Shown piece after piece: positions 1-64,000 of a stretch of DNA of 64,000 nt. This DNA comes from Vibrio sp. CDRSL-10 TSBA (GTDB taxonomy: Bacteria > Pseudomonadota > Gammaproteobacteria > Enterobacterales > Vibrionaceae). Location: the NCBI GenBank assembly GCA_039696685.1, contig CP155565.1, forward strand, positions 1,302,001 to 1,366,000. Direction: 5' to 3'. The position numbers and the translations under genes were made by a program. The notes beneath the pieces were generated by a model, which searched no databases, was not told the origin of the DNA, and was given only the letters and a program-made list of their open reading frames with translations. Every line of letters begins with the position of its first letter. The first letter of the stretch is position 1.

Positions 1-550
1 GCACTGAACTTGACGACGGCCGGCAACTCCGGGCGCAGGAAAGCGATATCCTGCGGTGCTATCTGCGCTTCAACCAGTAGCGTGTCTTCGGTCGGCACTA
101 TCTCAACGATATCCATCCCCGGTTGAATAACACCCCCCACGGTATTGACGTTAAGGGTTTTGATGGTACCGGTGACCGGTGAGATGACCACGGTGCGATT
201 AACCCTGTCTTCCAGACCAACCGTCGACTCCGTCATTGCGGACAACTGATCCTGGGCTCGGTTGAGTGCTTCCTGCTGACGCGAACGAAACGTTAGTGCT
301 GCGTCGATGCGACTGAGCATGGACTCGCGGATGGAGGATCTCAGCACGGGAATTTTTAGTTCACTTGATGTCAGTTCACGCCGCGTATCGTTGACCTGAC
401 GCTGCAGTTTGAGCAGATCGATACGCGGCACCACGCCCTCTTCGGCCAGAGGCTGAGTGATTTCCAGCTCTTTGTTGGCGTAACTGTAGCTTTGGCGCAG
501 GTTACTTACCCGGGCCTGAATCTCAATCAAATCCTGTTGTTTTTGTTTTA
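1..550 (-). pseudogene. HlyD-family type I secretion membrane-fusion protein, C-terminal part (interrupted by IS630 dimer)
   Basis: This is the downstream half of a periplasmic adaptor gene whose start is at 3354; the gene continues past the left edge. Read on the minus strand from 550, it gives one open frame: a coiled-coil hairpin rich in Gln, Arg, Glu and Leu, then the sequence VVISPVTGTIKTLNVNTVGG, typical of the lipoyl/beta-barrel return strand of HlyD proteins, then a segment with IVPTEDTLLVEAQI. HlyD proteins bridge an inner-membrane ABC exporter to a TolC-type outer-membrane channel. Removing the insertion restores the host frame exactly across the target TA (reading Gln-Gln-Val-Ile-Lys-Gln-Lys). 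The insertion therefore broke a previously good gene. The cargo and exporter lie outside the window. Confidence 0.85.
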
Positions 551-1644
551 TACCAATCGCACTAATTTTATGATCTAATATCAGCTTCAATAGGAGCTGA
601 TATGACGACCCCTGACTTCCCAAAACTTATTCGTGAAACATCCGATGCTAGGATGCGTACGAGACTTCTTGCTATATCTCATTTCGTGGATGGAAAAAGC
701 CGCACTCAGATCGCCAAATATTTAAAAGCCAGCCGTACCAGTATCAATAACTGGGTCGCGGCTTATTTAAAGAATGGTGTTGAAGGCTTGGTAGAAAAGC
801 AGCATACAGGCCGTCCTCCACGACTGACTGAAGACCAGCTATCTCAGTTAAAGCTGTACATCACTTCCAATGCGATTAAGCCTGAAGGTGGCAGACTACA
901 GGGGACAGATATTATTGAATTCATCCATGAAGAATTTGGCCTATCGTACAGCTTATCAGGCATCTATAAGATATTGAGAAAGCTTGATTTAGTTTGGATA
1001 ACAACGCGTTCAAAGCACCCAAAGCAATCTGTAGAAGCACAAGAAGCTTTTAAAAAAATTCCCAATAGAAACGATCCTTAAGATCCCAGGACATGTTGCT
1101 TTAAAAGATGTTCAAATCTGGTTTCAAGATGAAGCCAGATTTGGCCAGCGCAACACAACAACCCGAATATGGGCAGAAAAAGGGACTCGTCCCAGAGCGG
1201 TACAACAACAGCAATTTGAGTATGCGTACCTATTTGGAGCGGTGTGCGTTAATACCGGAGAAACTGAAGCTATTGTTGTTCCGATGAGCAACATGGAAGC
1301 AATGAAAGAGCAACTCAGGCTCATTTCTCAATCCACACCCGCAGACAAACATGCTGTCGTCATCATGGATCAAGCCAGTTGGCATCAAAGTTATCTTGCT
1401 GATTCATTCAAGAAACCTGACTGTCATTCATATACCGCCCTATTCACCGGAACTCAACCCAATAGAGCAGGTATGGAGTTGGTTGCGTCAGAACGAAATA
1501 GCCAATAGGTGTTTTGAATGTTACGACGATATTGTCGACAAGCTGTGTAGTGCTTGGAATCGTTTTTGTGCAGACAAAAGCAGAGTCATTTCGCTCTGCT
1601 TTAGAGATTGGACTATATTGACCAGTTAATTAGTGTGATTGGTA
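551..1644 (+). mobile_element. IS630-family insertion sequence, copy 1 (left, full ends)
   Basis: A 1094-bp element bounded by 17-bp terminal inverted repeats, taccaatcgcactaatt at 551-567 and its one-mismatch complement at 1628-1644. It carries a single transposase gene in two overlapping frames. IS630 elements insert at TA and duplicate it; TA is present at both outer edges of the dimer (549-550 and 2724-2725). Copy 1 is nearly identical to copy 2, displaced by 1082 bp. Seen differences include a few substitutions and one extra A at 1412-1416 that breaks the second half of the transposase. Confidence 0.93.
602..1629 (+). CDS. IS630-family transposase, copy 1 (second frame broken by one extra base)
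   Basis: The first frame (602-1081, 159 aa) holds the N-terminal helix-turn-helix region, with SRTQIAKYLKASRTSINNWV and a GRPPRLT linker. The second frame starts after an A7 run near 1054 and holds the DDE catalytic region: Asp in FQDEARFG, Asp in VIMDQASWHQ and Glu in SPELNPIEQVW. In this copy an extra A at 1412-1416 (GAAAC, against GAAC in copy 2) splits the second frame between the second Asp and the Glu. As written this copy cannot make a full catalytic domain. See copy 2 for the intact arrangement. Confidence 0.85.
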
Positions 1645-1683
1645 TAATTTTATGATCTAATATCAGCTTCAATAGGAGCTGAT

Positions 1684-2710
1684 ATGACGACCCCTGACTT
1701 CCCAAAACTTATTCGTGAAACATCCGATGCTAGGATGCGTACGAGACTTCTTGCGATATCTCATTTCGTGGATGGAAAAAGCCGCACTCAGATCGCCAAA
1801 TATTTAAAAGCCAGCCGTACCAGTATCAATAACTGGGTCGCGGCTTATTTAAAGAATGGTGTTGAAGGCTTGGTAGAAAAGCAGCATACAGGCCGTCCTC
1901 CACGACTGACTGAAGACCAGCTATCTCAGTTAAAGCTGTACATCACTTCCAATGCGATTAAGCCTGAAGGTGGCAGACTACAGGGGACAGATATTATTGA
2001 ATTCATCCATGAAGAATTTGGCCTATCGTACAGCTTATCAGGCATCTATAAGATATTGAGAAAACTTGATTTAGTTTGGATAACAACGCGTTCAAAGCAC
2101 CCAAAGCAATCTGCAGAAGCGCAAGAAGCTTTTAAAAAAATTCCCAATAGAAACGATCCTTAAGATCCCAGGACATGTTGCTTTAAAAGATGTTCAAATC
2201 TGGTTTCAAGATGAAGCCAGATTTGGCCAGCGCAACACAACAACCCGAATATGGGCAGAAAAAGGGACTCGTCCCAGAGCGGTACAACAACAGCAATTTG
2301 AGTATGCGTACCTATTTGGAGCGGTGTGCGTTAATACCGGAGAAACTGAAGCTATTGTTGTTCCGATGAGCAACATGGAAGCAATGAAAGAGCAACTCAG
2401 GCTCATTTCTCAATCCACACCCGCAGACAAACATGCTGTCGTCATCATGGATCAAGCCAGTTGGCATCAAAGTTATCTTGCTGATTCATTCAAGAACCTG
2501 ACTGTCATTCATATACCGCCCTATTCACCGGAACTCAACCCAATAGAGCAGGTATGGAGTTGGTTGCGTCAGAACGAAATAGCCAATAGGTGTTTTGAAT
2601 GTTACGACGATATTGTCGACAAGCTGTGTAGTGCTTGGAATCGCTTTTGTGCAGACAAAAGCAGAGTCATTTCGCTCTGCTTTAGAGATTGGACTATATT
2701 GACCAGTTAA
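1684..2710 (+). CDS. IS630-family transposase, copy 2 (orfA 1684-2163 plus +1-frame orfB to 2710)
   Basis: The better preserved transposase. The first frame, 159 aa, carries the helix-turn-helix DNA-binding region. The catalytic part lies in the +1 frame, open from the A7 run near 2136 to 2710, with the DDE residues in FQDEARFG, VIMDQASWHQ and YSPELNPIEQVW. Both copies have the same A7 junction, so it belongs to the element and is unlikely to be a random error. Joining the frames would give a protein of about 342 aa, the usual IS630 size. Some IS630 relatives are reported to join their frames by recoding or slippage. Loss of one A, or a +1 shift, is needed here; that this occurs is inference. 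Confidence 0.85.
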
Positions 2711-2725
2711 TTAGTGTGATTGGTA
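2709..2725. repeat. Right terminal inverted repeat of the IS630 dimer
   Basis: The sequence aattagtgtgattggta is the complement of the left end at 551-567 with one mismatch. An identical copy at 1628-1644 marks the right end of copy 1. Only the outer pair (551-567 and 2709-2725) is complete, so the whole 2.2-kb dimer is the likeliest mobile unit, or copy 1 alone using 551-567 and 1628-1644. Confidence 0.9.
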
Positions 2726-3354
2726 TTACTTGTTGTGACATGACTGACAACTGGTTGCGCAGGTTATCCAGATCCTGACGGTATTGGGCGCGCTGGCGAT
2801 CGGCCAGTTTCTGGTTGGGCTGCGAGCAGCGAGGGAGGGAAGGCGAGCTTGTTGTAGTCAATCAGCACGGCTTGCTGCCACTCGTTTTCGCTGAACGCTT
2901 CATTGACCACGACACTGGCCAGTGAAGCGGAAAGCTGCAGTACATTGGCGGTCAGGTTGGCGACCTGCTGTTCACGCTCACGGTAGTCGGAACGAAAGCG
3001 GGTGTCATCAATCAGCAGCAGTTGCTGGCCTTTACGGACCTGTTCACCTTCACGCACCAGAATTTGTTTGACCAGTCCGCCCTCCAGATTCTGCACCACC
3101 TGAATCTGCGATGAGGGTACGACTTTACCCTGACCGACGGTGACTTTGTCGATTTGCGCCCAGGCAGCCCAGGCCACCGCTATGAACAAAAACAATACCA
3201 TCACCCAAAGCATGATGCGGGCGCTGCTGGGAGTGTTGAGCAGCAGCGCCGCAGTTTGATCATCGACAAAGTCCAGTTCGCCGTCAGCGTTCTGATCTTT
3301 GCCAAACCGGCCCATGGATAACCGTTGCTTAGAGAGGTGCTCGTGATTAGCCAT
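2726..3354 (-). pseudogene. HlyD-family type I secretion membrane-fusion protein, N-terminal part
   Basis: The start half of the interrupted adaptor gene. It has a short cytoplasmic N-terminus, one membrane helix (about residues 47-68, LWVMVLFLFIAVAWAAWA), then the first biotinyl-lipoyl-like motif with NLEGGLVKQILVREGEQV and the beginning of the periplasmic coiled coil. A GTTTC at 2807-2811 carries one extra base. Without it the frame runs on as AQPELADRQRAQYRQDLDNL up to the IS junction. The gene carries two lesions as written: the IS dimer, which is convincing, and the frameshift, which belongs to the window-wide GAAAC pattern. The start Met at 3354 gives the expected N-terminal length for the family. 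Confidence 0.85.
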
Positions 3355-3611
3355 GACTCATGGCGAGATCCTGCGATAGACTGAAACCGTCCCCGGTCTG
3401 GTGGCGACCGGGAGTGGCGCTGAAACTGCCAAGAGTCTCAGACGTGTGGTTAAAGTTTAGACGGTTTCTTGGCGGTTAAGCGGGGAATGAGTCAAGAGTC
3501 GCACTGCAACCATCACAGAGTGTGAAGTGATCGACAAAGGCTTTCGTTTGTCATGGCTTGAGTTATACGGCGTATAGGCGCACAATCGGCAAAAAATAAC
3601 GAGGAGTAGAA

Positions 3612-4247
3612 ATGGAACTTTCAGACATTCGCCGTGAATACATTCAAGGTGGTTTGCGCCGCAAAGATTTGCTGGCCGATCCGGTGCAACAGTTTAACTT
3701 ATGGCTGCAGCAGGCGATCGACGCGAAGTTAACCGATCCGACCGCGATGACCGTTGCCACAGTGGATGAACAGGGTCAGCCATTTCAACGTATTGTGCTG
3801 CTGAAAAATGTCGAAACTGACGGTTTCGTGTTTTATACCAACCTGGCCAGCCGCAAAGCGCAACATATCCAGCACAATAACAAAATCAGCCTGCATTTCC
3901 CGTGGCACCCGCTTGAGCGTCAGGTCCACATCACAGGTACGGCAGAAAAACTGAGCGCGCTGGAAAACATGAAGTATTTTACGTCACGTCCGAAAGAGAG
4001 CCAGATTGCCGCGATCGCCAGTCATCAGAGCAGCCGTATTTCTGCCCGTGGCGTATTGGAAGGTAAGTACCTTGAGCTGAAACAGAAGTTTGCCAAAGGT
4101 GAGATCCCGGTACCGAGTTTCTGGGGTGGTTTCCGTATTCGTCCGCACAGCATTGAGTTCTGGCAGGGAGGTGAACATCGTCTGCACGATCGTTTCATTT
4201 ACACCCGTCAGGAGAGTGGCTGGGATGTGGATCGTCTCGCGCCGTAA
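3612..4247 (+). CDS. pdxH: Pyridoxine/pyridoxamine 5'-phosphate oxidase
   Basis: A complete 211-aa FMN enzyme that oxidises pyridoxine or pyridoxamine 5'-phosphate to pyridoxal 5'-phosphate, the last step of B6 synthesis and salvage in the cytosol. Family hallmarks are visible: [17 protein letters not shown] with the FMN-contacting segment, [10 protein letters not shown], and the C-terminal signature FWGGFRIRP...[12 protein letters not shown] ending in RLAP. Length matches the family (about 210-220 aa). A ribosome site (cgagga) lies just before the ATG. It converges on vqmA with a 42-base gap. The frame is intact. Confidence 0.97.
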
Positions 4248-4289
4248 CCGACACTCTTTTGTTGGTCATCCCGTTTCACACACGCCGCT

Positions 4290-5007
4290 TTAAGCGGCGT
4301 GTTCGTTTTTCAGCACCACGGAAAGCTGGGTTTTGAGCAGGGTTTGTGGGATAACCGAGCCAAAACCGAGGTCCAGTGCCCGGTCGAGCAGGCTCTCTTT
4401 ACTGGGGACGCCGAATTTGGTGCGCAGGCGTGCCTCGTAACCTTCAACGGTTTTGATTGAAATTCCCATCACGCGCGCAATGTGTTGCGGTTTTTTGCCG
4501 TACAGCAGCAGAAACAGAGTTTCCGATTCACGGGTGGTGAGCTTGGGCAGTTGCAATTCATCATGATTGGCACTTTTAAGCGCTGAACTTAAGCCTGTCG
4601 CGCGACACACCCAGTGTCCGACTTCGAGAATGGCGGTATCCGTCAGTTTCCTGGCCGTAAAAAATGGTGCCGCGAACTTTACCCTGCGCATCGCGCCACG
4701 GACTTTTGGTAAAGATGTGAGCATGCCAGCGTCCATCCGGGTAGGGGTGGATGTCGAGAACTTTCAGTGAGCGACCGGTTGTGATCACGTAGCGATCCTG
4801 CTCCTGAAAATCAGCGGCGCAGGCAACGGTCGGACTTGGCATATCAAAATCGGTCAGACCAACACAGTGCTGCATGCTCTCCACGCCGATCAGCGCAGAA
4901 TAGGCCTCATTGGCATAAACAAAAACAGAGTTCAGATCTTTACAGCCCCAGTAACCGGGTAACTGTTGAAACAGTGATAACTGTTCTGCGGTGAGTGGAT
5001 TTGACAC
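4290..5007 (-). CDS. vqmA: VqmA, PAS/LuxR-type quorum-sensing receptor and transcription activator
   Basis: A cytoplasmic receptor-activator. In Vibrio, VqmA binds the autoinducer DPO through its PAS domain and activates the vqmR sRNA gene. Here the N-terminus (MSNPLTAEQLSLFQQLPGYW...) is a PAS domain to about residue 125, including LTDFDMPSPTVACAADFQEQ. The C-terminus is a LuxR helix-turn-helix with LTTRESETLFLLLYGKKPQH and GISIKTVEGYEARLRTKFG. Length about 239 aa. The identification rests on this sequence plus the vqmR-like RNA and palindromic VqmA box directly upstream. One extra base at 4646-4650 (GTTTC) splits the frame between PAS and HTH; removing it gives YGQELTDTAILEVGHW, as expected for the family. 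The shift is treated as an artefact. Confidence 0.87.
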
Positions 5008-5096
5008 AACATAATTCCCTTGTATGCAACCGGGTTATGATACCAAGGTGGTGGGGTAAAGTAAGTACTCAGTGCGGGTTTACGGGGTGAAAACAT

Positions 5097-5125
5097 AAAA
5101 AAAGCCAGCCTGAAGACGGGCTGGC
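5097..5125 (-). terminator. Rho-independent terminator of vqmR
   Basis: On the minus strand, GCCAGCC-CGTCTTCA-GGCTGGC is followed by T7. The stem is seven perfect G/C-rich pairs. The T tract lies on the vqmR side, so it terminates transcription coming from the VqmA box. Confidence 0.9.
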
Positions 5126-5243
5126 ACAAATACAAGAAACATATCTTGTCGACGTGTAGAAGAGGTTCCATGAATTCAGCGAGGGTCTGCCGAAAACACA
5201 GAGGCATCAATAAGATACCCGGCGTCAAGGGACCCTTAACGCC
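5097..5243 (-). ncRNA. vqmR: VqmR regulatory small RNA
   Basis: An untranslated stretch of about 147 nt immediately upstream of vqmA and on the same strand. In Vibrio, VqmR is an Hfq-dependent sRNA of about 140 nt, induced by VqmA-DPO, that represses targets such as biofilm regulators. Evidence seen here is a VqmA-type palindrome at 5279-5296, a -10 box TATAGT at 5251-5256 (minus strand), and a strong intrinsic terminator at 5097-5125 ending in seven T. No credible ORF is contained. The 5' end is inferred from the -10 position. Read-through past the terminator would reach vqmA, 90 bases downstream. Confidence 0.82.
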
Positions 5244-5250
5244 TGCGACA

Positions 5251-5256
5251 ACTATA
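5251..5256 (-). promoter_or_regulatory. -10 element of the vqmR promoter
   Basis: TATAGT on the minus strand, about 23 bases downstream of the VqmA palindrome. No good -35 hexamer is present, as expected for an activator-dependent promoter whose activator sits just upstream. Confidence 0.6.
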
Positions 5257-5278
5257 TTAAAGCTGCCAGCAACGCAAA

Positions 5279-5296
5279 AGGGGGGATTTCCCCCCT
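5279..5296. promoter_or_regulatory. VqmA operator palindrome
   Basis: AGGGGGGATTTCCCCCCT is a near-perfect dyad and matches the VqmA-binding palindrome I recall from V. cholerae vqmR promoter studies. It sits 36 bp upstream of the inferred vqmR start. It also lies 28 bases past the stop of the FGE-like gene and could serve as that gene's terminator as well (a T4 run follows on the plus side, an A4 run on the other). Confidence 0.8.
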
Positions 5297-5323
5297 TTTA
5301 GCTAATTTACGCAAATAGTTGCG

Positions 5324-7181
5324 TTACAATTCACGTAAAACCCGAAAGCCAACGTAATTGGCGGCCGCTGAAGGGGCAATAAACAGCTGACTGTCCGCCT
5401 TAGCCATCTCCGGCGAAAAGCTCCAGGCGCCGCCTTTTGCTAAGCCGCGTGTATCTGTGGTCCATTGCCAGACGTTACCGACGACATCGTAGAGACCCAG
5501 TGGGTTAGCATCAAAAGCGCCGACCGGAGAAGTGCTCTTGTTTGACCATGGAGTGCCGCCCCAGCCAGTATTGGCTCTTCCGCTGCCAAAACGTTCACCC
5601 CACCAGTACGCGGCTTTACTGCCGGCGCGGGCGGCCGCTTCCCATTCATCTTCACTTGGCAGGCGATAATGGAAGCCGGTTTGTTGTGACAGCCATTGAG
5701 TATACGCTTTGGCGTCGTTCTGGCTGATACAGACCACCGGGGATTGCCTTGACTGCTTAAATCCTGGGTTGCGCCAGTAACTGCCCGGCATCGGCGCGAC
5801 TTCCGCCTTGTCGACCGCAATACAGAGTTTTTGCAATTCGGCATCAGTCTGGTAGCCAGTCTGGTTAACGAAGGTTTCAAACTGAGCCACGGTTACTGGT
5901 GTGGCGCTGACTGCGAAAGCATGATCAAGGTGAACCTGACGCGATGCATTCTCACCCAGCAGGTATTCGCCGCTTAGTAATGTGACCATTTGCGGCGCTT
6001 TGACATCGCCTTTCAGCGAGTCGGCAAAAGTATGTCCCGCTTTAAGCGGGTTGGCCTGCTCGCGCAGCACAGCACGTAGCGTATGGTCTGAGTTGATGCT
6101 CAGTTCCTGATGGAAGGCGCGGTAGCCCTCTTTGGCCACCGTAATCATGTGACTGCCGACCGGCAGCATAATATCGACCGGTGTGCTGCCGTAGCTGACG
6201 CCATCCACTGAAACGGAATCCTGGTACTGGTTCGAGCGGATCAGCAGGTTTACCCATGCGACTTCTTTCTGTGGTTGCGGCTGTGCGCTATCTCCGGGTG
6301 CAAAACAGTATTGCGATTCGACGTCCAGCAGTTTACACGGGGTATTTTCCGCCGGACGGGCATTCAGCTGTGCGGCGATCACGGTTTTGAATCGGCTGCC
6401 GTCAAAGAAACCCGGCATCTTTGACTGTATGGCTCAGTACGTGAATATTGAGCGCGACATCCGCCAGATGCTGTTTGACCTGCTTAGATTCTGTGGTTTG
6501 ATCGATCAGCCAGGCCTGATACTGGGTGACTGCTTTTTGCAGCGCCAGATCCGTGGTCTGTTTGGCACACTGGGCCAGGGTCATGTCTGCCTGGCAGGCG
6601 TTGGTGAAGCTGACCGTCTGCTCGCCTTCACGTTTGAGTTCGTTTCTCAGCTGTTCAACCCGGGCACGTACTTTATCTTCATCAAGCCGGGCGATTTTCT
6701 GCTCAATCAACTGCTGTGCGGCTTTGGCTTCGCTCAGCGCGGATTGCTGTTCCTGAAGTTTCTGCTCTGCTTGCAGACGTGTTTGTTGGTTCTGTTTCAC
6801 CTCTGCCCAGGCGGACTGATAGGCATTCTGGGCCGCAGAGATATCCAGATCCGGTTCATTGGTCATCGCCTGATACTGCTTCGCCAGTGTCTCTTTGGCC
6901 TGCTGCAGCGCTTTGTCGAGCTTGGCAGCCCGCTGCGTCAGGCGGTTGACCTCACTGAGCTGATTGTCTGCAGCCGTTTGCTGAGCCTGAGTGCTCTTTT
7001 TGGCCTCTCGCAATGCGCTGTGCTGGCTGAACAGGGCATCGTCGATGCTGACAACGCTGGAGCTGTTGGCGACGTCGGATGCATTGACAACGTCGGATGC
7101 CGAAGCTTGTTCCGCCATCAAAGGTGTTGCGAGCATGTATGGCGAAAGTGCAAATAACAGAGCGGGTAAACCTTGTCGCAT
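5324..7181 (-). CDS. Secreted coiled-coil / PEGA / formylglycine-enzyme-like (SUMF1) domain protein
   Basis: About 619 aa with a signal peptide (MRQGLPALLFALSPYMLATPLMA). A long Gln/Ala/Glu-rich coiled coil spans about residues 50-190, then a PEGA domain (VDGVSYGSTPVDIMLPVG), then a C-terminal SUMF1/EgtB-type fold with LLSGEYLLG, YRLPSEDEWEAAARAG, GLYDVVGNVWQWT and GFRVLREL. True formylglycine-generating enzymes use a pair of cysteines near the C-terminus. The matching stretch here, RGLAKGGAWSFSPEMAKADS, has none, so sulfatase-activating chemistry is unlikely. One extra base at 6407-6411 (GAAAC) splits coiled coil from PEGA; the corrected reading is KDAGFFDGSRFKTV. It is paralogous to the next gene over its first 350 residues. 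The role is unknown, probably in the periplasm. Confidence 0.82.
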
Positions 7182-7349
7182 GAGTATCTACTTCAGTTAA
7201 AATTGAACAAATCCTGACGCTATTCTAAATGCAAACGCCATTCTGTCATTAGCTATCTTTCAGTAACTTGATGACAAAATGGCGTTATAGCTACATGTCG
7301 TTATAGCTACAGGCGGTAATGGCGCAGCCAGGGCAGTCAGTCCGTTTTA

Positions 7350-8453
7350 TCAGCTGTCTTTATTGGGTCTGAGTTTAACCCACACCGTGTCATTACCGTT
7401 GACGGTGATCACGCGGTTGTAACTTTCGAAACCGTCTTTGGATACCGTCACCTGATGGCGACCAGCCGGCAGGACGATTTCAACCGGCGTGCTGCCATAG
7501 TTGATGCCATTGATGGTAACGGAATCATTGTATTGATCTGAGCGCACCGTGACGTTGGCCCATGCCTTGTCCTGCTTGCTGCTTTTGCTCTCAGCGGCAC
7601 CCTGCAGGCAGTAACGGCTGGAAACATTGAGCATTTTACACGCTGCGACCGCTTCCGGCTTGGCCTGCAGCTGTGCCTGCATCTGAGTAAAGTACTCGCT
7701 GTTGCCTTCAAATCCGGCACGCTGAATCTGGCTGTCCTGAACGTGAATATTCAGTTCGACACCACTGAGATTTTGCTTCGCGATCACCGACTCGCTCAGG
7801 CTGTCGAGCAGCTGGGCGCGGAAAGTTTTAACCGCTTTTTGTTTGGTCAGGTGCAGGCCCTGGCTGGAACATTCGCCCAGTGTCATCGTGGTGGAACAGG
7901 TGGTTTTATAGCTGGTTTCCACGACAGCACTTTCGCGCAGTTCGGCTTCAAGGCGTTTTACCCGTGCCTCGATCTTGCTCTCTTCGAGGTTGGTGTATTC
8001 GGTTTTCAGACGCGCCTGTTTCTGCTTAAGCTGTGAAAGGCGCATTTCGCTTTCGGCGATGGTCTGTTGGTTGGTCAGCTGTTCTGACTGATTCTGTTTG
8101 ACCGCAGCCCAGGCGTCCTGATACTGCTTCTGGAAGGTAACCAGATCGGTCTCCGGGTCTTCCAGCATACGGCTGTACTGTTTGTCCAGAGCCGACTTCG
8201 CGCGGTTACGTTTGGCATCCAACTCGTCGCCATCACGCTTGAGGCGGGCTTGATCGTTCTTTAGCTGTTGAAGCGTCGAACTTTCAGTGTCGAACTCAGA
8301 TGCGATAGCATCAAGTTCGTTCTGTTTTGTACTGATTTTTTCATCGATGGCGGTCACAGGATCGACCTGTGTAACTTCATCCGCGTACACCGATGCAGAT
8401 ACCCAAACTGGGCTTAGCGCAAGCAGTAGCGCTGGGAGGCGATGTTTGATCAT
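7350..8453 (-). CDS. Secreted coiled-coil protein with C-terminal PEGA domain
   Basis: 367 aa, intact. Start chosen at MIKHRLPALLLALSPVWVSA because agggacct precedes it; an upstream in-frame Met at 8468 has no such site. After the signal peptide comes a long heptad-rich region (about residues 30-190) and a conserved Cys pair region (TTCSTTMTLGECSSQ). A PEGA domain (INGINYGSTPVEIVLPAGRH) closes the protein, which lacks the SUMF1 domain of its paralogue downstream. The shared order coiled coil, LNIHV motif, CK-LLDV/CKMLNV motif and PEGA shows a tandem duplication, with one copy gaining or losing the C-terminal fold. The 168-base gap between them allows co-transcription. Function not known; a periplasmic structural or scaffold role is inferred. 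Confidence 0.8.
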   Translation of the reverse strand: MIKHRLPALLLALSPVWVSASVYADEVTQVDPVTAIDEKISTKQNELDAIASEFDTESSTLQQLKNDQARLKRDGDELDAKRNRAKSALDKQYSRMLEDPETDLVTFQKQYQDAWAAVKQNQSEQLTNQQTIAESEMRLSQLKQKQARLKTEYTNLEESKIEARVKRLEAELRESAVVETSYKTTCSTTMTLGECSSQGLHLTKQKAVKTFRAQLLDSLSESVIAKQNLSGVELNIHVQDSQIQRAGFEGNSEYFTQMQAQLQAKPEAVAACKMLNVSSRYCLQGAAESKSSKQDKAWANVTVRSDQYNDSVTINGINYGSTPVEIVLPAGRHQVTVSKDGFESYNRVITVNGNDTVWVKLRPNKDS

Positions 8454-8883
8454 AGGTCCCTGCAACATTTATATGAATCCACTGCGAGCAGTGGGAAAGA
8501 CAAACTTTTGACAGCAGTATTAACTGGCTTAATACCCTGGCTTTGGTCATGCAAATTGCCAGCTCTCTGGCGAAAAAGTCACACTCATCTGACATTAGGT
8601 CGCTGATTTTGTGAATCTTATAACTCTGCAAACTCCATTTTGAGCAGATTATCGAAATATGCAAGCACCGATTTCCGATCTGGTTGACCGTTTTCCTGAT
8701 TGAACACACATTGACCGTAATTTATGTGCACTTGATCATTGTTCCGGTCGTGCTACAAACCACACGCCCGCTTTACTGACAAATCAAAATATGCATTTGA
8801 TTGTTTATTGGTGCGCCGGCGCAGCACTGATTGTCGCTTATGATAGAATTGTAATAAAATGCAGGTCTGTTTCGTCGGGTAGA
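8454..8883. other. Divergent intergenic region upstream of the PEGA protein and the AraC regulator
   Basis: No convincing gene. An AT-rich dyad AATCAAA-(7)-TTTGATT at 8782-8802 could be an operator for the AraC regulator. The long plus-strand extension of the AraC frame into this region has no ribosome site and is not believed. Confidence 0.4.
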
Positions 8884-9714
8884 ATGATCATGAGTACTTT
8901 ATCTTCAGCCAATTCGCTCATCAGCGAGCAAAGAGCCAAACTTTTGTCGCCGCGTCCGGCGCAACTGATCACTTTGCCTTCTTACATGCACTGTCATGAT
9001 CACAGCTATACCCAGATAGTGATTGGCCTTAAAGGCCAGGCCGAATTCGAAGTGGGCGGAATGGGGAATATTGTTAATCCTGGTCAGGGCTGCGTGGTGA
9101 CTTCAGGCACCGGCCATGCGTTTGGTGGCATGGTCGGGCAATCCGACATTCTGGTGCTTAATATGCCTCAGCCGTGCGACGATGATCCGCTCACACTGCA
9201 CAAGCTCAATGAACTGGCAGGTAAGGACACTTATTTTAAGCTCGATAACCAGATTCAGAAATTGGTCCAGATGCTGGTGCAGGAAATGCAAAGTAGTCCG
9301 GATGACATGCTGCTCAGCCGGGCATGCAGTGATACGGTGCTGGCACTTCTGCAACGCCATATTTCGGCATTTGATGCCCAGCGTAAAGAGTCCCGTTTTG
9401 ACCTTGATGCAATCGATCGCTACATCGAACAGCATATCAGCCGACGCATTTCGGTGGCGCAGCTCGCTGGCAGTGTATTTCTTGGCGAAAGTCAGTTTCA
9501 TATGCTGTTTAAGGAACAGATGGGTATTACGCCGCATCAGTATGTGCTTGGAAAACGAGTGGATATGGCCAAGTCATTGATAGAAAATGGAAATTTAACA
9601 CTTGGTCAGATTGCTGAGTTAAGCGGTTTTTCCAATCAAAGCACCTTTACCCATACTTTTTCCCGTCTGCAGGGCATTTCTCCGTCGCGCTACAAAAAGA
9701 CGTGCCGCAACTAA
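8884..9714 (+). CDS. AraC-family transcription regulator, candidate activator of proline utilisation (PutR-type)
   Basis: About 276 aa with an N-terminal cupin-like sensor region (LPSYMHCHDHSYTQIVIG, then GQGCVVTSGTGHAF) and a C-terminal AraC double helix-turn-helix (ISRRISVAQLAGSVFLGESQ, then GQIAELSGFSNQSTFTHTFS). The Met at 8884 is chosen over the frame's upstream extension; the Met at 8890 is also possible. It sits directly upstream of, and co-directional with, putA, with a terminator between. PutA here lacks the N-terminal ribbon-helix-helix repressor domain of enteric PutA, so a separate regulator is needed. The position makes this gene the best candidate; the regulatory link is inference. 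Confidence 0.82.
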   Translation: MIMSTLSSANSLISEQRAKLLSPRPAQLITLPSYMHCHDHSYTQIVIGLKGQAEFEVGGMGNIVNPGQGCVVTSGTGHAFGGMVGQSDILVLNMPQPCDDDPLTLHKLNELAGKDTYFKLDNQIQKLVQMLVQEMQSSPDDMLLSRACSDTVLALLQRHISAFDAQRKESRFDLDAIDRYIEQHISRRISVAQLAGSVFLGESQFHMLFKEQMGITPHQYVLGKRVDMAKSLIENGNLTLGQIAELSGFSNQSTFTHTFSRLQGISPSRYKKTCRN

Positions 9715-9750
9715 TCACTACAAAACTCCAGTTTTAATGAGAATTATTCT

Positions 9751-9784
9751 ATAACCCGGCGTGAATCTATCAGCGCCGGGTTAT
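9751..9784 (+). terminator. Terminator after the AraC regulator
   Basis: ATAACCCGGCG and CGCCGGGTTAT form an 11-bp stem around a loop of about ten bases, followed by a T-rich tract. It separates the regulator transcript from the put operon. Confidence 0.85.
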
Positions 9785-9892
9785 TTATTTGCGTAATAAG
9801 CTAAATGAACAGCATTTTATTTTATAAATAATGCTGTGATTCTGTTTTTGTTTTGTTAAAAAGCCAAGTTTTTGGCAAAAAGCTCGGAGTTT

Positions 9893-9921
9893 TTGACAAG
9901 TATTCTCGACGCGCTCAAAAT
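9893..9921 (+). promoter_or_regulatory. Putative sigma-70 promoter of putA
   Basis: TTGACA at 9893-9898 and CAAAAT at 9916-9921 are spaced 17 bp. A small dyad (GCCAA-GTTT-TTGGC) lies 20 bp upstream at about 9863-9876 and could be an activator site. The inferred start is about 60 bases before the putA ATG. Confidence 0.6.
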
Positions 9922-9986
9922 ACACTGCGAGTCATTGTAGGAAAACCCGACTCAACGGATATCGGGTATGAGATTGAGGAAAACGC

Positions 9987-12900
9987 ATGTTTACTGCAAC
10001 TGATGTGTTGAACGCTGAGTTTGTTGAGCAGCCGCTTAGCCAACTTTGGTCACAGATCTCGCCACTTTACATGGTGGACGAAACCCAATGGCTCAAACAG
10101 CTTCTGCCTTTGGCGACGCCAAGTGAGGAAGAAAAAACCTCGATGGCGGTCAAAACGACACAATTGATCGAAGCGATTCGTCAAGACAAAAAAGCGATTC
10201 AGATGATTGATGCATTGCTGCTCGAATACAGCCTGGATACCCAGGAAGGTATTCTGCTGATGTGTCTGGCGGAAGCGCTGATGCGCATTCCGGATACTGA
10301 AACCGCGGACGCGTTCATCAAAGACCGTCTGGGCGTGGCGGACTGGAAATCTCATTTGAAGAATTCTGATTCTGTGTTTGTCAATGCGTCAACCTGGGGT
10401 CTGATGCTGACCGGGAAAGTGGTCGGCCTGTCTGACAGCCAGAGCACCAGCCCGGTTTCAGGCAGTGAATCGCCTGGTCAATAAACTGAGTGAGCCGGTG
10501 ATCCGCAAAGCGATGCATCAGGCGATGAAGGTGATGGGCCATCAGTTTGTCCTGGGGCGTAACATCAAAGAAGCGCAGAAAAACGGTCGCGTGATGCGTG
10601 ATAAAGGTTTCACCTACTCATTTGATATGTTGGGTGAAGCGGCGCTGACGACGGCGGATGCGGATAAATATTTTCAGGATTACCTGATGGCGATTGAAGC
10701 GGTGGGCCGCGACAAGTACGGACTGGAAACCAGCCCGGCGCCATCAGTATCGATCAAACTTTCTGCTCTGCACCCGCGTTATGAAGTGGCGAACCACAGC
10801 CGGGTGATGAGTGAGTTGTATAACACCTTGATCCAACTGTTGGACAAAGCGATTGAGTTGGATGTGGCGATCACCATTGATGCCGAAGAAGCGGATCGTC
10901 TTGAGCTGTCGCTGGAACTGTTCGAGAAAGTGTATCGCAGTGACAAAGTGAAGGGGTGGGGTAAGTTTGGTCTGGTGGTACAAGCCTATTCCAAACGTGC
11001 GCTGCCTGTGCTGGTATGGCTGACCGCACTGGCAAAAGAGCAGGGCGATCTGATTCCGGTGCGCCTGGTGAAAGGGGCATACTGGGACAGCGAGATCAAA
11101 TGGTCTCAGCAGAGTGGTTACACCGGCTATCCGGTCTATACCCGCAAAGAGGCAACTGATGTATCTTATCTGGCTTGTGCGCGTTTTTTGCTCAGCGAGC
11201 AGGTACGCGGTAACCTGTTCCCACAGTTTGCCAGCCATAATGCACAGACCGTTACCGCGATTGCAGTGATGGCTCAGCATAAAGATTTTGAGTTCCAGCG
11301 TCTGCACGGCATGGGTGATGCTTTGTATAACCATGTGATGGCGACTTACAAGCAATCGGTCCGTATTTATGCGCCGGTGGGCAGTCACAAAGATCTGCTG
11401 CCGTATCTGGTGCGCCGTCTGCTGGAAAACGGTGCCAACAGCTCATTCGTACATCGTCTGGTTGATGCGCGTTGCCCGATTAACACCTTGACTCAGCACC
11501 CGGTTGATATGCTGCTTGAGTACGAGTCATTAAATAACCGCCAGATCCCGTTGCCGCCGCAGATCTTTAACCAGCGAGCGAACTCTTACGGTGTCAATAT
11601 TGATATCGAAAGTGAAGCTAAGCCGTTCGAAGATCAGGTGAATGCGTTTTTGAACAAGCAGTGGCAGGCAGCACCGATCATCAATGGTCAGACTCAGTTC
11701 GAAAGCATGATCAAGGCTGAAAACCAGCCCGAGATCGTGACAGCACCGTACGATCGCCGGATCGAAGTGGGTCAGGTCATGCATGCCAACCTTGATCATG
11801 TTTCCGAAGCGATCGAAGTTGCTCAGGCCGCGTTTGCGCAGTGGAGTCAATCTCCGGCCGGCCAGCGCGCCGAGAAATTGGACAAACTGGCGGATCTGCT
11901 GGAAGCCAATCTGGCCGAGCTGGTGGCACTGTGTCATCAGGAAGCTGGTAAAACCGTTCATGACGGGATAGATGAAGTGCGTGAAGCGGTGGATTTCTGC
12001 CGTTACTACGCCCAACGAATTGATGACCTGGCTGCGTTTACGCTGCAAGGATTCGACGGCCAGAGCCGCCAGGTGACCCGTTCAGGGCGCGGCGTGTTTG
12101 TCTGTATCAGCCCGTGGAACTTCCCGCTGGCCATTTTCCTTGGTCAGATCACCGCCGCTTTAGTCGCGGGTAACACTGTGGTGGCGAAACCTGCTGAGCA
12201 AACCAGCCTGATTGCGGCCCGCGCGGTTGAATTGATGCTGGAAGCCGGTTTCCCGGGCGGGGTGATTCAACTGCTGACGGGACGTGGTGCTGCTATTGGT
12301 GGTGCGCTGACCTCGCACAGCGCGATTGCTGGCGTGGCCTTTACCGGCTCAACTGCGACAGCGCAGCGTATCAACCAGACTCTGGCGGAACGTGATGCGG
12401 ATCCGGTGCCTTTTATTGCTGAAACCGGTGGTCAGAAACGCGATGATTGTTGACAGTACTGCCTTGCCAGAGCAAGTGGTGCGTGATGTGCTGCGCTCTG
12501 CCTTTGCCTCTGCCGGCCAGCGCTGCTCGGCGCTGCGCGTACTGTTTGTTCAGCAGGACGTCGCTGACCGTATCATCGGCCTGATTAAAGGGGCGATGCA
12601 GGAGCTGTCTGTGGGCACACCTTACCTGCACAGCACGGATGTTGGCCCTGTGATTGATGGCAAAGCGAAACAAGGGTTGCTGGCGCATATTGAACGTATG
12701 AGTCAGAGCCAGAAAAAAGTGGCTCAGCTTGAGCTGGGTGAGGCTTGTGCCCATGGTGATTTTGTTGCGCCAAGCGCATTTGAAATCTCAGGGATTGATT
12801 GTCTGACTGAAGAGCAGTTTGGCCCTGTCCTGCATATTGTTCGCTTTAAAGCGAGTGAGTTGACGCAGGTGGTACAACAAATCAACGATACCGGTTTTGG

Positions 12901-13108
12901 TCTGACTATGGGTATCCATAGCCGTAACGAAACCACCTATCGCTGGATTGAAAAACATGCTCGCGTGGGTAACTGCTACATCAACCGCGATCAGGTGGGT
13001 GCTGTGGTTGGCGTACAGCCGTTTGGTGGCCAGGGTTTGTCCGGCACCGGACCAAAAGCAGGTGGCCCGCACTACCTGTACCGTTTTACTCAAGTTCAGT
13101 ACAGCTAA
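9987..13108 (+). CDS. putA: Bifunctional proline dehydrogenase / L-glutamate gamma-semialdehyde dehydrogenase (short PutA)
   Basis: About 1040 aa, oxidising proline to glutamate in two steps with FAD and NAD. The proline dehydrogenase barrel shows PVRLVKGAYWDSEIKWSQ and YAPVGSHKDLLPYLVRRLLE. The aldehyde dehydrogenase part shows SPWNFPLAIFLG, AFTGST, the Glu in AETGGQ and the catalytic Cys in FASAGQRCSALR. It lacks the ribbon-helix-helix DNA-binding domain of enteric PutA, so it is not an autorepressor. Two extra bases split the gene: 10455-10459 (GTTTC; corrected SPVQAVNRLVNKL) and 12435-12439 (GAAAC; corrected AETGGQNAMIVDSTALPE). Gaggaaaacgc gives a ribosome site before the ATG. First gene of the put operon. 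Confidence 0.95.
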
Positions 13109-13132
13109 TCGAACCAGCGAAGGAGATAGACC

Positions 13133-13831
13133 ATGGTGCATCAAGTAACTCGTTTTTCTGACGCTTTTTCGGCTTGGGAAAACTGGAATCTGACCGGTTT
13201 TGACTCAAAAAATGAGTCATTGCAGTCATTGAAAAATAATTTGCAACGCACGCTGCCGGCAGTGGCGGGTGTGTTTGCTTTTCATCTTCGTCAGGCGGCC
13301 ACGATGCTGGCGCAACCGCATCTGCTTAATGGCCCGACCGGAGAAACCAACGAACTTTATACTGCAGGGCGCGGTGTTGCCCTGGTCGTTCACGACGACA
13401 GCGGTAATGAAGCGAGACTGGCTGTCGCTGCCCAGTTATGTGCTGCGTTAATCGCAGGCAACAGCGTCGTGCTTTGCAGTGACGACACTGAGCTGACAGC
13501 CGCATTTAAGGCTGCTTACCAGCAGTCAACAATCCCGGCGAACCTGTTGCAATTTGCTACTCTGGATGCTTATCAGCAATTGATGGATTCAGATATCCGC
13601 TGCATGGGTTATGTCGGAAAAACGTCGGTTGAGCGTAGCCTCAACCGTCAGTTAGCCAAACGCCAGGGGGCAATTGTCAGCCTGGTGTCTGAAACGGATT
13701 TGGTCCACCTGCCGGTGGCGAACGATCCACATTTAGTGCTGCGTTTTATTACGGAACGCACGCGCACAATAAATATAACAGCAGTGGGTGGTAACGCGAC
13801 CTTGCTCGAGCTTGGAAACGAGGCCCACTAA
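13133..13831 (+). CDS. Stand-alone aldehyde-dehydrogenase-superfamily domain protein of the put operon
   Basis: 232 aa, intact, starting 24 bases after putA with a good ribosome site (aaggag). The middle part (GRGVALVVHDDSGNEARLAV, then AALIAGNSVVLCSDDTELTA) resembles the NAD-binding half of aldehyde dehydrogenases, and parts align by eye with the same region of PutA. No catalytic Cys/Glu pair typical of an active enzyme is seen. Long PutA proteins carry an extra C-terminal ALDH-like domain thought to be structural, lidding the substrate channel. This gene may be that domain made as a separate chain that docks to PutA. The homology class is fairly sure; the docking role is inference. Confidence 0.7.
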   Translation: MVHQVTRFSDAFSAWENWNLTGFDSKNESLQSLKNNLQRTLPAVAGVFAFHLRQAATMLAQPHLLNGPTGETNELYTAGRGVALVVHDDSGNEARLAVAAQLCAALIAGNSVVLCSDDTELTAAFKAAYQQSTIPANLLQFATLDAYQQLMDSDIRCMGYVGKTSVERSLNRQLAKRQGAIVSLVSETDLVHLPVANDPHLVLRFITERTRTINITAVGGNATLLELGNEAH

Positions 13832-13903
13832 ACCTTTCTGAACTATTCCCCCTGTCTCTGACGGGGGGACATGGAAGGCGATCTTATACAAGAGGACATA
13901 TCA

Positions 13904-15395
13904 ATGGAAAATGGTTTTGCCATTACGAGCACCTTTATCGTCTACCTCATTTTGATGTTGGCGATTGGGGTATATGCATATCAGCGAACGAAAAACTCGT
14001 CTGATTACTTTTTGGGCGGCCGTTCTTTAGGCCCTTGGCCTGCTGCACTTTCAGCGGGCGCATCTGATATGAGTGGCTGGCTGCTGCTGGGGCTGCCGGG
14101 TTATGCTTATGCGGCGGGTATTGAAGCTTTCTGGCTGGCTGGTGGTCTGCTGGCTGGTACTTGGCTGAACTGGCTGGTGACGGCAAAGCGTCTGCGCACC
14201 TACAGCATCACCACTGATGCGCTGACTCTGCCAGAGTTTCTGTCACGTCGTTTTAACGACAAATCGAAACTGATTCAAACTATTTCAGCGTTTTTTATCC
14301 TTTTGTTCTTCCTTTTCTACACCAGTTCAGGTCTGGTCGCAGGCGGTAAACTGTTTGAAACGGTATTTGGTCTGGATTACACCACCGCGGTTATTATTGG
14401 TACCATCTGCGTGGTGTCTTACACGCTGTTCGGTGGTTTCCTGGCGGTATCCTGGACTGACCTGGTACAAGGTCTGCTGATGTCTGCTGCACTGCTTATC
14501 GTGCCGATTGCGGCGATGGATGGTGGTCTGATGAAACTTGACCACGATCTTGTGGCAATCAACCCGCAACTGCTGACCATGTGGAACGATGTGAAAGGTG
14601 AACCACTCAGTGGTATCGCCATTATTTCTCTCGTCGCCTGGGGGCTTGGCTATTTTGGTCAGCCACACATTCTGGCTCGCTTTAAAGCCACCCGTTCGAA
14701 CAAAGATCTGACCACAGCACGCCGCATCGCGGTGCTGTGGACCGGCATTTCAATGGTAGGCGCTATGCTGGTGGGTCTGGTTGGTCTGATTTATGTGACT
14801 AATACTGGTGGCCTGCAGCTGGATGACGGCGAAAAAATCTTCATGCTGCTGGTGAATGCGATGTTCCATCCGGTTGTCGCGGGTATCCTGCTGGCGGCGA
14901 TTCTGGCGGCCATCATGAGTACAGCAGACTCACAGCTGCTGGTTTCATCATCAGCACTGGCAGAAGACTTCTACAAACAAGTATTTAAGACAGATGCGAC
15001 ATCAGAAGAGATTGTTCGTGTTGGTCGCCTGGCAGTTATCCTGATTTCTGTCATTGCTCTGGTTTCTGGCCATGACGCCGGACAGTTCGGTACTTGGTCT
15101 GGTCTCTTACGCCTGGGCAGGTTTCGGTGCTGCGTTTGGTCCGGCACTGGTGCTGAGCCTGTACTGGTCTCGTATGAACCGTAACGGTGCGCTGGCCGGT
15201 ATTCTGGTGGGTGGTATCACCATCGTGGTTTGGAAGCAACTGTCTGGCGGTTGGTTTGATGTGTACGAAATCGTTCCGGGAATCATCTTCTCTGCGATTG
15301 CAATTGTGGTTGTCAGCCTGACAACAGGTGAGCCGGAAGCAACGGTTCAACAGCAGCACAAGACATTCAAAAAGCACTTGATTGAACTCGATTAA
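13904..15395 (+). CDS. putP: Sodium/proline symporter
   Basis: About 497 aa of the sodium:solute symporter family; it imports proline with Na+ across the inner membrane. Family marks are SSDYFLGGRSLGPWPAALSA, GASDMSGWLLLGLPG, YFGQPHILARF and ILAAIMSTADSQLLV, with around 13 hydrophobic helices. The start at MENGFAITST is chosen for the agagga site 8 bases upstream; the earlier Met at 13871 is less likely. One extra base at 15062-15066 (GTTTC) shifts the frame near the C-terminus; corrected it reads ALVLAMTPDSSVLGLVSYAW. Third gene of the put operon, followed by a terminator. Confidence 0.95.
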
Positions 15396-15422
15396 ACAAC
15401 CTTAAGTTGACATGAACGAACA

Positions 15423-15448
15423 AAGCCTCACCGATGTGGGGCTTTTTT
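15423..15448 (+). terminator. Terminator of the put operon
   Basis: A G/C-rich stem (AAGCCTCAC / GTGGGGCTT, one mismatch) is followed by T6, 27 bases after the putP stop. Confidence 0.85.
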
Positions 15449-15612
15449 GTACCTGTGTCAGCAAGCGGTCATAGCAGAAACAGTTCGTGCTTGGGCTGTT
15501 AATTTTTGTACTTGGCTCACAATTTAAAAAGGAAAGTTTGGGACAATGGAACCAATCGATTCAATATGCGTCAATTGTAATTAATTGAGTAAATTAACAG
15601 GAGGAACTCCCC

Positions 15613-15840
15613 ATGCCAGAAGCGTATTGCAGCTGTTGTCGAAAAACCACACCGCACAAAGTTGTAATGAGGCGTTGTCAGACGGAAGTGTCGTCAGGAT
15701 GGCAGGGGTTCCAGCAATTCATGTCCGCGCTTGTCAATGGTGAGCACTATTACAAGATGGAGAAGCAGGGCTTCTGCCGGGTGTGTAACCAACCTTCAGA
15801 ATTGTCGGAAGCGGATTTCTCCCGCGCCAGAGTAATCTGA
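15613..15840 (+). CDS. Small cysteine-rich putative zinc-ribbon protein
   Basis: 75 aa, preceded by a strong ribosome site (aggagg, spacing 8). It has two Cys clusters, YCSCCRK near the N-terminus and CRVCNQ near the C-terminus, as in a small zinc ribbon with an insertion of about 45 residues (SGWQGFQQFMSALVNGEHYY) between them. No membrane segment or signal peptide. Monocistronic between the put terminator and a chemoreceptor gene. I do not recognise a named family; zinc binding is inferred from the Cys spacing. Confidence 0.7.
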   Translation: MPEAYCSCCRKTTPHKVVMRRCQTEVSSGWQGFQQFMSALVNGEHYYKMEKQGFCRVCNQPSELSEADFSRARVI

Positions 15841-15935
15841 GATTGTGACAGATTGATGGCTCTTGTATCTTAATGCGGGCACTATTTTATGTTTTCTGTT
15901 GATAATTAGAGCAGGATCAACTTATTGAATCTGGG

Positions 15936-15945
15936 TGTGTGTCCT
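15936..15945 (+). repeat. GTGTGTGTCC motif (isolated copy)
   Basis: One copy of the decamer found around the RAYT gene and in other intergenic regions. It lies about 100 bases before the chemoreceptor start, outside any gene. Confidence 0.5.
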
Positions 15946-16040
15946 GCATTCCTGCGCCGCATCTTTCGCTACGTAAACCCGGGGCTTTCCGCTAATCTGT
16001 CTGTTAATCACGCAGTGAAATAACAAACAGAGGTAGAGCA

Positions 16041-17931
16041 ATGCGGTTAAGTTTAAAGAGAAAAATGGTTTTCTCGGTGGTACTTGCGATAGCACTGACG
16101 GCAATCGCTTTAGTGATTGCCAGTTATCACATGTTTCAGCAGGACAGCTGGCGTGCGATTGAAAGTGAAAGCCGAAACACCTTGCGTGCCCATGCCAAAG
16201 GTATCGGCGATTGGTTTGCTGATAAGCAACACGCATTGCAGGGCCTGCGTGAGGAAATAGAAGCCAACCCGCAACTCGATCTGGTCCCGCATTTACGCCA
16301 GACTTTGCAGTCCGGTTCATTCGGTCTGAGTTACTACGGTAATGAGCAGGGTGAAATGTACCGTCAGGACCCGTCACTCAACAAAGCCGGTTACGATCCC
16401 CGTGAACGCGGCTGGTACCAACAAGCCAAACAAGCCGGCCAACCGATTACCACCGATCCTTATGTCAGTGTCACCATGCAAACGCTGGTTGTGACTCTGG
16501 CTGATCCTGTGCGTATTAATGGCCAGTTCGCCGGTGTCGCGGCATCCAACCTTGCCTTGAACAAACTGATTGAGGACGTGCTGGCTATTCCGGTTCCGGG
16601 TAAAGGTTACGCCATTCTGGTCAATCAGAAAGGTAATATCGTCGCACACCCGAATAAAGACCTGATCCTTAAGACCACTCAGGATATGGCCGCAGGGCTC
16701 AGTACGTCGGCTTTGAACGACGCCGCTAAGCAAAACACTCCGCTTGATCTGACCATTGACGGCCGTGAGAAGCTGCTGATGGCCCAGAGTATTGATAATA
16801 CCGATTGGACTCTGGTCATGGTGATGGATAAAGCCGTGCTGGCGCAGCCACTGAATAGTTTGCTGACGACTCAGTTGCTGATTGGTCTGGGTATTTTGCT
16901 GGTGATGGCATTAATCACTTCCTGGTTTGTTGCGCGTCAGCTTAATGAACTCGGTAATATTACAGCGGCATTGACCGATATTGCCGAGGGAGACGGAGAT
17001 CTGACTCGTCGCCTCAACGTCAAGAGCGAAGACGAAGTGGGTATTCTGGCTGACAAGTTCAACAAGTTTGTTGACCGTCTGCACGTGATGGTGAAAAACG
17101 TTCACTCTGTTTCCGTTGCTCTGAATGAGGGCGCCAATCATGCCGCGCGTTTCGGCAGGGCAGCGCGGAGAGCGCATCCGCACCCAGCAGGATGAAATTA
17201 CCATGGTTGCGACCGCGGTGACTGAGATGGCCTCTGCCACAGCGGAAATTGCCGGTAATGCCGATAATACCGCTAAGCAGGCCAACGAATCGGTCGATCT
17301 CGGTGCGCGTGGTTACAAACAGATGCAGCAAAGCAAACAGTCTATCGATCAGCTGGCGCAAGAGCTGAATGGTGCGGTCAATATTATCGGCGACCTAGAA
17401 GCGCAGGCGAATGAGATCTCTACCATCTTGTCGACGATTCGCTCTATTGCTGAGCAGACTAACCTGCTGGCGCTGAACGCGGCAATCGAAGCGGCACGGG
17501 CCGGCGATCAGGGGCGTGGTTTCGCTGTGGTTGCCGACGAAGTTCGGGTATTGTCGCAGCGCACCCATTCCTCGACAGAAGAGATTCAGACCAAGATTGA
17601 GGGGCTGCAAAAAGCGACCGCTAAGGCAGTGAGTGTGATGACGGACAGTCACCGTCTGGTCGAAACCAGTGTAGAGGATGTCAATCTGACCGGCGACAGT
17701 CTGCAGGCGATCAGTGAAGCGATTCAACTGATCAGCGATATGGCCACTCAGATTGCTTCAGCTGCCGAGGAGCAATCTCTGGTTACCGCAGATATCAACG
17801 GTAATACTGAATCTGTTCGTGAAGTGAGTGACCAGCTAGCCAGTGAGGCGACCGATGCGGTGCAGCAGGCCAAATCGCTGCACAATCTGGCCCAGGAGCT
17901 GGATCAGGAGATTTCCCGTTTCCGGCTTTAA
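16041..17931 (+). CDS. Methyl-accepting chemotaxis protein with dCache sensor (amino-acid type)
   Basis: About 630 aa. N-terminal membrane helix (about 8-30), a periplasmic dCache domain to about 275, a second helix ([20 protein letters not shown]), then HAMP and a cytoplasmic signalling hairpin with [20 protein letters not shown]. The sensor contains R-x-WY ([11 protein letters not shown]), a later Tyr (TDPYVS) and Asp (LADPV) in the order of the known amino-acid-binding dCache motif. An amino-acid ligand is therefore likely, and next to putAP proline is an attractive guess. One extra base at 17149-17153 (GTTTC) splits the gene after HAMP; corrected: [17 protein letters not shown]. No C-terminal receptor-modification pentapeptide is seen. 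Confidence 0.93.
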
Positions 17932-17960
17932 AGCGAAGTTTCCCCACCATTGATGAATCA

Positions 17961-17983
17961 GGGCGCCATGAGCGCCCTTTTTT
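17961..17983 (+). terminator. Terminator after the dCache chemoreceptor
   Basis: GGGCGCCATGAGCGCCC followed by T6, 30 bases past the stop. Confidence 0.9.
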
Positions 17984-18096
17984 CGTCGAGAGTATCCGCC
18001 TGCAGCGGTACAATTGAAAGCAAACGTCGCGAAAATATCAAAATAAGTCGCACTTATTAACTCAGCCAATATTAAGTCGTGGCAATAATGGTAGCC

Positions 18097-18119
18097 AGTA
18101 ATAGCTTCTATTACTTTTT
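18097..18119 (+). terminator. Second weak terminator hairpin
   Basis: AGTAATAG-CTT-CTATTACT followed by T4. The A/T-rich eight-pair stem is probably weak. It lies upstream of the riboswitch and could insulate it. Confidence 0.5.
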
Positions 18120-18233
18120 GCTAAATTTCATTGCTGCACTACTTTTCAATCGGCTATGAAAGCACTACCATAGCGGACAGCTTCAGGTTGAAATACTCGG
18201 CTGAAGTGGTACACAGTTTAATTTGAATATTAT

Positions 18234-18365
18234 TCTCAGGGCGGGGCGAAATTCCCCACCGGTGGTATACCCTAAGGGTGAGCCCACGAGCGCTCGAGCA
18301 ATCGAGGTCAGCAGATCTGGTGAGACGCCAGAGCCGACGGTCATAGTCCGGATGAGAGAGAATGA
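18234..18365 (+). promoter_or_regulatory. FMN riboswitch (RFN element) of ribB
   Basis: The conserved blocks of the RFN aptamer are present in order: AGGGCGGGGCGAAATTCCCC, ACCGGTGGTAT, GAGCCCACGAGCG, GTCAGCAGATCTGG, GAGACGCCAGAGCCGACGGT and the closing AGTCCGGATGAGAGAGAAT. FMN binding folds the leader and lowers expression of riboflavin synthesis genes. About 115 bases separate the aptamer from the ribB start, room for an expression platform acting on termination or on the ribosome site (aggagt). Confidence 0.97.
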
Positions 18366-18480
18366 CAAATACACCAGCCATCCTGCGTCGGGATTTCCTC
18401 GCCTTGGATTTGGTGACTTAGTTTTTGCCTTTTGATCCCTCATAAACAGCCCTGATTCTGGTCATTATTTAGGAGTAACC

Positions 18481-19138
18481 ATGAATCAGCTATCTCTACT
18501 TGCCGAATTCGGCGACCCAATTACCCGTGTTGAAAATGCGCTGCAAGCTTTACGTGAAGGGCGCGGTGTCCTGTTGCTTGATGATGAAGATCGTGAGAAA
18601 CGAAGGTGACATCATCTGCGCAGCAGAAACTCTGACTACAGAGCAAATGGCACTGATGATCCGCGAAGGCAGCGGTATTGTGTGTTTGTGTCTGACTGAT
18701 GAGCAAGCGGATAAACTCCAACTGCCACCTATGGTCAGTGTCAACGACAGCAAAAACCAGACGGCATTTACTGTTTCGATTGAAGCGCGTCACGGCGTGA
18801 CAACGGGTGTTTCTGCCAAAGACCGCGTGACCACAGTCAAAACGGCGGCCAACCCGACTGCCCAGCCGGAAGATTTGGCCCGTCCTGGTCACGTATTCCC
18901 GCTGCGTGCACGTAAAGGCGGTGTTCTGGCTCGTCGTGGACATACCGAAGGTACCGTAGATCTGATGCAAATGGCTGGTTTGCTGCCATCAGGTGTGCTG
19001 TGTGAAGTGACTAACCCGGACGGCACTATGGCCAAAACGCCGGAAATCGTGGCATTTGGTAAACTGCACAACATGCCGGTGCTGACCATCGAAGACATGG
19101 TCATGTACCGCATGCAATACGACCTCAAGCTGGCTTAA
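18481..19138 (+). CDS. ribB: 3,4-dihydroxy-2-butanone 4-phosphate synthase
   Basis: About 219 aa; converts ribulose 5-phosphate to the four-carbon precursor of riboflavin plus formate. The acidic active-site motif [13 protein letters not shown] and the [13 protein letters not shown] segment are present, as is the C-terminal [11 protein letters not shown]. The frame is split by one extra A at 18597-18601 (GAAAC) in the middle of the catalytic motif, between DDEDRE and NEGD. As written the protein would be dead, but the rest is perfectly conserved, so a sequence artefact is likelier. The ATG at 18481 follows aggagtaacc. Single-gene transcript under the FMN riboswitch. Confidence 0.96.
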
Positions 19139-19155
19139 GTCGTTTTACACTGTAA

Positions 19156-19181
19156 AGAGCGCGCATCGACGCGCTCTTTTT
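19156..19181 (+). terminator. Terminator of ribB
   Basis: AGAGCGCG-CATCGA-CGCGCTCT followed by T5, 18 bases after the stop. Confidence 0.9.
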
Positions 19182-19195
19182 GATCCCGCCGTTTC

Positions 19196-19350
19196 GGGGA
19201 CACACATGATTATAATCAGGACAGTCCCGTCAATCAGCCTTTAGTTCACGGTAAACAGCTCATGCGGTAAACAGTTCACGGGACACACACCTTAAGCATG
19301 CAAATAATTTAAAGCACACTCGCCCTTCCAATAATTAAAAGGACACACAC
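19196..19350. repeat. Cluster of three GGACACACAC motifs downstream of the RAYT gene
   Basis: Copies at about 19198-19207 (one mismatch at the end), 19281-19290 and 19341-19350, spaced about 83 and 60 bases. All lie in the same orientation, which on the transposase strand reads GTGTGTGTCC. A short internal repeat, GGTAAACAG(C/T)TCA, occurs twice between them (about 19251-19278). This is the only content seen in the ribB-RAYT intergenic region. The arrangement resembles REP sequences next to their cognate RAYT; that function is inferred. Confidence 0.65.
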
Positions 19351-19482
19351 TCTAAAAGACTTGAGGTATTCGCAGGGCACTCTTTAAATAAGTTGGGCAT
19401 CAACAGTTGCAACAACCCTGGTCATTGAATGAAAAAGTTGGCGGTGAATGGTGTCTGTTCCGAGGGCAGGAATGGGGGAGTG

Positions 19483-20445
19483 TTACGAAATCGAAAGACC
19501 GACCAACCGTTTACGATTGAGTGTTGATTTTGCGTCCTGCAATTTGTGATGGCTGCCAATCCAGAGTCGATATTTCCTCTCCAGCCCGGAACACAGGGCA
19601 AGACATTCTCGCTGTTGCAGTGATAAGCGCCGCAAAATCTCTGGTTGGTACGCATCAATGCGTCCTGGTTTATCATTTCTTAATTGCCGACCGACCCAGT
19701 CAACCAATTCTATGTAATCAAGCAGACGAAACGGAAGCCCAAATGCTGTGTTTGGTTGCTGCTCACCAATAAAGTCGGATAGAGGAAAGGCGGTGTGTTG
19801 GCCTTGGTCTAACTTATCCAGCCGGTTTTTGATAGATGTATATTCTGATTTCTCAGGTGTGTCGGCCATATTGGAACGAATCGGATTAAGGTCGACATAG
19901 GCCATTGCCGCGAGCAGCGCTTTGTCATCCAAAAGTGCCTGCGATCTAAAGCGCCCCTCCCAAAAACGGCCAGTGCATTCATCTTCTCTGTTGGCCTGCA
20001 GCGCAATGTCGTAGTTGAGCTCTTTCATAAACCAACTCAGGGAGTGTAAGCGGTCCCGCCAAGTATTGATGATGTTGTGACAGGTTTGCTTTTCAAGCTC
20101 AGAACTGAGTTGGTCCGTTAAAAAACGGCTAATGATTTCAGGGAGTTGATGCTCTGTTGCCCAACGCTCAATTACCTCAGTGTTACTCAGCGACGCCGCA
20201 GTGTCTTGGTCAATATAAGCGATCAAATGGTAATGATTGCTCATTACGGCGTACGCACAGATACGAATACAATATATTTGCGCCAGGGACAGAATACGCT
20301 GTTCTACCCAGTCGCGGCGGTGTTCATAAGATTGCCCGGAAAGCGGATCATATCCACACAGGTAAGAGCGTCTGACGCAACGCGACACGCAGTGGTAGTA
20401 GGGAGTGATGTCCGGGCGAATCAGTTGGCTGCGGGCGGTAGTCAT
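19483..20445 (-). CDS. REP-associated tyrosine transposase (RAYT, Y1/IS200-like)
   Basis: 320 aa, intact. Single-strand DNA transposase of the Y1 superfamily. Visible marks are YYHCVSRCVRRSYLCG near the N-terminus, the metal-binding HUH-type motif in YAVMSNHYHLIAY, and the GRFWEGRFRSQALLDD and MAYVDLNPIRSNM segments typical of bacterial RAYTs. RAYTs occur as single domesticated copies and are linked to movement of short palindromic REP elements. No terminal inverted repeats of a normal IS flank it. The GTGTGTCC motifs on both sides (19196-19350 in one orientation, 20592-20601 in the other) are the likely partner repeats. An inverted repeat begins right at the start codon side (20447-20487). 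Confidence 0.9.
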   Translation of the reverse strand: MTTARSQLIRPDITPYYHCVSRCVRRSYLCGYDPLSGQSYEHRRDWVEQRILSLAQIYCIRICAYAVMSNHYHLIAYIDQDTAASLSNTEVIERWATEHQLPEIISRFLTDQLSSELEKQTCHNIINTWRDRLHSLSWFMKELNYDIALQANREDECTGRFWEGRFRSQALLDDKALLAAMAYVDLNPIRSNMADTPEKSEYTSIKNRLDKLDQGQHTAFPLSDFIGEQQPNTAFGLPFRLLDYIELVDWVGRQLRNDKPGRIDAYQPEILRRLSLQQRECLALCSGLERKYRLWIGSHHKLQDAKSTLNRKRLVGLSIS

Positions 20446-20446
20446 A

Positions 20447-20487
20447 CATACTCCATATGGAACAAGTTAATTGAAGGATGGAGTATG
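20447..20487. repeat. Inverted repeat at the RAYT start
   Basis: CATACTCCAT at 20447-20456 and ATGGAGTATG at 20478-20487 form ten perfect pairs with a 21-base loop, immediately upstream of the RAYT start codon. It may be a self-operator or a hairpin recognised by the RAYT protein. Confidence 0.75.
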
Positions 20488-20591
20488 TTGTCTCCAAGCG
20501 CCGCAGGTGATGAGGCCATTTTCGAGTGACTTCACAACATCAACGGCTCATTTGTGTCGAACGAGTTTGACTGAGCGCGAAGCTCGCAAAG

Positions 20592-20601
20592 GTGTGTGTC
20601 C
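20592..20601 (+). repeat. GTGTGTGTCC motif upstream of RAYT
   Basis: Opposite in orientation to the three downstream copies, so the RAYT gene lies between inverted motifs. A run of CACACACAC follows at about 20606-20614, giving a possible small fold-back. Confidence 0.6.
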
Positions 20602-20734
20602 TTCTCACACACACTTCCCACATTCTGACCCTCCTGCAACGACAAGATCGTTCGCATTTATAAGATTTACTTAGTTTATTAATAAATACCCGACGGCTTT
20701 CTTTACCTTATGAATTTAATTTGTATAATACGAA

Positions 20735-20749
20735 TGATAATAATTACCA
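20735..20749. promoter_or_regulatory. Fur box upstream of the siderophore esterase
   Basis: TGATAATAATTACCA differs from the 7-1-7 Fur consensus TGATAATnATTATCA at one position. It lies just downstream of a TATAAT at 20724-20729 and 30-45 bases before the esterase start, so iron-loaded Fur would block the promoter. Confidence 0.85.
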
Positions 20750-20780
20750 TTTTTGTTTTGTTTTAATTAAGGTGTCTATC

Positions 20781-22350
20781 TTGAACTCCCTTTTCTTCTC
20801 TGCGTTGGTTATCTCCTCTCTCACAACGACGCCGGTGAACCGGCAATTTGAAGTATCGGAACCAGTAGCGATTAATATTGAAACCGATCAACTGAGCTAT
20901 TTTCGAGGTATTCTGACTAGTGATAGACCCCTCAAATCCGCTGTGATTCGCAATCCCGGTGGCCAGGTCATCAAGTCACTGTTGTCTGAGGGAGAGCAGG
21001 AAAGTGAGATTTATTGGCTGGCTCCAGGACCAAACGACTATCTGCTAGAAATTCATCCATTTGCGCAACAAGCGGCGCAAATCTCGCTTGAGTTGACCAC
21101 ACTCAAACTGAAAGATGATCAAACGGTTTCTCCGCCTCAAGAGCTGATCAGCCCGTTGTTGCTGTCTGCACGCAGAGATATCGCTGCTGGTAAGGCCGGA
21201 GCACTGGCGAATTTTTGGCAGCAAATTGAACGCTCGGGCACGCCTTTGGTTGAGCCTGCAAATGACGGACAACAACTGGTCACATTTTTGTGGCGCGGAG
21301 AGGCTGCCAACGTGCGCGTGCTAGGCAGTCCCTATGACGGACACACCCATCTGAGCCGTCTACCGGACAGTGATATCTGGTACAAAAGTTATACGCTACC
21401 GGATGATGCCCGTTTTTCTTACCGCATCGCGCCTAATGTACCGCAACTCGACTCGTCACAACTGGCACCAAACAGTTATGAACAACGCAGGGCGGTGCTG
21501 GCGACCAGCCAGGCCGATCCGCTTAATCACCAGCCTCAGTTTGCTAGCGAGGACACACGCTTTGGAGCTGCCTCGACTCTAACCCTCTCCAAGGCGCCTA
21601 ATGGTGAGATTGCTCTTGAGCAGGGCAACCCGTCGGGCAGCGTAACTCATTACCGCTATCACAGTGCTAGCTTAAACAATGATCGCTCTATCAGCATTTA
21701 TACCCCTAATGCGAAATATGCGCTCACGCCGCAATCGCCTCTGCTGATCCTGTTTGACGGGGATGCTTATCTAGGACGAGTACCGACACCAACTATTCTT
21801 GACAACCTGATTGCGCAGCAAAAGATTCCGGCCATGCGAGCGGTGTTTATCAACAATCCGCTGCCCAGTTTGCGCGGCAAGGAACTGACACCTAATAGCG
21901 AGTTTGCTGACTTTATGGCGCGTGAGTTCAAACCTTACCTGTGTCGGGTTCATCAAATCTGTCCGGCGGGCCAAGACACCATTCTGTCCGGTTCCAGTTT
22001 TGGCGGTCTGGCCTCATTGGCGATAGCACTCCAGTACCCGGCGGCATTTGGCAAAGTGCTGAGTCAGTCGGGCTCGTTTCTGGTGGTGTCAGGACGGTGA
22101 AGATGAATTATGGATAACTCAGCAACTCAATAACCAGTCGAAGAAAAATATTGAAATCTACCTCAATGCCGGCGTGTTTGAGCAAGGTTCAAGTGACAGT
22201 GGTATTTTGCAAACCAACCGGACTGCTTACGCCGAACTCAAAAACCAAGGCTACCCCGTAATCTTTGAAGAAGTTTCCGGAGGACATGACTACTTCTCAT
22301 GGCGAGTCATGTTGTCTCATGGATTAACTCAGCTTTTTAAACACCAATAA
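20781..22350 (+). CDS. Periplasmic enterobactin/catecholate siderophore esterase (Fes-like)
   Basis: About 523 aa. It hydrolyses the ester backbone of iron-bound catechol siderophores to release iron. The N-terminal Fes-type domain (about 20-270) is followed by an alpha/beta-hydrolase with SPLLILFDGDAYLG, the nucleophile Ser in LSGSSFGGLAS and the His in GGHDYFSW. The TTG at 20781 is taken as start because aagg lies 8 bases before it; a TTG at 20721 would overlap the promoter and Fur box. That gives a hydrophobic leader (NSLFFSALVISSLTTTP), suggesting export. One extra base at 22076-22080 (GTTTC) shifts the frame; corrected: QSGSFWWCQDGEDELW. Followed by its receptor gene 17 bases on. Confidence 0.88.
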
Positions 22351-22367
22351 TAAGGACGTCAGATACA

Positions 22368-24300
22368 ATGAAATTATCTCTATTAAGCTGCGCAGTAGTT
22401 GCCGCTTGTTTCTCTGCAGCGGCAGCAGCTGAGAGTGCCCAGAATGATAATACGGAAGTGATGGTGGTGACCGCCACCAAAAATCAGACCTCATTGCGTG
22501 AGGCACCAGCCTCTATCAGTGTGATCGACAATGAAGAGATAAACCGTATCCCGGTCAATGACGTGGCCAGTGTGCTGGAGCGAGTTCCTGGGGTTCAGGT
22601 TTCAAGGACTTCGGGCAGTGAGCCTTACATCTCTATCCGCGGTTTGAAAAACAACAATGCTGCCCGCGATAACTACACATTACTATTGATAAACGGTCGC
22701 CGTATTACTTCGGCTGAGACTCTGGTGCGCGGTGCAACTTTTGATTTCTCCAGTATCCCGATGAGTGCCATTGACCACATCGAGGTAATCCGTGGCCCGA
22801 TGTCATCGCTGTATGGTAGTGATGCGATTGGTGGTGTGGTGAACGTCATTCTTAAGCAGCCTACCGATGATACCCAGGTTAGTGCCAGCTTGACCTATTC
22901 CCACCCGGAAGATGGCGGCGGCGCGATGAAAAAAGGCAACGTGTTTGTCAGCGGTACCGCGTTACCAGACAAGCTGTTGTACACAGTGACAGCTGAAATG
23001 AGCAAGCAGGATGATTGGTTCCCGGACGATGTGAACAGCTCGAATACTTTCGTTGGCAATGCTGAAGAAGAGCGTACAGGTTTGCATACCTCGTTGACTT
23101 GGCTGGTGAATGACGCTAACACCTTGTTGCTTGACGCTGGGTATATGAAAAATGACCGTACTTTCCCTGAAGAAGATAAGGACGATACCAGCGATGACAT
23201 CATTTCTAACAGCAAGAAATATACGCTTGGACTAGGTCATCAAGGTTTGTGGGATTGGGGGGACAGCGATGTCTATTACCTGTACGAGCGTACAAAGGTC
23301 TACGACGATAACCCGCATCCATTACTAGGGGTGACCAATGCGAAACAGCAAAACCATTCGTTGGATACCAAAATTAGCCTGACGAATTTTGAGCGTCAGG
23401 TCATCACCACAGGTTTTGATGTCAGCCATTCCGCGATCAATATTGACCAGAATTATGATGGCACGCAGACGACAGGCCAACAGGCTGTGTTCCTGCAAGA
23501 CGAGATCAGTCTGACGCAAACCATGACGGCAACGTTAAGCGGACGTTTCACCCATCATAATGAGTTTGGCAGTGAATTCACCCCACGTGCGTATCTGGTT
23601 TACAGCCCGACGAATCGTGTCACCCTGAAAGGGGGCTATGCTGAAGGCTTCAAGACCCCGACGATTTACCAATCTTCAGACGAGTTTACGTTGGTCAGCT
23701 GTGGTGGCTCTTGTTACCTGACTGGCAACCCGGATCTCAAAGCAGAAACGTCGAAAAGCTATGAGTTTGCAGCCAGTTATTCGGGCGATCAGTGGTTTGC
23801 TCAAGCAACCACTTTCTTCAATGAAGTTACGGATATGATTGACCGTGATACGTCAACTCGTTCCACGGGCTGGATTACCTATCAAAATATCGATAAAGCG
23901 CAAACCAAAGGCGTTGAGCTGGAGGGTGAAGTTGACTTGAGCGAAGAGTTTCGCGTTATCGGCTAATGCGACTTACACGCACGCCAAAGACAAGACCGAC
24001 GATATTAGCCTGGAAAATGTGCCACGCTGGTTGTCGAATGTGACTTTGAACTGGTATGCCAGCGAACGTGTTTCTCTGTACACCTCGGCAAACTACACCG
24101 GTAAGCAGTGGGATGGCGATACCTGGTTGGATCCTTACGTTACTGCCAATATTGGTGGTAGCTATAAGTTCAATCAACAATGGACCATTAAAGCTGGGGT
24201 CACGAACCTGTTGGATGAAAATTTGGAATCGGATGATCAGGATTATTCCGAAAGCCTGGTTGGCCGCACTTACTTTGTCACGTTGGATATGGCACTGTAA
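22368..24300 (+). CDS. TonB-dependent catecholate siderophore receptor (IrgA/VctA-like)
   Basis: About 644 aa outer-membrane receptor. Signal peptide (MKLSLLSCAVVAACFSAAAAA), TonB box region (EVMVVTA), a plug domain with VPGVQVSRTSG and VIRGPMSSLYGSDAIGGVVN, then a 22-strand barrel ending in an aromatic-rich strand (RTYFVTLDMAL). It belongs to the enterobactin/vibriobactin receptor group and is co-transcribed with the upstream esterase under one Fur box. Receptor plus esterase handle uptake and iron release. One extra base at 23948-23952 (GTTTC) shifts the frame in the barrel; corrected: SEEFALSANATYTHAKDK. Ribosome site aaggacg before the ATG. Confidence 0.92.
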
Positions 24301-24326
24301 CGAGTATTAACCAAACTTGGTAAATA

Positions 24327-24358
24327 AAGGCGCACAGTGCTAACTGCTGCGCCTTTTG
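24327..24358 (+). terminator. Terminator after the siderophore receptor
   Basis: AAGGCGCA and TGCGCCTT form an eight-pair stem with a loop of about 15 bases, followed by TTG and a T-rich tract. It can work for both the receptor and the convergent lysE-like gene. Confidence 0.8.
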
Positions 24359-24370
24359 TTGCTTTTATGC

Positions 24371-24982
24371 CTATACAGATGTGGACAGAGTAATGCCAAA
24401 CGTTATTAATCCTAATCCGCAAATCTGATTGATACGGTGGCCAAATTTTTGCAGCCACTCAACCATGCGCGCAGAGGTAATCAGATACGCCACTAAGGCG
24501 AACCACGCTGTGTGCAGCAGTGCCAGATAAGCGCCGTAAGCGATGACAAAGGACTGACTGACCGGCGGTTTAGTAATCAGCTGGCCGAATACACTGAGAA
24601 AAAACAGCATGGTTTTCGGATTAAGCGCATTGCACAAAAAACCTTGTAATAGGTAGCCACCTGGGTGGTTTTGGCGACGTTGAGCGGGCTCAGAAGGCAA
24701 TCTTAGTCTGGTACTCATCAGCCCTGATACGCCAAGGTAGATCAGATATGCGGCGCCAGCGTATTTCACAATGCTTAACACCAGTGGATTGTGTGAGACC
24801 AGGTGACTGATCCCTATCATCGAGTACGTGATGTGGACACACACTCCCAGCCCGATACCTAATGCGGTTAACAGGCCGGCTTTTCTGCCGGACAGACTGC
24901 TGTTTTTAAAGACCAGCACAAAGTCGGCACCAGGGCTGACCACAATTAACAGCCCGAAAATGGCAAGACTGAACCACTCCAT
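24371..24982 (-). CDS. LysE/RhtB-family amino-acid exporter
   Basis: 203 aa, intact, with about six hydrophobic helices. The start MEWFSLAIFGLLIVVSPGAD, with the SPGAD motif typical of the LysE/RhtB family, follows aaggag; an upstream extension of the frame to 25084 has no support. The segment FLCNALNPKTMLFF is also characteristic. Family members export amino acids or related metabolites across the inner membrane; the substrate is not predictable here. Divergent from a LysR regulator across a 100-base gap, the usual layout of a lysE-type exporter and its activator. Confidence 0.92.
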   Translation of the reverse strand: MEWFSLAIFGLLIVVSPGADFVLVFKNSSLSGRKAGLLTALGIGLGVCVHITYSMIGISHLVSHNPLVLSIVKYAGAAYLIYLGVSGLMSTRLRLPSEPAQRRQNHPGGYLLQGFLCNALNPKTMLFFLSVFGQLITKPPVSQSFVIAYGAYLALLHTAWFALVAYLITSARMVEWLQKFGHRINQICGLGLITFGITLSTSV

Positions 24983-25082
24983 GTTTTCTCCTTGAAGGTT
25001 GAATAAGACCCGGCAATTGTATCGATCTGACGGCAGGTTATAATCGAAATAAAAGCAGCTAATATGTGAGGAAAATTCACAC

Positions 25083-25961
25083 ATGAGACATTTAAAAGCC
25101 TTCTATGTGTTCCACGTCGCCGCTGAGTCAGACAATTACAGCCAGGCCGCAGATAAGTTGCACATTACCCATGGCGCAGTGAGTAAACAGATTAAGTCGT
25201 TAGAGAGTCATTTAGCGCAAATGCTGTTTTACAAGCATGGGCGGAGTATGCGTCTGACCGCGGAAGGCAAGTTGCTCAAACAGTACACCGATATGGCATT
25301 TAGTGCCTTGAATGCCGGAGTGAACAAACTGGCGCGGGACAGTCATCGCTCACTGGAGATCTCATGTGAACCGACTTTAACTATGCGCTGGCTGATGCCG
25401 CGCCTGTCGGATTTTTACCAGCACAGCGGGATCGATGTACGGTTGTCTACCGCCGGAGGTCCGGTGATTTTGGAGCAATCGGGGTTGAGTCTGGCTATCC
25501 GGCGTAATGATTTTGTCATCAATCCTGATTATACAGGGCATGACTTGGTGGCTGAGTGGGTTGGGCCAGTATTTTCATCGCAATACTGGAGTAAAGTTCA
25601 GCATGCACTGGATGATGTCGTGTTGTTGCACAGTGAAACCCGGCCCGCTGCCTGGCAGGAGTGGCTTAGCCAAAGCACGTTGAGGATGGATTTAAGCCAG
25701 TCAAAATCGTTCGGGCATTTTTACTTTTGTCTGCAAGCTGCAACGGATGGTCTGGGCGCGGCAATAGGTTCTTATCCGTTGGTCGCTGATGATTTAAAGA
25801 GTGGTCGCCTGATAGCGCCGTTTGGTTTTGTCCCTTCAGGATATCGCTATATTTTGCTGAGTTACTCGGCACTGCTGACCCAAAATGAGCAGCAGTTTTT
25901 GCAGTGGCTGCATAAGAAAATGGTGGCTTGTCAGCCAGACATTTCAGTTCAGGCTGGTTAG
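25083..25961 (+). CDS. LysR-family transcription regulator
   Basis: 292 aa, intact. N-terminal winged helix-turn-helix (YSQAADKLHITHGAVSKQIK), then a periplasmic-binding-protein-like effector domain. The N-terminus (RHLKAFYVFHVAAESDNYSQ) resembles the GcvA subgroup. Divergently transcribed from the LysE-family exporter, which is its most probable target. The effector is probably the exported amino acid or a related signal; this is inference from layout. Confidence 0.92.
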   Translation: MRHLKAFYVFHVAAESDNYSQAADKLHITHGAVSKQIKSLESHLAQMLFYKHGRSMRLTAEGKLLKQYTDMAFSALNAGVNKLARDSHRSLEISCEPTLTMRWLMPRLSDFYQHSGIDVRLSTAGGPVILEQSGLSLAIRRNDFVINPDYTGHDLVAEWVGPVFSSQYWSKVQHALDDVVLLHSETRPAAWQEWLSQSTLRMDLSQSKSFGHFYFCLQAATDGLGAAIGSYPLVADDLKSGRLIAPFGFVPSGYRYILLSYSALLTQNEQQFLQWLHKKMVACQPDISVQAG

Positions 25962-25963
25962 CC

Positions 25964-25993
25964 AAGCACTGTGCCAGTATAGGTACAGTGCTT
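25964..25993. terminator. Bidirectional hairpin between LysR and the lipoprotein gene
   Basis: AAGCACTGT and ACAGTGCTT form nine perfect pairs around a 12-base loop. There is no clear T run on the plus side, so it is a weak terminator or a 3' stabiliser. Confidence 0.5.
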
Positions 25994-26016
25994 GTGAGAA
26001 ACGTTTAAGTGGGCAT

Positions 26017-27334
26017 TTATTTGGCCACGGTTAACGCTTGAGTATCCTGTTGTGACGCCACTTTAGAGGCTGGTTCATTCTGGCTTTGTGCTGGAGGCTG
26101 AGTTTCCCGTTGCTGGCGTGGATGAAGTGGTGGTAATCACTGTTTCTACCGTTTTGCTGTATGACTCGAGAAGTTTAGACAAGCGCTCGCTCAGCTCTTT
26201 CTCGTTTTTCAGCGCAGTCTGGCTTGTTTTCAGTTCTGCCTGGACGGTCTGCAGTTTATCCTTGAGTGATTGCAGCTCCTGATCGCGACTGCTGAGTTGC
26301 TGCGCCAGATCATCGCTTTGGCTCGAAGCTTCACTTTCACGCGTTTGCAAAGAGGTGAGGATAGCTTTGGCCTGCTTGCCTAGCGATTGATTACGGTAGT
26401 CCGCACCATCGATTTGCTGTGAAATCTCCAGCAAAGATTTCTCATAGTTCAGTACTACCGGCTCAAAACTGCGGTTTTTCACCAGAGAAAGTCGGGTTAC
26501 TTCGTCCGCCACACTGACGGTATGATCCAACTCGAATTCAGCTGTTTGTACCGCTTGTTCGATGGCTTTGAAATCACGCGAATCGGTTTTGATGGTCAGC
26601 TCAACTTTAGCGACTTCCGCTTCTGCCCGTTTATAGGTTTGCGGCACCTGGAAATTCAGCTTAGTGGTGCGAAACTCCAGCAGCTTTGCCTTTAACGGTG
26701 TCACGTATTTTTTCAGGACGACTTTGATTTCCAGCTGCTTGGCCTTATCCAGAAATTTCACCTGAGCAAACTGAGCCTCGTTCAGCTCATTTTCGTCGAT
26801 ATATCTGAATAGTTTCAGGTAGCTGGCGTGGATTTGGCTGTAATCTGAGGCGTATGCTGTTTTGGCATCCAACTGGTCGAGATAATCCATTTGTGAGATG
26901 GAATCGGCAAGTAACTCATCGGCTTGTGCTTTCAGCTGAGTTAACTGTTGGTACAGAGTTTTCGTTTCTCCTAACAGCTCCATGTACTTTTCAGCATACG
27001 TCGCAGAGCCGAAGATGGAATAGTCTTCGGTGGTTTCACTCGGATCCTCAACAATGTCGTTGTAAACCTCAGTGGTCTCTTCCCAGGCATCCTGCAGATC
27101 ACGAACTTTACCTGGTGAGTAAAGCTTAAAGGACTCTAGATCGGCCAGAGTCTCGTGCCACTTACTTTGCTCGGCTTTAATTTGCTCGAACAGCGTGAAC
27201 GCATCTGTTTGAGTGGCGACTTGCTGATGGTTCGTCGTATCCGGCGCGGAACTCTGCGTATTACCTGTGCTTTGACAACCTGCCAGCGCAGAAACAATCA
27301 CGCCAGCCACTGCTGCTGTTTTGAATAACTTCAT
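26017..27334 (-). CDS. Coiled-coil lipoprotein
   Basis: About 439 aa with a lipoprotein signal (MKLFKTAAVAGVIVSALAGC, Cys at position 20), so it is anchored in an outer or inner membrane leaflet. The body is nearly all helical and charged. A strong heptad coiled coil near the C-terminus (about 345-400) contains LAQQLSSRDQELQSLKDKLQ. As written the frame ends at 26075 with SSTKPE. One extra base at 26102-26106 (GTTTC) probably caused this; without it the protein continues TGTQPPAQSQNEPASKVASQ and ends ALTVAK at 26017. Divergent from the VWA operon across a region with REP-like repeats. No family recognised; it may belong with the VWA cluster. Confidence 0.75.
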
Positions 27335-27505
27335 ATGAATAGCTCTATTATTGTTAAGTTTATCGGGATAGTAATTATTATTTGATTCATTTCTGAGTCC
27401 TTGAGTCTCTCATTTTTAAGACGATTGATCATCCATTTATCATGTTTTTGATGTATCGATGAGATTTTCGCAGCGTGTCTGTGTTTCAGGGGTATTGGTT
27501 AAGCG

Positions 27506-27546
27506 GGACACACGCTTATATCACTCACATTTTTAGGCGTGTGTCC
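27506..27546. repeat. REP-like palindrome built from GTGTGTCC motifs
   Basis: GGACACACGC at 27506-27515 and GCGTGTGTCC at 27537-27546 are perfect inverted copies with a 21-base spacer. The intergenic region 27335-27750 otherwise shows only the VWA promoter. Confidence 0.8.
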
Positions 27547-27683
27547 TCGTTGTGAGTGCTTGCTATTAGTAGGGGCTGGAAAGTGTATGTCCTAAATAAA
27601 TGTGTGCAAATAAATGCGGCTGACCGTTAACGGTTATGGATGCTTAACTCACGGAGATTCTTATTAACGTGACAGCTCAATAA

Positions 27684-27712
27684 TTGACAATTATTCACCA
27701 GGTAAATATTAT
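27684..27712 (+). promoter_or_regulatory. Sigma-70 promoter of the VWA operon
   Basis: TTGACA at 27684-27689 and TATTAT at 27707-27712, spaced 17 bp, a near-consensus promoter. Predicted start about 30 bases before the ATG at 27751. Confidence 0.75.
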
Positions 27713-27750
27713 CGCCGCCTTGTATTAATAGTTATGTCATTTATCTGGGT

Positions 27751-29332
27751 ATGGTGCGCGGTTTGAAAAGCATTCGCTTTGGTTTGTTGTCTGTATTGCT
27801 GGCGTTACATGCTGTGGGGTATGCCGATGAACCAAGCAAGCAGGAGCGCAGTTTTCGGGCTAAAGGCGAATGGCACAAAGACATTTTGTACAGCGACTCA
27901 GATTCAAGCCGTATCTGGCTGCAGTATGCTTATAAAGCCTGGTCATTGATGGGGGAACCGGTCGAGCATTGTATTGTGAAATGGTCCCTGAGTGAGTCTG
28001 CACGTTTCAACTTGTATAATCCGTATACTAAGCAGATTGAAACCGTTGCCCCGCCGCGCGATGTACTGATGAAAGCCCGCCTGCATTTTCGTGATATTGA
28101 AGTCAGTATCGATAGTGTTAATAAGGTTCGATGTGATGGCGGTGCAGTCGGCAGGCCTGGTTTACGCGGTCTGTTAGGCACAGAAATAACTCCGGCTCCG
28201 GCGAGTTTTAATAGCCCGGGCTCACCGAATTGGAACCAGTTTTTTCTTTCCTCTGCACTGATCGGCACCGAGCAGCGTGATGGTCGCCGCTATCTGGACG
28301 AATCGCAGGCCAAACAGCTATTTAAGCGCCTGATGGGACAGAACAGAAACCTGACGTTTTGGGACGTAAAGGTGATCGATGCACAGCTCGATATCAGCGG
28401 AATCAAACGCTGGTTTCTGGCCGAGGCTAAACAGCGGGCTGAGAAAAATCAATCCAAATCGCCAAGCAAGCCACCATTGAAAGCGGCCGTGCCGGGCAGC
28501 GAGAAGAGGCCAAGTCATCCTGCATCCGGCTCAAATACAGTGAGTACTCACTCTTCTGGTGCGGGCAATAATGCATCGCAACCTTCTGCTTTCAACCCGC
28601 TCTCTTCTGAGCCACCCGGGCGAGTAACCCATCAGGCCACGATCAGTGGTGCGTCTGTTCCGTCAGAGCCAAGCAGTGCGCAAGCGGCTGCCAGCATGTT
28701 ACTGCTGATAGATACCTCGGGAAGTATGGGTGGTACGAGACTGAAAGAGGCTAAACACGCCGCCATCGAATTAATCAAAAAGTCAGTGCGCAGCAATACC
28801 GAAGTCTCTGTTTCTGGCATTCAGCGGCACCTGTGACGTACCAATAACCAACCATCACCCGTTTAGTGTGGACAGCGCGTCACTCAGCGCCTTTGTCGCC
28901 AGTCTGCAGGCGGGCGGGGGCACACCGATGAGCGCTGCGGTGGAATATGCCAACGTGTATCTGGCTAATAACCGCAGCCGGCAATCGGACAGCGAAATGA
29001 TTCTGTTGCTCGCTGATGGCGATGACGGCTGCAAGATCTTGTCTCCGGTGGTCGATGAGCTGAAAAGCCGCGGCATTTTGTTTCGTCATCAGACGGTCGG
29101 GCTGGAGCTGAATAGTGGCTCCGGCGCGGCGCGTGATCTCAAACAGCTGGCAGAGCAAAGTGGTGGTGATTACGCAGCGGCAGCAAAGGCCAGCCAACTG
29201 TCACAGACATTTGAAAACGCGGCGATCGCGATGGGCATCCTGTCGTTAATCGGTTCGTATGACGTAACGCCGTCCGCTCCGTCGGCGAGCTCGAATTTGC
29301 AACACACAATATGGGATGGATTTGGTGAATAA
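27751..29332 (+). CDS. Secreted von Willebrand factor A (VWA) domain protein
   Basis: About 527 aa. Signal peptide (MVRGLKSIRFGLLSVLLALHAVGYA); an N-terminal domain of about 180 residues that I do not recognise, with Cys in EHCIVKW and KVRCDGG; a Ser/Pro/Gly-rich linker (about 235-305); then a VWA domain with an intact metal-binding MIDAS motif (LLIDTSGSMGG), the TPMS loop (GGGTPMSAAVEYAN) and LLLADGDDGC. VWA domains bind proteins through a metal ion. One extra base at 28810-28814 (GTTTC) splits the VWA domain; corrected: EVSVLAFSGTCDVPITNH. First gene of a three-gene operon; its end overlaps the next gene by 17 bases. Function unknown. Confidence 0.82.
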
Positions 29333-30278
29333 AATCAGAACTTGGCTGCTGGTGGCAATGCTTTGCTCCGGCAGCAGTGCATGGGCATTAACGAAAGAGC
29401 AACAGGTTGATCAGTCTTTACTGGCGGCTCAGACCTTTTATAAAGACGGGCGTTACAGCAAAGCCTTTGAGGAATTTGCCACAGTTGAACAGGTCGGTTT
29501 GGCTCTGGACGACAGTTTTCACTTCTTTTATGCCATGTCGGGTTATCACAGCAATCAGTACAGCAAGGCCTGGAGCGAGATAAACCGTTACCTCGCATTG
29601 ACCGGGCGCAGCGGTACTTACTATCAAAAAGCCCTCGAATTGCACCAGAAGCTGGAGCCTCAGGTCTCGAAAGCGGCCAAAGCAGCGCTGGAAAAATTTG
29701 AATCCAGCCGCAGTGACTGGCTTAAACACGAGAAAAAACAACGCCTGACTAACCAAGAGGTGTCGACATGGGCGGCGCAGCAAAGTACGGTCATGCAGCA
29801 GATGATCAAAAGCCAGCAGTTTGATGCCGCACAGGCGCGGGCACAAGAGGGTAAAGCTCGGCTGGAACGTTATTCCGGCGCTCTAATCTCGCGTTCAGAA
29901 AACTTGTACCGGCTTGAACACGACCTGGCCAGCGTGACCCAGTTATTGCGCTTTAAGTTGATTGAGCAAACGACTATTGATGCTCATCGCGCGCAGTTGG
30001 ATAAATTGCAGCGCTGGTTCCGCGCGCTGGATTTTGAGCGTTTTGACGCTCTTTATTCCGTGGAAAAACAGCAGCTCGGTGCTGAAACCAAACGTGCTTT
30101 CGCTCAAAAGGCCGACATTGATAAAGCGGCTCAGCAGGAGGCTCGCAGCCTGCGGCGCAAAATGGAGTGCTTTAGCTCTAAGTCTCAATTGAAGGCATTT
30201 GAGCAATATGGCATTGACGATGTTAACGGGACGACTCGTTTACGCACCACCATCCGTGATAACTGTAACCAGGGCTAA
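29316..30278 (+). CDS. Periplasmic helical TPR-like protein of the VWA operon
   Basis: 320 aa, intact, with a signal peptide (VNKIRTWLLVAMLCSGSSAWA). The first part (about 30-110) reads like one or two TPR repeats: DQSLLAAQTFYKDGRYSKAF, then YAMSGYHSNQYSKAWSEINR. The rest is a long charged helical region with coiled-coil character, and two Cys near the C-terminus (MECFSS, DNCNQG). Start at 29316 or the GTG at 29325; both overlap the VWA gene, showing tight coupling. A partner or scaffold role for the VWA protein is inferred from the overlap. Confidence 0.75.
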   Translation: MDLVNKIRTWLLVAMLCSGSSAWALTKEQQVDQSLLAAQTFYKDGRYSKAFEEFATVEQVGLALDDSFHFFYAMSGYHSNQYSKAWSEINRYLALTGRSGTYYQKALELHQKLEPQVSKAAKAALEKFESSRSDWLKHEKKQRLTNQEVSTWAAQQSTVMQQMIKSQQFDAAQARAQEGKARLERYSGALISRSENLYRLEHDLASVTQLLRFKLIEQTTIDAHRAQLDKLQRWFRALDFERFDALYSVEKQQLGAETKRAFAQKADIDKAAQQEARSLRRKMECFSSKSQLKAFEQYGIDDVNGTTRLRTTIRDNCNQG

Positions 30279-30283
30279 GCAGT

Positions 30284-30872
30284 ATGAAAACATCCGTTAT
30301 TAAAGCGTCAGTGATCAGTTTGACATTGGCCAGCGTTTCTTGGTTGTAGTAGTCAGTATCGCAGGGTAGAGGAACCGGTTGAAGGGAAGTTCCAGCAGTC
30401 ACTGGATCAGTATCAAGTCAATAAGCAGGGATGGGAAATCGTATTTCGTCAGCAGGGCCGCTACTACTCTCATCTGGGGATCGCCGAGAGCGTGTCTGCC
30501 AAAGTCATGGAACAACAAGGTGTGATGAATTACAGCTACCGTGGCAGTAATCCGGACGACTGTATCCTGTTTACGGTCAGCACGTTTGGCTTACTGTGGG
30601 CCATTGACACATTAATGTGGACCGCACAGTTCGGGACGTCGAATACTTCCTGCTGGTCTCAAGTGATAGATACTGATCCGTCTCCATCATGGAGCCGCAG
30701 TTACGCAACCGGTCAGTACGCCCATTATTACCGCCTGCAGCAATCTGTTGGCCCGAAAGTGACTTACAAGAATAAACCGTTAAGTGGCCGCTTTGTTGAA
30801 CCTGGCGTCTGGCGCTTTGAGAATAACCAGTTACCGGCTGATTTCGATATCGCTGACGTTAAGCTACCTTAG
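30284..30872 (+). CDS. Lipoprotein of the VWA operon
   Basis: About 196 aa. Starts 5 bases after the previous gene with MKTSVIKASVISLTLASV. One extra base at 30335-30339 (GTTTC) stops the frame at once. Without it the sequence runs LASVLGCSSQYRRVEEPVEG, giving a clean lipobox (Cys at about 21), then an open frame to 30872 with YRGSNPDDCILFTVSTFGLL, a hydrophobic stretch, and NTSCWSQV. The corrected protein is a short membrane-anchored lipoprotein with two further Cys. The frame is obvious only after correction, so automatic annotation may miss its start. No family recognised. Confidence 0.72.
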
Positions 30873-30945
30873 CCGAAGTATCAGACGGGGTTTGGGTAGC
30901 TGCCCGGGATGTATCGCGGCTACCTTATTCTGTCGCATGGTAACA

Positions 30946-30976
30946 ACGGACTCTTCTTCTGAAGCGTCCGTTTTTT
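30946..30976 (+). terminator. Terminator of the VWA operon
   Basis: ACGGAC and GTCCGT with a 14-base loop, followed by T6. It sits between the convergent lipoprotein and AraC genes. Confidence 0.75.
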
Positions 30977-30987
30977 GTATCTGCTTC

Positions 30988-31773
30988 CTAAGTCGCGCAG
31001 TGCAGTGTTTTAATATATTCGCGCGGCGTTAAACCAAATTTGGCTTTAAAGCGCTGACTAAAACGCCCCTCCGATTGATAACCGCATAACTGCGCCAGCA
31101 GGGCCACGTTGTGATCACCTTTCTGCATTAACCCCAGCGCATGATTAAGGCGCACTTCAGCCAGAATTTCCCGGTACTGTGTACCTTCCTGCTTTAGTTT
31201 GCGCATCAGGGTTGCCCGGCTGACAGCAAACCGCTCGGCCACATTTTCCAGTGGATGATCCTGACTCGGCGTCAGGGCCAGATAGCGGCTTAACTTCTGG
31301 CTGAATGACAACTCAGAATCGGGGAACAGACAATGTAGCGCTCCTCTTTCCGCCAGTTGCTGATAAAGCCCCATCAACCAAAAGGTCTGGGTTGCGAGGC
31401 TCATCTCGTCCAAATTAAACCCGGCCAGAGCGTGCAAGGTCTCCCGTAGTGCACTATCTAACCCTATAACTTCAGAGCACCCGGTGTCAGCTCGCTGCCT
31501 GCTCAGTTCCAGCATGCTGGGCTCAGGCAGGCAGTGAAAACTGAACATGCGTGATGAAAACGCGCCTTTGTGCGGCAGGTTTTCAAAACTCAGTGATGCT
31601 CCCGGCTCACAAATCAATAACTGCGCCGCTGATAACTCAACCGCCGTTTCGCGCCAGTAGAGCCGCTTACTGCCGGTCAGGATCTGCACCAGGCAAGGAG
31701 AGTGAATACGCACATTACGCAGTTTTTGTGATTGCCGGGCGCTAAATGGCGTCACTTGATAATGATGATTCAT
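30988..31773 (-). CDS. AraC-family transcription regulator
   Basis: 261 aa, intact. N-terminal cupin-like region, C-terminal double helix-turn-helix with VAERFAVSRATLMRKLKQEG and LAQLCGYQSEGRFSQRFKAK, ending REYIKTLHCAT. Located 56 bases downstream of a PEBP gene on the same strand, so the two may share a transcript. The target is not evident. Confidence 0.9.
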   Translation of the reverse strand: MNHHYQVTPFSARQSQKLRNVRIHSPCLVQILTGSKRLYWRETAVELSAAQLLICEPGASLSFENLPHKGAFSSRMFSFHCLPEPSMLELSRQRADTGCSEVIGLDSALRETLHALAGFNLDEMSLATQTFWLMGLYQQLAERGALHCLFPDSELSFSQKLSRYLALTPSQDHPLENVAERFAVSRATLMRKLKQEGTQYREILAEVRLNHALGLMQKGDHNVALLAQLCGYQSEGRFSQRFKAKFGLTPREYIKTLHCAT

Positions 31774-31829
31774 CGATCCCCCTGCAAGGAATGTTGCCTG
31801 CCGTAACCGTCTTGTGTCGGGGCTGGCTG

Positions 31830-32363
31830 CTATTTCGTGTAAGTTGCGGTCAGAGTGGCTTTGCCCAGAGCGATTTTGTTGAGGGTAAAGCCAATCGCTG
31901 CCGGCGGCGTGGTGGTGGTGACGTCCAGTTTGTCTGTTGGCAGGGCCCAGACGGTAAACTGGTAACGGTGCATGCCATCACCGGCCGGCGGACATGCGCC
32001 GCCAAAGCCAGCTTTACCATAATCGATGCGGGCCTCTTTGCCACCCAGTTTTGTAATATCGACGCCGCGTGGCAGCGAGGTGACAGACGCGTTCAGGTCA
32101 TAAGCCATCCAGTGCCAGAAACCACTGCCGGTAGGCGCATCGGGATCATAAGCCGTGATAGCAAAACTTTTGGTGCCGGCAGGGACGTCTGTCCAGCTTA
32201 ATTGCGGTGACAGGTTATCTCCATCGCAGCCCCAGCCGGAGAATTCAAACGTCTTAGCCATCGGGTGACCTTCTTGAATGTCCTGACTGGTGATTTGTAA
32301 TGCCTGAGCGGAAGCGGTTGCCATAAGGCCTGCAACGAAAACGGATTTAGCGAATGAATTCAT
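31830..32363 (-). CDS. Periplasmic PEBP (YbhB/YbcL-type) protein
   Basis: 177 aa, intact, with signal peptide MNSFAKSVFVAGLMATASAQA. Phosphatidylethanolamine-binding-protein fold, with LSPQLSWTDVPAGTKSFAIT, the ligand-site DPDAPTGSGFWHWM and GGACPPAGDGMHRYQFTVWA. These proteins bind small phosphate or lipid ligands; the bacterial role is poorly defined. Ribosome site ggagca before the ATG. Probably co-transcribed with the AraC gene downstream. Confidence 0.93.
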   Translation of the reverse strand: MNSFAKSVFVAGLMATASAQALQITSQDIQEGHPMAKTFEFSGWGCDGDNLSPQLSWTDVPAGTKSFAITAYDPDAPTGSGFWHWMAYDLNASVTSLPRGVDITKLGGKEARIDYGKAGFGGACPPAGDGMHRYQFTVWALPTDKLDVTTTTPPAAIGFTLNKIALGKATLTATYTK

Positions 32364-32523
32364 GATAATGCTCCTTTTGATTTGCAGTTAGTTTAGGAGC
32401 CTGATGAATTAGGTTCATGCCTTAAAGTATCACATTTAACGTCTGTGAGACTAAATTTGATACTTATTGGTTTTAGTATCGAAATAAAATGTATGGCGAG
32501 TAACGTTTAGTCGCTAAATATGG

Positions 32524-32567
32524 GTGTGTGTCCCGTTTAAATTTCCGCTAGATGAGGGCGTGTGTCC
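32524..32567 (+). repeat. Two direct GTGTGTCC motifs upstream of rhlE
   Basis: GTGTGTGTCC at 32524-32533 and GCGTGTGTCC at 32558-32567 in the same orientation, 34 bases apart. They are the main recognisable content of the 338-base gap between the PEBP gene and rhlE. Confidence 0.65.
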
Positions 32568-32701
32568 TCTTTACGCTCTCTTTACGGCCTAACCTGATTC
32601 TGATTTGGTAAATCATTCAGGAAATCGTCGCCTTCATGTTAGAATCGCGCGCTAAGGTAGAGTTTGGCTCTACATTTCGGTTACTAATTCAGAGTTCGTC
32701 C

Positions 32702-33896
32702 ATGTCATTTTCCAAACTGGGGTTAAGTGATGCCCTGACACAAGCTGTGGCAGCACTTGGTTATCAAAAACCTACTACCATTCAAACCAAAGCCATTCCG
32801 GTCATTCTGCAAGGTCAGGATCTGATCGCGGCGGCGCAGACCGGTACTGGTAAAACCGCCAGCTTTGTTTTGCCGATCCTGCACAAACTGCAGGGCCGTC
32901 AGACTGAGCGCAAGAAACGCGTGCGCGCTTTAATTCTGGTTCCGACTCGGGAAACTGGCGATTCAGGTGGCGGAAAAAGTAGCCCAATACGGCCAACACA
33001 CCGGTTTAACGTCGATGGCGATGTTTGGTGGCGTGGATGAAAAAGCGCAAAAACAACGCCTGATTGAAGGTGTGGATGTGCTGGTGGCGACGCCGGGTCG
33101 TCTGTTGGATATGTATGGGCAGCGTGCGGTCTATTTTGAAGAGATCGAAATGGTGGTGCTGGATGAAGCCGATCGCATGCTGGACATGGGGTTTATTGAA
33201 CCGATCAATAAAATCATCGATCGTCTGCCCACTGAGGTACAGTTCCTGCTGTTTTCGGCCACTTTGTCGCACAAAGTGCGTGATCTGGCTAAGACGGCTG
33301 TTAATGATCCGTATGAGATTAGTATTGCTGCTAATCAGGCGTCTAAGGCCAATATTGAACAGTGGCTGGTGACGGTGGATAAAGACAAGAAATCCGCGCT
33401 GCTCAGCCATCTGATTCAGGAAAATGACTGGGATCAGGCGCTGATCTTTATCGAAACCAAGCATGGCGCAGCCAAGTTGGCATCACAGCTGGAAAAACGT
33501 GGTATTCATGCTGAAGCGTTTCACAGTGGCCGCAGCCAGGCGGTGCGTGTTCAGCTACTGGAAGATTTTAAAGCCGGCAAGATTAAATATATGATCGCAA
33601 CTGGCGTTGGTGCGCGCGGTATCGATATCCATGAATTGTCGCGGGTAGTGAACTACGATTTGCCATTCCCGGCTGATGAATACGTGCACCGTATTGGTCG
33701 TACCGGACGGGCGAATGCCAGTGGTGAAGCGATCTCGTTTGTCTCCAAAGACAATTTTAAAAATCTGTGCATGATTGAAAGCCGTCTGGGCCATCTGATC
33801 GAGCGTAGAGTAGTGGAAGGCTTTGAACCGAAAAAGCCGGTGCCGATTTCGATTCTCAATTATGTACCAAAAAGTAAACGAGAGCCCAAAGAATAA
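32702..33896 (+). CDS. rhlE: DEAD-box ATP-dependent RNA helicase (RhlE-type)
   Basis: About 397 aa, cytoplasmic. Motifs in order: Q motif ([14 protein letters not shown]), Walker A (AAQTGTGKT), PTRE, TPGR, DEAD ([13 protein letters not shown]), SAT (LFSATLSH), and C-terminal helicase motifs with GARGID and HRIGRTGR. One extra base at 32951-32955 (GAAAC) breaks the frame inside motif Ia; corrected: [18 protein letters not shown]. The Met at 32702 begins [12 protein letters not shown], the normal start of the family; the longer frame from 32636 is not used. The C-terminus is short, without a basic tail. RhlE helicases help ribosome assembly and RNA turnover. The exact paralogue assignment is moderate. 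Confidence 0.88.
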
Positions 33897-33935
33897 GCGG
33901 CTTTTGCTGCTGAGCATTGAGTAACGGTTTCTATC

Positions 33936-33971
33936 GGGCCGCGCAGGCACAACTTGCGTGGCCCTTTTTTT
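33936..33971 (+). terminator. Terminator of rhlE
   Basis: GGGCCGCGCAGG and TTGCGTGGCCC pair with minor mismatches, followed by T8. The remaining gap to 34288 shows no gene, only an A/T-rich promoter-like stretch near 34150-34230. Confidence 0.85.
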
Positions 33972-34288
33972 TCAATGTTTTATCAGGATTTACTTAATCA
34001 TCTGTTCAGGCTCCCGGCGATAGGATGCAGAATTACCGAGGGCTCAAACCCGTCAGTTGGCAAGGTAATAACCGGCGAATCGATGGAATCAACCGGTTTG
34101 ATTCTCTGCTGTTCATGTTCAATACTTGCAGGGAATTCGCCATAAAAAATTGGTAATTTTACTCTAAAAGAGGCGAAATGGTCGTAAATCGTGTTTTAAC
34201 TTTGATTTTACCTTTTTATACACATGCCCGAGGTTGATACGCTGCGCCGGCAGCAGGATAAATACAATAAACTGCGAGGACTCATCGC

Positions 34289-34537
34289 ATGGACTGGCAA
34301 CAACGCATTTTTGAGTATCTGTTTACAAAGCAGGTGAAACCATCACAGGCCGTGTTTTACTCCCCACGCTCGCCGCGTGAAGTATTGATCAGGCGGTTAC
34401 GCGCTCAGATTTCGGCGGGTTATATCGAGAAAGATCTGCTGCAGAAAGTCTTGCCTGATTATCACTGTGAGGTGGGGCAAGATGTTAACGTCAGAAAAAT
34501 CCTGCGCGCATTGGAAGCGCAAGAAGGCAAGCTGTGA
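34289..34537 (+). CDS. Conserved-looking small protein of unknown function
   Basis: 82 aa, ribosome site gagga 8 bases before the ATG. The sequence (MDWQQRIFEYLFTKQVKPSQ, then SPREVLIRRLRAQISAGYIE) is basic and helical, without membrane segments or cysteines. It could be a small nucleic-acid-associated protein, but no domain is recognised. Followed directly by a terminator shared with the RRM gene. Confidence 0.65.
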   Translation: MDWQQRIFEYLFTKQVKPSQAVFYSPRSPREVLIRRLRAQISAGYIEKDLLQKVLPDYHCEVGQDVNVRKILRALEAQEGKL

Positions 34538-34554
34538 GTCGGTCTGGAGAAACA

Positions 34555-34580
34555 AAAAGCCAGCGTTTAAGGCTGGCTTC
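34555..34580. terminator. Bidirectional terminator
   Basis: AAGCCAGC-GTTTAA-GGCTGGCTT with an A5 run upstream on the plus strand (T5 for the minus strand). It lies between the convergent small gene and the RRM gene. Confidence 0.85.
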
Positions 34581-34584
34581 TGAA

Positions 34585-34824
34585 TCAGTTTTGCGCTGCT
34601 TTGACGCGAATTTTGCTCTTGGCGACACTGGTCATATTCAGTGCGGCGATGGCTGCTTTGGCTTCTGCCTGTTCAGGCATTTCAACGAACGCAAAGCCCT
34701 TCGACTGACCCGTTTCCTGATCAAGCACCAGAGTGCATTCTTTTACAGTACCGTGAACAGAGAAAAGCTGACGAATTTCGTGCTCGGTTGTGGTGCGAGC
34801 CAGGTTGCGGACTAGAAGTTTCAT
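34585..34824 (-). CDS. Single-RRM RNA-binding protein
   Basis: 79 aa, intact: one RNA recognition motif. RNP2 (KLLVRNLAR) and RNP1 (KGFAFVEM) are both present with the conserved aromatic residues. Small bacterial RRM proteins of this type bind RNA, and several are cold-induced. It is monocistronic, and its nearness to an RNA helicase gene may be chance. Confidence 0.93.
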   Translation of the reverse strand: MKLLVRNLARTTTEHEIRQLFSVHGTVKECTLVLDQETGQSKGFAFVEMPEQAEAKAAIAALNMTSVAKSKIRVKAAQN

Positions 34825-34980
34825 GTTGAACCATTAATTGGGTAAAAACGGTCTCCATTGTCGCAGTAATCGCCCGACGCACCAAGTGAATGTTGTCATT
34901 TCAGTGAAAATAATCGTGCGCAATAACCGGCGGCAACGCAGAGCAAGGTAGTATAAGCTGACCTTGCTCTGCGGCGCTGA

Positions 34981-36223
34981 TTAAGCTGGCAGCAGGCGCG
35001 ATAGAGTAGCGATCAGGCGCTCGACTTCGGCTGGCGAACTATTGTGAACCATGGAAAAGCGCACGACACCGGCGGCCGGATTGATATCCATCGCCTCTAG
35101 CAGGCGGCAGGAGTAAAAATGGCCGGCGCCACACAAGATACCTTCTTCACCCAACTGCTTCGCCAGGTCAGCCGGCAGAACACCATCAACCGTGATGGAT
35201 ACCGTTGGGGCACGCTGCGCTGCCGTGGCCGGACCGATAATACGGATCGCCGGATGCTGATTGAGAAACTCAAGCAGCGGCTGCAGAGTGGTCAGTTCGG
35301 CCTGATGCAGCAACTCGCGTACCGCCTCCGCTTTTTGCGTCGCACTGGCCTCTGGCTGATCGGGAAAGTGATGTTGGTAAATCGCTGCAAAATAATCGGC
35401 GACTCCTTTGGCGGCCGCGACTTGCGCGTGATCTGGTCCGGCCGGGTAGAGACGTTTTTCACGAAATTCACCATTAAAATAGTGGCCCTGATTCGCCAGT
35501 TTGGCCGCCATCTCTGCTTGAATCACCATCACGCCCAGGTGGGGACCGTACACCTTGTACAGAGAAAACAGATAGATGTCGCAGCCCAGCGCTTTGACAT
35601 CCGGCAGACCGTGTCCGGCAAAGGAAACGCCATCGACTATGGTTCGAACATCATGCTGACGTGCCAGCGCGCAGATGTCCGCCACCGGATTAATATAACC
35701 CAGGATATTGGAGCAGTGCGGAAAGGTAAGTAACTTGGTGGCAGGGGTGAGCAGTGGCTGTAGACTGTCGAGTTCCAACATGCCCGTGGAGGGATTCACG
35801 CCCCACTCTTTAATCACAATGCCGCGTTTCTGCCAGTCGGCGCCATGCGCCGCTGTTGGCCTCGTGATCCTGATTGGTGACGATGATTTCATCGCCGGAT
35901 TGCAGCCATCCCATGACCGCATTGGCCAGGACATAAGTGTTTTGTGAGGTTGACGGACCAAAATAGATCTCGTCTGCCGCTGAGTTTAACCACGGTGCAA
36001 GAGCCTGGTAGCTGGCATCCATCCATTGCCCGGCTTGAGCTGAAACCGGGTTGGGGTAATAAGGCTGTACTTTGAGCTGGTGGAAGTAGTGGTCAAATTT
36101 CTCCAGTACCTGACGGCATAAATAAGATCCCCCGGCATTTTCAAAGAAGGCTTTATCCAACAGAGAGGGCTCGGCAAACGCCGGAAATTGCTGGCGCACA
36201 AAATCCAAATCGAGTGTATTCAT
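34981..36223 (-). CDS. Class V aminotransferase / cysteine-desulfurase-like PLP enzyme
   Basis: About 414 aa. PLP fold type I with FFENAGGSYL near the N-terminus, YFGPSTSQNTYVLANAVMGW, TNQDHEANSGAWRRL, VDGVSFAGHGLPDVKALGCD, and the PLP-lysine region FSLYKVYGPHLGVM. It resembles the CsdA/SufS group but has no obvious cysteine-desulfurase Cys loop, and may act on another amino acid. One extra base at 35826-35830 (GTTTC on plus) shifts the frame; corrected: RRLAERGIVIKEWGVN. The start at MNTLDLDF has aagga upstream. Divergent from an Lrp-type regulator, its probable controller. Confidence 0.85.
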
Positions 36224-36431
36224 GGTTTCCATCCTTGGGTAGGGTAAGGGCACAGACTGTTTACTCACAGCTCAGCGGGCCAAAATTTATTACTATGCAG
36301 AGGTTAGTCATAACCAGCAGATAGTAGTAAGTATAAGCTTTGATGGATGCCGCTTTCTGAGCAACCTCAACTTGAAATAACCGGATCAATGCGATAAATC
36401 AGTCATATAATGGACTTTATAGGGAAATATC

Positions 36432-36908
36432 GTGCAATCTATCGCACTGGACCGCCAGGATGTGCGCATTCTGGAATTGTTACTGCAGGACAGCCGGATT
36501 CCGCGTCTTGAATTGGCCGAAGCGGTTAACCTTTCGGCATCGCAGTGTTTTCGTCGTCTGAAACGGCTGGAAGAATCGGGGATTATTGAGCGCTACTCTG
36601 TGGTGCTCAACGGCAGTAAAGCGGGGTTTGATATCAATGCATTAGTGATGGTGCAGTATCGAAAATCTGAGCCCGATGCCCGCCAGCAGCTACTCGATTT
36701 AATTGCCCGGACTGCGATTATTCATGAATGTTATTCTATTACCGGTGACAATGATTTTGCCCTGAAGGTCAGCTGCGCCACCATGACCGAGTTCAATCGT
36801 TTGATCAATGAAACGCTGCAAACTCGGTTTATTTCCGGCATGCACTCTTACATGCTGCTGGAATGTTTTAAGCATCAGGTGGCGCTGCCGCAAACGGTGA
36901 AAAAATAA
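36432..36908 (+). CDS. Lrp/AsnC-family transcription regulator
   Basis: 158 aa, intact. N-terminal helix-turn-helix (LDRQDVRILELLLQDSRIPR, then LSASQCFRRLKRLEESGII) and C-terminal RAM effector domain (ECYSITGDNDFALKVSC). Such proteins sense amino acids. It is transcribed away from the PLP enzyme gene across a 208-base gap, the usual layout of an Lrp-type regulator and its amino-acid enzyme target. Confidence 0.93.
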   Translation: MQSIALDRQDVRILELLLQDSRIPRLELAEAVNLSASQCFRRLKRLEESGIIERYSVVLNGSKAGFDINALVMVQYRKSEPDARQQLLDLIARTAIIHECYSITGDNDFALKVSCATMTEFNRLINETLQTRFISGMHSYMLLECFKHQVALPQTVKK

Positions 36909-36909
36909 A

Positions 36910-36927
36910 AAGCCCCTTGCGGGGCTT
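36910..36927. terminator. Terminator between the Lrp gene and the tetronate permease
   Basis: AAGCCCC-TTGC-GGGGCTT, with an A-rich tract on the left so it is best for the minus strand; it may serve both convergent genes. Confidence 0.8.
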
Positions 36928-36948
36928 GGTCATCATTTGGCGTGCGGA

Positions 36949-38401
36949 TTAGCGCGCTTCTTTCAGTACTTTTTTCGGCTCTTTGCTTTTCATCCACAGC
37001 ATCAGAGCGGCCAGCACAACAAACGGTACCACAGGGTCAAGCAATGTACCCTGTTTACCAAAGATCAGGTTGAGGATCATCACGATGCTGGCACCGATTG
37101 CCCAGGCAATGGTTGAAGATACCGACCAGATTTTCAGTTGATCCGCCAGCTCGGTGATGCCCAGCGTACGGCTGATAATGTGGAAGTAGGAGTCATTGAG
37201 GTGCGAGAAACCTACCGGGCCGACTGCACACGCCAGTGCCACAAAGACCGGATCCAGACCTAAGGTCTCGACCAGTGGCAGAGTCATGGTTGCTGCCACC
37301 ATCATAGAGGCGGTTGCAGAAACCCTGGATCAGACGCAGCATGGATGCAATCGCAAGTGGTACTAACAGTGGCGGAATACCACTGCTGGCAATTGCTTCT
37401 GCAACCTGAGGACCGGCACCAGATGCTTTCAGTACCGCGCCCATCGCGCCACCGCAACCGGTTACAACCAGAATAAGACCAGTGGTCGACAGTGCATCAT
37501 CCATAGAGCCAATCATGTCAGTGCGTTCGATGTTACGGGTCAGACCGTACAATGCAAGCAGAACACCAATACCGACTGCAACGACAGGGTTACCCAGCAG
37601 CGAGATCACAGCGTAGAACAGCGAATCATCTTTCGTGACCAGAGTATTGACCAGGATCAGAACAATAGGCAGCAGAATCGGGCCAAATGACAGGAAGTTA
37701 CCTGGCAGGTGACGGTCATCGGTTTCCTGTACTTTTTCCAGGTTAGCCCAGTCTGCCTGGCTGGTGATCCAGTTTTCACCGTTTGGTACACGATAGTACT
37801 CTTTGCCCACTTTACGGATGTAGATCAGGGACAGCAGCATCATAGGCACGGAAACAATCAGTCCCCACAGCATGTAAACACCCAGATCCACATTCAGGAT
37901 ACCCGCGACGGCGACCGGGCCCGGAGTTGGCGGCACCATAGCGTGGGTGATCAGCAGGCCCAGAGCCAGTGTCACACCAAGGCCAACTGCAGACTTGCCT
38001 GTATTGCGCGAAATCGCGCGAACAAGGGAATGAAGAATGATGTAGGCAGAGTCACAGAAAACCGGGATAGCAACCAGTACGCCGGTGAAACCCAGTGCGA
38101 CATCCTCACGGCCTTTGCCGCACAGTTTCACAAAGGTTTTCGCCATGCGCACCGCCGCACCGGAGCGTTCAAAACAGGCGCCCATGATCACACCAAAGGC
38201 GATGATCAGGCCAATCCCTCCCAGCACGCCTCCGAAACCGGATTTGATCGCATTTACCAAATCAGTCGGCGCCATGCCAGCAAACAAGCCCATGATAATA
38301 CTGGCGATGATCATTGCCAGTGCCACTGGGATACGAGTCTTGATGATCATGACCATCATGGCCAGGATCCCAAGGATAATGCCAATTAAAGCAGCGTCCA
38401 T
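36949..38401 (-). CDS. GntP-family tetronate permease (YgbN-like)
   Basis: About 484 aa, 12 or more membrane helices; proton-coupled sugar-acid uptake family. Seen: GVIMGACFERSGAAVRMAKT, ALGLLITHAMVPPTPGPVAV, and GFSHLNDSYFHIISRTLGI near the C-terminus, all typical of GntP permeases. One extra base at 37319-37323 (GAAAC) breaks it; corrected: LIQGSATASMMVAATMTLPL, matching the GntP QGSAT motif. The start at 38401 follows aaagga. Last gene of the tetronate operon, 94 bases after otnI. L-threonate or D-erythronate transport is inferred from the operon, which matches E. coli ygbJKLMN in order. Confidence 0.9.
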
Positions 38402-38495
38402 CTTTCTGTCCTTTTTATAATTTGTCCGTCTTACGGTTGTGTAGGGCCCTGCCTTTGCCGCCAGGGCAGGCATTAGCAGGGAAGTTGCTCACTAG

Positions 38496-39272
38496 TTACA
38501 GGTAAGGTTTAACCCAATCCAAACCTTGCTCTGTGGTGGTTTTCGGTTTGTACTCACAACCGATCCAGCCGTTATAGCCGGAGTCGTCGAGCACACCGAA
38601 CAGGTATGGGTAATTGGTTTCGCCATCACACGGTTCGTTGCGGTGTGGCACGGAGGCAATCTGGATGTGGCCGGTAAACGGGGCCAGATCGCGGATCAGT
38701 ACGTCCAGGTCCCCGTCCATGATTTGGGCATGGTAGAGATCCAGTTGCAGTTTGACGTTCGCACGGTCAACCACCTTGATGAGTTCCACCGCCTCGCGCT
38801 GATGGGCAACGAAGTAGTTCGGTACATCACGGCTGTTGAGCGGTTCAATCATCAGTTCAATACCATGCTCGGCGAAGATGTCGGCGGCATAGCGGATATT
38901 GGCAATAAACGTGTCGATATGCTGCTGCCTGCTGTAAGCCGGATCGATGATGCCGGACATGGCATGCACTTTCTTACACTGCAGCGCTTTGGCGTACATC
39001 AGGGCCGTGGCCACGCTCTGCTTAAACTCCTGCTCCCGTCCTGGCAGGGCTGCCAGACCTTTCTCGCCGCCATCCCAGTCACCCGGAGGCATGTTAAACA
39101 GTGCTTGTTCGAAACCATATTTAGCCAGTTCATCGGCCAGTACTTGTGGCTCAAACTGATACGGGAACAAAAATTCAACCGCTTTGAAGCCGGCCTGATG
39201 CGCTTTGGCAAAGCGCTCCAGGAACGGAACTTCGGTAAATAGCATGGTGAGGTTTGCTGCAAATTTAGCCAT
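38496..39272 (-). CDS. otnI: 2-oxo-tetronate isomerase
   Basis: 258 aa, intact. TIM-barrel hydroxypyruvate-isomerase family: MAKFAANLTMLFTEVPFLER at the N-terminus, metal-site residues in IEPLNSRDVPNYF and QLDLYHAQIMDGD, and the catalytic Glu region GWIGCEYKP. It converts 2-oxo-tetronate to 3-oxo-tetronate. Its start overlaps the otnC stop by one base, showing translational coupling. Confidence 0.92.
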   Translation of the reverse strand: MAKFAANLTMLFTEVPFLERFAKAHQAGFKAVEFLFPYQFEPQVLADELAKYGFEQALFNMPPGDWDGGEKGLAALPGREQEFKQSVATALMYAKALQCKKVHAMSGIIDPAYSRQQHIDTFIANIRYAADIFAEHGIELMIEPLNSRDVPNYFVAHQREAVELIKVVDRANVKLQLDLYHAQIMDGDLDVLIRDLAPFTGHIQIASVPHRNEPCDGETNYPYLFGVLDDSGYNGWIGCEYKPKTTTEQGLDWVKPYL

Positions 39273-39904
39273 TATTTGCCTCTCCCTTTCAGGTCTTCCA
39301 CTTCTGCGTCAGTCAGGTAGCGGATCGGGTGTTTATCAAGCAGGAACATCAGACGCGCGGTCTCTTCCAGTTCTTCGGCGTTATCGACGGCATCTTCCAG
39401 GTCGGAGCCGGTCACCACCGGCCCGTGGTTGGCCAGCAGAAACGCACGATAATCGGCGGCGCGTTTAGCCAGTTCCTCTGCGATACGTGGTTCACCAGGA
39501 CGCAGATAAGGGATCACCGGCAGCTGACCGATGCGCATCACGTAGTACGGTGTGAACGGACGGATTGCATTGTCTGAATCCAGGTTATCGAGACACGACA
39601 GCGCGGTCAGATACGTGGAATGCAGGTGCACAATCGCATTGCAGTTCGGATTATTGCGGTAAATCGCGAGGTGAAACGCGACTTCTTTCGATGCGCGTTT
39701 GCCGGATATCAGGTTTCCTTCAATATCGACCACAGACAGCTCTTCAGCCACCAGGCGGCCAAACGATGAGCCGGTTGGTGTCGCAAGAAAATTGCCATCC
39801 GGCAGCTTCAGAGACAGGTTACCCGCCCCGCCGGTTGCGTAGCCGCGTTCAAACATCGAACGCGCAAGACGCACCATTTGTTCTCTCAGTTGTTGTTCGG
39901 TCAT
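39272..39904 (-). CDS. otnC: 3-oxo-tetronate 4-phosphate decarboxylase
   Basis: 210 aa, intact. Class II aldolase/adducin family, with GYATGGAGNLSLKLPDGNFL, PTGSSFGRL, metal-binding His pair in AIVHLHSTYLTALSC and a later His in LANHGPVVTG. It decarboxylates 3-oxo-tetronate 4-phosphate to dihydroxyacetone phosphate, feeding glycolysis. The start overlaps the otnK stop by four bases (ATGA type). Confidence 0.93.
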   Translation of the reverse strand: MTEQQLREQMVRLARSMFERGYATGGAGNLSLKLPDGNFLATPTGSSFGRLVAEELSVVDIEGNLISGKRASKEVAFHLAIYRNNPNCNAIVHLHSTYLTALSCLDNLDSDNAIRPFTPYYVMRIGQLPVIPYLRPGEPRIAEELAKRAADYRAFLLANHGPVVTGSDLEDAVDNAEELEETARLMFLLDKHPIRYLTDAEVEDLKGRGK

Positions 39905-41158
39905 GAATAAAAATCCTGCGCTGTGGTAAAGAATTGCTCATCGCCAAAATTGCCTGACTTAAGTGCCAGAGACAGTGAGCCATCGATTGATTTCAGCCAA
40001 GGCACGCCAGGGGCAATTTGCGGCCCGATATGGAAGCCTTTGACGCCCAGGCTTTGAGTGACGGTGCCGGAGGTTTCTCCGCCCGCGACGATAAAATTGC
40101 GTACGCCGAATTCCTGTAGCTGATGGGCCAGGCGGCTGAAGAACAGCTCTACTGCCTCGCTGGATACGACTGAGCCATAGCGGGTCTGAATGGCCTGCAG
40201 TTTGTCCGCGTCTGCGGTGGCGTACACCATAGGAGCGCGTGCGCCGTTCAGGTTGGAGGTGACCCACTCAAACACCTGCTGAACGTAATTGTCATCGTTC
40301 AGACAAGCCTCAACGTCGACCGCCAATGAAGGGGCTATTGCTTGGTAATGACTGACCTGCTTGTTGGTCATCAGTGAGCAGGATCCGGATAGCACGACAC
40401 TGGATGCGGCCTGCGGCAGGCCTGCCGCTTTGGCATCACTCTGATCGGCCAGATGTTGCGCCCAGTTCTGGGCAATGCCTGCCGCGAGGCCCGAGCCTCC
40501 GGTAATCAGTTTGAGTGATTTGGCTGCCTGACCCAGAGTGGTCAGGTGAGTACTGTTGAAGGCATCGACCACCGCGTAGCGCTTACCGCTCTGCTGCAAT
40601 GTTGCGAACTGATCAACTACCGCCTGCGCGCCTTGCTCGATCACCTGATAGTTCACCAGGCCGGTTTGACCTTTAGACTGTCTGTCCATCAGGCGAACCA
40701 CACTGGAGTCGGTCATCGGGGTTACCGGATGGTGACGCATGCCGGATTCATTGAGCGGTTTCGCCCAAGACAAACAGATGACCATTAAATACCGTGCGGC
40801 CATTGACCGGCAGAGCAGGACACACAATGGTGAAAGATTCATTAAGAGCGTCGAGCAAAGCATCGGTCACAGGACCAATGTTGCCTTGCTCGGTGCTGTC
40901 GAACGTCGAGCAGTATTTGAAGTAGAACTGCTGGCAGCCCTGATCCTGCAGCCAGCGTAGTGCAGTCAGTGACTGGCTGATGGCCTGCTCAGCCGGGCAT
41001 GAACGGGACTTAAGGCTTACCACAACCGCATCGGCATCTACTTTGGTGTCTGCCGCCGGTACGCCGTTGAGCTGTACAGTGCGCATACCGTTTTCAACCA
41101 GAAAACCTGCGATATCAGTGGCGCCGGTAAAATCGTCTGCGATGACTCCGAGTAACAT
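39901..41158 (-). CDS. otnK: 3-oxo-tetronate kinase
   Basis: About 419 aa, four-carbon acid sugar kinase (DUF1537) family. N-terminal MLLGVIADDFTGATDIAGFL with the substrate-binding DDFTGA; C-terminal ATP-binding region with IVAGGETSGTVTQSLGV. It phosphorylates 3-oxo-tetronate. One extra base at 40758-40762 (GTTTC on plus) splits the gene; corrected: HLFVLGEPLNESGMRHHPVT. Only two bases separate its start from the ltnD stop. Confidence 0.93.
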
Positions 41159-41160
41159 AA

Positions 41161-42066
41161 TTACTTCTCCGTGCCTGGTAGGTTGATGCCATCAAAGATC
41201 TTGATCACGGCACTGTCATCCTGCTGGCCGTAACCTGCGTTGCTGGCCGAAGTAAACATGTTGAGTGCGGTGCTGGCCAGCGGCAGCGGGAAGCGCAGAT
41301 CTTGCGCCGTGTCGGCGACCAGATTGAGATCTTTAACGAAAATATCGACCATGGATTTCGGTGAGTAGTCGCCGTCGACGACGTGTTTCATGCGGTTTTC
41401 AAACATCCAGGAATTGCCGGCTGCGTTGGTCACCACGTCGTACATCAGATCGAGTGGAATATTGGCACGCGCGGCCAGCGCCATCGCTTCAGCGCCTGCT
41501 GCAATATGCACGCCTGCCAGCAGTTGGTGGATGATCTTGACTGTGGCACCCAGGCCAATTTCAGTGCCGATGTTGTAAACTTTGCCCGCAGTGGCTTCCA
41601 GTACCGGTGCCAGTTTGGCAAACGCCTGCTCTGAGCCGGAGGCCATGATGGTCATCTCACCGGCTTCCGCTTTGACCGCACCGCCGGATACCGGCGCATC
41701 CAGCATCAACAGGTCGTAGGCATTCAGGCCTGCTTCGATCTCTTTCGCATCCTGGGCTGAGATGGTTGCTGAGACCATCACCGCGGTTTTCGGTTTCAGG
41801 TTGGCAGCCAGACCAGAATCAAACAGTACGGCTTTGACTTGTTTGGCGTTGATCACCAGCAGCAGTACCGCATCCAATTCTTGAGCGAACTGCTTGGCAT
41901 CATTGGCGACGGCTTTGGCACCGTAGTTACCTAATGTTTCCAGTGCCGTCGGGTTGAGGTCGACACCGTATACATCCAGTCCGGCGCGCACACAGGATTT
42001 TGCTGCACCCATCCCCATCGAGCCTAAGCCGATAACAGCAACTGATTTAACTGTTTGATTATCCAT
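41161..42066 (-). CDS. ltnD: L-threonate dehydrogenase
   Basis: 301 aa, intact. Beta-hydroxyacid dehydrogenase family: Rossmann motif VAVIGLGSMGMGAAKS, the substrate motif LDAPVSGGAVKAEAGEM, and the catalytic Lys region GLGATVKIIHQLLAGVHIA. It oxidises L-threonate to 2-oxo-tetronate with NAD. First gene of the operon, divergent from the DeoR-type regulator. Some relatives act on D-erythronate; which acid is preferred cannot be read from sequence alone. Confidence 0.92.
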   Translation of the reverse strand: MDNQTVKSVAVIGLGSMGMGAAKSCVRAGLDVYGVDLNPTALETLGNYGAKAVANDAKQFAQELDAVLLLVINAKQVKAVLFDSGLAANLKPKTAVMVSATISAQDAKEIEAGLNAYDLLMLDAPVSGGAVKAEAGEMTIMASGSEQAFAKLAPVLEATAGKVYNIGTEIGLGATVKIIHQLLAGVHIAAGAEAMALAARANIPLDLMYDVVTNAAGNSWMFENRMKHVVDGDYSPKSMVDIFVKDLNLVADTAQDLRFPLPLASTALNMFTSASNAGYGQQDDSAVIKIFDGINLPGTEK

Positions 42067-42331
42067 GTGAATATCTCGCTCTAATCGTTTTAAAAATGTT
42101 AATTTGTGTTCTTTGGTGTGATTATATGTGAATTTGTGCGCTTTTTCCTGTGGTGCTACTCACAAAAATTACCATTCAGTAACAATAATGTGAAAACTAA
42201 CACCTAAATCACAGCGATATGAGCAGAGTAGAGCATGTTTGGGGGGACTTTTTCACAATAGTTAACACAACTTCACAGATGTAAGCTTGGCTGATAAGAT
42301 GGGGTTATCATTATTTGTCACGTAAGCCACT
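42067..42331. promoter_or_regulatory. Divergent control region of the tetronate operon
   Basis: AATTTGTG occurs at 42101-42108 and again at 42131-42138, and the inverted CACAAAAATT at 42161-42170. The three elements are exactly 30 bp apart, about three helical turns. They are good candidates for operators of the DeoR-type regulator. Further TTCACA / TTAACACAACTTCACA matches lie near 42255-42278. Confidence 0.55.
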
Positions 42332-43123
42332 ATGATTCCAGCAGAACGCCACAAAACCATTTTGTCACTCCTTTCACAGCAAGAAGTTATCAGCATCAAT
42401 GAACTGGTAGAGCAGTTGGCTGTATCACACATGACCATTCGGCGTGATATCGCCAAGCTGGAAAAGCAGGGCAAGGTGCTGTCTGTGTCCGGCGGCGTGC
42501 AGTTAAGTACTGTGTTACATCATGAACCTTCCCATGATGCCAAGGCGACCCAGCACGCCGATGAAAAAGCTCAGATTGGTCAGATCGCCAGTCGGCTGGT
42601 GCCGCGCAATGCGACCGTCTATTTAGATGCCGGTACCACGACGCTGGAGATTGCGCATCACCTGGCGGCGCGGGATGATTTGTTGTTTATCACTAACGAT
42701 TTTGTGATTGCGGCTTACCTGATGCACAACAGCGAAAGCAATCTGTATCACACCGGCGGACGAATCGACCGCGAAAACCAATCCTGCGTTGGCAGTAAAG
42801 TGGCGGATTTTCTGGCTGGCATGAACGTGGATGTCTCGTTTGTTTCGACCTCATCCTGGAACCTGCGCGGTATTTCCACCCCGAGTGAGCCAAAAGTGAT
42901 TGTGAAAAAAGCGGTGGCCGCTGCCGGTCAGAAAGTGATTCTGGTCTCTGATTCGTCCAAATATGGCAAAGTCGCCACATTCCACGCACTCGATATCCAG
43001 ATGTTTGATGTGATTGTGACTGATGCCTCTTTTCCCCTCAGCGTGCGTCAGGAACTGGAAGAAAAAGGTATTCAGGTGCTGATGGAACCAACCCCTGCTA
43101 TCAGTAGTGCGCTTTCCGCTTAA
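42332..43123 (+). CDS. DeoR-family regulator of the tetronate operon (YgbI-like)
   Basis: 263 aa, intact. N-terminal DeoR helix-turn-helix (MIPAERHKTILSLLSQQEVI, then LAVSHMTIRRDIAKLEKQGK) and a sugar-phosphate-sensing domain (YLDAGTTTLEIAHHLA, SDSSKYGKVA). Divergent from ltnD as in the E. coli ygb locus. Likely a repressor released by a pathway intermediate. Followed by a clear terminator at 43176-43201. Confidence 0.92.
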   Translation: MIPAERHKTILSLLSQQEVISINELVEQLAVSHMTIRRDIAKLEKQGKVLSVSGGVQLSTVLHHEPSHDAKATQHADEKAQIGQIASRLVPRNATVYLDAGTTTLEIAHHLAARDDLLFITNDFVIAAYLMHNSESNLYHTGGRIDRENQSCVGSKVADFLAGMNVDVSFVSTSSWNLRGISTPSEPKVIVKKAVAAAGQKVILVSDSSKYGKVATFHALDIQMFDVIVTDASFPLSVRQELEEKGIQVLMEPTPAISSALSA

Positions 43124-43175
43124 ATTTGTGCCATGCACAAGGTGCTGATTGCATCGCAACCCGATTAACGCTGCC

Positions 43176-43201
43176 AAAGGCCAGTCATTGCACTGGCCTT
43201 T
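43176..43201 (+). terminator. Terminator after the DeoR-type regulator
   Basis: AAAGGCCAG-TCATTGCA-CTGGCCTTT, nine perfect pairs. The T run is short. The rest of the gap to 43392 has no gene. Confidence 0.75.
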
Positions 43202-43392
43202 GCTCTATCTGTACTGTCACCGATGCTGCCTCTTTTTGTATACCGATCTGATTTTCCGACATATTCTGCGGTGAATGGCGTGTGAAAATTGACCTCTGTC
43301 CATTTGCTATTAAGTTTAATTAAGAGAGCAATTTTAGTTTGGCGCTTGCAGTCGGGAGGCGTCTTTCGCTGGTTGGCTATAAGGAAGACAAT

Positions 43393-44707
43393 ATGCTGTT
43401 CGGCAGAAAAGTAAAACCACAGAGCAATGATCAACAACTGGCTATGCAAGCAATGCAGGCCGAACTTGCCAGTATCGCCAGTTCGTGTGCAACAATTTAT
43501 TTTACTCCTGCAGGGGAAGTTTCTTGATGCCAGTGCCCGCTTTCTGAAAGTGGTGGGTTACAGTCTGGAGGAGGTCAAGGGCAAACATCACCGTCTCTTT
43601 TGTCCGCCGGAATTTGCCGACAGCCCGGAGTATCGCCAGTTCTGGAGTGAACTCGCAGCAGGGAAAGCCAAGCGGGGCCAGTTTTTGCGGCGTGATAAGC
43701 AGGGTCGGGATGTCTGGCTGGAAGCCACCTACATTCCGATTCAGCAGGATGGTAAAGTGGTGCGGGTGATGAAAATTGCCAACAATATCACCGAGATCTA
43801 CGAAGAGTCAGTCGATGATAAGGCGTTGCTGCAGGCGATTCATCGCTCCAACGCGGTGGTCGAGTTTACCCCGGACGGTAAAGTGGTCGATGCGAATGAA
43901 AACTTTCTGCGCACCATGGGCTACCGTAGCTTGGATGAGATTAAGGGGCAGCATCACCAAATCTTTTGTCCGCCGGAGTTTTATCAGGAAAATCCGACAT
44001 TCTGGCGCGATCTGGCCAGTGGCAAAGTGAAAAAAGGTTTGTTTCGCCGTCTGAGCCGCCATGGCGAAACGATCTGGATTGAAGCGACTTACAATCCGGT
44101 CTTTAATCACAATGGTAAAGTCATTAAGGTCACCAAAGTCGCCATCAATATCACCAAACGTATGGAGCGTCAGCTGGCGATCCAAAAGGCGGCCGAAATG
44201 GCGCACAGCACGTCGGTTGAAACCGCTCAGGTTTCAGAGCGCGGCGCTGAAATTTTGCAGCAGAACCTCACCAATTCAGAGAAAATCTCCGCAGATATTG
44301 AGCAGTCCTCGCGTCTGGTTGAGGAGCTAAATACTCAGTCGGAGGACATTGCGAAAATAGTCACCACCATCAAAGCCATTGCTGATCAGACCAACCTGCT
44401 GGCGCTCAATGCTGCAATAGAAGCGGCCCGGGCCGGTGAGCACGGCCGTGGTTTTGCTGTGGTCGCGGATGAAGTCCGCACGCTGGCATCGCGTACTACC
44501 AAGTCGACGGAAGAAATCAACAGTATGGTGGATCGCAACAGTCAGCTGGTGGAAGACGTACGTAAAAGTATGTTTGGGGTGACTGATCAGGCGGGGAAAA
44601 ATGAGGATCTGATTGCGGAAGCATCGGAAATTATTGGTGAAATCCTCAAAGGTGCTGAATACGTTTCTCACACAGTGGGTGATTTGGTCAACAACACCAA
44701 TGATTAA
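43393..44707 (+). CDS. Soluble chemoreceptor with two PAS domains (BdlA-like)
   Basis: About 438 aa with no membrane helix. PAS1 ([20 protein letters not shown]) and PAS2 ([20 protein letters not shown]) are close duplicates, each with HH-(R/Q)-(L/I)-FCPPEF. The signalling hairpin follows with [20 protein letters not shown]. Two PAS domains before an MCP domain without transmembrane segments is the layout of Pseudomonas BdlA, a biofilm-dispersal receptor; an internal redox or oxygen cue is inferred. One extra base at 43519-43523 (GTTTC) breaks PAS1; corrected: [17 protein letters not shown]. The start at 43393 has aaggaag upstream. It ends 17 residues past the hairpin's helical part ([11 protein letters not shown]), without a pentapeptide. 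Confidence 0.9.
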
Positions 44708-44903
44708 CAGCGGGGCCACCGGAGGTCTTATTAAGCGCAGCAGCTGCCGAAATTACGTGTATTTGCCTCTGATTTTCGGCCGGAGTGCGTCAGTGAGGCA
44801 ATTTTCATTACTCATCTTTCTCTTGGCACGATAAAGTATAAGGGATTAGCGGCACTGATAGAGAGTGGCCGCCTTGTTCTGTTAAGCGTCAAAGGAGAGG
44901 GAT

Positions 44904-46029
44904 TTGAAATACGATGTCGTGGTAGTGGGTGCCGGTTCGATGGGAATGGCCGCAGGCTATTTCCTGGCCAGACAAGGTAAGAAAGTACTGCTGATGGATG
45001 CGTTTGATCCGCCACACCATCATGCCAGTCACCACGGAGAGACCCGTATCATTCGTTACGCTTACGGTGAAGGTAAAGAATACGTACCTTTGGCGCTGCG
45101 TGCGAAAGCATTGTGGGAAGAGCTGGAACAGCACAGTGGCCAGACACTGTTTTTGCAAACGGGTGTGCTCAATATGGGCGCTGAAAGCTCGCGCTTCATT
45201 CAGACTCTGATTGCCAGCGCTGAAAAATATCAATTGCCGCTGGAAATTCTCAATGCAGATCAGGTTCATGCCCGTTTCCCTGGCATCACACTGCCGGAAA
45301 ATTATATCGGCTGCTTCGAATCGACTTCCGGCGTTTCTGCGCTGCGAGGATTGCATTGCCGCATATCGTGATCTTGCTCTGGCACACGGTGCTGAGCTGC
45401 TGACCTACCATCCGCTGCAGGATATCAAAGCAACGGATGAGGGTGTCACGCTGTACAGCGGCGATAAAGTGATTGAAGCCGATAAAGTCATTGTGTCTGC
45501 CGGCGCTTGGGCGACCAAACTGATTGCCAAACTTGATTTTGCGCTGCCGATGCAGCCAAACCGCAAAACCTTCGCCTGGTTTGAAGCAGAGGAAGCGGTA
45601 TATGGCCAGGATGTATTTCCGGCCTTTTCGTTCGACTCGCCACAAGGGATTTACTACGGCTTCCCGAGCATTGATGGTGCCGGCCTGAAAATGGGACGTC
45701 ATGACGGTGGTGAGCGGCAGGACCCGGACCAGGAGATTGCTGAATATGATACGCTGACCGACAGTGTTGATCTGGAGCGATTCCTGGCCACCGTGATGCC
45801 ACAGACTCAAGGTCTCAAGTACGGCAAAACCTGTATGTACAGTATGACCGCAGATGAGCACTTCATTATCGACACTCATCCGCAGCACAGCAACGTGATT
45901 ATCGCCGCCGGATTCTCAGGGCACGGTTTCAAGTTTGCCAGCGTGATTGGTGAGATTCTCAGTGATTTGGCCGCGAAAGGGACAACTGAGCACGATATCT
46001 CGCTGTTTTCACTGCAGCGTTTTCGCTGA
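44904..46029 (+). CDS. solA: N-methyl-L-tryptophan oxidase / monomeric sarcosine oxidase family
   Basis: About 374 aa FAD enzyme. N-terminal dinucleotide motif VVVVGAGSMGMAAGYFLARQ, HASHHGETRIIRYAYGEG, and the covalent-FAD Cys region YGKTCMYSMTADEHFIID, ending GFSGHGFKFASVIGEI. It oxidises N-methyl amino acids to the free amino acid, formaldehyde and H2O2. One extra base at 45333-45337 (GTTTC) breaks the frame; corrected: ESTSGVLRCEDCIAAYRDLA. Monocistronic with a terminator after it. The SolA name rests on family resemblance; the exact substrate is uncertain. Confidence 0.88.
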
Positions 46030-46064
46030 GACTGAATGACCCACGACAGTACAGAATTGAGCAC

Positions 46065-46089
46065 AAAGGAAGCGATCGCTTCCTTTTTT
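46065..46089. terminator. Bidirectional terminator between solA and a LysR gene
   Basis: AAAGGAAGC-GATC-GCTTCCTTT followed by T3 on the plus strand; convergent genes on both sides. Confidence 0.9.
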
Positions 46090-46105
46090 CATCTCTGAGT
46101 CCCGC

Positions 46106-46999
46106 TTATCCCGCCACTTTTATATCGTGCTGCCAGCTCTGGGCGAGAAAATCGATAAACTGGCGCACCAGCGGAGTCTGATAACTGCGTGACAGATACA
46201 CCGCCCATAAACCACTGCTCGGGGAATGATACTGAGGTAATACTCTGACTAATTCGCCACTTGCCAAATAGGGATTGGCCAGGTCACAGGGCAGCCAGAC
46301 CACACCTTTATGGCTGAGAGCCGCACGACGTAATATCGCCATATCATTGGCACTGATCGTGCCTGAAACTTTGACCGAAAAGTGCTGATTGTCACGCACA
46401 AAGTCCCAATGATGATTGGTGAGATGGACAAAGCAGTTGTGCTGCGCAAGATCGGCCGGTTCACTTATACGGTCATGATTGGCCAGATAGTGCGGAGTTG
46501 CGCAAACCACGGTATCAACGATGATTAAGCGGCGGGCAATCAGGCTGGCATCCGGTTGCTGGGTAAAGCGTAGCGCCACGTCAACCCGATCATCGACCAG
46601 TTGGGACAGGCGGTCTGAGGCCAGAATATCAATCCTTACCTGAGGATGCAGTTCGGTAAATGCCTGCACGGTATCGAGCAGCAGGTGCTGGGCGAGACCT
46701 ATCGGCGCTGAGATCCGGATGCTGCCGCTCAGTGACTGCGCCTGTTCCAGCGCGCGAATCTCCAGTTCTGCCGTCTGATCGAGGATCTGTTCACAGTGTC
46801 TGAGCGCTTCTTCACCGGCAGCGGTCAGGCTGACTTTACGTGTGGTGCGGTGTAATAGACGCTGCCGCAGCCAGTCTTCAACTTCCTGTACATGGCGTGA
46901 AACCTGTAAACGGCTCAGATTCAGATTATCGGCGGCTTTGGTGAAACTGTTGGTATTGGCGACTTCAACAAAGCTGCGCATCGCGGTCAGTCGATCCAT
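46106..46999 (-). CDS. LysR-family transcription regulator
   Basis: 297 aa, intact. N-terminal helix-turn-helix (FTKAADNLNLSRLQVSRHVQ) and effector domain, close to the large DUF-type LysR subgroup that begins MDRLTAMRSFVEVAN. Divergent from an NAD(P)-binding oxidoreductase gene 129 bases away, its likely target. Confidence 0.92.
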   Translation of the reverse strand: MDRLTAMRSFVEVANTNSFTKAADNLNLSRLQVSRHVQEVEDWLRQRLLHRTTRKVSLTAAGEEALRHCEQILDQTAELEIRALEQAQSLSGSIRISAPIGLAQHLLLDTVQAFTELHPQVRIDILASDRLSQLVDDRVDVALRFTQQPDASLIARRLIIVDTVVCATPHYLANHDRISEPADLAQHNCFVHLTNHHWDFVRDNQHFSVKVSGTISANDMAILRRAALSHKGVVWLPCDLANPYLASGELVRVLPQYHSPSSGLWAVYLSRSYQTPLVRQFIDFLAQSWQHDIKVAG

Positions 47000-47128
47000 A
47001 GTGATGCCTGATTAGTAACTTAGTTAGATACAATCTACATCATTTATGCGCATTTATCACCGGATCTCGAGCGACTATACTGGTTTGCGTTGATTAAATC
47101 TAATTCGATTCCATTGAGGAGTATCAAG

Positions 47129-47764
47129 ATGAAAGTAGCAGTATTCGGTGCAACAGGTTGGATTGGTAGCCACATCGTTGAAGAAGTGAAAGCACATGGT
47201 CATGACGTGGTTGCCATTGCCCGTGACCCGTCTAAAGTGACCGCACAAGGTGTCGAAGTGCGCCAATTTGATTTGACCGGTAATGCGCAACTGGCTTCGG
47301 TACTGGAAGGCGTGGATGCGGTGATTGCTTCTATCGGTGGCCGTGCGGCGGGTAACCACGAAATCGTTGCCAATACAGCGAAAAACATGCTTGAGCAATT
47401 GCCTGCAGCCGGTATTGAACGTCTGCTTTGGGTCGGCGGCGCCGGTTCACTGGAAGTGGCTCCTGGTGTTCAACTGTTCACCGTACCTGACTTCCCGGCT
47501 GAATATAAACCTGAATCTCTGGCTCAGGGTGAAGCTTTGCAAGTATTCAAAAACAGCGACAGTGCTGTGCAATGGACCTTCATCTGTCCGGCTGCAGAAA
47601 TTTTCCCTGGCGATAAACAAGGCGCTTACCGCGTGACTGTCGACCAGTTTATGACTGACGCAGAAGGCAACAGCCGCATCTCTGTTGCTGATTACGCCGC
47701 GGCGCTGGTTGATGAGCTCGATAGTGGCGACCATCCACGTCAGCGTATTGGTTTCGCTTACTAA
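47129..47764 (+). CDS. NAD(P)H-binding atypical short-chain dehydrogenase (YwnB/NmrA-like)
   Basis: 211 aa, intact. N-terminal MKVAVFGATGWIGSHIVEEV is an NAD(P)-binding Rossmann motif; LLWVGGAGSLEVAPGVQL and WTFICPAAEIFPGDK are typical of the NAD(P)H-binding family related to epimerases. The Met at 47129 is chosen (tgagga site). Divergent from a LysR regulator, which probably controls it in response to a redox or electrophile signal. Substrate unknown. Confidence 0.88.
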   Translation: MKVAVFGATGWIGSHIVEEVKAHGHDVVAIARDPSKVTAQGVEVRQFDLTGNAQLASVLEGVDAVIASIGGRAAGNHEIVANTAKNMLEQLPAAGIERLLWVGGAGSLEVAPGVQLFTVPDFPAEYKPESLAQGEALQVFKNSDSAVQWTFICPAAEIFPGDKQGAYRVTVDQFMTDAEGNSRISVADYAAALVDELDSGDHPRQRIGFAY

Positions 47765-47871
47765 TTGGTTAGCAAGTCACGTCGATCGCAAGTGACGCCG
47801 AACGCAAACAGTTCGTCAGTACAGATTCGTCCGCCCGTTTGGTAACCCGATTTGCCAACCAGGTGAGACGC

Positions 47872-47896
47872 AGCCAGCCGCAAGGCTGGCTTTTTT
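47872..47896 (+). terminator. Terminator downstream of the NAD(P)-binding gene
   Basis: AGCCAGCC-GCAA-GGCTGGCT followed by T5. It lies 108 bases past the stop, so the transcript has a long 3' UTR containing a GTCAC/GTGAC dyad. Confidence 0.85.
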
Positions 47897-48149
47897 GTGT
47901 CTGCTTAACGTGTGTTGCAATTAAATCAGTAAGTGCTCACTTTTTGTCCTGGCTTTAAAATTCAGCGCCGTGTGGCATAAGCGGAAGATAGAGCAGGGGG
48001 CGATATTGCCACCGGTGGGCGCCTGAACAGGCAAACGAGTGTCTCAGACCATGAACAGCACTGAATAAATCTAAATGCGACACGTTTTTATTGCGAAAAT
48101 CGATTAACCTGTTAACGTTCAAAAGTCATGCAACGGCATGACTTTTTTC
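47897..48149 (+). other. Intergenic stretch ending in an orphan terminator (possible sRNA)
   Basis: No ORF of note. At 48121-48149 a second complete terminator occurs (AAAGTCATG-CAACGG-CATGACTTT, then TTTC) with no gene between it and the terminator at 47896. A short RNA starting around 47940-48070 would explain it, but no clear promoter was identified. Confidence 0.35.
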
Positions 48150-48209
48150 ATTTCTTTCCAGCGTTCGCGGCTTAACAGCAGTTTATTCTGATTATAAAAA
48201 GGCATCATC

Positions 48210-48932
48210 ATGGACTATTTTAACAGCACGGTACTTCTTGCTATGTTTCTTATCTTTGTCGGTTCGTTTGTGCAAACGGCGATTGGATTTGGCCTGGCGA
48301 TTGTTGCCGCACCGCTGCTGATCATGGTGTCGCCTGACTATGTACCAGCACCGATTTGTCTGGTGGCGCTGTTTATTTCGCTGTTGAGCGCCGTTAAACA
48401 TCGCAGCAATATTTCGATTGGCGGCCTGAAAATGGCGTTGATTGGTCGCATTCCCGGCTCAATTGCCGGCGGCTTACTGCTGGTGTGGGTCTCAACGGAA
48501 GTATTAACGCTTTGGCTCGGTTTACTGGTGCTGTTTGCGGTGGCGGTGAGCCTGTTGCCGTTTCGGATTGAACCTACCCCGACCCGGATGGGCATTGCCG
48601 GTTTCTTCTCCGGCTTTTTTGGCACCAGCAGTGCGATTGGCGGTCCGCCGATGGCCTTGCTGCTGCAGCATCAGGAAGCCAATCAGTTGCGCGGCAATTT
48701 ATCCGCTTTTTTTGTCTTCAGTTCAATTATCTCACTGTTGGTGCAGATCCCGACCGGCTTTCTGACCGTGTATCATTTACTGATCACGATTCCGCTTATC
48801 CCGTCTGCGTGGCTCGGTTACGCATTGGCGCGCAAAACGACTCAAACCCTGCCGAAAGAAAAAATCCGTTCCGGCGCACTGGTGCTGTGTTTACTGAGTG
48901 GCTTGACCGCACTGATTAAAGGTCTGATGTAA
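48210..48932 (+). CDS. TSUP (TauE/SafE) family membrane transporter
   Basis: 240 aa, intact, with about eight hydrophobic helices and the two-fold repeat of the family: FVQTAIGFGLAIVAAPLLIM in the first half and FFSGFFGTSSAIGGPPMALL in the second. Family members move sulfur- or carbon-containing anions such as sulfite or sulfoacetate. Monocistronic; the substrate is unknown. Confidence 0.9.
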   Translation: MDYFNSTVLLAMFLIFVGSFVQTAIGFGLAIVAAPLLIMVSPDYVPAPICLVALFISLLSAVKHRSNISIGGLKMALIGRIPGSIAGGLLLVWVSTEVLTLWLGLLVLFAVAVSLLPFRIEPTPTRMGIAGFFSGFFGTSSAIGGPPMALLLQHQEANQLRGNLSAFFVFSSIISLLVQIPTGFLTVYHLLITIPLIPSAWLGYALARKTTQTLPKEKIRSGALVLCLLSGLTALIKGLM

Positions 48933-49096
48933 GCTATTGTTATGTTGATGAGAAAATATATTGTGCTAGTGAGAGAACAGGTTATCTCAGTAAGCAAACA
49001 GTCATTCATCCTGAGTTAATCCTGAGAATGGATAATGATCGGACGCTCCAATGAGCGGATGAGTTAATAACATCATGACAGAGAGGTAAACAGTCA

Positions 49097-49531
49097 GTGC
49101 TGAGAGCAATTGGTAATATTATCTGGTTTTTATGCGGCGGCGTTGTTATGGGCCTGGCGTGGTGGTTTTTTGGCTTGCTGGCGTTTATCAGCATTATCGG
49201 TATTCCTTGGGGACGGGCTTGTTTTGTGATCGGGACTTTTTCCTTCTTCCCGTTCGGGCAGGAGGCAATTTCACGGCGTGAACTGAGTGGCGAATATGAT
49301 ATCGGTACCAGCGAATTTGGTGTGATTGGTAATGTGATTTGGTTTCTGCTGGCGGGTATCTGGCTGGCGCTGGGCCATCTGGCTTCAGCGGTGGCGTGTT
49401 TTATTACCATCATCGGTATTCCGTTTGCGTTGCAACATCTCAAACTGGCGGTGATTTCTCTGGCGCCGATTGGTCAGACTGTGGTGCCGAAAGAAGTCGC
49501 GATGCGCGCCAGATATGGTCAGCGCCGTTAA
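49097..49531 (+). CDS. YccF-family inner-membrane protein
   Basis: 144 aa, intact, GTG start with gagagg upstream. Two copies of the YccF motif are seen, each an aromatic helix followed by IIGIPWGRACF or IIGIPFALQHLKLA, with FPFG and LAPIG downstream. Four hydrophobic segments. Function of the family is not established. Confidence 0.88.
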   Translation: MLRAIGNIIWFLCGGVVMGLAWWFFGLLAFISIIGIPWGRACFVIGTFSFFPFGQEAISRRELSGEYDIGTSEFGVIGNVIWFLLAGIWLALGHLASAVACFITIIGIPFALQHLKLAVISLAPIGQTVVPKEVAMRARYGQRR

Positions 49532-49550
49532 CCCTAAGCGAGCTGACCGC

Positions 49551-50435
49551 TCAATAAGCGTGAATACCGAAAGCACGCAGCCGTGCGGGCAGAATATCGT
49601 CTAACTGCTGCACTTCATCCGGTTCAATTTCAATCAGGTTGAATTGGTGCTCTGTATATAAAGCTCGGGTTTGCTGGCGGTGTTTCTCCTCAATGGGAGC
49701 GCCGTCGGTTCCCCAGTACTGGATGTATATTTTACCGCCCGGCAGATAAAAGTCACTCATCACGCTTTTCTCAATCGGCAACGGGCGTTGATAGGCGTGG
49801 ACTAAGCCGGCTAGATATAACCAGTTGTCAATCAACAGCTCACCGACCGAACGCACGTAATGGCCATCCAGCGTGCGGTGTTTGGCAGCAAACTTATGAC
49901 GAAAGCTGGTGAACGATTTATCCGTGGCATGCTCATCGGCATCCTGACCGAGAAATTCAATCACCGACTGGCGTAAATGCGGGTTGTGACGGATGGAGTC
50001 ATGCCAGAAGACAAACTTCTGCTCCGAACCTTTATCTTCTCTCTGCCTGGCCCCGACTCGTAAACCTGATGGCGTGGCAACCCAGCCGGTATCTCCTTTC
50101 GTTATCCAGCCCAGTTCACTGAACAGCTGATTAATTTTCTTTGGATTGAGTTTGAAGTAGTCACCCACCTGTGTCGCGCTGAGAGTTTGTCCGCTGGTGG
50201 CGCTCAGATCGATGAGTAAATTGTTGGGCCAGACGATAAAAGGTCCGAATTTAGGGTGTTGGGCATACTCACCACCGAACTTGGCGCCGAGGTCGGTTAA
50301 GATCCACTGATCGTCAAAACGGTTGATGTAGCCGGCTTTTTTCAAATCGGCGAACAACTGCTTGGCATCGAGATTTCTCTGTTTGGCCAGCGCTGAAGTG
50401 GATAGTTTGGCTGAAGTCGAACGTTTGTCTGCCAT
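49551..50435 (-). CDS. Two winged-helix-like repeats fused to a PD-(D/E)XK-type nuclease-like domain
   Basis: 294 aa, intact. Two similar N-terminal modules of about 65 residues, each ending in a small beta wing (AGYINRFDDQWILTDLGAKF and LGWITKGDTGWVATPSGLRV), look like DNA-binding winged helices. The C-terminus has the pattern VRSVGELLIDNWLYLAGLVH, then MSDFYLPGGKIYIQYWGTDG, as in helicase-associated PD-(D/E)XK domains with E, D-F-Y-L-P and I-Y-I-E-(Y/F)-W-G. The usual Glu is Gln here, so cleavage may be altered. As I recall, relatives are sometimes misnamed glycerol kinase; nothing here supports that. Convergent with yccF. A DNA-processing or defence role is inference. Confidence 0.65.
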   Translation of the reverse strand: MADKRSTSAKLSTSALAKQRNLDAKQLFADLKKAGYINRFDDQWILTDLGAKFGGEYAQHPKFGPFIVWPNNLLIDLSATSGQTLSATQVGDYFKLNPKKINQLFSELGWITKGDTGWVATPSGLRVGARQREDKGSEQKFVFWHDSIRHNPHLRQSVIEFLGQDADEHATDKSFTSFRHKFAAKHRTLDGHYVRSVGELLIDNWLYLAGLVHAYQRPLPIEKSVMSDFYLPGGKIYIQYWGTDGAPIEEKHRQQTRALYTEHQFNLIEIEPDEVQQLDDILPARLRAFGIHAY

Positions 50436-50623
50436 AAGGCTTGCCTGATTTGCCCGTTTTTATCAGTGTAACCCGCGTGTCGCGCGATGGCAGGGATAAT
50501 ATGGGGAAATTGTGAGCCTGCTGAGTGATTTACAATGTAAACTCTCTCCGCTAGCGCTGAAGTGATTGTGGTTTTCTGCGCTTGATTGGTAGCATGGGCG
50601 TAGTTTGGTGCGAGGCAGGCAGA

Positions 50624-51731
50624 ATGGTAAGACGAGCAGCAAAAGTCGCGATACTGGTATTGGCGCTGATGTCAGCTGTGGTGATGTGGCAGCGGGCTCA
50701 ACTGGCGGTACTGGCCCTGACGCGTACCGATCCGCTGCCCTATACACAAGCATTGGTGACACAGCAGCGCTATGCTGAAGCCGCTGAATATCTCGGCTTT
50801 TTTATGCAATATGACTATGTCAGTTCTGATCCCAAAGCACAGGAATTAGCGCACAATATTGCCGCCGTGCGCAGCGAATGGAAGTATCAGTTTGCCAAGT
50901 TGCAGCAGGGATTACTGACCGGAACCAGCGATGAAAGCATCGGAATGACGGCCGCTGTGGTGACTGATTTTCTGGTTATCGGCGATTTGCGTGATTTAAC
51001 CCGTCAAGGGCTTAACCTTGCGCAGGGCGAAGAGGTGGATGAAACTCTGGTCGCTCTGGCATCGCTCGGACTACTTGCCAGTGCCGCACAAATCGTTAGT
51101 GGTGCTGGTACGCTGGAAACCGCCGGCGCCGCGACTCCGGTGTTACTGGCCACTACGGCCGGTAAAAGTGCGCTGGTCACACTCAAAGCGGCCAGGAAAG
51201 TGGGTAAGCTACCGCCCTGGTTAGCGAAAACCTTAGTCAGTGAAACCAAACTGGCCCGCCAGTCAAAAAACCTGCACGGAGTGTCGGCACTGCTTGGTGA
51301 TGTCAGCGTACTGGCCAGAAACCCGTGGCGGGTTGCGTCTGCTTAGTCGCAGCGGTAACCGGGCTGAACTGAGCGCTATGGCCAGATTTGCGCAAACCTT
51401 TGGCGAGCACAGCGCGACTTTGTACCGCCTCGGAGGGGATGTGGTGCTGCAGATGGCTCATCGCGCACCGCAACTGGGCAAAAGCACCCTGATGCTGGCG
51501 GCCACATTCGGCCAGCGCGGATTGAGAGTGCTGGATAACCTCGGGGCGGTCAGATTTACCAAGTATGTCAGCCGGGCAGCGAAGCTCTCCTATAAAGGCG
51601 ATGTGTTACGTTTACTGGCCAAATGGTTGCTGCAGTTACCGCACTGGTTGCTCATGCTGTTTATCGTCCTGGCGGCTCTGATCTGGTTGCCGTGGCGTTG
51701 GATTAAACGTCTTTGGATGCGCAAAGCGTAA
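50624..51731 (+). CDS. Membrane protein of unknown function with two end helices
   Basis: About 369 aa. A hydrophobic segment at the start (VAILVLALMSAVVMW) and one at the end (WLLMLFIVLAALIWLPWRWI) enclose a long helical, Ala/Leu-rich region with an intramembrane-like stretch (LASLGLLASAAQIVSGAGTL). One extra base at 51318-51322 (GAAAC) shifts the frame; corrected: SVLARTRGGLRLLSRSGNRA. The Met at 50624 is preferred to a TTG at 50582. No domain recognised. It is followed by a hairpin at 51759-51781. Confidence 0.7.
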
Positions 51732-51758
51732 TCTTGCTGAGTTTTCATTCTAGAACTG

Positions 51759-51781
51759 CGGGATGTAATGAACATCCCGCG
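51759..51781 (+). terminator. Hairpin after the membrane protein gene
   Basis: GCGGGATGT-AATGA-ACATCCCGC, nine perfect pairs but no T run; a weak terminator or processing site. Confidence 0.55.
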
Positions 51782-51881
51782 TTACGTCTTATCATTCCTG
51801 CTTAACCCCATAAAATGCCAGTCAGGCATCGCAATGCACGTCGCTGTGATGCCCGATAACAACAGCAACAAGGGGAAAGTC

Positions 51882-52858
51882 ATGAGTTTTCAATCCGCAC
51901 GCCAGTCTTCTGAGCGTGACACCATACGCGAGATGATCGAGCAGTTCGGACAATGCTGGCTGGAAGGCGAAGCGGCTGCTATGCCGCTGCTAATGCAGCA
52001 GGAAGTGCAACTCATCAGCCATCAGCACGGTGAGCACAAGGGACGGGATGCTGTTTTACAGGCGCTGAGCCGAGATACGGCCGCTGCGGCTTTACTGGGA
52101 CAGACGTCCAATCATTATATTGCTGTCGATGGCGATCAGGCTGCCGCGAGTATGTATCTGTTTGGCCTAAAACCAGGTCATAAACGCCAGTATTTCCTGT
52201 TTGGTGCCGCGCTGGTGATGCGCTTGCAGCGCCACGAAAACGGCTGGCTGTTTAGTGAAATTCGACTGCAGGTTAACTGGTCACATGGTGACCGAGGCCT
52301 GATGTCGCACTGGAAAAATGTACCGGGCGAGCATGGCTGGAAAATGGGTGATGAGCCACCGGTACTGGTGAGTGAGCTGCATTCGCCTTGGGCGCTTTTA
52401 CCTGATGCTCCAGTGCCGGAATCATTGCCGGAGGCATTATCTGAGCTTTATGCGCGTTACTCATTTGCAGTGGACCAAAATGATATGAGTCTGCTGACGA
52501 CCGCTTACAGCCAGGATATTTCCGGAGGATTTGCGCCGGTCGGGAATTTTTCCGGCCATGATAAGGTGATTAGCATTCTGAAAAACTTCCGCCATCTGGC
52601 TTCGGTCTGGCAGCATTTTGCACACGTGGTACGGGTGGAAGATGAAGGTGACGGTCGCCATGCCAAGATGATCATCGCGCGCATTATTCCTGAGCCCCGG
52701 TCGATGAACAAGGTCGCCAGGTGTACGGGGCGCACTATCAGTTGCGGGTACGACTGGAAGATGATCATCAGTGGCGTATCTGCTGGACCGATTATCGTAC
52801 TGGTTGGTTTACCCAGGATGATGTGCCGGAATTTGATATTGGCCGGGCAACCGCCTGA
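51882..52858 (+). CDS. Protein with two SnoaL/NTF2-like domains
   Basis: About 325 aa. Two successive NTF2-like modules: the first about 10-150 (MIEQFGQCWLEGEAAAMPLL, HKGRDAVLQALS, YLFGLKP), the second about 185-320 (ELYARYSFAVDQNDMSLLTT, AYSQDISGGFAPVGNFSGHD, then RICWTDYRTGWFTQDDVPEF). The frame breaks near 52696, where a CCCC run appears to have lost one C; corrected: IIPEPPVDEQGRQVYGAHYQ, ending at 52858. This is one of only two frameshifts that do not fit the GAAAC pattern. The start at 51882 has aagggga upstream. Upstream of a GntR regulator, perhaps its target; enzymatic role unknown. Confidence 0.78.
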
Positions 52859-53152
52859 TAAACACCTGTTACAAGCTCATTCGATTGATATGTCGAGTGG
52901 GCTTTTGGGATTCTTGATGACAACGTCAGGAGTGAATATGGCTCAAGATTGGATTTAGGAGGGCCATGATATTTGGCGACTATTGGCAACTTTAGAGCGC
53001 GCAAGGCAATATATGAAATTTAGTAGTTAGGTATAATGCTCAAATGAATGTTGATATTGAGCATTGGATCACGTCAAGTTGGGTGGAACCGAATTTTCCG
53101 TTTGCCGACCATCCTTGATATAATGCTGGTTCAATGTGTATAGAGAGTGTAT

Positions 53153-53819
53153 ATGTCTGATCACGAGAAGATTTATAGCAAATTATTGCAAACCATTGTT
53201 GAGCATCGGTTGCCTCCGGGCGCACGTTTACCGGAAGACAAACTCTCTGAGGCATTTAATGTCAGTCGTACCGGGATTCGCAAGGTTTCTGCAGCGTCTG
53301 GAGATTGAGCGTTTTGTGATTATTCGTCCTAACAAAGGCGCGCAGGTGAACGTGCCGAGTGAGAAAGAAGCCAACGAAGTGTTTGACTCGCGTATTTTGG
53401 TGGAGTCAGAGCTGATTCCGGCGTTATTGAAACACTGGGACGGACAACAATCGAAGCGTTTCAGCACTATGGTCGAGCAGGAAAAGCAAGCGGACAGTAA
53501 CAACGATCTTGCTACCTCTATTCAGTTAACGGCTAAATTTCATTACGAACTGGCTGCGCTGGCCGGCAATTCGATACTCGCCCAGCTGGTCGAGCAGCTC
53601 TGCTATCGCTCATCGCTGGTGATCGCCGCGTATGGCTCGCGCAACAGTGTCGGATGTGACTGTGGCGACCACAGTGATCTGATTCGTATTCTGGATGACG
53701 GCGAGGTGGCACAGGCGCAAGCCTGGATGCAGAATCATCTGCGCCATATCAAATCATCGCTGCATATTGAGGGTAAGAAAAACGAGGAAATTGATTTCCA
53801 GCGTTTGTTCTCCAGTTGA
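53153..53819 (+). CDS. GntR-family (FCD domain) transcription regulator
   Basis: About 222 aa. N-terminal winged helix-turn-helix ([20 protein letters not shown]) and FCD effector domain with metal-type His residues ([30 protein letters not shown]). One extra base at 53285-53289 (GTTTC) breaks it between helix and wing; corrected: [20 protein letters not shown]. The start at 53153 is at the expected N-terminal length. Target unknown; neighbours on both sides are NTF2-like proteins. Confidence 0.87.
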
Positions 53820-53879
53820 CAAAGATGAGTGATACACCTGTATGGGTGGGCATCACGTCCGAATAGTCAGCCTCAACTC

Positions 53880-53925
53880 AAAATAAAGGGCCACTGTCGA
53901 ACAAGACATCGGCCCTTTATTTTAT
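53880..53925. terminator. Bidirectional terminator
   Basis: AAAATAAAGGGCC and GGCCCTTTATTTT form a 13-pair stem with an 18-base loop. It ends the GntR gene on one side and the old-yellow-enzyme remnant on the other. Confidence 0.85.
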
Positions 53926-53945
53926 TGTCTGGCGACCAGAGGCGC

Positions 53946-54063
53946 TTAACCAGCCTGATAACGCGGATAGTCGGTGTGCCCTTCGGCTCCGCCGCCATAA
54001 AAAGAGCGACGTTTGACTTCCGCCCAAGGCCAACCGAACGTAAGGCGAGGTTGAAAGTCTGGA
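53946..54063 (-). pseudogene. C-terminal remnant of an old-yellow-enzyme (NemA-like alkene reductase) gene
   Basis: On the minus strand a short open stretch reads PDFQPRLTFGWPWAEVKRRS then FYGGGAEGHTDYPRYQAG and stop at 53946. The FYGGGAEGxTDYP ending is the signature C-terminus of NADH:flavin oxidoreductases of the old-yellow-enzyme family. Only about 38 residues remain; upstream the frame closes at once and the DNA belongs to another gene on the plus strand. This is the scar of a deletion or rearrangement near 54050. Its terminator (53880-53925) is still in place. Confidence 0.8.
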
Positions 54064-54688
54064 TGAACACCTGAAGTTGTTCAGTGATGATGTGCGCTTG
54101 GTGCATGCCGGGACGACACTTTTAGCGGAATATAAAGACGGAATGAAAGCCTGGTTTCAACGTCTGCCGCCGGAAAATGGTTCACACTTCATTGAGCGTT
54201 TTGAATTCAAAATGGTAAGCGACCGACTGGCGGTGGTCACCATGAAGGTCGCGTACCAGGCATTGCTGGAAGATGGCCACCTGATCGGTGCAATGATCGA
54301 TTATTACACCGAAGTGGTGTTTGATGAGGGTGGCCGGGCTTGTTTCCGCTTTATTCAGAAAACGCCGGTAATGGCCAATCCTGCGACTACTTTTACGGCA
54401 TCATTTGCTGCTAACCGCCGTGAATCTTTCAACGCCTGTTTCATGGGTCGGTTGCTGGCGTGCGATCATGCTGCGCTGCACGCTTTGACTGACGATCAAT
54501 CGGTGGCTGATAAGCTCAATGCTGTGCTCGGGCATCTATCCTCCCGGCAGATGGCTGAGGCGGAAGTGCTGCCCGGCCAGGGCGAATTGGTGCGGCTGAT
54601 TGTGCCTGATGATGCGAGCGAATGGTGTTTAACCCTGGCCGAGAAAGGCGGTGCCTATCTCCGTATTACCGACCTGCATCCGGCGTAG
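54047..54688 (+). pseudogene. 5'-truncated NTF2-like protein gene
   Basis: The frame open from about 54047 reads EVESLDEHLKLFSDDVRLVH and continues to 54688 (about 213 aa). The first possible starts are a TTG at 54077 and a GTG at 54092, neither with a good ribosome site. The text starts abruptly in what looks like the first helix of an NTF2-like domain and abuts the alkene-reductase remnant. Probably the gene lost its 5' end and promoter at the same junction. The second half (about 110-210) is a separate domain I do not recognise. It could still be translated from the TTG; confidence in truncation is moderate. Confidence 0.6.
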
Positions 54689-54695
54689 AAGCAGT

Positions 54696-55329
54696 TTACC
54701 GGTTGGTTGATAAGCCTGCGCTGCGTCTGAGCAGGGCAGGTATTGCCTGTTTGCTGGTGGTGGCAATGGTTTGCATCAGAGCAAAGCTGGGATTGTGTAT
54801 TCCTTTCACATTCAGTTCGTTCAGCATCAGCATCCACAAGCGCGCTGTCATTTGCGAGTCCGCCAACGCACGGTGGAAGGTTCCGTCATTTTCAATCTGC
54901 TTAAAACGGACTAAATCGCCCAGTTTGTGGGTCGGAGCGTTTTGAATCAGGCGCCTGGCTATCAGCATTGAACAGGCAAACTGACCACCATAGCGGGCAT
55001 CAATCCGTTCCAGTTTCTGCATCAAGAAAACGCTTATCAAAACTGGCGTTATGAGCCACTAGCGGACTGTCACCGATAAAGTCGGCGAATTCTGCCATCA
55101 CTTCTGCTGCACTCTCTGCCTGACTCAGCATGGCATTACTGATGCCGGTATAGCTTTCAATAAAGCCGCTGACCCGAAAACCGGGATTCATCAGGCGCTG
55201 GAATGTTGCGCTGATTTCACCGTCCACGAGTTTTACCGCACCAATTTCAATGGCACGATCACCCATATTCGGTGAGAGGCCGGTGGTTTCAAAATCGAGC
55301 ACGATAACGGAATGAGCAGGGTGTGACAT
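54696..55329 (-). CDS. DnaQ-like 3'-5' exonuclease
   Basis: About 211 aa, DEDD-type exonuclease. Exo[21 protein letters not shown] with Asp and Glu, Exo[18 protein letters not shown], Exo[17 protein letters not shown] with His and Asp. Relatives include DNA polymerase III epsilon and stand-alone exonucleases. One extra base at 55013-55017 (GTTTC on plus) breaks the frame; corrected: [19 protein letters not shown]. Stand-alone, without polymerase domain. It may degrade DNA or small nucleotides; the substrate is uncertain. Confidence 0.9.
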
Positions 55330-55531
55330 GGTAAAGATCCGGTCAGTATAAAAGCTGAATTATACCGAATTACCAGCCCGTTGGCAGCAGGGCTGGATGA
55401 GCAACGATGTCTCTGTCACCGTGTGGCGTACGCTATGTATATATTTGATAAGTCGCATATGTCTAACTACACTCAAATCGAAAATGACGGCGAGTTTTTA
55501 TACTAATTTCATTTCCTTGAAAGGGGCAGGC

Positions 55532-57566
55532 ATGCGAATTCATTCAATTCGGTTGAAGATGATGATACCCATCTTAATTCTGGCGGTGCTGGTATTGGCG
55601 GCGGTCGGCTTTATGCAGATCATCACCAAAATAGAAGAACGTGCGATGGATAAGCAGGCTAAGTCTTATTTTGAAGCGATAGCCACTGTGTTGAATGCTG
55701 ACCGGGATATTTATCAGGCGCGGCTGGCTCAGGCGGAAATGCTATCCAATTATGGCAATCGTGCCGAGCAGCAAAAAGTGTTTGATGAGAATGCGCAACA
55801 AGTGTTTGACCGCTTTCAGCTTTTTCGCAACTTACTTAAAGATGAGCCGCAATTAACAGCCCCTTTCAGCAATTTTGAATCCTTGTATCAGACCTGGCTG
55901 GCAAGCAGCCAAAGCCTCAACCAGATGTTTACCACCAAGCAGACTCTGGTTGCTCAAATGGAGTCCATCGATCAAGACTTTTACTCATTACGCAATTTAC
56001 TCGATGTGGCTGAAAAAGAGCTCAGAGCGCACGCAGTTTCAACGGATGGTGCTGTCGTTGACCATGAGCTGATGAAGCGCTATCTGGAGGCCGTTGCTGA
56101 AGTGCTTAATGCTGACCGTGATCTTTATCAGGCGAGACTGGCTCAGCAGAAAGCGCTGACCAACATCGGAGATCAGGCGCAAAACCGTGAAGAATTTGAG
56201 CGGAATGCGTTAGAAGCAATGGGGCGGGTACAATCTTACATGACATTGATGTCCAATGAGCCCGATTATGTCAGGCCGTATGCCCGGTTTAACGAGATTT
56301 TTGCTGGCTGGCTTAAACGCAGTGAAGCTCTGTTTGACTCGAAAGTCTTGGCGTTATCGCCGGGGCATCAGGATATCCTGAGTCAGAGTGATGAGAGTTT
56401 TGCTGCCATTAGGGAGTTACTCGACAAGGGTGGTGAGGCTGTGCGTGATCATGCGCGTTTAATGGAACAGCAAACTGCTCAGGAAGTGGCGCAGTATCAG
56501 AAACTGGCTTTGATCGTAGTGGCGATTGGTTTTGTGATAGCGTTCGGGATTGGTTATTACATGCCTAAGCGCATCACCGAAAACGTCAACAGCGTGTCAC
56601 GGCGGATCAAAGAGATCTCTGAAGGGGACGGCGATCTGACCGCGCGGATCAATTCGCAATCCAAAGACGAACTGGGCGATCTGTCACGGGAATTCGATCA
56701 GTTTGTTACCAAGCTGCAAGGGATCATGCGCATTATTCAGGAAAAAAGCGCGGCTGTGGGGGACTCGACCCATGAGCTGGAAAAAGTCGCTGATACAGTG
56801 AATCAGATTACCCCGGTGTTGGTTGACTCCAGTGATTCGATTGTCAGTGCGGCGAGCGAGATGTCGGCGTCTAATGAGCAGGTGGCGAATGTGGCGTCTG
56901 AGACGTCCAATGAATCAACCAATGCTGCCGATCATATTCAGCAGGGGCGGGGCGTGATCAGTTCATCGCATAAAAGTATTGATGAGCTGGTGCGTAATAT
57001 CGACGTAACCATGAATAAAGCCCAGGATCTGGAGAACAATTCAGTATCGATTTCATCGGTACTGGAAGTGATTCGTGGTATTGCTGAGCAAACCAATCTG
57101 CTCGCTCTCAATGCTGCGATTGAAGCCGCACGTGCCGGTGAATACGGCCGGGGCTTTGCGGTGGTGGCGGATGAAGTTTCGCGCCCTGGCAACGCAAACC
57201 GGTGAGAGCACCAACAAGATTGAAGAGATGATCAGCCAGCTGACACACAGCGTTAATGAGGCTTTTACCAGCATTAAAATGAGTAAGGAAAATGCCAACC
57301 AGACCGTCGATAGCTTCAACCAGGTTGTTGAAGTCTTTGATGCACTGAGCCGGTCGATGAACAATGTACGGGAATTGTCGGAGCAGACTGCGCTGGCAAC
57401 TCAGGAGCAGGCTACGGTATCGAATGACATCAACAAGAACATGATCGCAATGAAAGACCAGACCGATGGGGTTGATCAGGCGTCGAAACAGATTCATCGC
57501 CAGTTTAGTGCATTATCGAATTTGTACCGTGAACTGGATGAACAGGTGTCGAAATTCCGAGTGTAA
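55532..57566 (+). CDS. Methyl-accepting chemotaxis protein with duplicated helical sensor
   Basis: About 678 aa. N-terminal helix ([20 protein letters not shown]), a large periplasmic helical sensor made of two copies of one module (about 45-175 and 180-310), each with (A/V)LNADRD(I/L)YQARLAQ, a second helix ([20 protein letters not shown]), HAMP, and the signalling hairpin ([20 protein letters not shown]). The start at 55532 has aaagggg upstream; the longer frame from 55397 is not used. One extra base at 57176-57180 (GTTTC) breaks the hairpin; corrected: [20 protein letters not shown]. The ligand is unknown. Confidence 0.92.
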
Positions 57567-57608
57567 ACAGCATTTCGAGTGTAAACAGAAAACAACTTAG
57601 CCTATAAA

Positions 57609-57644
57609 AACGCCCGGACGCAAAACATAAGTCCGGGCGTTGTT
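57609..57644. terminator. Terminator between the chemoreceptor and psiE
   Basis: AACGCCCGGAC and GTCCGGGCGTT, 11 perfect pairs with an 11-base loop; it serves the two convergent genes. Confidence 0.88.
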
Positions 57645-57669
57645 GTCTCTTGTTCACGATAACGGGATA

Positions 57670-58149
57670 TCAGGATGAACGTTTGTCCGAATTAGGTGGT
57701 GTCACTTCGCTGTCCGGTTTATCAAAGTAGGCGGCGAAACCACTGCGGGTCGGTTTATACGGCCAGTAATGATGACCCACTCGGATCACCAGGGTTGCCA
57801 GCGCCAGAATCAACGCAGCCAGAGACAGCCAGACAATAAATACCCCATCAATCTCTTTCATCCCCAGAGTGATGTAACGGGCAATAGCCATGATCGCGAT
57901 ATAGATAGGATAGCGAACCGGTATTTTTCCGTGCGAGACGAACTGGTGCACCATAGTGAGCACTTCCAGATAGATAAACATCAGCAGAATATCGGTCAAC
58001 AGCACCGCCTGGGCAGTAAAGATATGCTTAAATTCATTGGCGATGGCGAATAACGTCGCCAGTGTTATCGCGACCAGTAATACGGCCTCGATAATATGGT
58101 AAACCTTCAGAAACAGTTGGGTGAATTTTTTGGATAGTGACGATTCCAT
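57670..58149 (-). CDS. psiE: PsiE-family phosphate-starvation-inducible membrane protein
   Basis: 159 aa, intact, with four hydrophobic helices. The stretch FIYLEVLTMVHQFVSHGKIP followed by RYPIYIAIMAIARYI is typical of the PsiE family. Expression in relatives rises on phosphate limitation; function is not established. No Pho box was recognised upstream. Confidence 0.88.
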   Translation of the reverse strand: MESSLSKKFTQLFLKVYHIIEAVLLVAITLATLFAIANEFKHIFTAQAVLLTDILLMFIYLEVLTMVHQFVSHGKIPVRYPIYIAIMAIARYITLGMKEIDGVFIVWLSLAALILALATLVIRVGHHYWPYKPTRSGFAAYFDKPDSEVTPPNSDKRSS

Positions 58150-58305
58150 TGCTTTACATCCATATCATTAACATTAATGCCATAGTAAGAGGTCTGGGTT
58201 GGATTGGCGAGATTTATTGATAATTCAGCCGATTGATGATGCTTTGGCCTGAGCAGACTAGCGAACGGATATTGCAGCTCAGTGACTGTGCCGGTTTTTC
58301 TTTTC

Positions 58306-58342
58306 CAGTGGATGGCTATTTTCATCAGTGGATGGCTATTTT
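58306..58342. repeat. Tandem 20-bp duplication
   Basis: CAGTGGATGGCTATTTTCAT at 58306-58325 is followed directly by a second copy from 58326 that diverges after 17 bases. It lies in the otherwise gene-free gap 58150-58476 upstream of psiE and the small membrane gene. Confidence 0.8.
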
Positions 58343-58476
58343 CTCCGTGGATAAAATGGCAGCAGTTAGTAAATCTAATTTTGCATAGTTTCAAATTTAA
58401 ATATTACTGTAAATCAAAAAATAGCCGCTAGAACAGGAGTAGGTTGGATGGGATTGGTTTATTTGAGGGAGTAAAG

Positions 58477-58746
58477 ATGACCACATTCAAAGTATTTCTC
58501 AGAGACATGTTGGGTTTAGTTTTGATTCTTTCTGCGGTGCTGGCATTGTTTAGTCTGTTGTTGGATCTGACCGCGCTGTTTGCCTATCTTCATCATGATT
58601 CAGGCCATGCTTCACTGCTGTTGCATGAGTCTTATTATCTGTTGGTGTTTTTTATTCCGCCCTATTTCATCGGCAAATACATCAACCGGGCCGAGGTGGT
58701 GCAAGCGGTGGAAGATTTTCTGCTGATGAAAAGTAAGCAGTCATAA
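58477..58746 (+). CDS. Small inner-membrane protein
   Basis: 89 aa with two hydrophobic helices (LGLVLILSAVLALFSLLLDL and SYYLLVFFIPPYFIGKYI) and a His-rich loop between them (HHDSGHASLLLH). The start at 58477 has gagggag upstream; the upstream extension to 58444 is not used. No recognised family. Divergent from psiE. Confidence 0.75.
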   Translation: MTTFKVFLRDMLGLVLILSAVLALFSLLLDLTALFAYLHHDSGHASLLLHESYYLLVFFIPPYFIGKYINRAEVVQAVEDFLLMKSKQS

Positions 58747-58768
58747 TACCTCTCCTGCCGCGGACAAT

Positions 58769-58798
58769 ATGACCTTTGCTGTCGGGAGCAAAGGTCAT
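58769..58798. terminator. Terminator before nadE (convergent)
   Basis: ATGACCTTTGCT and AGCAAAGGTCAT, 12 perfect pairs around a 6-base loop, between convergent genes. No T run on either side, so efficiency is uncertain. Confidence 0.7.
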
Positions 58799-58810
58799 CT
58801 CCAGAGGGCT

Positions 58811-60920
58811 TTATAGCCCGGGCAGATCTAACCGCAAATACTGGTACTGACCGGATTCAAGGTAGGCCAACTCTTCCTGATAGCCAGAACTGAGCAGAGG
58901 AAAACGCTTGTAGGTTTTCGGATCCAGGCTGTTGGCTTCAATATGAAACCCCGGTGCCTGTCTGTCGCGTTTCCACTGGTTACGAAACAGTAACTTGAAA
59001 AACTTCACGGTGTAATCAGCCATCAGCGATTTGTCTATCGCGGAAAATTCTTCGGTCATCGTTTCAAAAGTATCACGGGGCGGCATCCCGGCCTCGAGGG
59101 TGAGAAATACCATGCGATCCAATACATCAAACGGCATTAAGTCGTCCTCATCGCGCTGCTCCCCCGGACGAAGCTCAGCGGTCGGGCGCTGATTATTAAT
59201 GTAGGACAGGGCACTGAGCTTCATGGTTTGACCATCCTGAGAGCAGAAACCGTGACGCTCAAGCCACAACAGTAACTTGAGAATACGCGTCTTGGTGACG
59301 CCGCAGATGGGCGCCAGCACGCCGGATGAATCGCCATCCATGGTGCAGTAACCGACCGCGCCTTCAGACATATTGCTGGTGGTGAGCAGCAGCTTGTTTT
59401 CGAGGTTGGCGATAAACCAGATGCTCGGAGAACGCACCCGGGCCTGAATATTTTGCAGGGCGATATCATGTTCCTGCCAGTTGAGATCGAGCGCAGTGGC
59501 TTTGGCCACCATGGCTTGGTAGTTATCAACCGCTGCACTGATATCCAGGCTGAGAAACTTTGCGCCAAAAGATTGTGCGACTTTTTGCGCCGCTTCGCGC
59601 GTAACCGGTCCGCTGTTCGCGCTGGCCTGGTAAGCGGTGGTGAGCATATTGGCCATGATGGCGCGCGCGGTTTTCAGTACTACTTGCTGGCAATCTGCGC
59701 CCGTTGACTGCTTGTCAAATTCGCTGATGCGCTGGCTGGTGAGAAATTTACTCAGATGTGCTGGCAACGTACATTGGCTGCCTGCTGCGGTTTTAGCGAT
59801 GCGTTTCTCTTAGTTCAAATACCACGGAACAGTACACACTGCTGGCGACCAGAGCGGAATCGGCGCCGCCGCTGAGCGACAAGGCGTAACCGTCGGTGGC
59901 GGTTTTTTTCAGCCAGTCACGCAGGCCAAGGGCGATGGCACGCAACGCTTCTTCATGTTCCTCATGTTCGCTCTCCTCCCAGGGGTGGTTCAAGGGCATC
60001 GGCGTCAGTTTGTGCATCAATTCGCTGTCGTTTAATCCCACCTCAATGACCTGCTCGGAATCAAAATCATGCACCTCAAAGTAGCGCTGACTGTTACTGA
60101 TCTGGCCGATACGGCTGCGTGACAGATCGACATCGGCACAGACCACTTCTACGTCACTCATGTGCAGTCGCTCTCCTTTGGCCACCAGAGCTCCGTCGAC
60201 AGCGATCATGGCACCGGCATCATAGATAGCCCGACCTGATTCGCAGCCGGACAGATTCGACAGTACGTAGCAAGCGGAGTAGACGCGGCTGGACTCTTCA
60301 ACCAGACGTTTACGGGTTCGAAACTTACCGATCGCGAAGTGACTGGCGCTGGGGTTGGCGATGACATCGACGCCCTGGTTAAAAAAGCGCTCTGAAGTGC
60401 GGTTGGCAACCCACGCATCTTCACAGATTTCAAACCCGACTTTTACCCCGTTGATTTGGTAAACCGGGTTGCCAATCGGGGTGGGTGTTTGCATCCCGTC
60501 TAGCTGCACGGCGCTGTTTTTACTGCCGGTCCAGGGCGTGAACCAGCGCTGCTCATAGTGCAGGCCGTTGGCCGCCAGATTGCGTTTTAACGACATACCG
60601 TGAATGCCTTTGCGGGTCACCAGGGCGACCGCGTTATAAATGCGGTTGTTGATCATAACAGGCAGGCCGACGGAGACCGCCATACTGCGCGGGATGAAAC
60701 GTGCCAGATCGCCGACACTTTTGAGGGCACGCCGGGCGACATGCGGGCTGTGGAAAAAATCTTCACAGCCGTAACCGGATATCGACAGTTCAGGTGTGAT
60801 CAGCAGCGTCGCACCGCTCTGGTGGGCGAGTTCAATTGCTCGTTTTATGTTGGCCAGATTACCACTCCAGTCCATTGGAGTTTGGTTGAGAGAACAGGAA
60901 CTGATGCGCAGTGTGGTCAT
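58811..60920 (-). CDS. nadE: Glutamine-dependent NAD+ synthetase
   Basis: About 703 aa two-domain enzyme that amidates nicotinic acid adenine dinucleotide, using ammonia from glutamine. N-terminal nitrilase-type glutaminase: catalytic Glu in LLITPELSISGYG, Lys in SLKRNLAANGLHYE and Cys in VGFEICEDAW. C-terminal synthetase: PP-loop SLSGGADSALVA and LTTSNMSEGAVGYCTMDGDS. One extra base at 59803-59807 (GTTTC on plus) splits the synthetase domain just after the PP-loop; corrected: VVFELRERIAKTAAGSQCTL. The start MTTLRISSC at 60920 has aaagga upstream. Length matches the long bacterial type. Confidence 0.93.
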
Positions 60921-61148
60921 AGTGAATCCTTTCTTGTGTCGCAATAAGGGCTTAGCGATGCTTTACCTGATTAATTGTATATTATTTGCACGCTTCATGG
61001 GCGCCTATTCAGGCTCATCCTGAATTCTCGCCTTTCCCCCCGATTTAGTGGCTAAGCTGCCCGGACGATCATAGTTCGTTGCATAGCGAAGTGTTTGTTT
61101 TTGAGAGTCGCTATATTCAGCTCTGTCATAATATGAAGAGGATGCAAC

Positions 61149-61460
61149 ATGATCGCGGTTCTTTTTGAAGCGCAGGCAATGCCTGAGCAGCAACAGCGTT
61201 ACTTTGAGGTGGCAGCACAGCTCAAACCTTTATTACAAGATGTTGAGGGCTTTATTTCGATCGAACGATTCAGATGTACCAGTAACCCGGATAAGTTTAT
61301 TTCGTTGTCCTGGTGGCAAAATGAACAGGCCATACTGGACTGGAAACAAAACAGTGCGCATCAGCAGGCGCAGCATGAAGGCAAGGTAAGCATATTCAGC
61401 CATTACACGATACGGATTCTGACGCTGAGCAGAGAGTACGCTTGGCAACCGCAGGAGTAA
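61149..61460 (+). CDS. ABM-domain (antibiotic biosynthesis monooxygenase-like) protein
   Basis: 103 aa, intact. Dimeric ferredoxin-like fold: FEVAAQLKPLLQDVEGFISI followed by KFISLSWWQNEQAILDWKQN and a final His/Tyr strand (FSHYTIRILT). Members range from haem-degrading and quinone monooxygenases to unknown enzymes. Start 61149 with gaggatgcaac upstream. Six bases before the next gene's start, so one operon. Confidence 0.85.
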   Translation: MIAVLFEAQAMPEQQQRYFEVAAQLKPLLQDVEGFISIERFRCTSNPDKFISLSWWQNEQAILDWKQNSAHQQAQHEGKVSIFSHYTIRILTLSREYAWQPQE

Positions 61461-61465
61461 TCACT

Positions 61466-61849
61466 ATGTATGATATTCATATTATTTTGGCTGATGTGCC
61501 CGGGGAACTTGCTCGTATGGGGGAAATTCTCGGTGAAAATGGCATCGGACTTGAGGGAGGCGGCGTTTTTTCTTCCCAGACGGGAAGCCATGCCCACTTT
61601 CTGGTCGAAGAGGGCGAAACGGGCCAGAGCTGTCCTGGAGAATCATGGCTTTATGGTGGTTGATGTCATCAAGCCCCTGATACGCAGACTGCGTCAGGAA
61701 CGGCCGGGTCAGCGCTGCTGACCTTTCTGGAGCAGCAGCGCTGGATAGAAAGAGTGCCCGGATATCGTGAAGTGGTGATAAGCGCCAGAGGCCGTGCAGC
61801 CTTGGTACAGCAATTTGACGTTAGTTTCGATGCCGAGAGCCAACGCTGA
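61466..61849 (+). CDS. ACT-like domain protein (two frameshifts as written)
   Basis: About 127 aa after correction. The N-terminus (YDIHIILADVPGELARMGEI, then LGENGIGLEGGGVF) reads as an ACT ligand-binding domain with the DVPGEL turn. Two breaks: one extra A at 61616-61620 (GAAAC; corrected EEGERARAVLENHGFMVVDV), and near 61705 a GGGG run that seems to have lost a G (corrected RQERPGSALLTFLEQQRWIE). It would end SFDAESQR at 61849. Two lesions in 130 codons leave real decay possible. Coupled with the ABM gene upstream. Function unknown. Confidence 0.65.
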
Positions 61850-61858
61850 CCTTGCTTG

Positions 61859-62167
61859 TCAGTTACCGAGTAAAGGGCGCATGAAGCTGCGTTCATAGCT
61901 CAGTACGCAATCTGTCTGTTCGGCATACTCAAAAGCGGCTTGGCAGTCAGGATCGGTCACGGAGTCGTGACGATATTGTTCATAGGCGGCTAAGGACGAA
62001 AATGAGAACAGCGCCAGAGTAATATTGTTGGCGCCCTCGGCCGGCAGAAAGTAGCCATGGTGCGTGCCACCAAACTTCTCCATCAGCGGAATCCACATCC
62101 GCGCATAACGTTCAAATTCAGCGATTTTTTTCGGGTCGATAACGTATCTGACGTGACAGGTGATCAC
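61859..62167 (-). CDS. NIPSNAP-family protein
   Basis: 102 aa, intact. The GTG at 62167 is chosen because ggaggcac precedes it; the frame's extension to 62248 lacks a site. Ferredoxin-like dimer fold: ITCHVRYVIDPKKIAEFERY, IPLMEKFGGTHHGYFLPAEG, and FSSLAAYEQYRHDS. The family has no firm biochemical role. Convergent with the ABM/ACT pair. Confidence 0.88.
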   Translation of the reverse strand: MITCHVRYVIDPKKIAEFERYARMWIPLMEKFGGTHHGYFLPAEGANNITLALFSFSSLAAYEQYRHDSVTDPDCQAAFEYAEQTDCVLSYERSFMRPLLGN

Positions 62168-62334
62168 TGTGCCTCCCTGATAAGTGATTAGGAGCTTATC
62201 ATCATAAGTTTGGGCGGCGGGTCGAAAAACCAAGCCGCGCCAGGTCAAGGATAAGTGTGTGTTCCGCTTAGTTTCCGCGCTTCGTTTCTTATTTTGGTTT
62301 ACTTTGGCTTAGTTCCGCGTCGTTTTCACTGCAG

Positions 62335-62733
62335 CTAACGGATCAACCCTTGTTCAAGTAATTCAGGGAAGACGTAAGATTTGAAAATGGTCGAGATATT
62401 GGCTTGAGCGACATTGGTGCTGTTAACCCACTTTATTTCGGCGATTTCTGCACTGGCTTTTATCTCGCCCTGATAACGATGAACCGTAAACACGCTCATT
62501 TCCAGTTCTATCTGATCATGGCCGGATGCGTTGGCGGTGTAGACGTTATAAAACGCAATATCTGCTTCAGTCAGGGTAATACCAATTTCTTCATTGAGCT
62601 CGCGGATCAGCGCTTGCTGAGCCGATTCTCCTGCTTCTGGTTTGCCACCGGGAGCAAAAAAGACGTCTTTGCCTTTGGAGCGAACGACCAGCAGAGCGCC
62701 GTTCTGAATGATGATACCAGCTGATTTTTTCAT
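62335..62733 (-). CDS. Nudix hydrolase
   Basis: 132 aa, intact. A full Nudix box, G-x5-E-x7-REUxEExGU, is present from the GG of PGGKPEAGES through IRELNEEIG. Nudix enzymes cleave nucleoside diphosphates linked to another group; the substrate cannot be told from sequence. The 167-base gap to the NIPSNAP gene holds only a degenerate GTGTGT motif near 62255. Confidence 0.93.
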   Translation of the reverse strand: MKKSAGIIIQNGALLVVRSKGKDVFFAPGGKPEAGESAQQALIRELNEEIGITLTEADIAFYNVYTANASGHDQIELEMSVFTVHRYQGEIKASAEIAEIKWVNSTNVAQANISTIFKSYVFPELLEQGLIR

Positions 62734-62790
62734 GTGTCCTCATGGTTCAAATGTGTGGATGACGATTACCGCCCATCGGAAAGGGATAAA

Positions 62791-62818
62791 AAAACACCGC
62801 TTCAGTGAAGCGGTGTTT
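62791..62818. terminator. Terminator between the Nudix and cytochrome genes
   Basis: AAACACCGCTTCA-G-TGAAGCGGTGTTT, flanked by an A-rich tract on the left, so it ends the cytochrome transcript on the minus strand. Confidence 0.85.
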
Positions 62819-62825
62819 GATAAGG

Positions 62826-64000
62826 TTACTTGGCTTTACGACGTCTGCGCAGCCACAGCAGTGCGATCACGACCACTACAGCGCCGACGCCCATGCCCAC
62901 TCGGGACAGCATCAGCAGTGGTGATGTCTCGCCACCGGCGCGCAGAGTTTTGACCCGCTCAGTGCTGATGGTGACATCACTCTGGCCAATCTCTGCCATC
63001 AGATAATTGGTCACCGCAGCGACTTGAGCATCAGTCATCTCGGATTCAAAACCCAGCATGCCCTGATCTTTCTCTGGCCACACTCCTTCCAGAATCACCA
63101 TCGCCACGTTATCGGCGGTTGGTTTGTTGAGAATCGGATGACCTTGCAAAGGCGGTAAACCGTTCAGGCCACGGCCTGATAAGTTATGGCACGATGCACA
63201 GTTATTGACGTACAGGGTTTCGCCTTCACTCATGTTGGCCAGGGCCTGCGGTGTGTCATCACCTTCGACCTTGGTCAGAGTTGCAGGCTGAGCGGCCGCA
63301 GCGTGATACTCGCCGCCTTCCGGCAGCAGGTAAGTGGCAATGGCTGACAGATCATCAGACGTCATGCGTGAGAAGCTTTTATCAATCGCTTCCAGCATCG
63401 GACCTGCCGCGGTGGCACCATTACCTGCATGGCCGGTGGCCAGATACTGAGTCAGCATTTGGTGGGTCCAGTACGGCTTGCCTTGCAACGCTTCAGCGGT
63501 GATATCCGGTGCATACCAGGTGCCCAGTGACGTGCCCTGCAGGTATTTGTCCTGCTGCTCTGCCATCAGGAAGTTACGCGGAGTGTGACAGGTGCTACAG
63601 TGTGTCAGACCCTGCACCAGATAAGCGCCGCGGTTCCACTCGTCAGATTGAGTGCTATCCGGCTGGTATGCTTGGTCGTCCAAAAACAGCAGGTTCCACG
63701 CCGCCATGCTAAAGCGCAGGTTGAACGGGAAACGGCAGTTTGGTCTCTGCCGGTTTCACATCCACTGGCTCTACGCCGTGCATAAAGTACGCGTACAGAG
63801 CAGAGACATCTTCGTCGGTCAGTTTCGCGTAAGCAGTATAAGGCATTGCCGGGTAAAGCTGGCTGCCATCGCCGCGTACGCCTTCACGCAGGGCCGCTGC
63901 AAATTGCTCTTCGCTGTAGTTACCGATACCGGCCGTTTTAGACGGGGTAATGTTGGTACTGTAAATGGTGCCCAGCGGGCTGCCGATAGCATGGCCGCCG
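62826..64000 (-). CDS. Multihaem membrane-anchored cytochrome c (dehydrogenase electron-transfer subunit type), partial
   Basis: Runs off the right edge; at least 391 aa in view. Two c-type haem sites are visible, CSTCH (LVQGLTHCSTCHTPRNF) and CASCH (LYVNNCASCHNLSGRG), and the part cut off probably holds a first site, as in three-haem subunits of gluconate, alcohol or aldehyde dehydrogenases. GGHAIGSPLGTIYSTNITPS and DVSALYAYFMHGVEPV are typical of that group. It ends in a membrane helix and basic tail (GVGAVVVVIALLWLRRRRKAK). One extra base at 63729-63733 (GAAAC on plus) breaks the frame; corrected: ETKLPFPFNLRFSMAAWNLL. It passes electrons from a periplasmic dehydrogenase to the respiratory chain; the partner lies outside. 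Confidence 0.87.

What the first reader, a model, noticed from the sequence alone, without database searches (positions are those of the whole stretch)
1412..63733. Twenty-seven frameshifts share one signature: GAAC read as GAAAC (GTTC as GTTTC)
Twenty-six otherwise well-conserved genes in this window are split by +1 shifts. In every case but two, removing one A (or T) from a GAAAC/GTTTC at the break restores the family sequence, for example DDEDRENEGD in ribB, QGSAT in the GntP permease, TREL in rhlE and IRKVLQRLE in the GntR regulator. Positions of the G or first base: 1412, 2807, 4646, 6407, 10455, 12435, 15062, 17149, 18597, 22076, 23948, 26102, 28810, 30335, 32951, 35826, 37319, 40758, 43519, 45333, 51318, 53285, 55013, 57176, 59803, 61616, 63729. 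Random homopolymer errors would not all have G before and C after the A run. Many other GAAC sites are unaltered (for example 3614 in pdxH, and 63723 a few bases from an altered one), so only a fraction is hit. Most likely this is a systematic sequencing, base-calling or data-processing error, possibly linked to a modified base; a biological mutator with this specificity would be new.
Basis: partly seen in the sequence, partly recalled or inferred. Interest (0 to 1): 0.85.

Follow-up and report, generated by a model that had tools for sequence, protein, structure and literature searches.

The report
Sulfur-modified DNA misread during genome sequencing
The many broken genes in this Vibrio genome are almost certainly not real: the bacterium carries genes that put sulfur into the DNA backbone at GAAC, and the sequencing or assembly appears to have read some of those sites with one base too many.

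Summary
All 27 listed positions carry GAAAC/GTTTC; motif-blind tests confirm a +1 break at 22 of 27 and contradict none. It is genome-wide: in 860 kb, 86 of 105 +1 frame changes lie within 20 nt of the motif (11.8 expected), and of nine X-AAA-Y contexts only G-AAA-C is hit (76 of 516; others about 2% or less). The insertions cannot be real: rpoB and rpoC are split the same way. GAAC/GTTC is the known, partly used Dnd phosphorothioate motif, and this genome encodes dndBCDE and dptFGH. Altered sites, 5.4% of scored coding GAAC, show the flanking bases published for Salmonella phosphorothioate sites. A second dnd-bearing Vibrio, G033, shares the signature; the other loci tested do not. Best reading: a long-read consensus error at phosphorothioated GAAC/GTTC, leaving a partial map of the sulfur epigenome in the assembly. 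No reads or chemistry were available.

The parts
1035..1626 (+). IS630-family transposase, 3' half in two frames; copies of the element in this assembly differ by indels almost only at GAAC/GAAAC sites
2764..3354 (-). HlyD-family type I secretion adaptor piece; +1 break near its end (13 raw breaks)
5324..7181 (-). gene in two frames (first listed piece matches a PvdO/SenA-type profile); +1 break (49 raw breaks)
9987..13108 (+). putA-type proline dehydrogenase / glutamate semialdehyde dehydrogenase in three pieces that match consecutive parts of one profile (3-148, 154-801, 801-1022)
13871..15395 (+). sodium/proline symporter PutP; +1 break (90 raw breaks)
16041..17931 (+). methyl-accepting chemotaxis protein: sensor/HAMP part and signalling part in two frames
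18500..19138 (+). ribB, 3,4-dihydroxy-2-butanone-4-phosphate synthase, downstream of an FMN riboswitch; +1 break (10 raw breaks)
32636..33896 (+). DEAD-box helicase in two pieces that match consecutive parts of the DEAD domain (1-56, 62-166)
37193..38473 (-). GntP-family permease; +1 break (3 raw breaks)
39901..41158 (-). SBD_N/NBD_C gene in two pieces that match successive parts of the SBD_N domain (1-130, 119-229)
58814..60962 (-). NAD synthase with amidohydrolase part, two pieces that match consecutive parts of one profile (3-303, 305-538)
1..64000 (.). 390 GAAC/GTTC and 196 GAAAC/GTTTC sites; 27 of the latter listed as breaks

Best explanation
The host is a Vibrio (close hits are nearly all Vibrio) that encodes a Dnd DNA-phosphorothioation system and its Dpt restriction partner. 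Dnd replaces a non-bridging oxygen by sulfur between G and A, and between G and T, in a minority of GAAC/GTTC sites. When native DNA was read on a long-read platform (inferred), the sulfur-bearing linkage disturbed the reading so that the A2 (T2) run was reported as A3 (T3). At sites modified in enough molecules the error survived the consensus, and no short-read correction removed it (inferred). Shown here: the signature, its restriction to G-AAA-C, its genome-wide spread, the splitting of essential genes, the dnd/dpt genes and the flank match. Inferred: that phosphorothioate is present in this strain, that it causes the extra base, and the platform.
For: The scan without homologues finds GAAAC/GTTTC as the pentamer with the highest (smoothed) +1 shift rate in 460 kb and again in 860 kb. 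Nine X-AAA-Y contexts were tabulated: GAAAC 76 of 516 shifted, others about 2% or less. Essential rpoB and rpoC each lie in two frames whose overlap contains GAAAC or GTTTC. DndC scores 551 bits against a cut-off of 290; DndB, DndE, DptF, DptG and DptH score above their cut-offs and DndD is present in two pieces (PADLOC agrees). DndC over the cut-off occurs in only 29 of 227 Vibrio genomes. Published: GAAC/GTTC is the phosphorothioate motif in Salmonella; 12% of 32795 sites modified by EcoWI-seq (PMC9521924); 3.9 to 4.4% of motifs seen by nanopore errors (PMC9069010). Here 76 of 1403 scored coding sites, 5.4%, are altered. Published flank preference is C at -2, A/C at -1, T/G at +1, G at +2. 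Here, altered against unaltered coding GAAC: -1 A/C 53/76 v 541/1327 (p 1e-6), +1 T/G 48/76 v 669/1327 (p 0.034), -2 C 36/76 v 396/1327 (p 0.002), +2 G 44/76 v 544/1327 (p 0.004). Within 30 nt only offsets -1 and -2 pass Bonferroni, and the most altered 6-mer is altered in 17 of 64, so no bipartite or strict methylase motif is seen. G033, a second dnd-bearing Vibrio, has 17 of 22 +1 events near the motif, 2.6 expected. In 18 alignments of one IS630 element within the same assembly, 9 of 10 indels are GAAC/GAAAC differences (some alignments show the same copy).
Against: No reads, kinetics, signal or chemistry seen; platform unknown. Of 26 Vibrio genomes tested out of the 29 with DndC, only 2 show the signature; seven of the 24 others have a DndC only about 33-36% identical to this one, and each was sampled in 13-40 kb only. 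G033 was picked because its own DndC was split, so it does not independently test the link to dnd. In G033 (13 sites) only the -1 flank preference is significant; -2 C, +1 T/G and +2 G are not. Six E. coli dnd-bearing records show no event near the motif. In E. coli B7A per-site modification exceeds 30% at only 360 sites and tops out near 35% (PMC6459556), too low to win a consensus unless occupancy is higher here. Of the -1 A/C preference only A is enriched in this genome, C is lower than at unaltered sites (11/76 v 319/1327); in G033 it is C (8 of 13). An in-vitro study found no flank effect (PMC4515589). The scan called no +1 event at the splits of dndD and dptH themselves.
Confidence: 0.85

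Rival explanations
1. A different modification of GAAC/GTTC, such as adenine methylation by a methylase with a degenerate or partial motif, disturbs the reading.
For: The signature alone does not name the chemistry; modification-mediated nanopore errors at lineage-specific pentamers are published (PMC10687267, passages).
Against: Methylases normally modify nearly every motif site (established knowledge), but only 5.4% are altered, no 6-mer exceeds 27% (a few 8-mers with two to four altered sites reach 40-50%), and no second half-motif is seen within 30 nt. The dnd genes and the published phosphorothioate flank bases fit without it. The genome was not searched for methylases.
Confidence: 0.07
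2. A base-caller or polishing bias for this sequence context, unrelated to any modification.
For: There is a soft sequence preference around altered sites, as a context error would have.
Against: The other eight X-AAA-Y contexts are barely touched. Near-identical IS630 copies are called differently. 80 named Vibrio loci (1.63 Mb), 25 other dnd-bearing loci and 34 loci without DndC over the cut-off show 0 +1 events near the motif; their platforms are unknown.
Confidence: 0.05
3. Real +1 mutations: a mutator, for example from Dnd nicking, inserts one base at GAAC.
For: IS630 copies differ at the site, as real mutations would.
Against: rpoB and rpoC are split and only one rpoB was found; such a cell could not live. 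An excess across conserved genes without other frame changes is not expected.
Confidence: 0.01
4. A data-processing or deliberate alteration of the deposited sequence, not a sequencing effect.
For: The change is very uniform.
Against: Flank preferences match a published biochemical preference and a second genome has the same signature.
Confidence: 0.02

Closest known systems
Dnd/Dpt phosphorothioation system with GAAC/GTTC motif (E. coli B7A, Salmonella Cerro 87)
   Same: dndBCDE with convergent dptFGH, as in the E. coli records seen; the same 4-base motif; only a small part of sites affected; similar flank bases
   Different: Phosphorothioate not measured here; evidence is an assembly error pattern; dndA/iscS not looked for; occupancy would have to be higher than reported for B7A
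Modification-mediated systematic errors in nanopore assemblies (Modpolish, PMC10687267, passages)
   Same: Errors confined to a lineage-specific motif that survive consensus
   Different: Those were mismatches at GCAGC/GCTGG; here one-base insertions at a backbone-modification motif
Nanopore or SMRT detection of phosphorothioate (PMC9069010, PMC9521924, passages)
   Same: Error or kinetic signature at GAAC/GTTC
   Different: Those work from reads (nanopore against modification-free DNA, SMRT from kinetics); here the trace is fixed in a finished assembly

Membership tests
Dnd phosphorothioation system | DndC sulfurtransferase | tested here: met
   551 bits with neighbours in the frame, 550.3 as one protein; cut-off 290.4
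Dnd phosphorothioation system | DndD and DndE in an operon with DndC | tested here: met
   DndE 87 bits over 71.85; DndD in two pieces, 246.7 (over) and 234.7 (just under) against 245.85
Dnd phosphorothioation system | DndB regulator | tested here: met
   TIGR03233 481 bits, cut-off 328; PADLOC DndB
Dnd phosphorothioation system | DndA or IscS sulfur donor | not tested
   not searched
Dpt/DndFGH restriction | DptF, DptG, DptH | tested here: met
   475.7, 312.2 and 1284.5 bits, all over cut-off; the C-terminal part of DptH is a separate open frame
Phosphorothioate at GAAC/GTTC | Partial use of the motif | tested here: met
   76 of 1403 scored coding sites altered, taking altered sites as a stand-in for modified ones
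Phosphorothioate at GAAC/GTTC | Flank preference C M [GAAC] K G | tested here: met
   this genome: all four directions, p 1e-6 to 0.034; within M only A is enriched. G033, 13 sites: only -1 M significant
Phosphorothioate at GAAC/GTTC | d(GpsA)/d(GpsT) in the DNA | not testable with these tools
   needs LC-MS/MS
Modification-mediated assembly error | Errors confined to one motif and absent in relatives | tested here: met
Modification-mediated assembly error | Error vanishes in amplified DNA | not testable with these tools
   no reads
Modification-mediated assembly error | Genes are intact in the cell | tested here: inconclusive
   only indirect: rpoB and rpoC are split, which a living cell could not bear

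The most novel reading that the evidence does not exclude
The extra bases are a one-base-resolution record of a phosphorothioate epigenome frozen in a public assembly. Such records exist in other long-read-only assemblies of dnd-bearing bacteria (here also G033) and can be read without raw data. They imply that in this Vibrio roughly one GAAC/GTTC in twenty is modified in most molecules, unlike the low occupancy reported for E. coli B7A, with a flank preference shared between Salmonella and Vibrio.
Probability: 0.5. Interest if true: 0.7.

Novelty: new variant of a known kind. Interest (0 to 1): 0.6.

Why it matters
Many genes of this assembly look broken, RNA polymerase genes among them, although they are very probably intact; anyone counting pseudogenes, markers or gene loss from it would be misled. 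More usefully, the error may give a way to recover where a sulfur modification sits from sequence alone, and to screen public assemblies for it, which makes questions about the conservation of phosphorothioate site choice testable without new experiments. In the listings and passages seen I found no report of one-base insertions at GAAC left in finished assemblies; the library lacks most subscription papers, and the 2014 phosphorothioate mapping paper cited there was not held.

Tried and rejected
DNA alignment to relatives for exact indel placement recovered 2 of 27, with scattered gap placement and thin coverage; replaced by tblastn frame breaks and a codon-frame scan. Residual +1 events away from GAAAC (19 of 105): nine lie 20-36 nt from a motif site; the ten farther ones were looked at, no k-mer stood out strongly, and by eye about seven of ten hold a ribosome-binding site and start codon, so look like gene junctions. 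Real mutation: rejected through rpoB/rpoC. Type I or other methylase motif: no distant half-motif. General poor assembly: -1 events are 22 in 860 kb, against 5 in 160 kb for G051+G055; four other Vibrio genomes (G094, G147, G002, G086) have mainly -1 breaks and none near GAAAC. Looking for more cases in E. coli: six of 204 genomes with a dndCDE match were viewed, with 6 +1 events, none near the motif; RefSeq may screen out assemblies with many frameshifts (recalled), so this is weak evidence. Looking in the order: 19 of 394 genomes have DptH, only this genome with a shortened frame (1453 aa; the others 1689-1741).
Full report
What was checked. The window is bases 1302001-1366000 of contig 1 of a two-contig, 4.9 Mb genome. 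The 80 relatives kept for one of its proteins are nearly all Vibrio; the nearest genomes in the genus scored 80-81% DNA identity over 5.9 kb (51 genomes left unscored there were scored on a shorter query, best 77%). All 27 listed positions carry GAAAC or GTTTC.

Are the breaks real features of the sequence? A tblastn test that knows nothing of the motif, with 2407 ORFs from other Vibrio loci, gave 436 frame breaks, 427 of them +1; clusters lie within 30 nt of 15 of 27 listed sites. A stricter version (at least 3 supporting groups) gave 11 clusters in the window, 10 of them +1 (or -2) and 8 within 12 nt of GAAAC/GTTTC; the same test gave 2 of 2 in genome G033, and 0 of 38 clusters in the other 59 loci tested, 34 without and 25 with DndC over its cut-off. 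A codon-frame scan without homologues confirmed 20 of 27 at its loose setting (6 of 27 at the strict one) and contradicted none. Together 22 of 27 are confirmed.

How wide is it? In 460 kb of this genome the scan found 62 +1 events, 50 near the motif, 6.8 expected. After adding 400 kb it found 105, 86 near, 11.8 expected; at least one +1 event was found in 35 of 41 stretches. Of all pentamers GAAAC/GTTTC had the highest smoothed +1 rate. Among X-AAA-Y contexts GAAAC was shifted in 76 of 516, the others in about 2% or less. Runs of two, four or five A stayed at or under about 3%, apart from two small cells, T-AAAA-T 4 of 59 and T-AAAAA-C 2 of 20. -1 events stayed low: 22 in 860 kb, 5 near the motif, 2.3 expected.

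Is it in the cell? rpoB was found once, in two frames. In the surrounding 16 kb rpoB and rpoC each consist of two open pieces matching consecutive parts of the same profile, with one GAAAC or GTTTC in each overlap. A bacterium cannot live without these proteins (established knowledge), so the extra bases are errors of sequencing or assembly. A further internal control is an IS630-family element: 18 alignments of its copies (some are the same copy seen in overlapping loci; near full-length ones 99.3% or more identical) show ten indels, eight in the A run at position 1412, one at another GGAAC/GGAAAC, one elsewhere. Copies that agree over about a kilobase are thus called differently at this motif.

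What causes it? The idea that GAAC/GTTC is the Dnd phosphorothioate motif was recalled and written down in the same turn as the first search for DndC, which found it. The cluster holds dndB, dndC, dndD in two pieces and dndE on one strand, and on the other dptF, dptG and dptH, the last also split; the scan called no +1 event at these two splits, so their kind is not established. In passages read of PMC9069010, nanopore errors mark GAAC/GTTC phosphorothioate sites in Salmonella, 3.9-4.4% of motifs in the wild type. In passages read of PMC9521924, 12% of 32795 sites are modified, with C at -2, A/C at -1, T/G at +1 and G at +2 over-represented, and SMRT kinetics call 3473 sites. Here the altered share of scored coding sites is 5.4% (76 of 1403), and all four flank preferences recur against unaltered coding GAAC and against in-frame GAAAC (first 44 sites). 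Offsets -1 and -2 pass Bonferroni over 60 positions; nothing farther out does, and +1 and +2 do not in that test. Within the -1 preference A is enriched and C is not.

Other genomes. 29 of 227 Vibrio genomes have DndC over the cut-off; loci from 26 of them, this genome included, were examined (G048, G060 and G110 were not fetched). Seven of the 24 others besides G033 have a distant DndC, about 33-36% identical to this one, and may differ in motif. Besides this genome only G033 shows the signature: 17 of 22 +1 events near the motif in 420 kb, 2.6 expected. G033 was chosen because its DndC came out in pieces; the split lies beside a GAAAC/GTTTC site, and its dndB, dndD, dndE, dptG and dptH were found. 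Its 13 altered sites share only the -1 preference significantly (12 of 13). Twenty-five further dnd-bearing loci (492 kb) had 0 +1 events; 26 loci without DndC over the cut-off (512 kb) had 3, none near; G051+G055 (160 kb) had 0. Eighty named Vibrio loci (1.63 Mb) had 1, not near; six E. coli dnd loci had 6, none near. So dnd genes are not sufficient; an uncorrected long-read assembly is presumably needed, which I could not check.

Weak points. Phosphorothioate was not measured. Passages of PMC6459556 report that about 60% of modified sites in E. coli B7A are under 5% and the highest near 35%, which would not normally win a consensus. Either occupancy is higher in this Vibrio, or the consensus step favours the longer run. 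PMC8053081 (passages) also stresses heterogeneity between molecules, and PMC4515589 (passages) found no flank effect in vitro. PMC10687267 (passages) shows that modifications unknown to the base-caller leave motif-confined errors in nanopore assemblies, there as mismatches.

Verdict. The general phenomenon is known; this form, a fixed one-base insertion that maps a backbone modification in a finished assembly, was not found in the searches made.

Noticed in passing
window 5094-5246 (-): VqmR small RNA of Vibrio (Rfam RF02834, 154 bits).
   Followed up: no
window 18228-18367 (+): FMN riboswitch (RF00050) upstream of ribB.
   Followed up: no
window about 561-2726 (+): Two tandem copies of an IS630-family element; further copies elsewhere in the genome, some tandem.
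   Followed up: partly
L091 (G000:C2:1196001-1216000): dndD and dptH, genes of the modification and restriction system itself, are split in this assembly; the scan did not call the kind of break.
   Followed up: partly
G094, G147, G002, G086 loci L241-L244: Mainly -1 breaks (6, 4, 3 and 3) not near GAAAC: another kind of assembly error.
   Followed up: no
E. coli genome collection: 204 of 5426 complete E. coli genomes match the dndCDE query, all places on chromosomes.
   Followed up: partly
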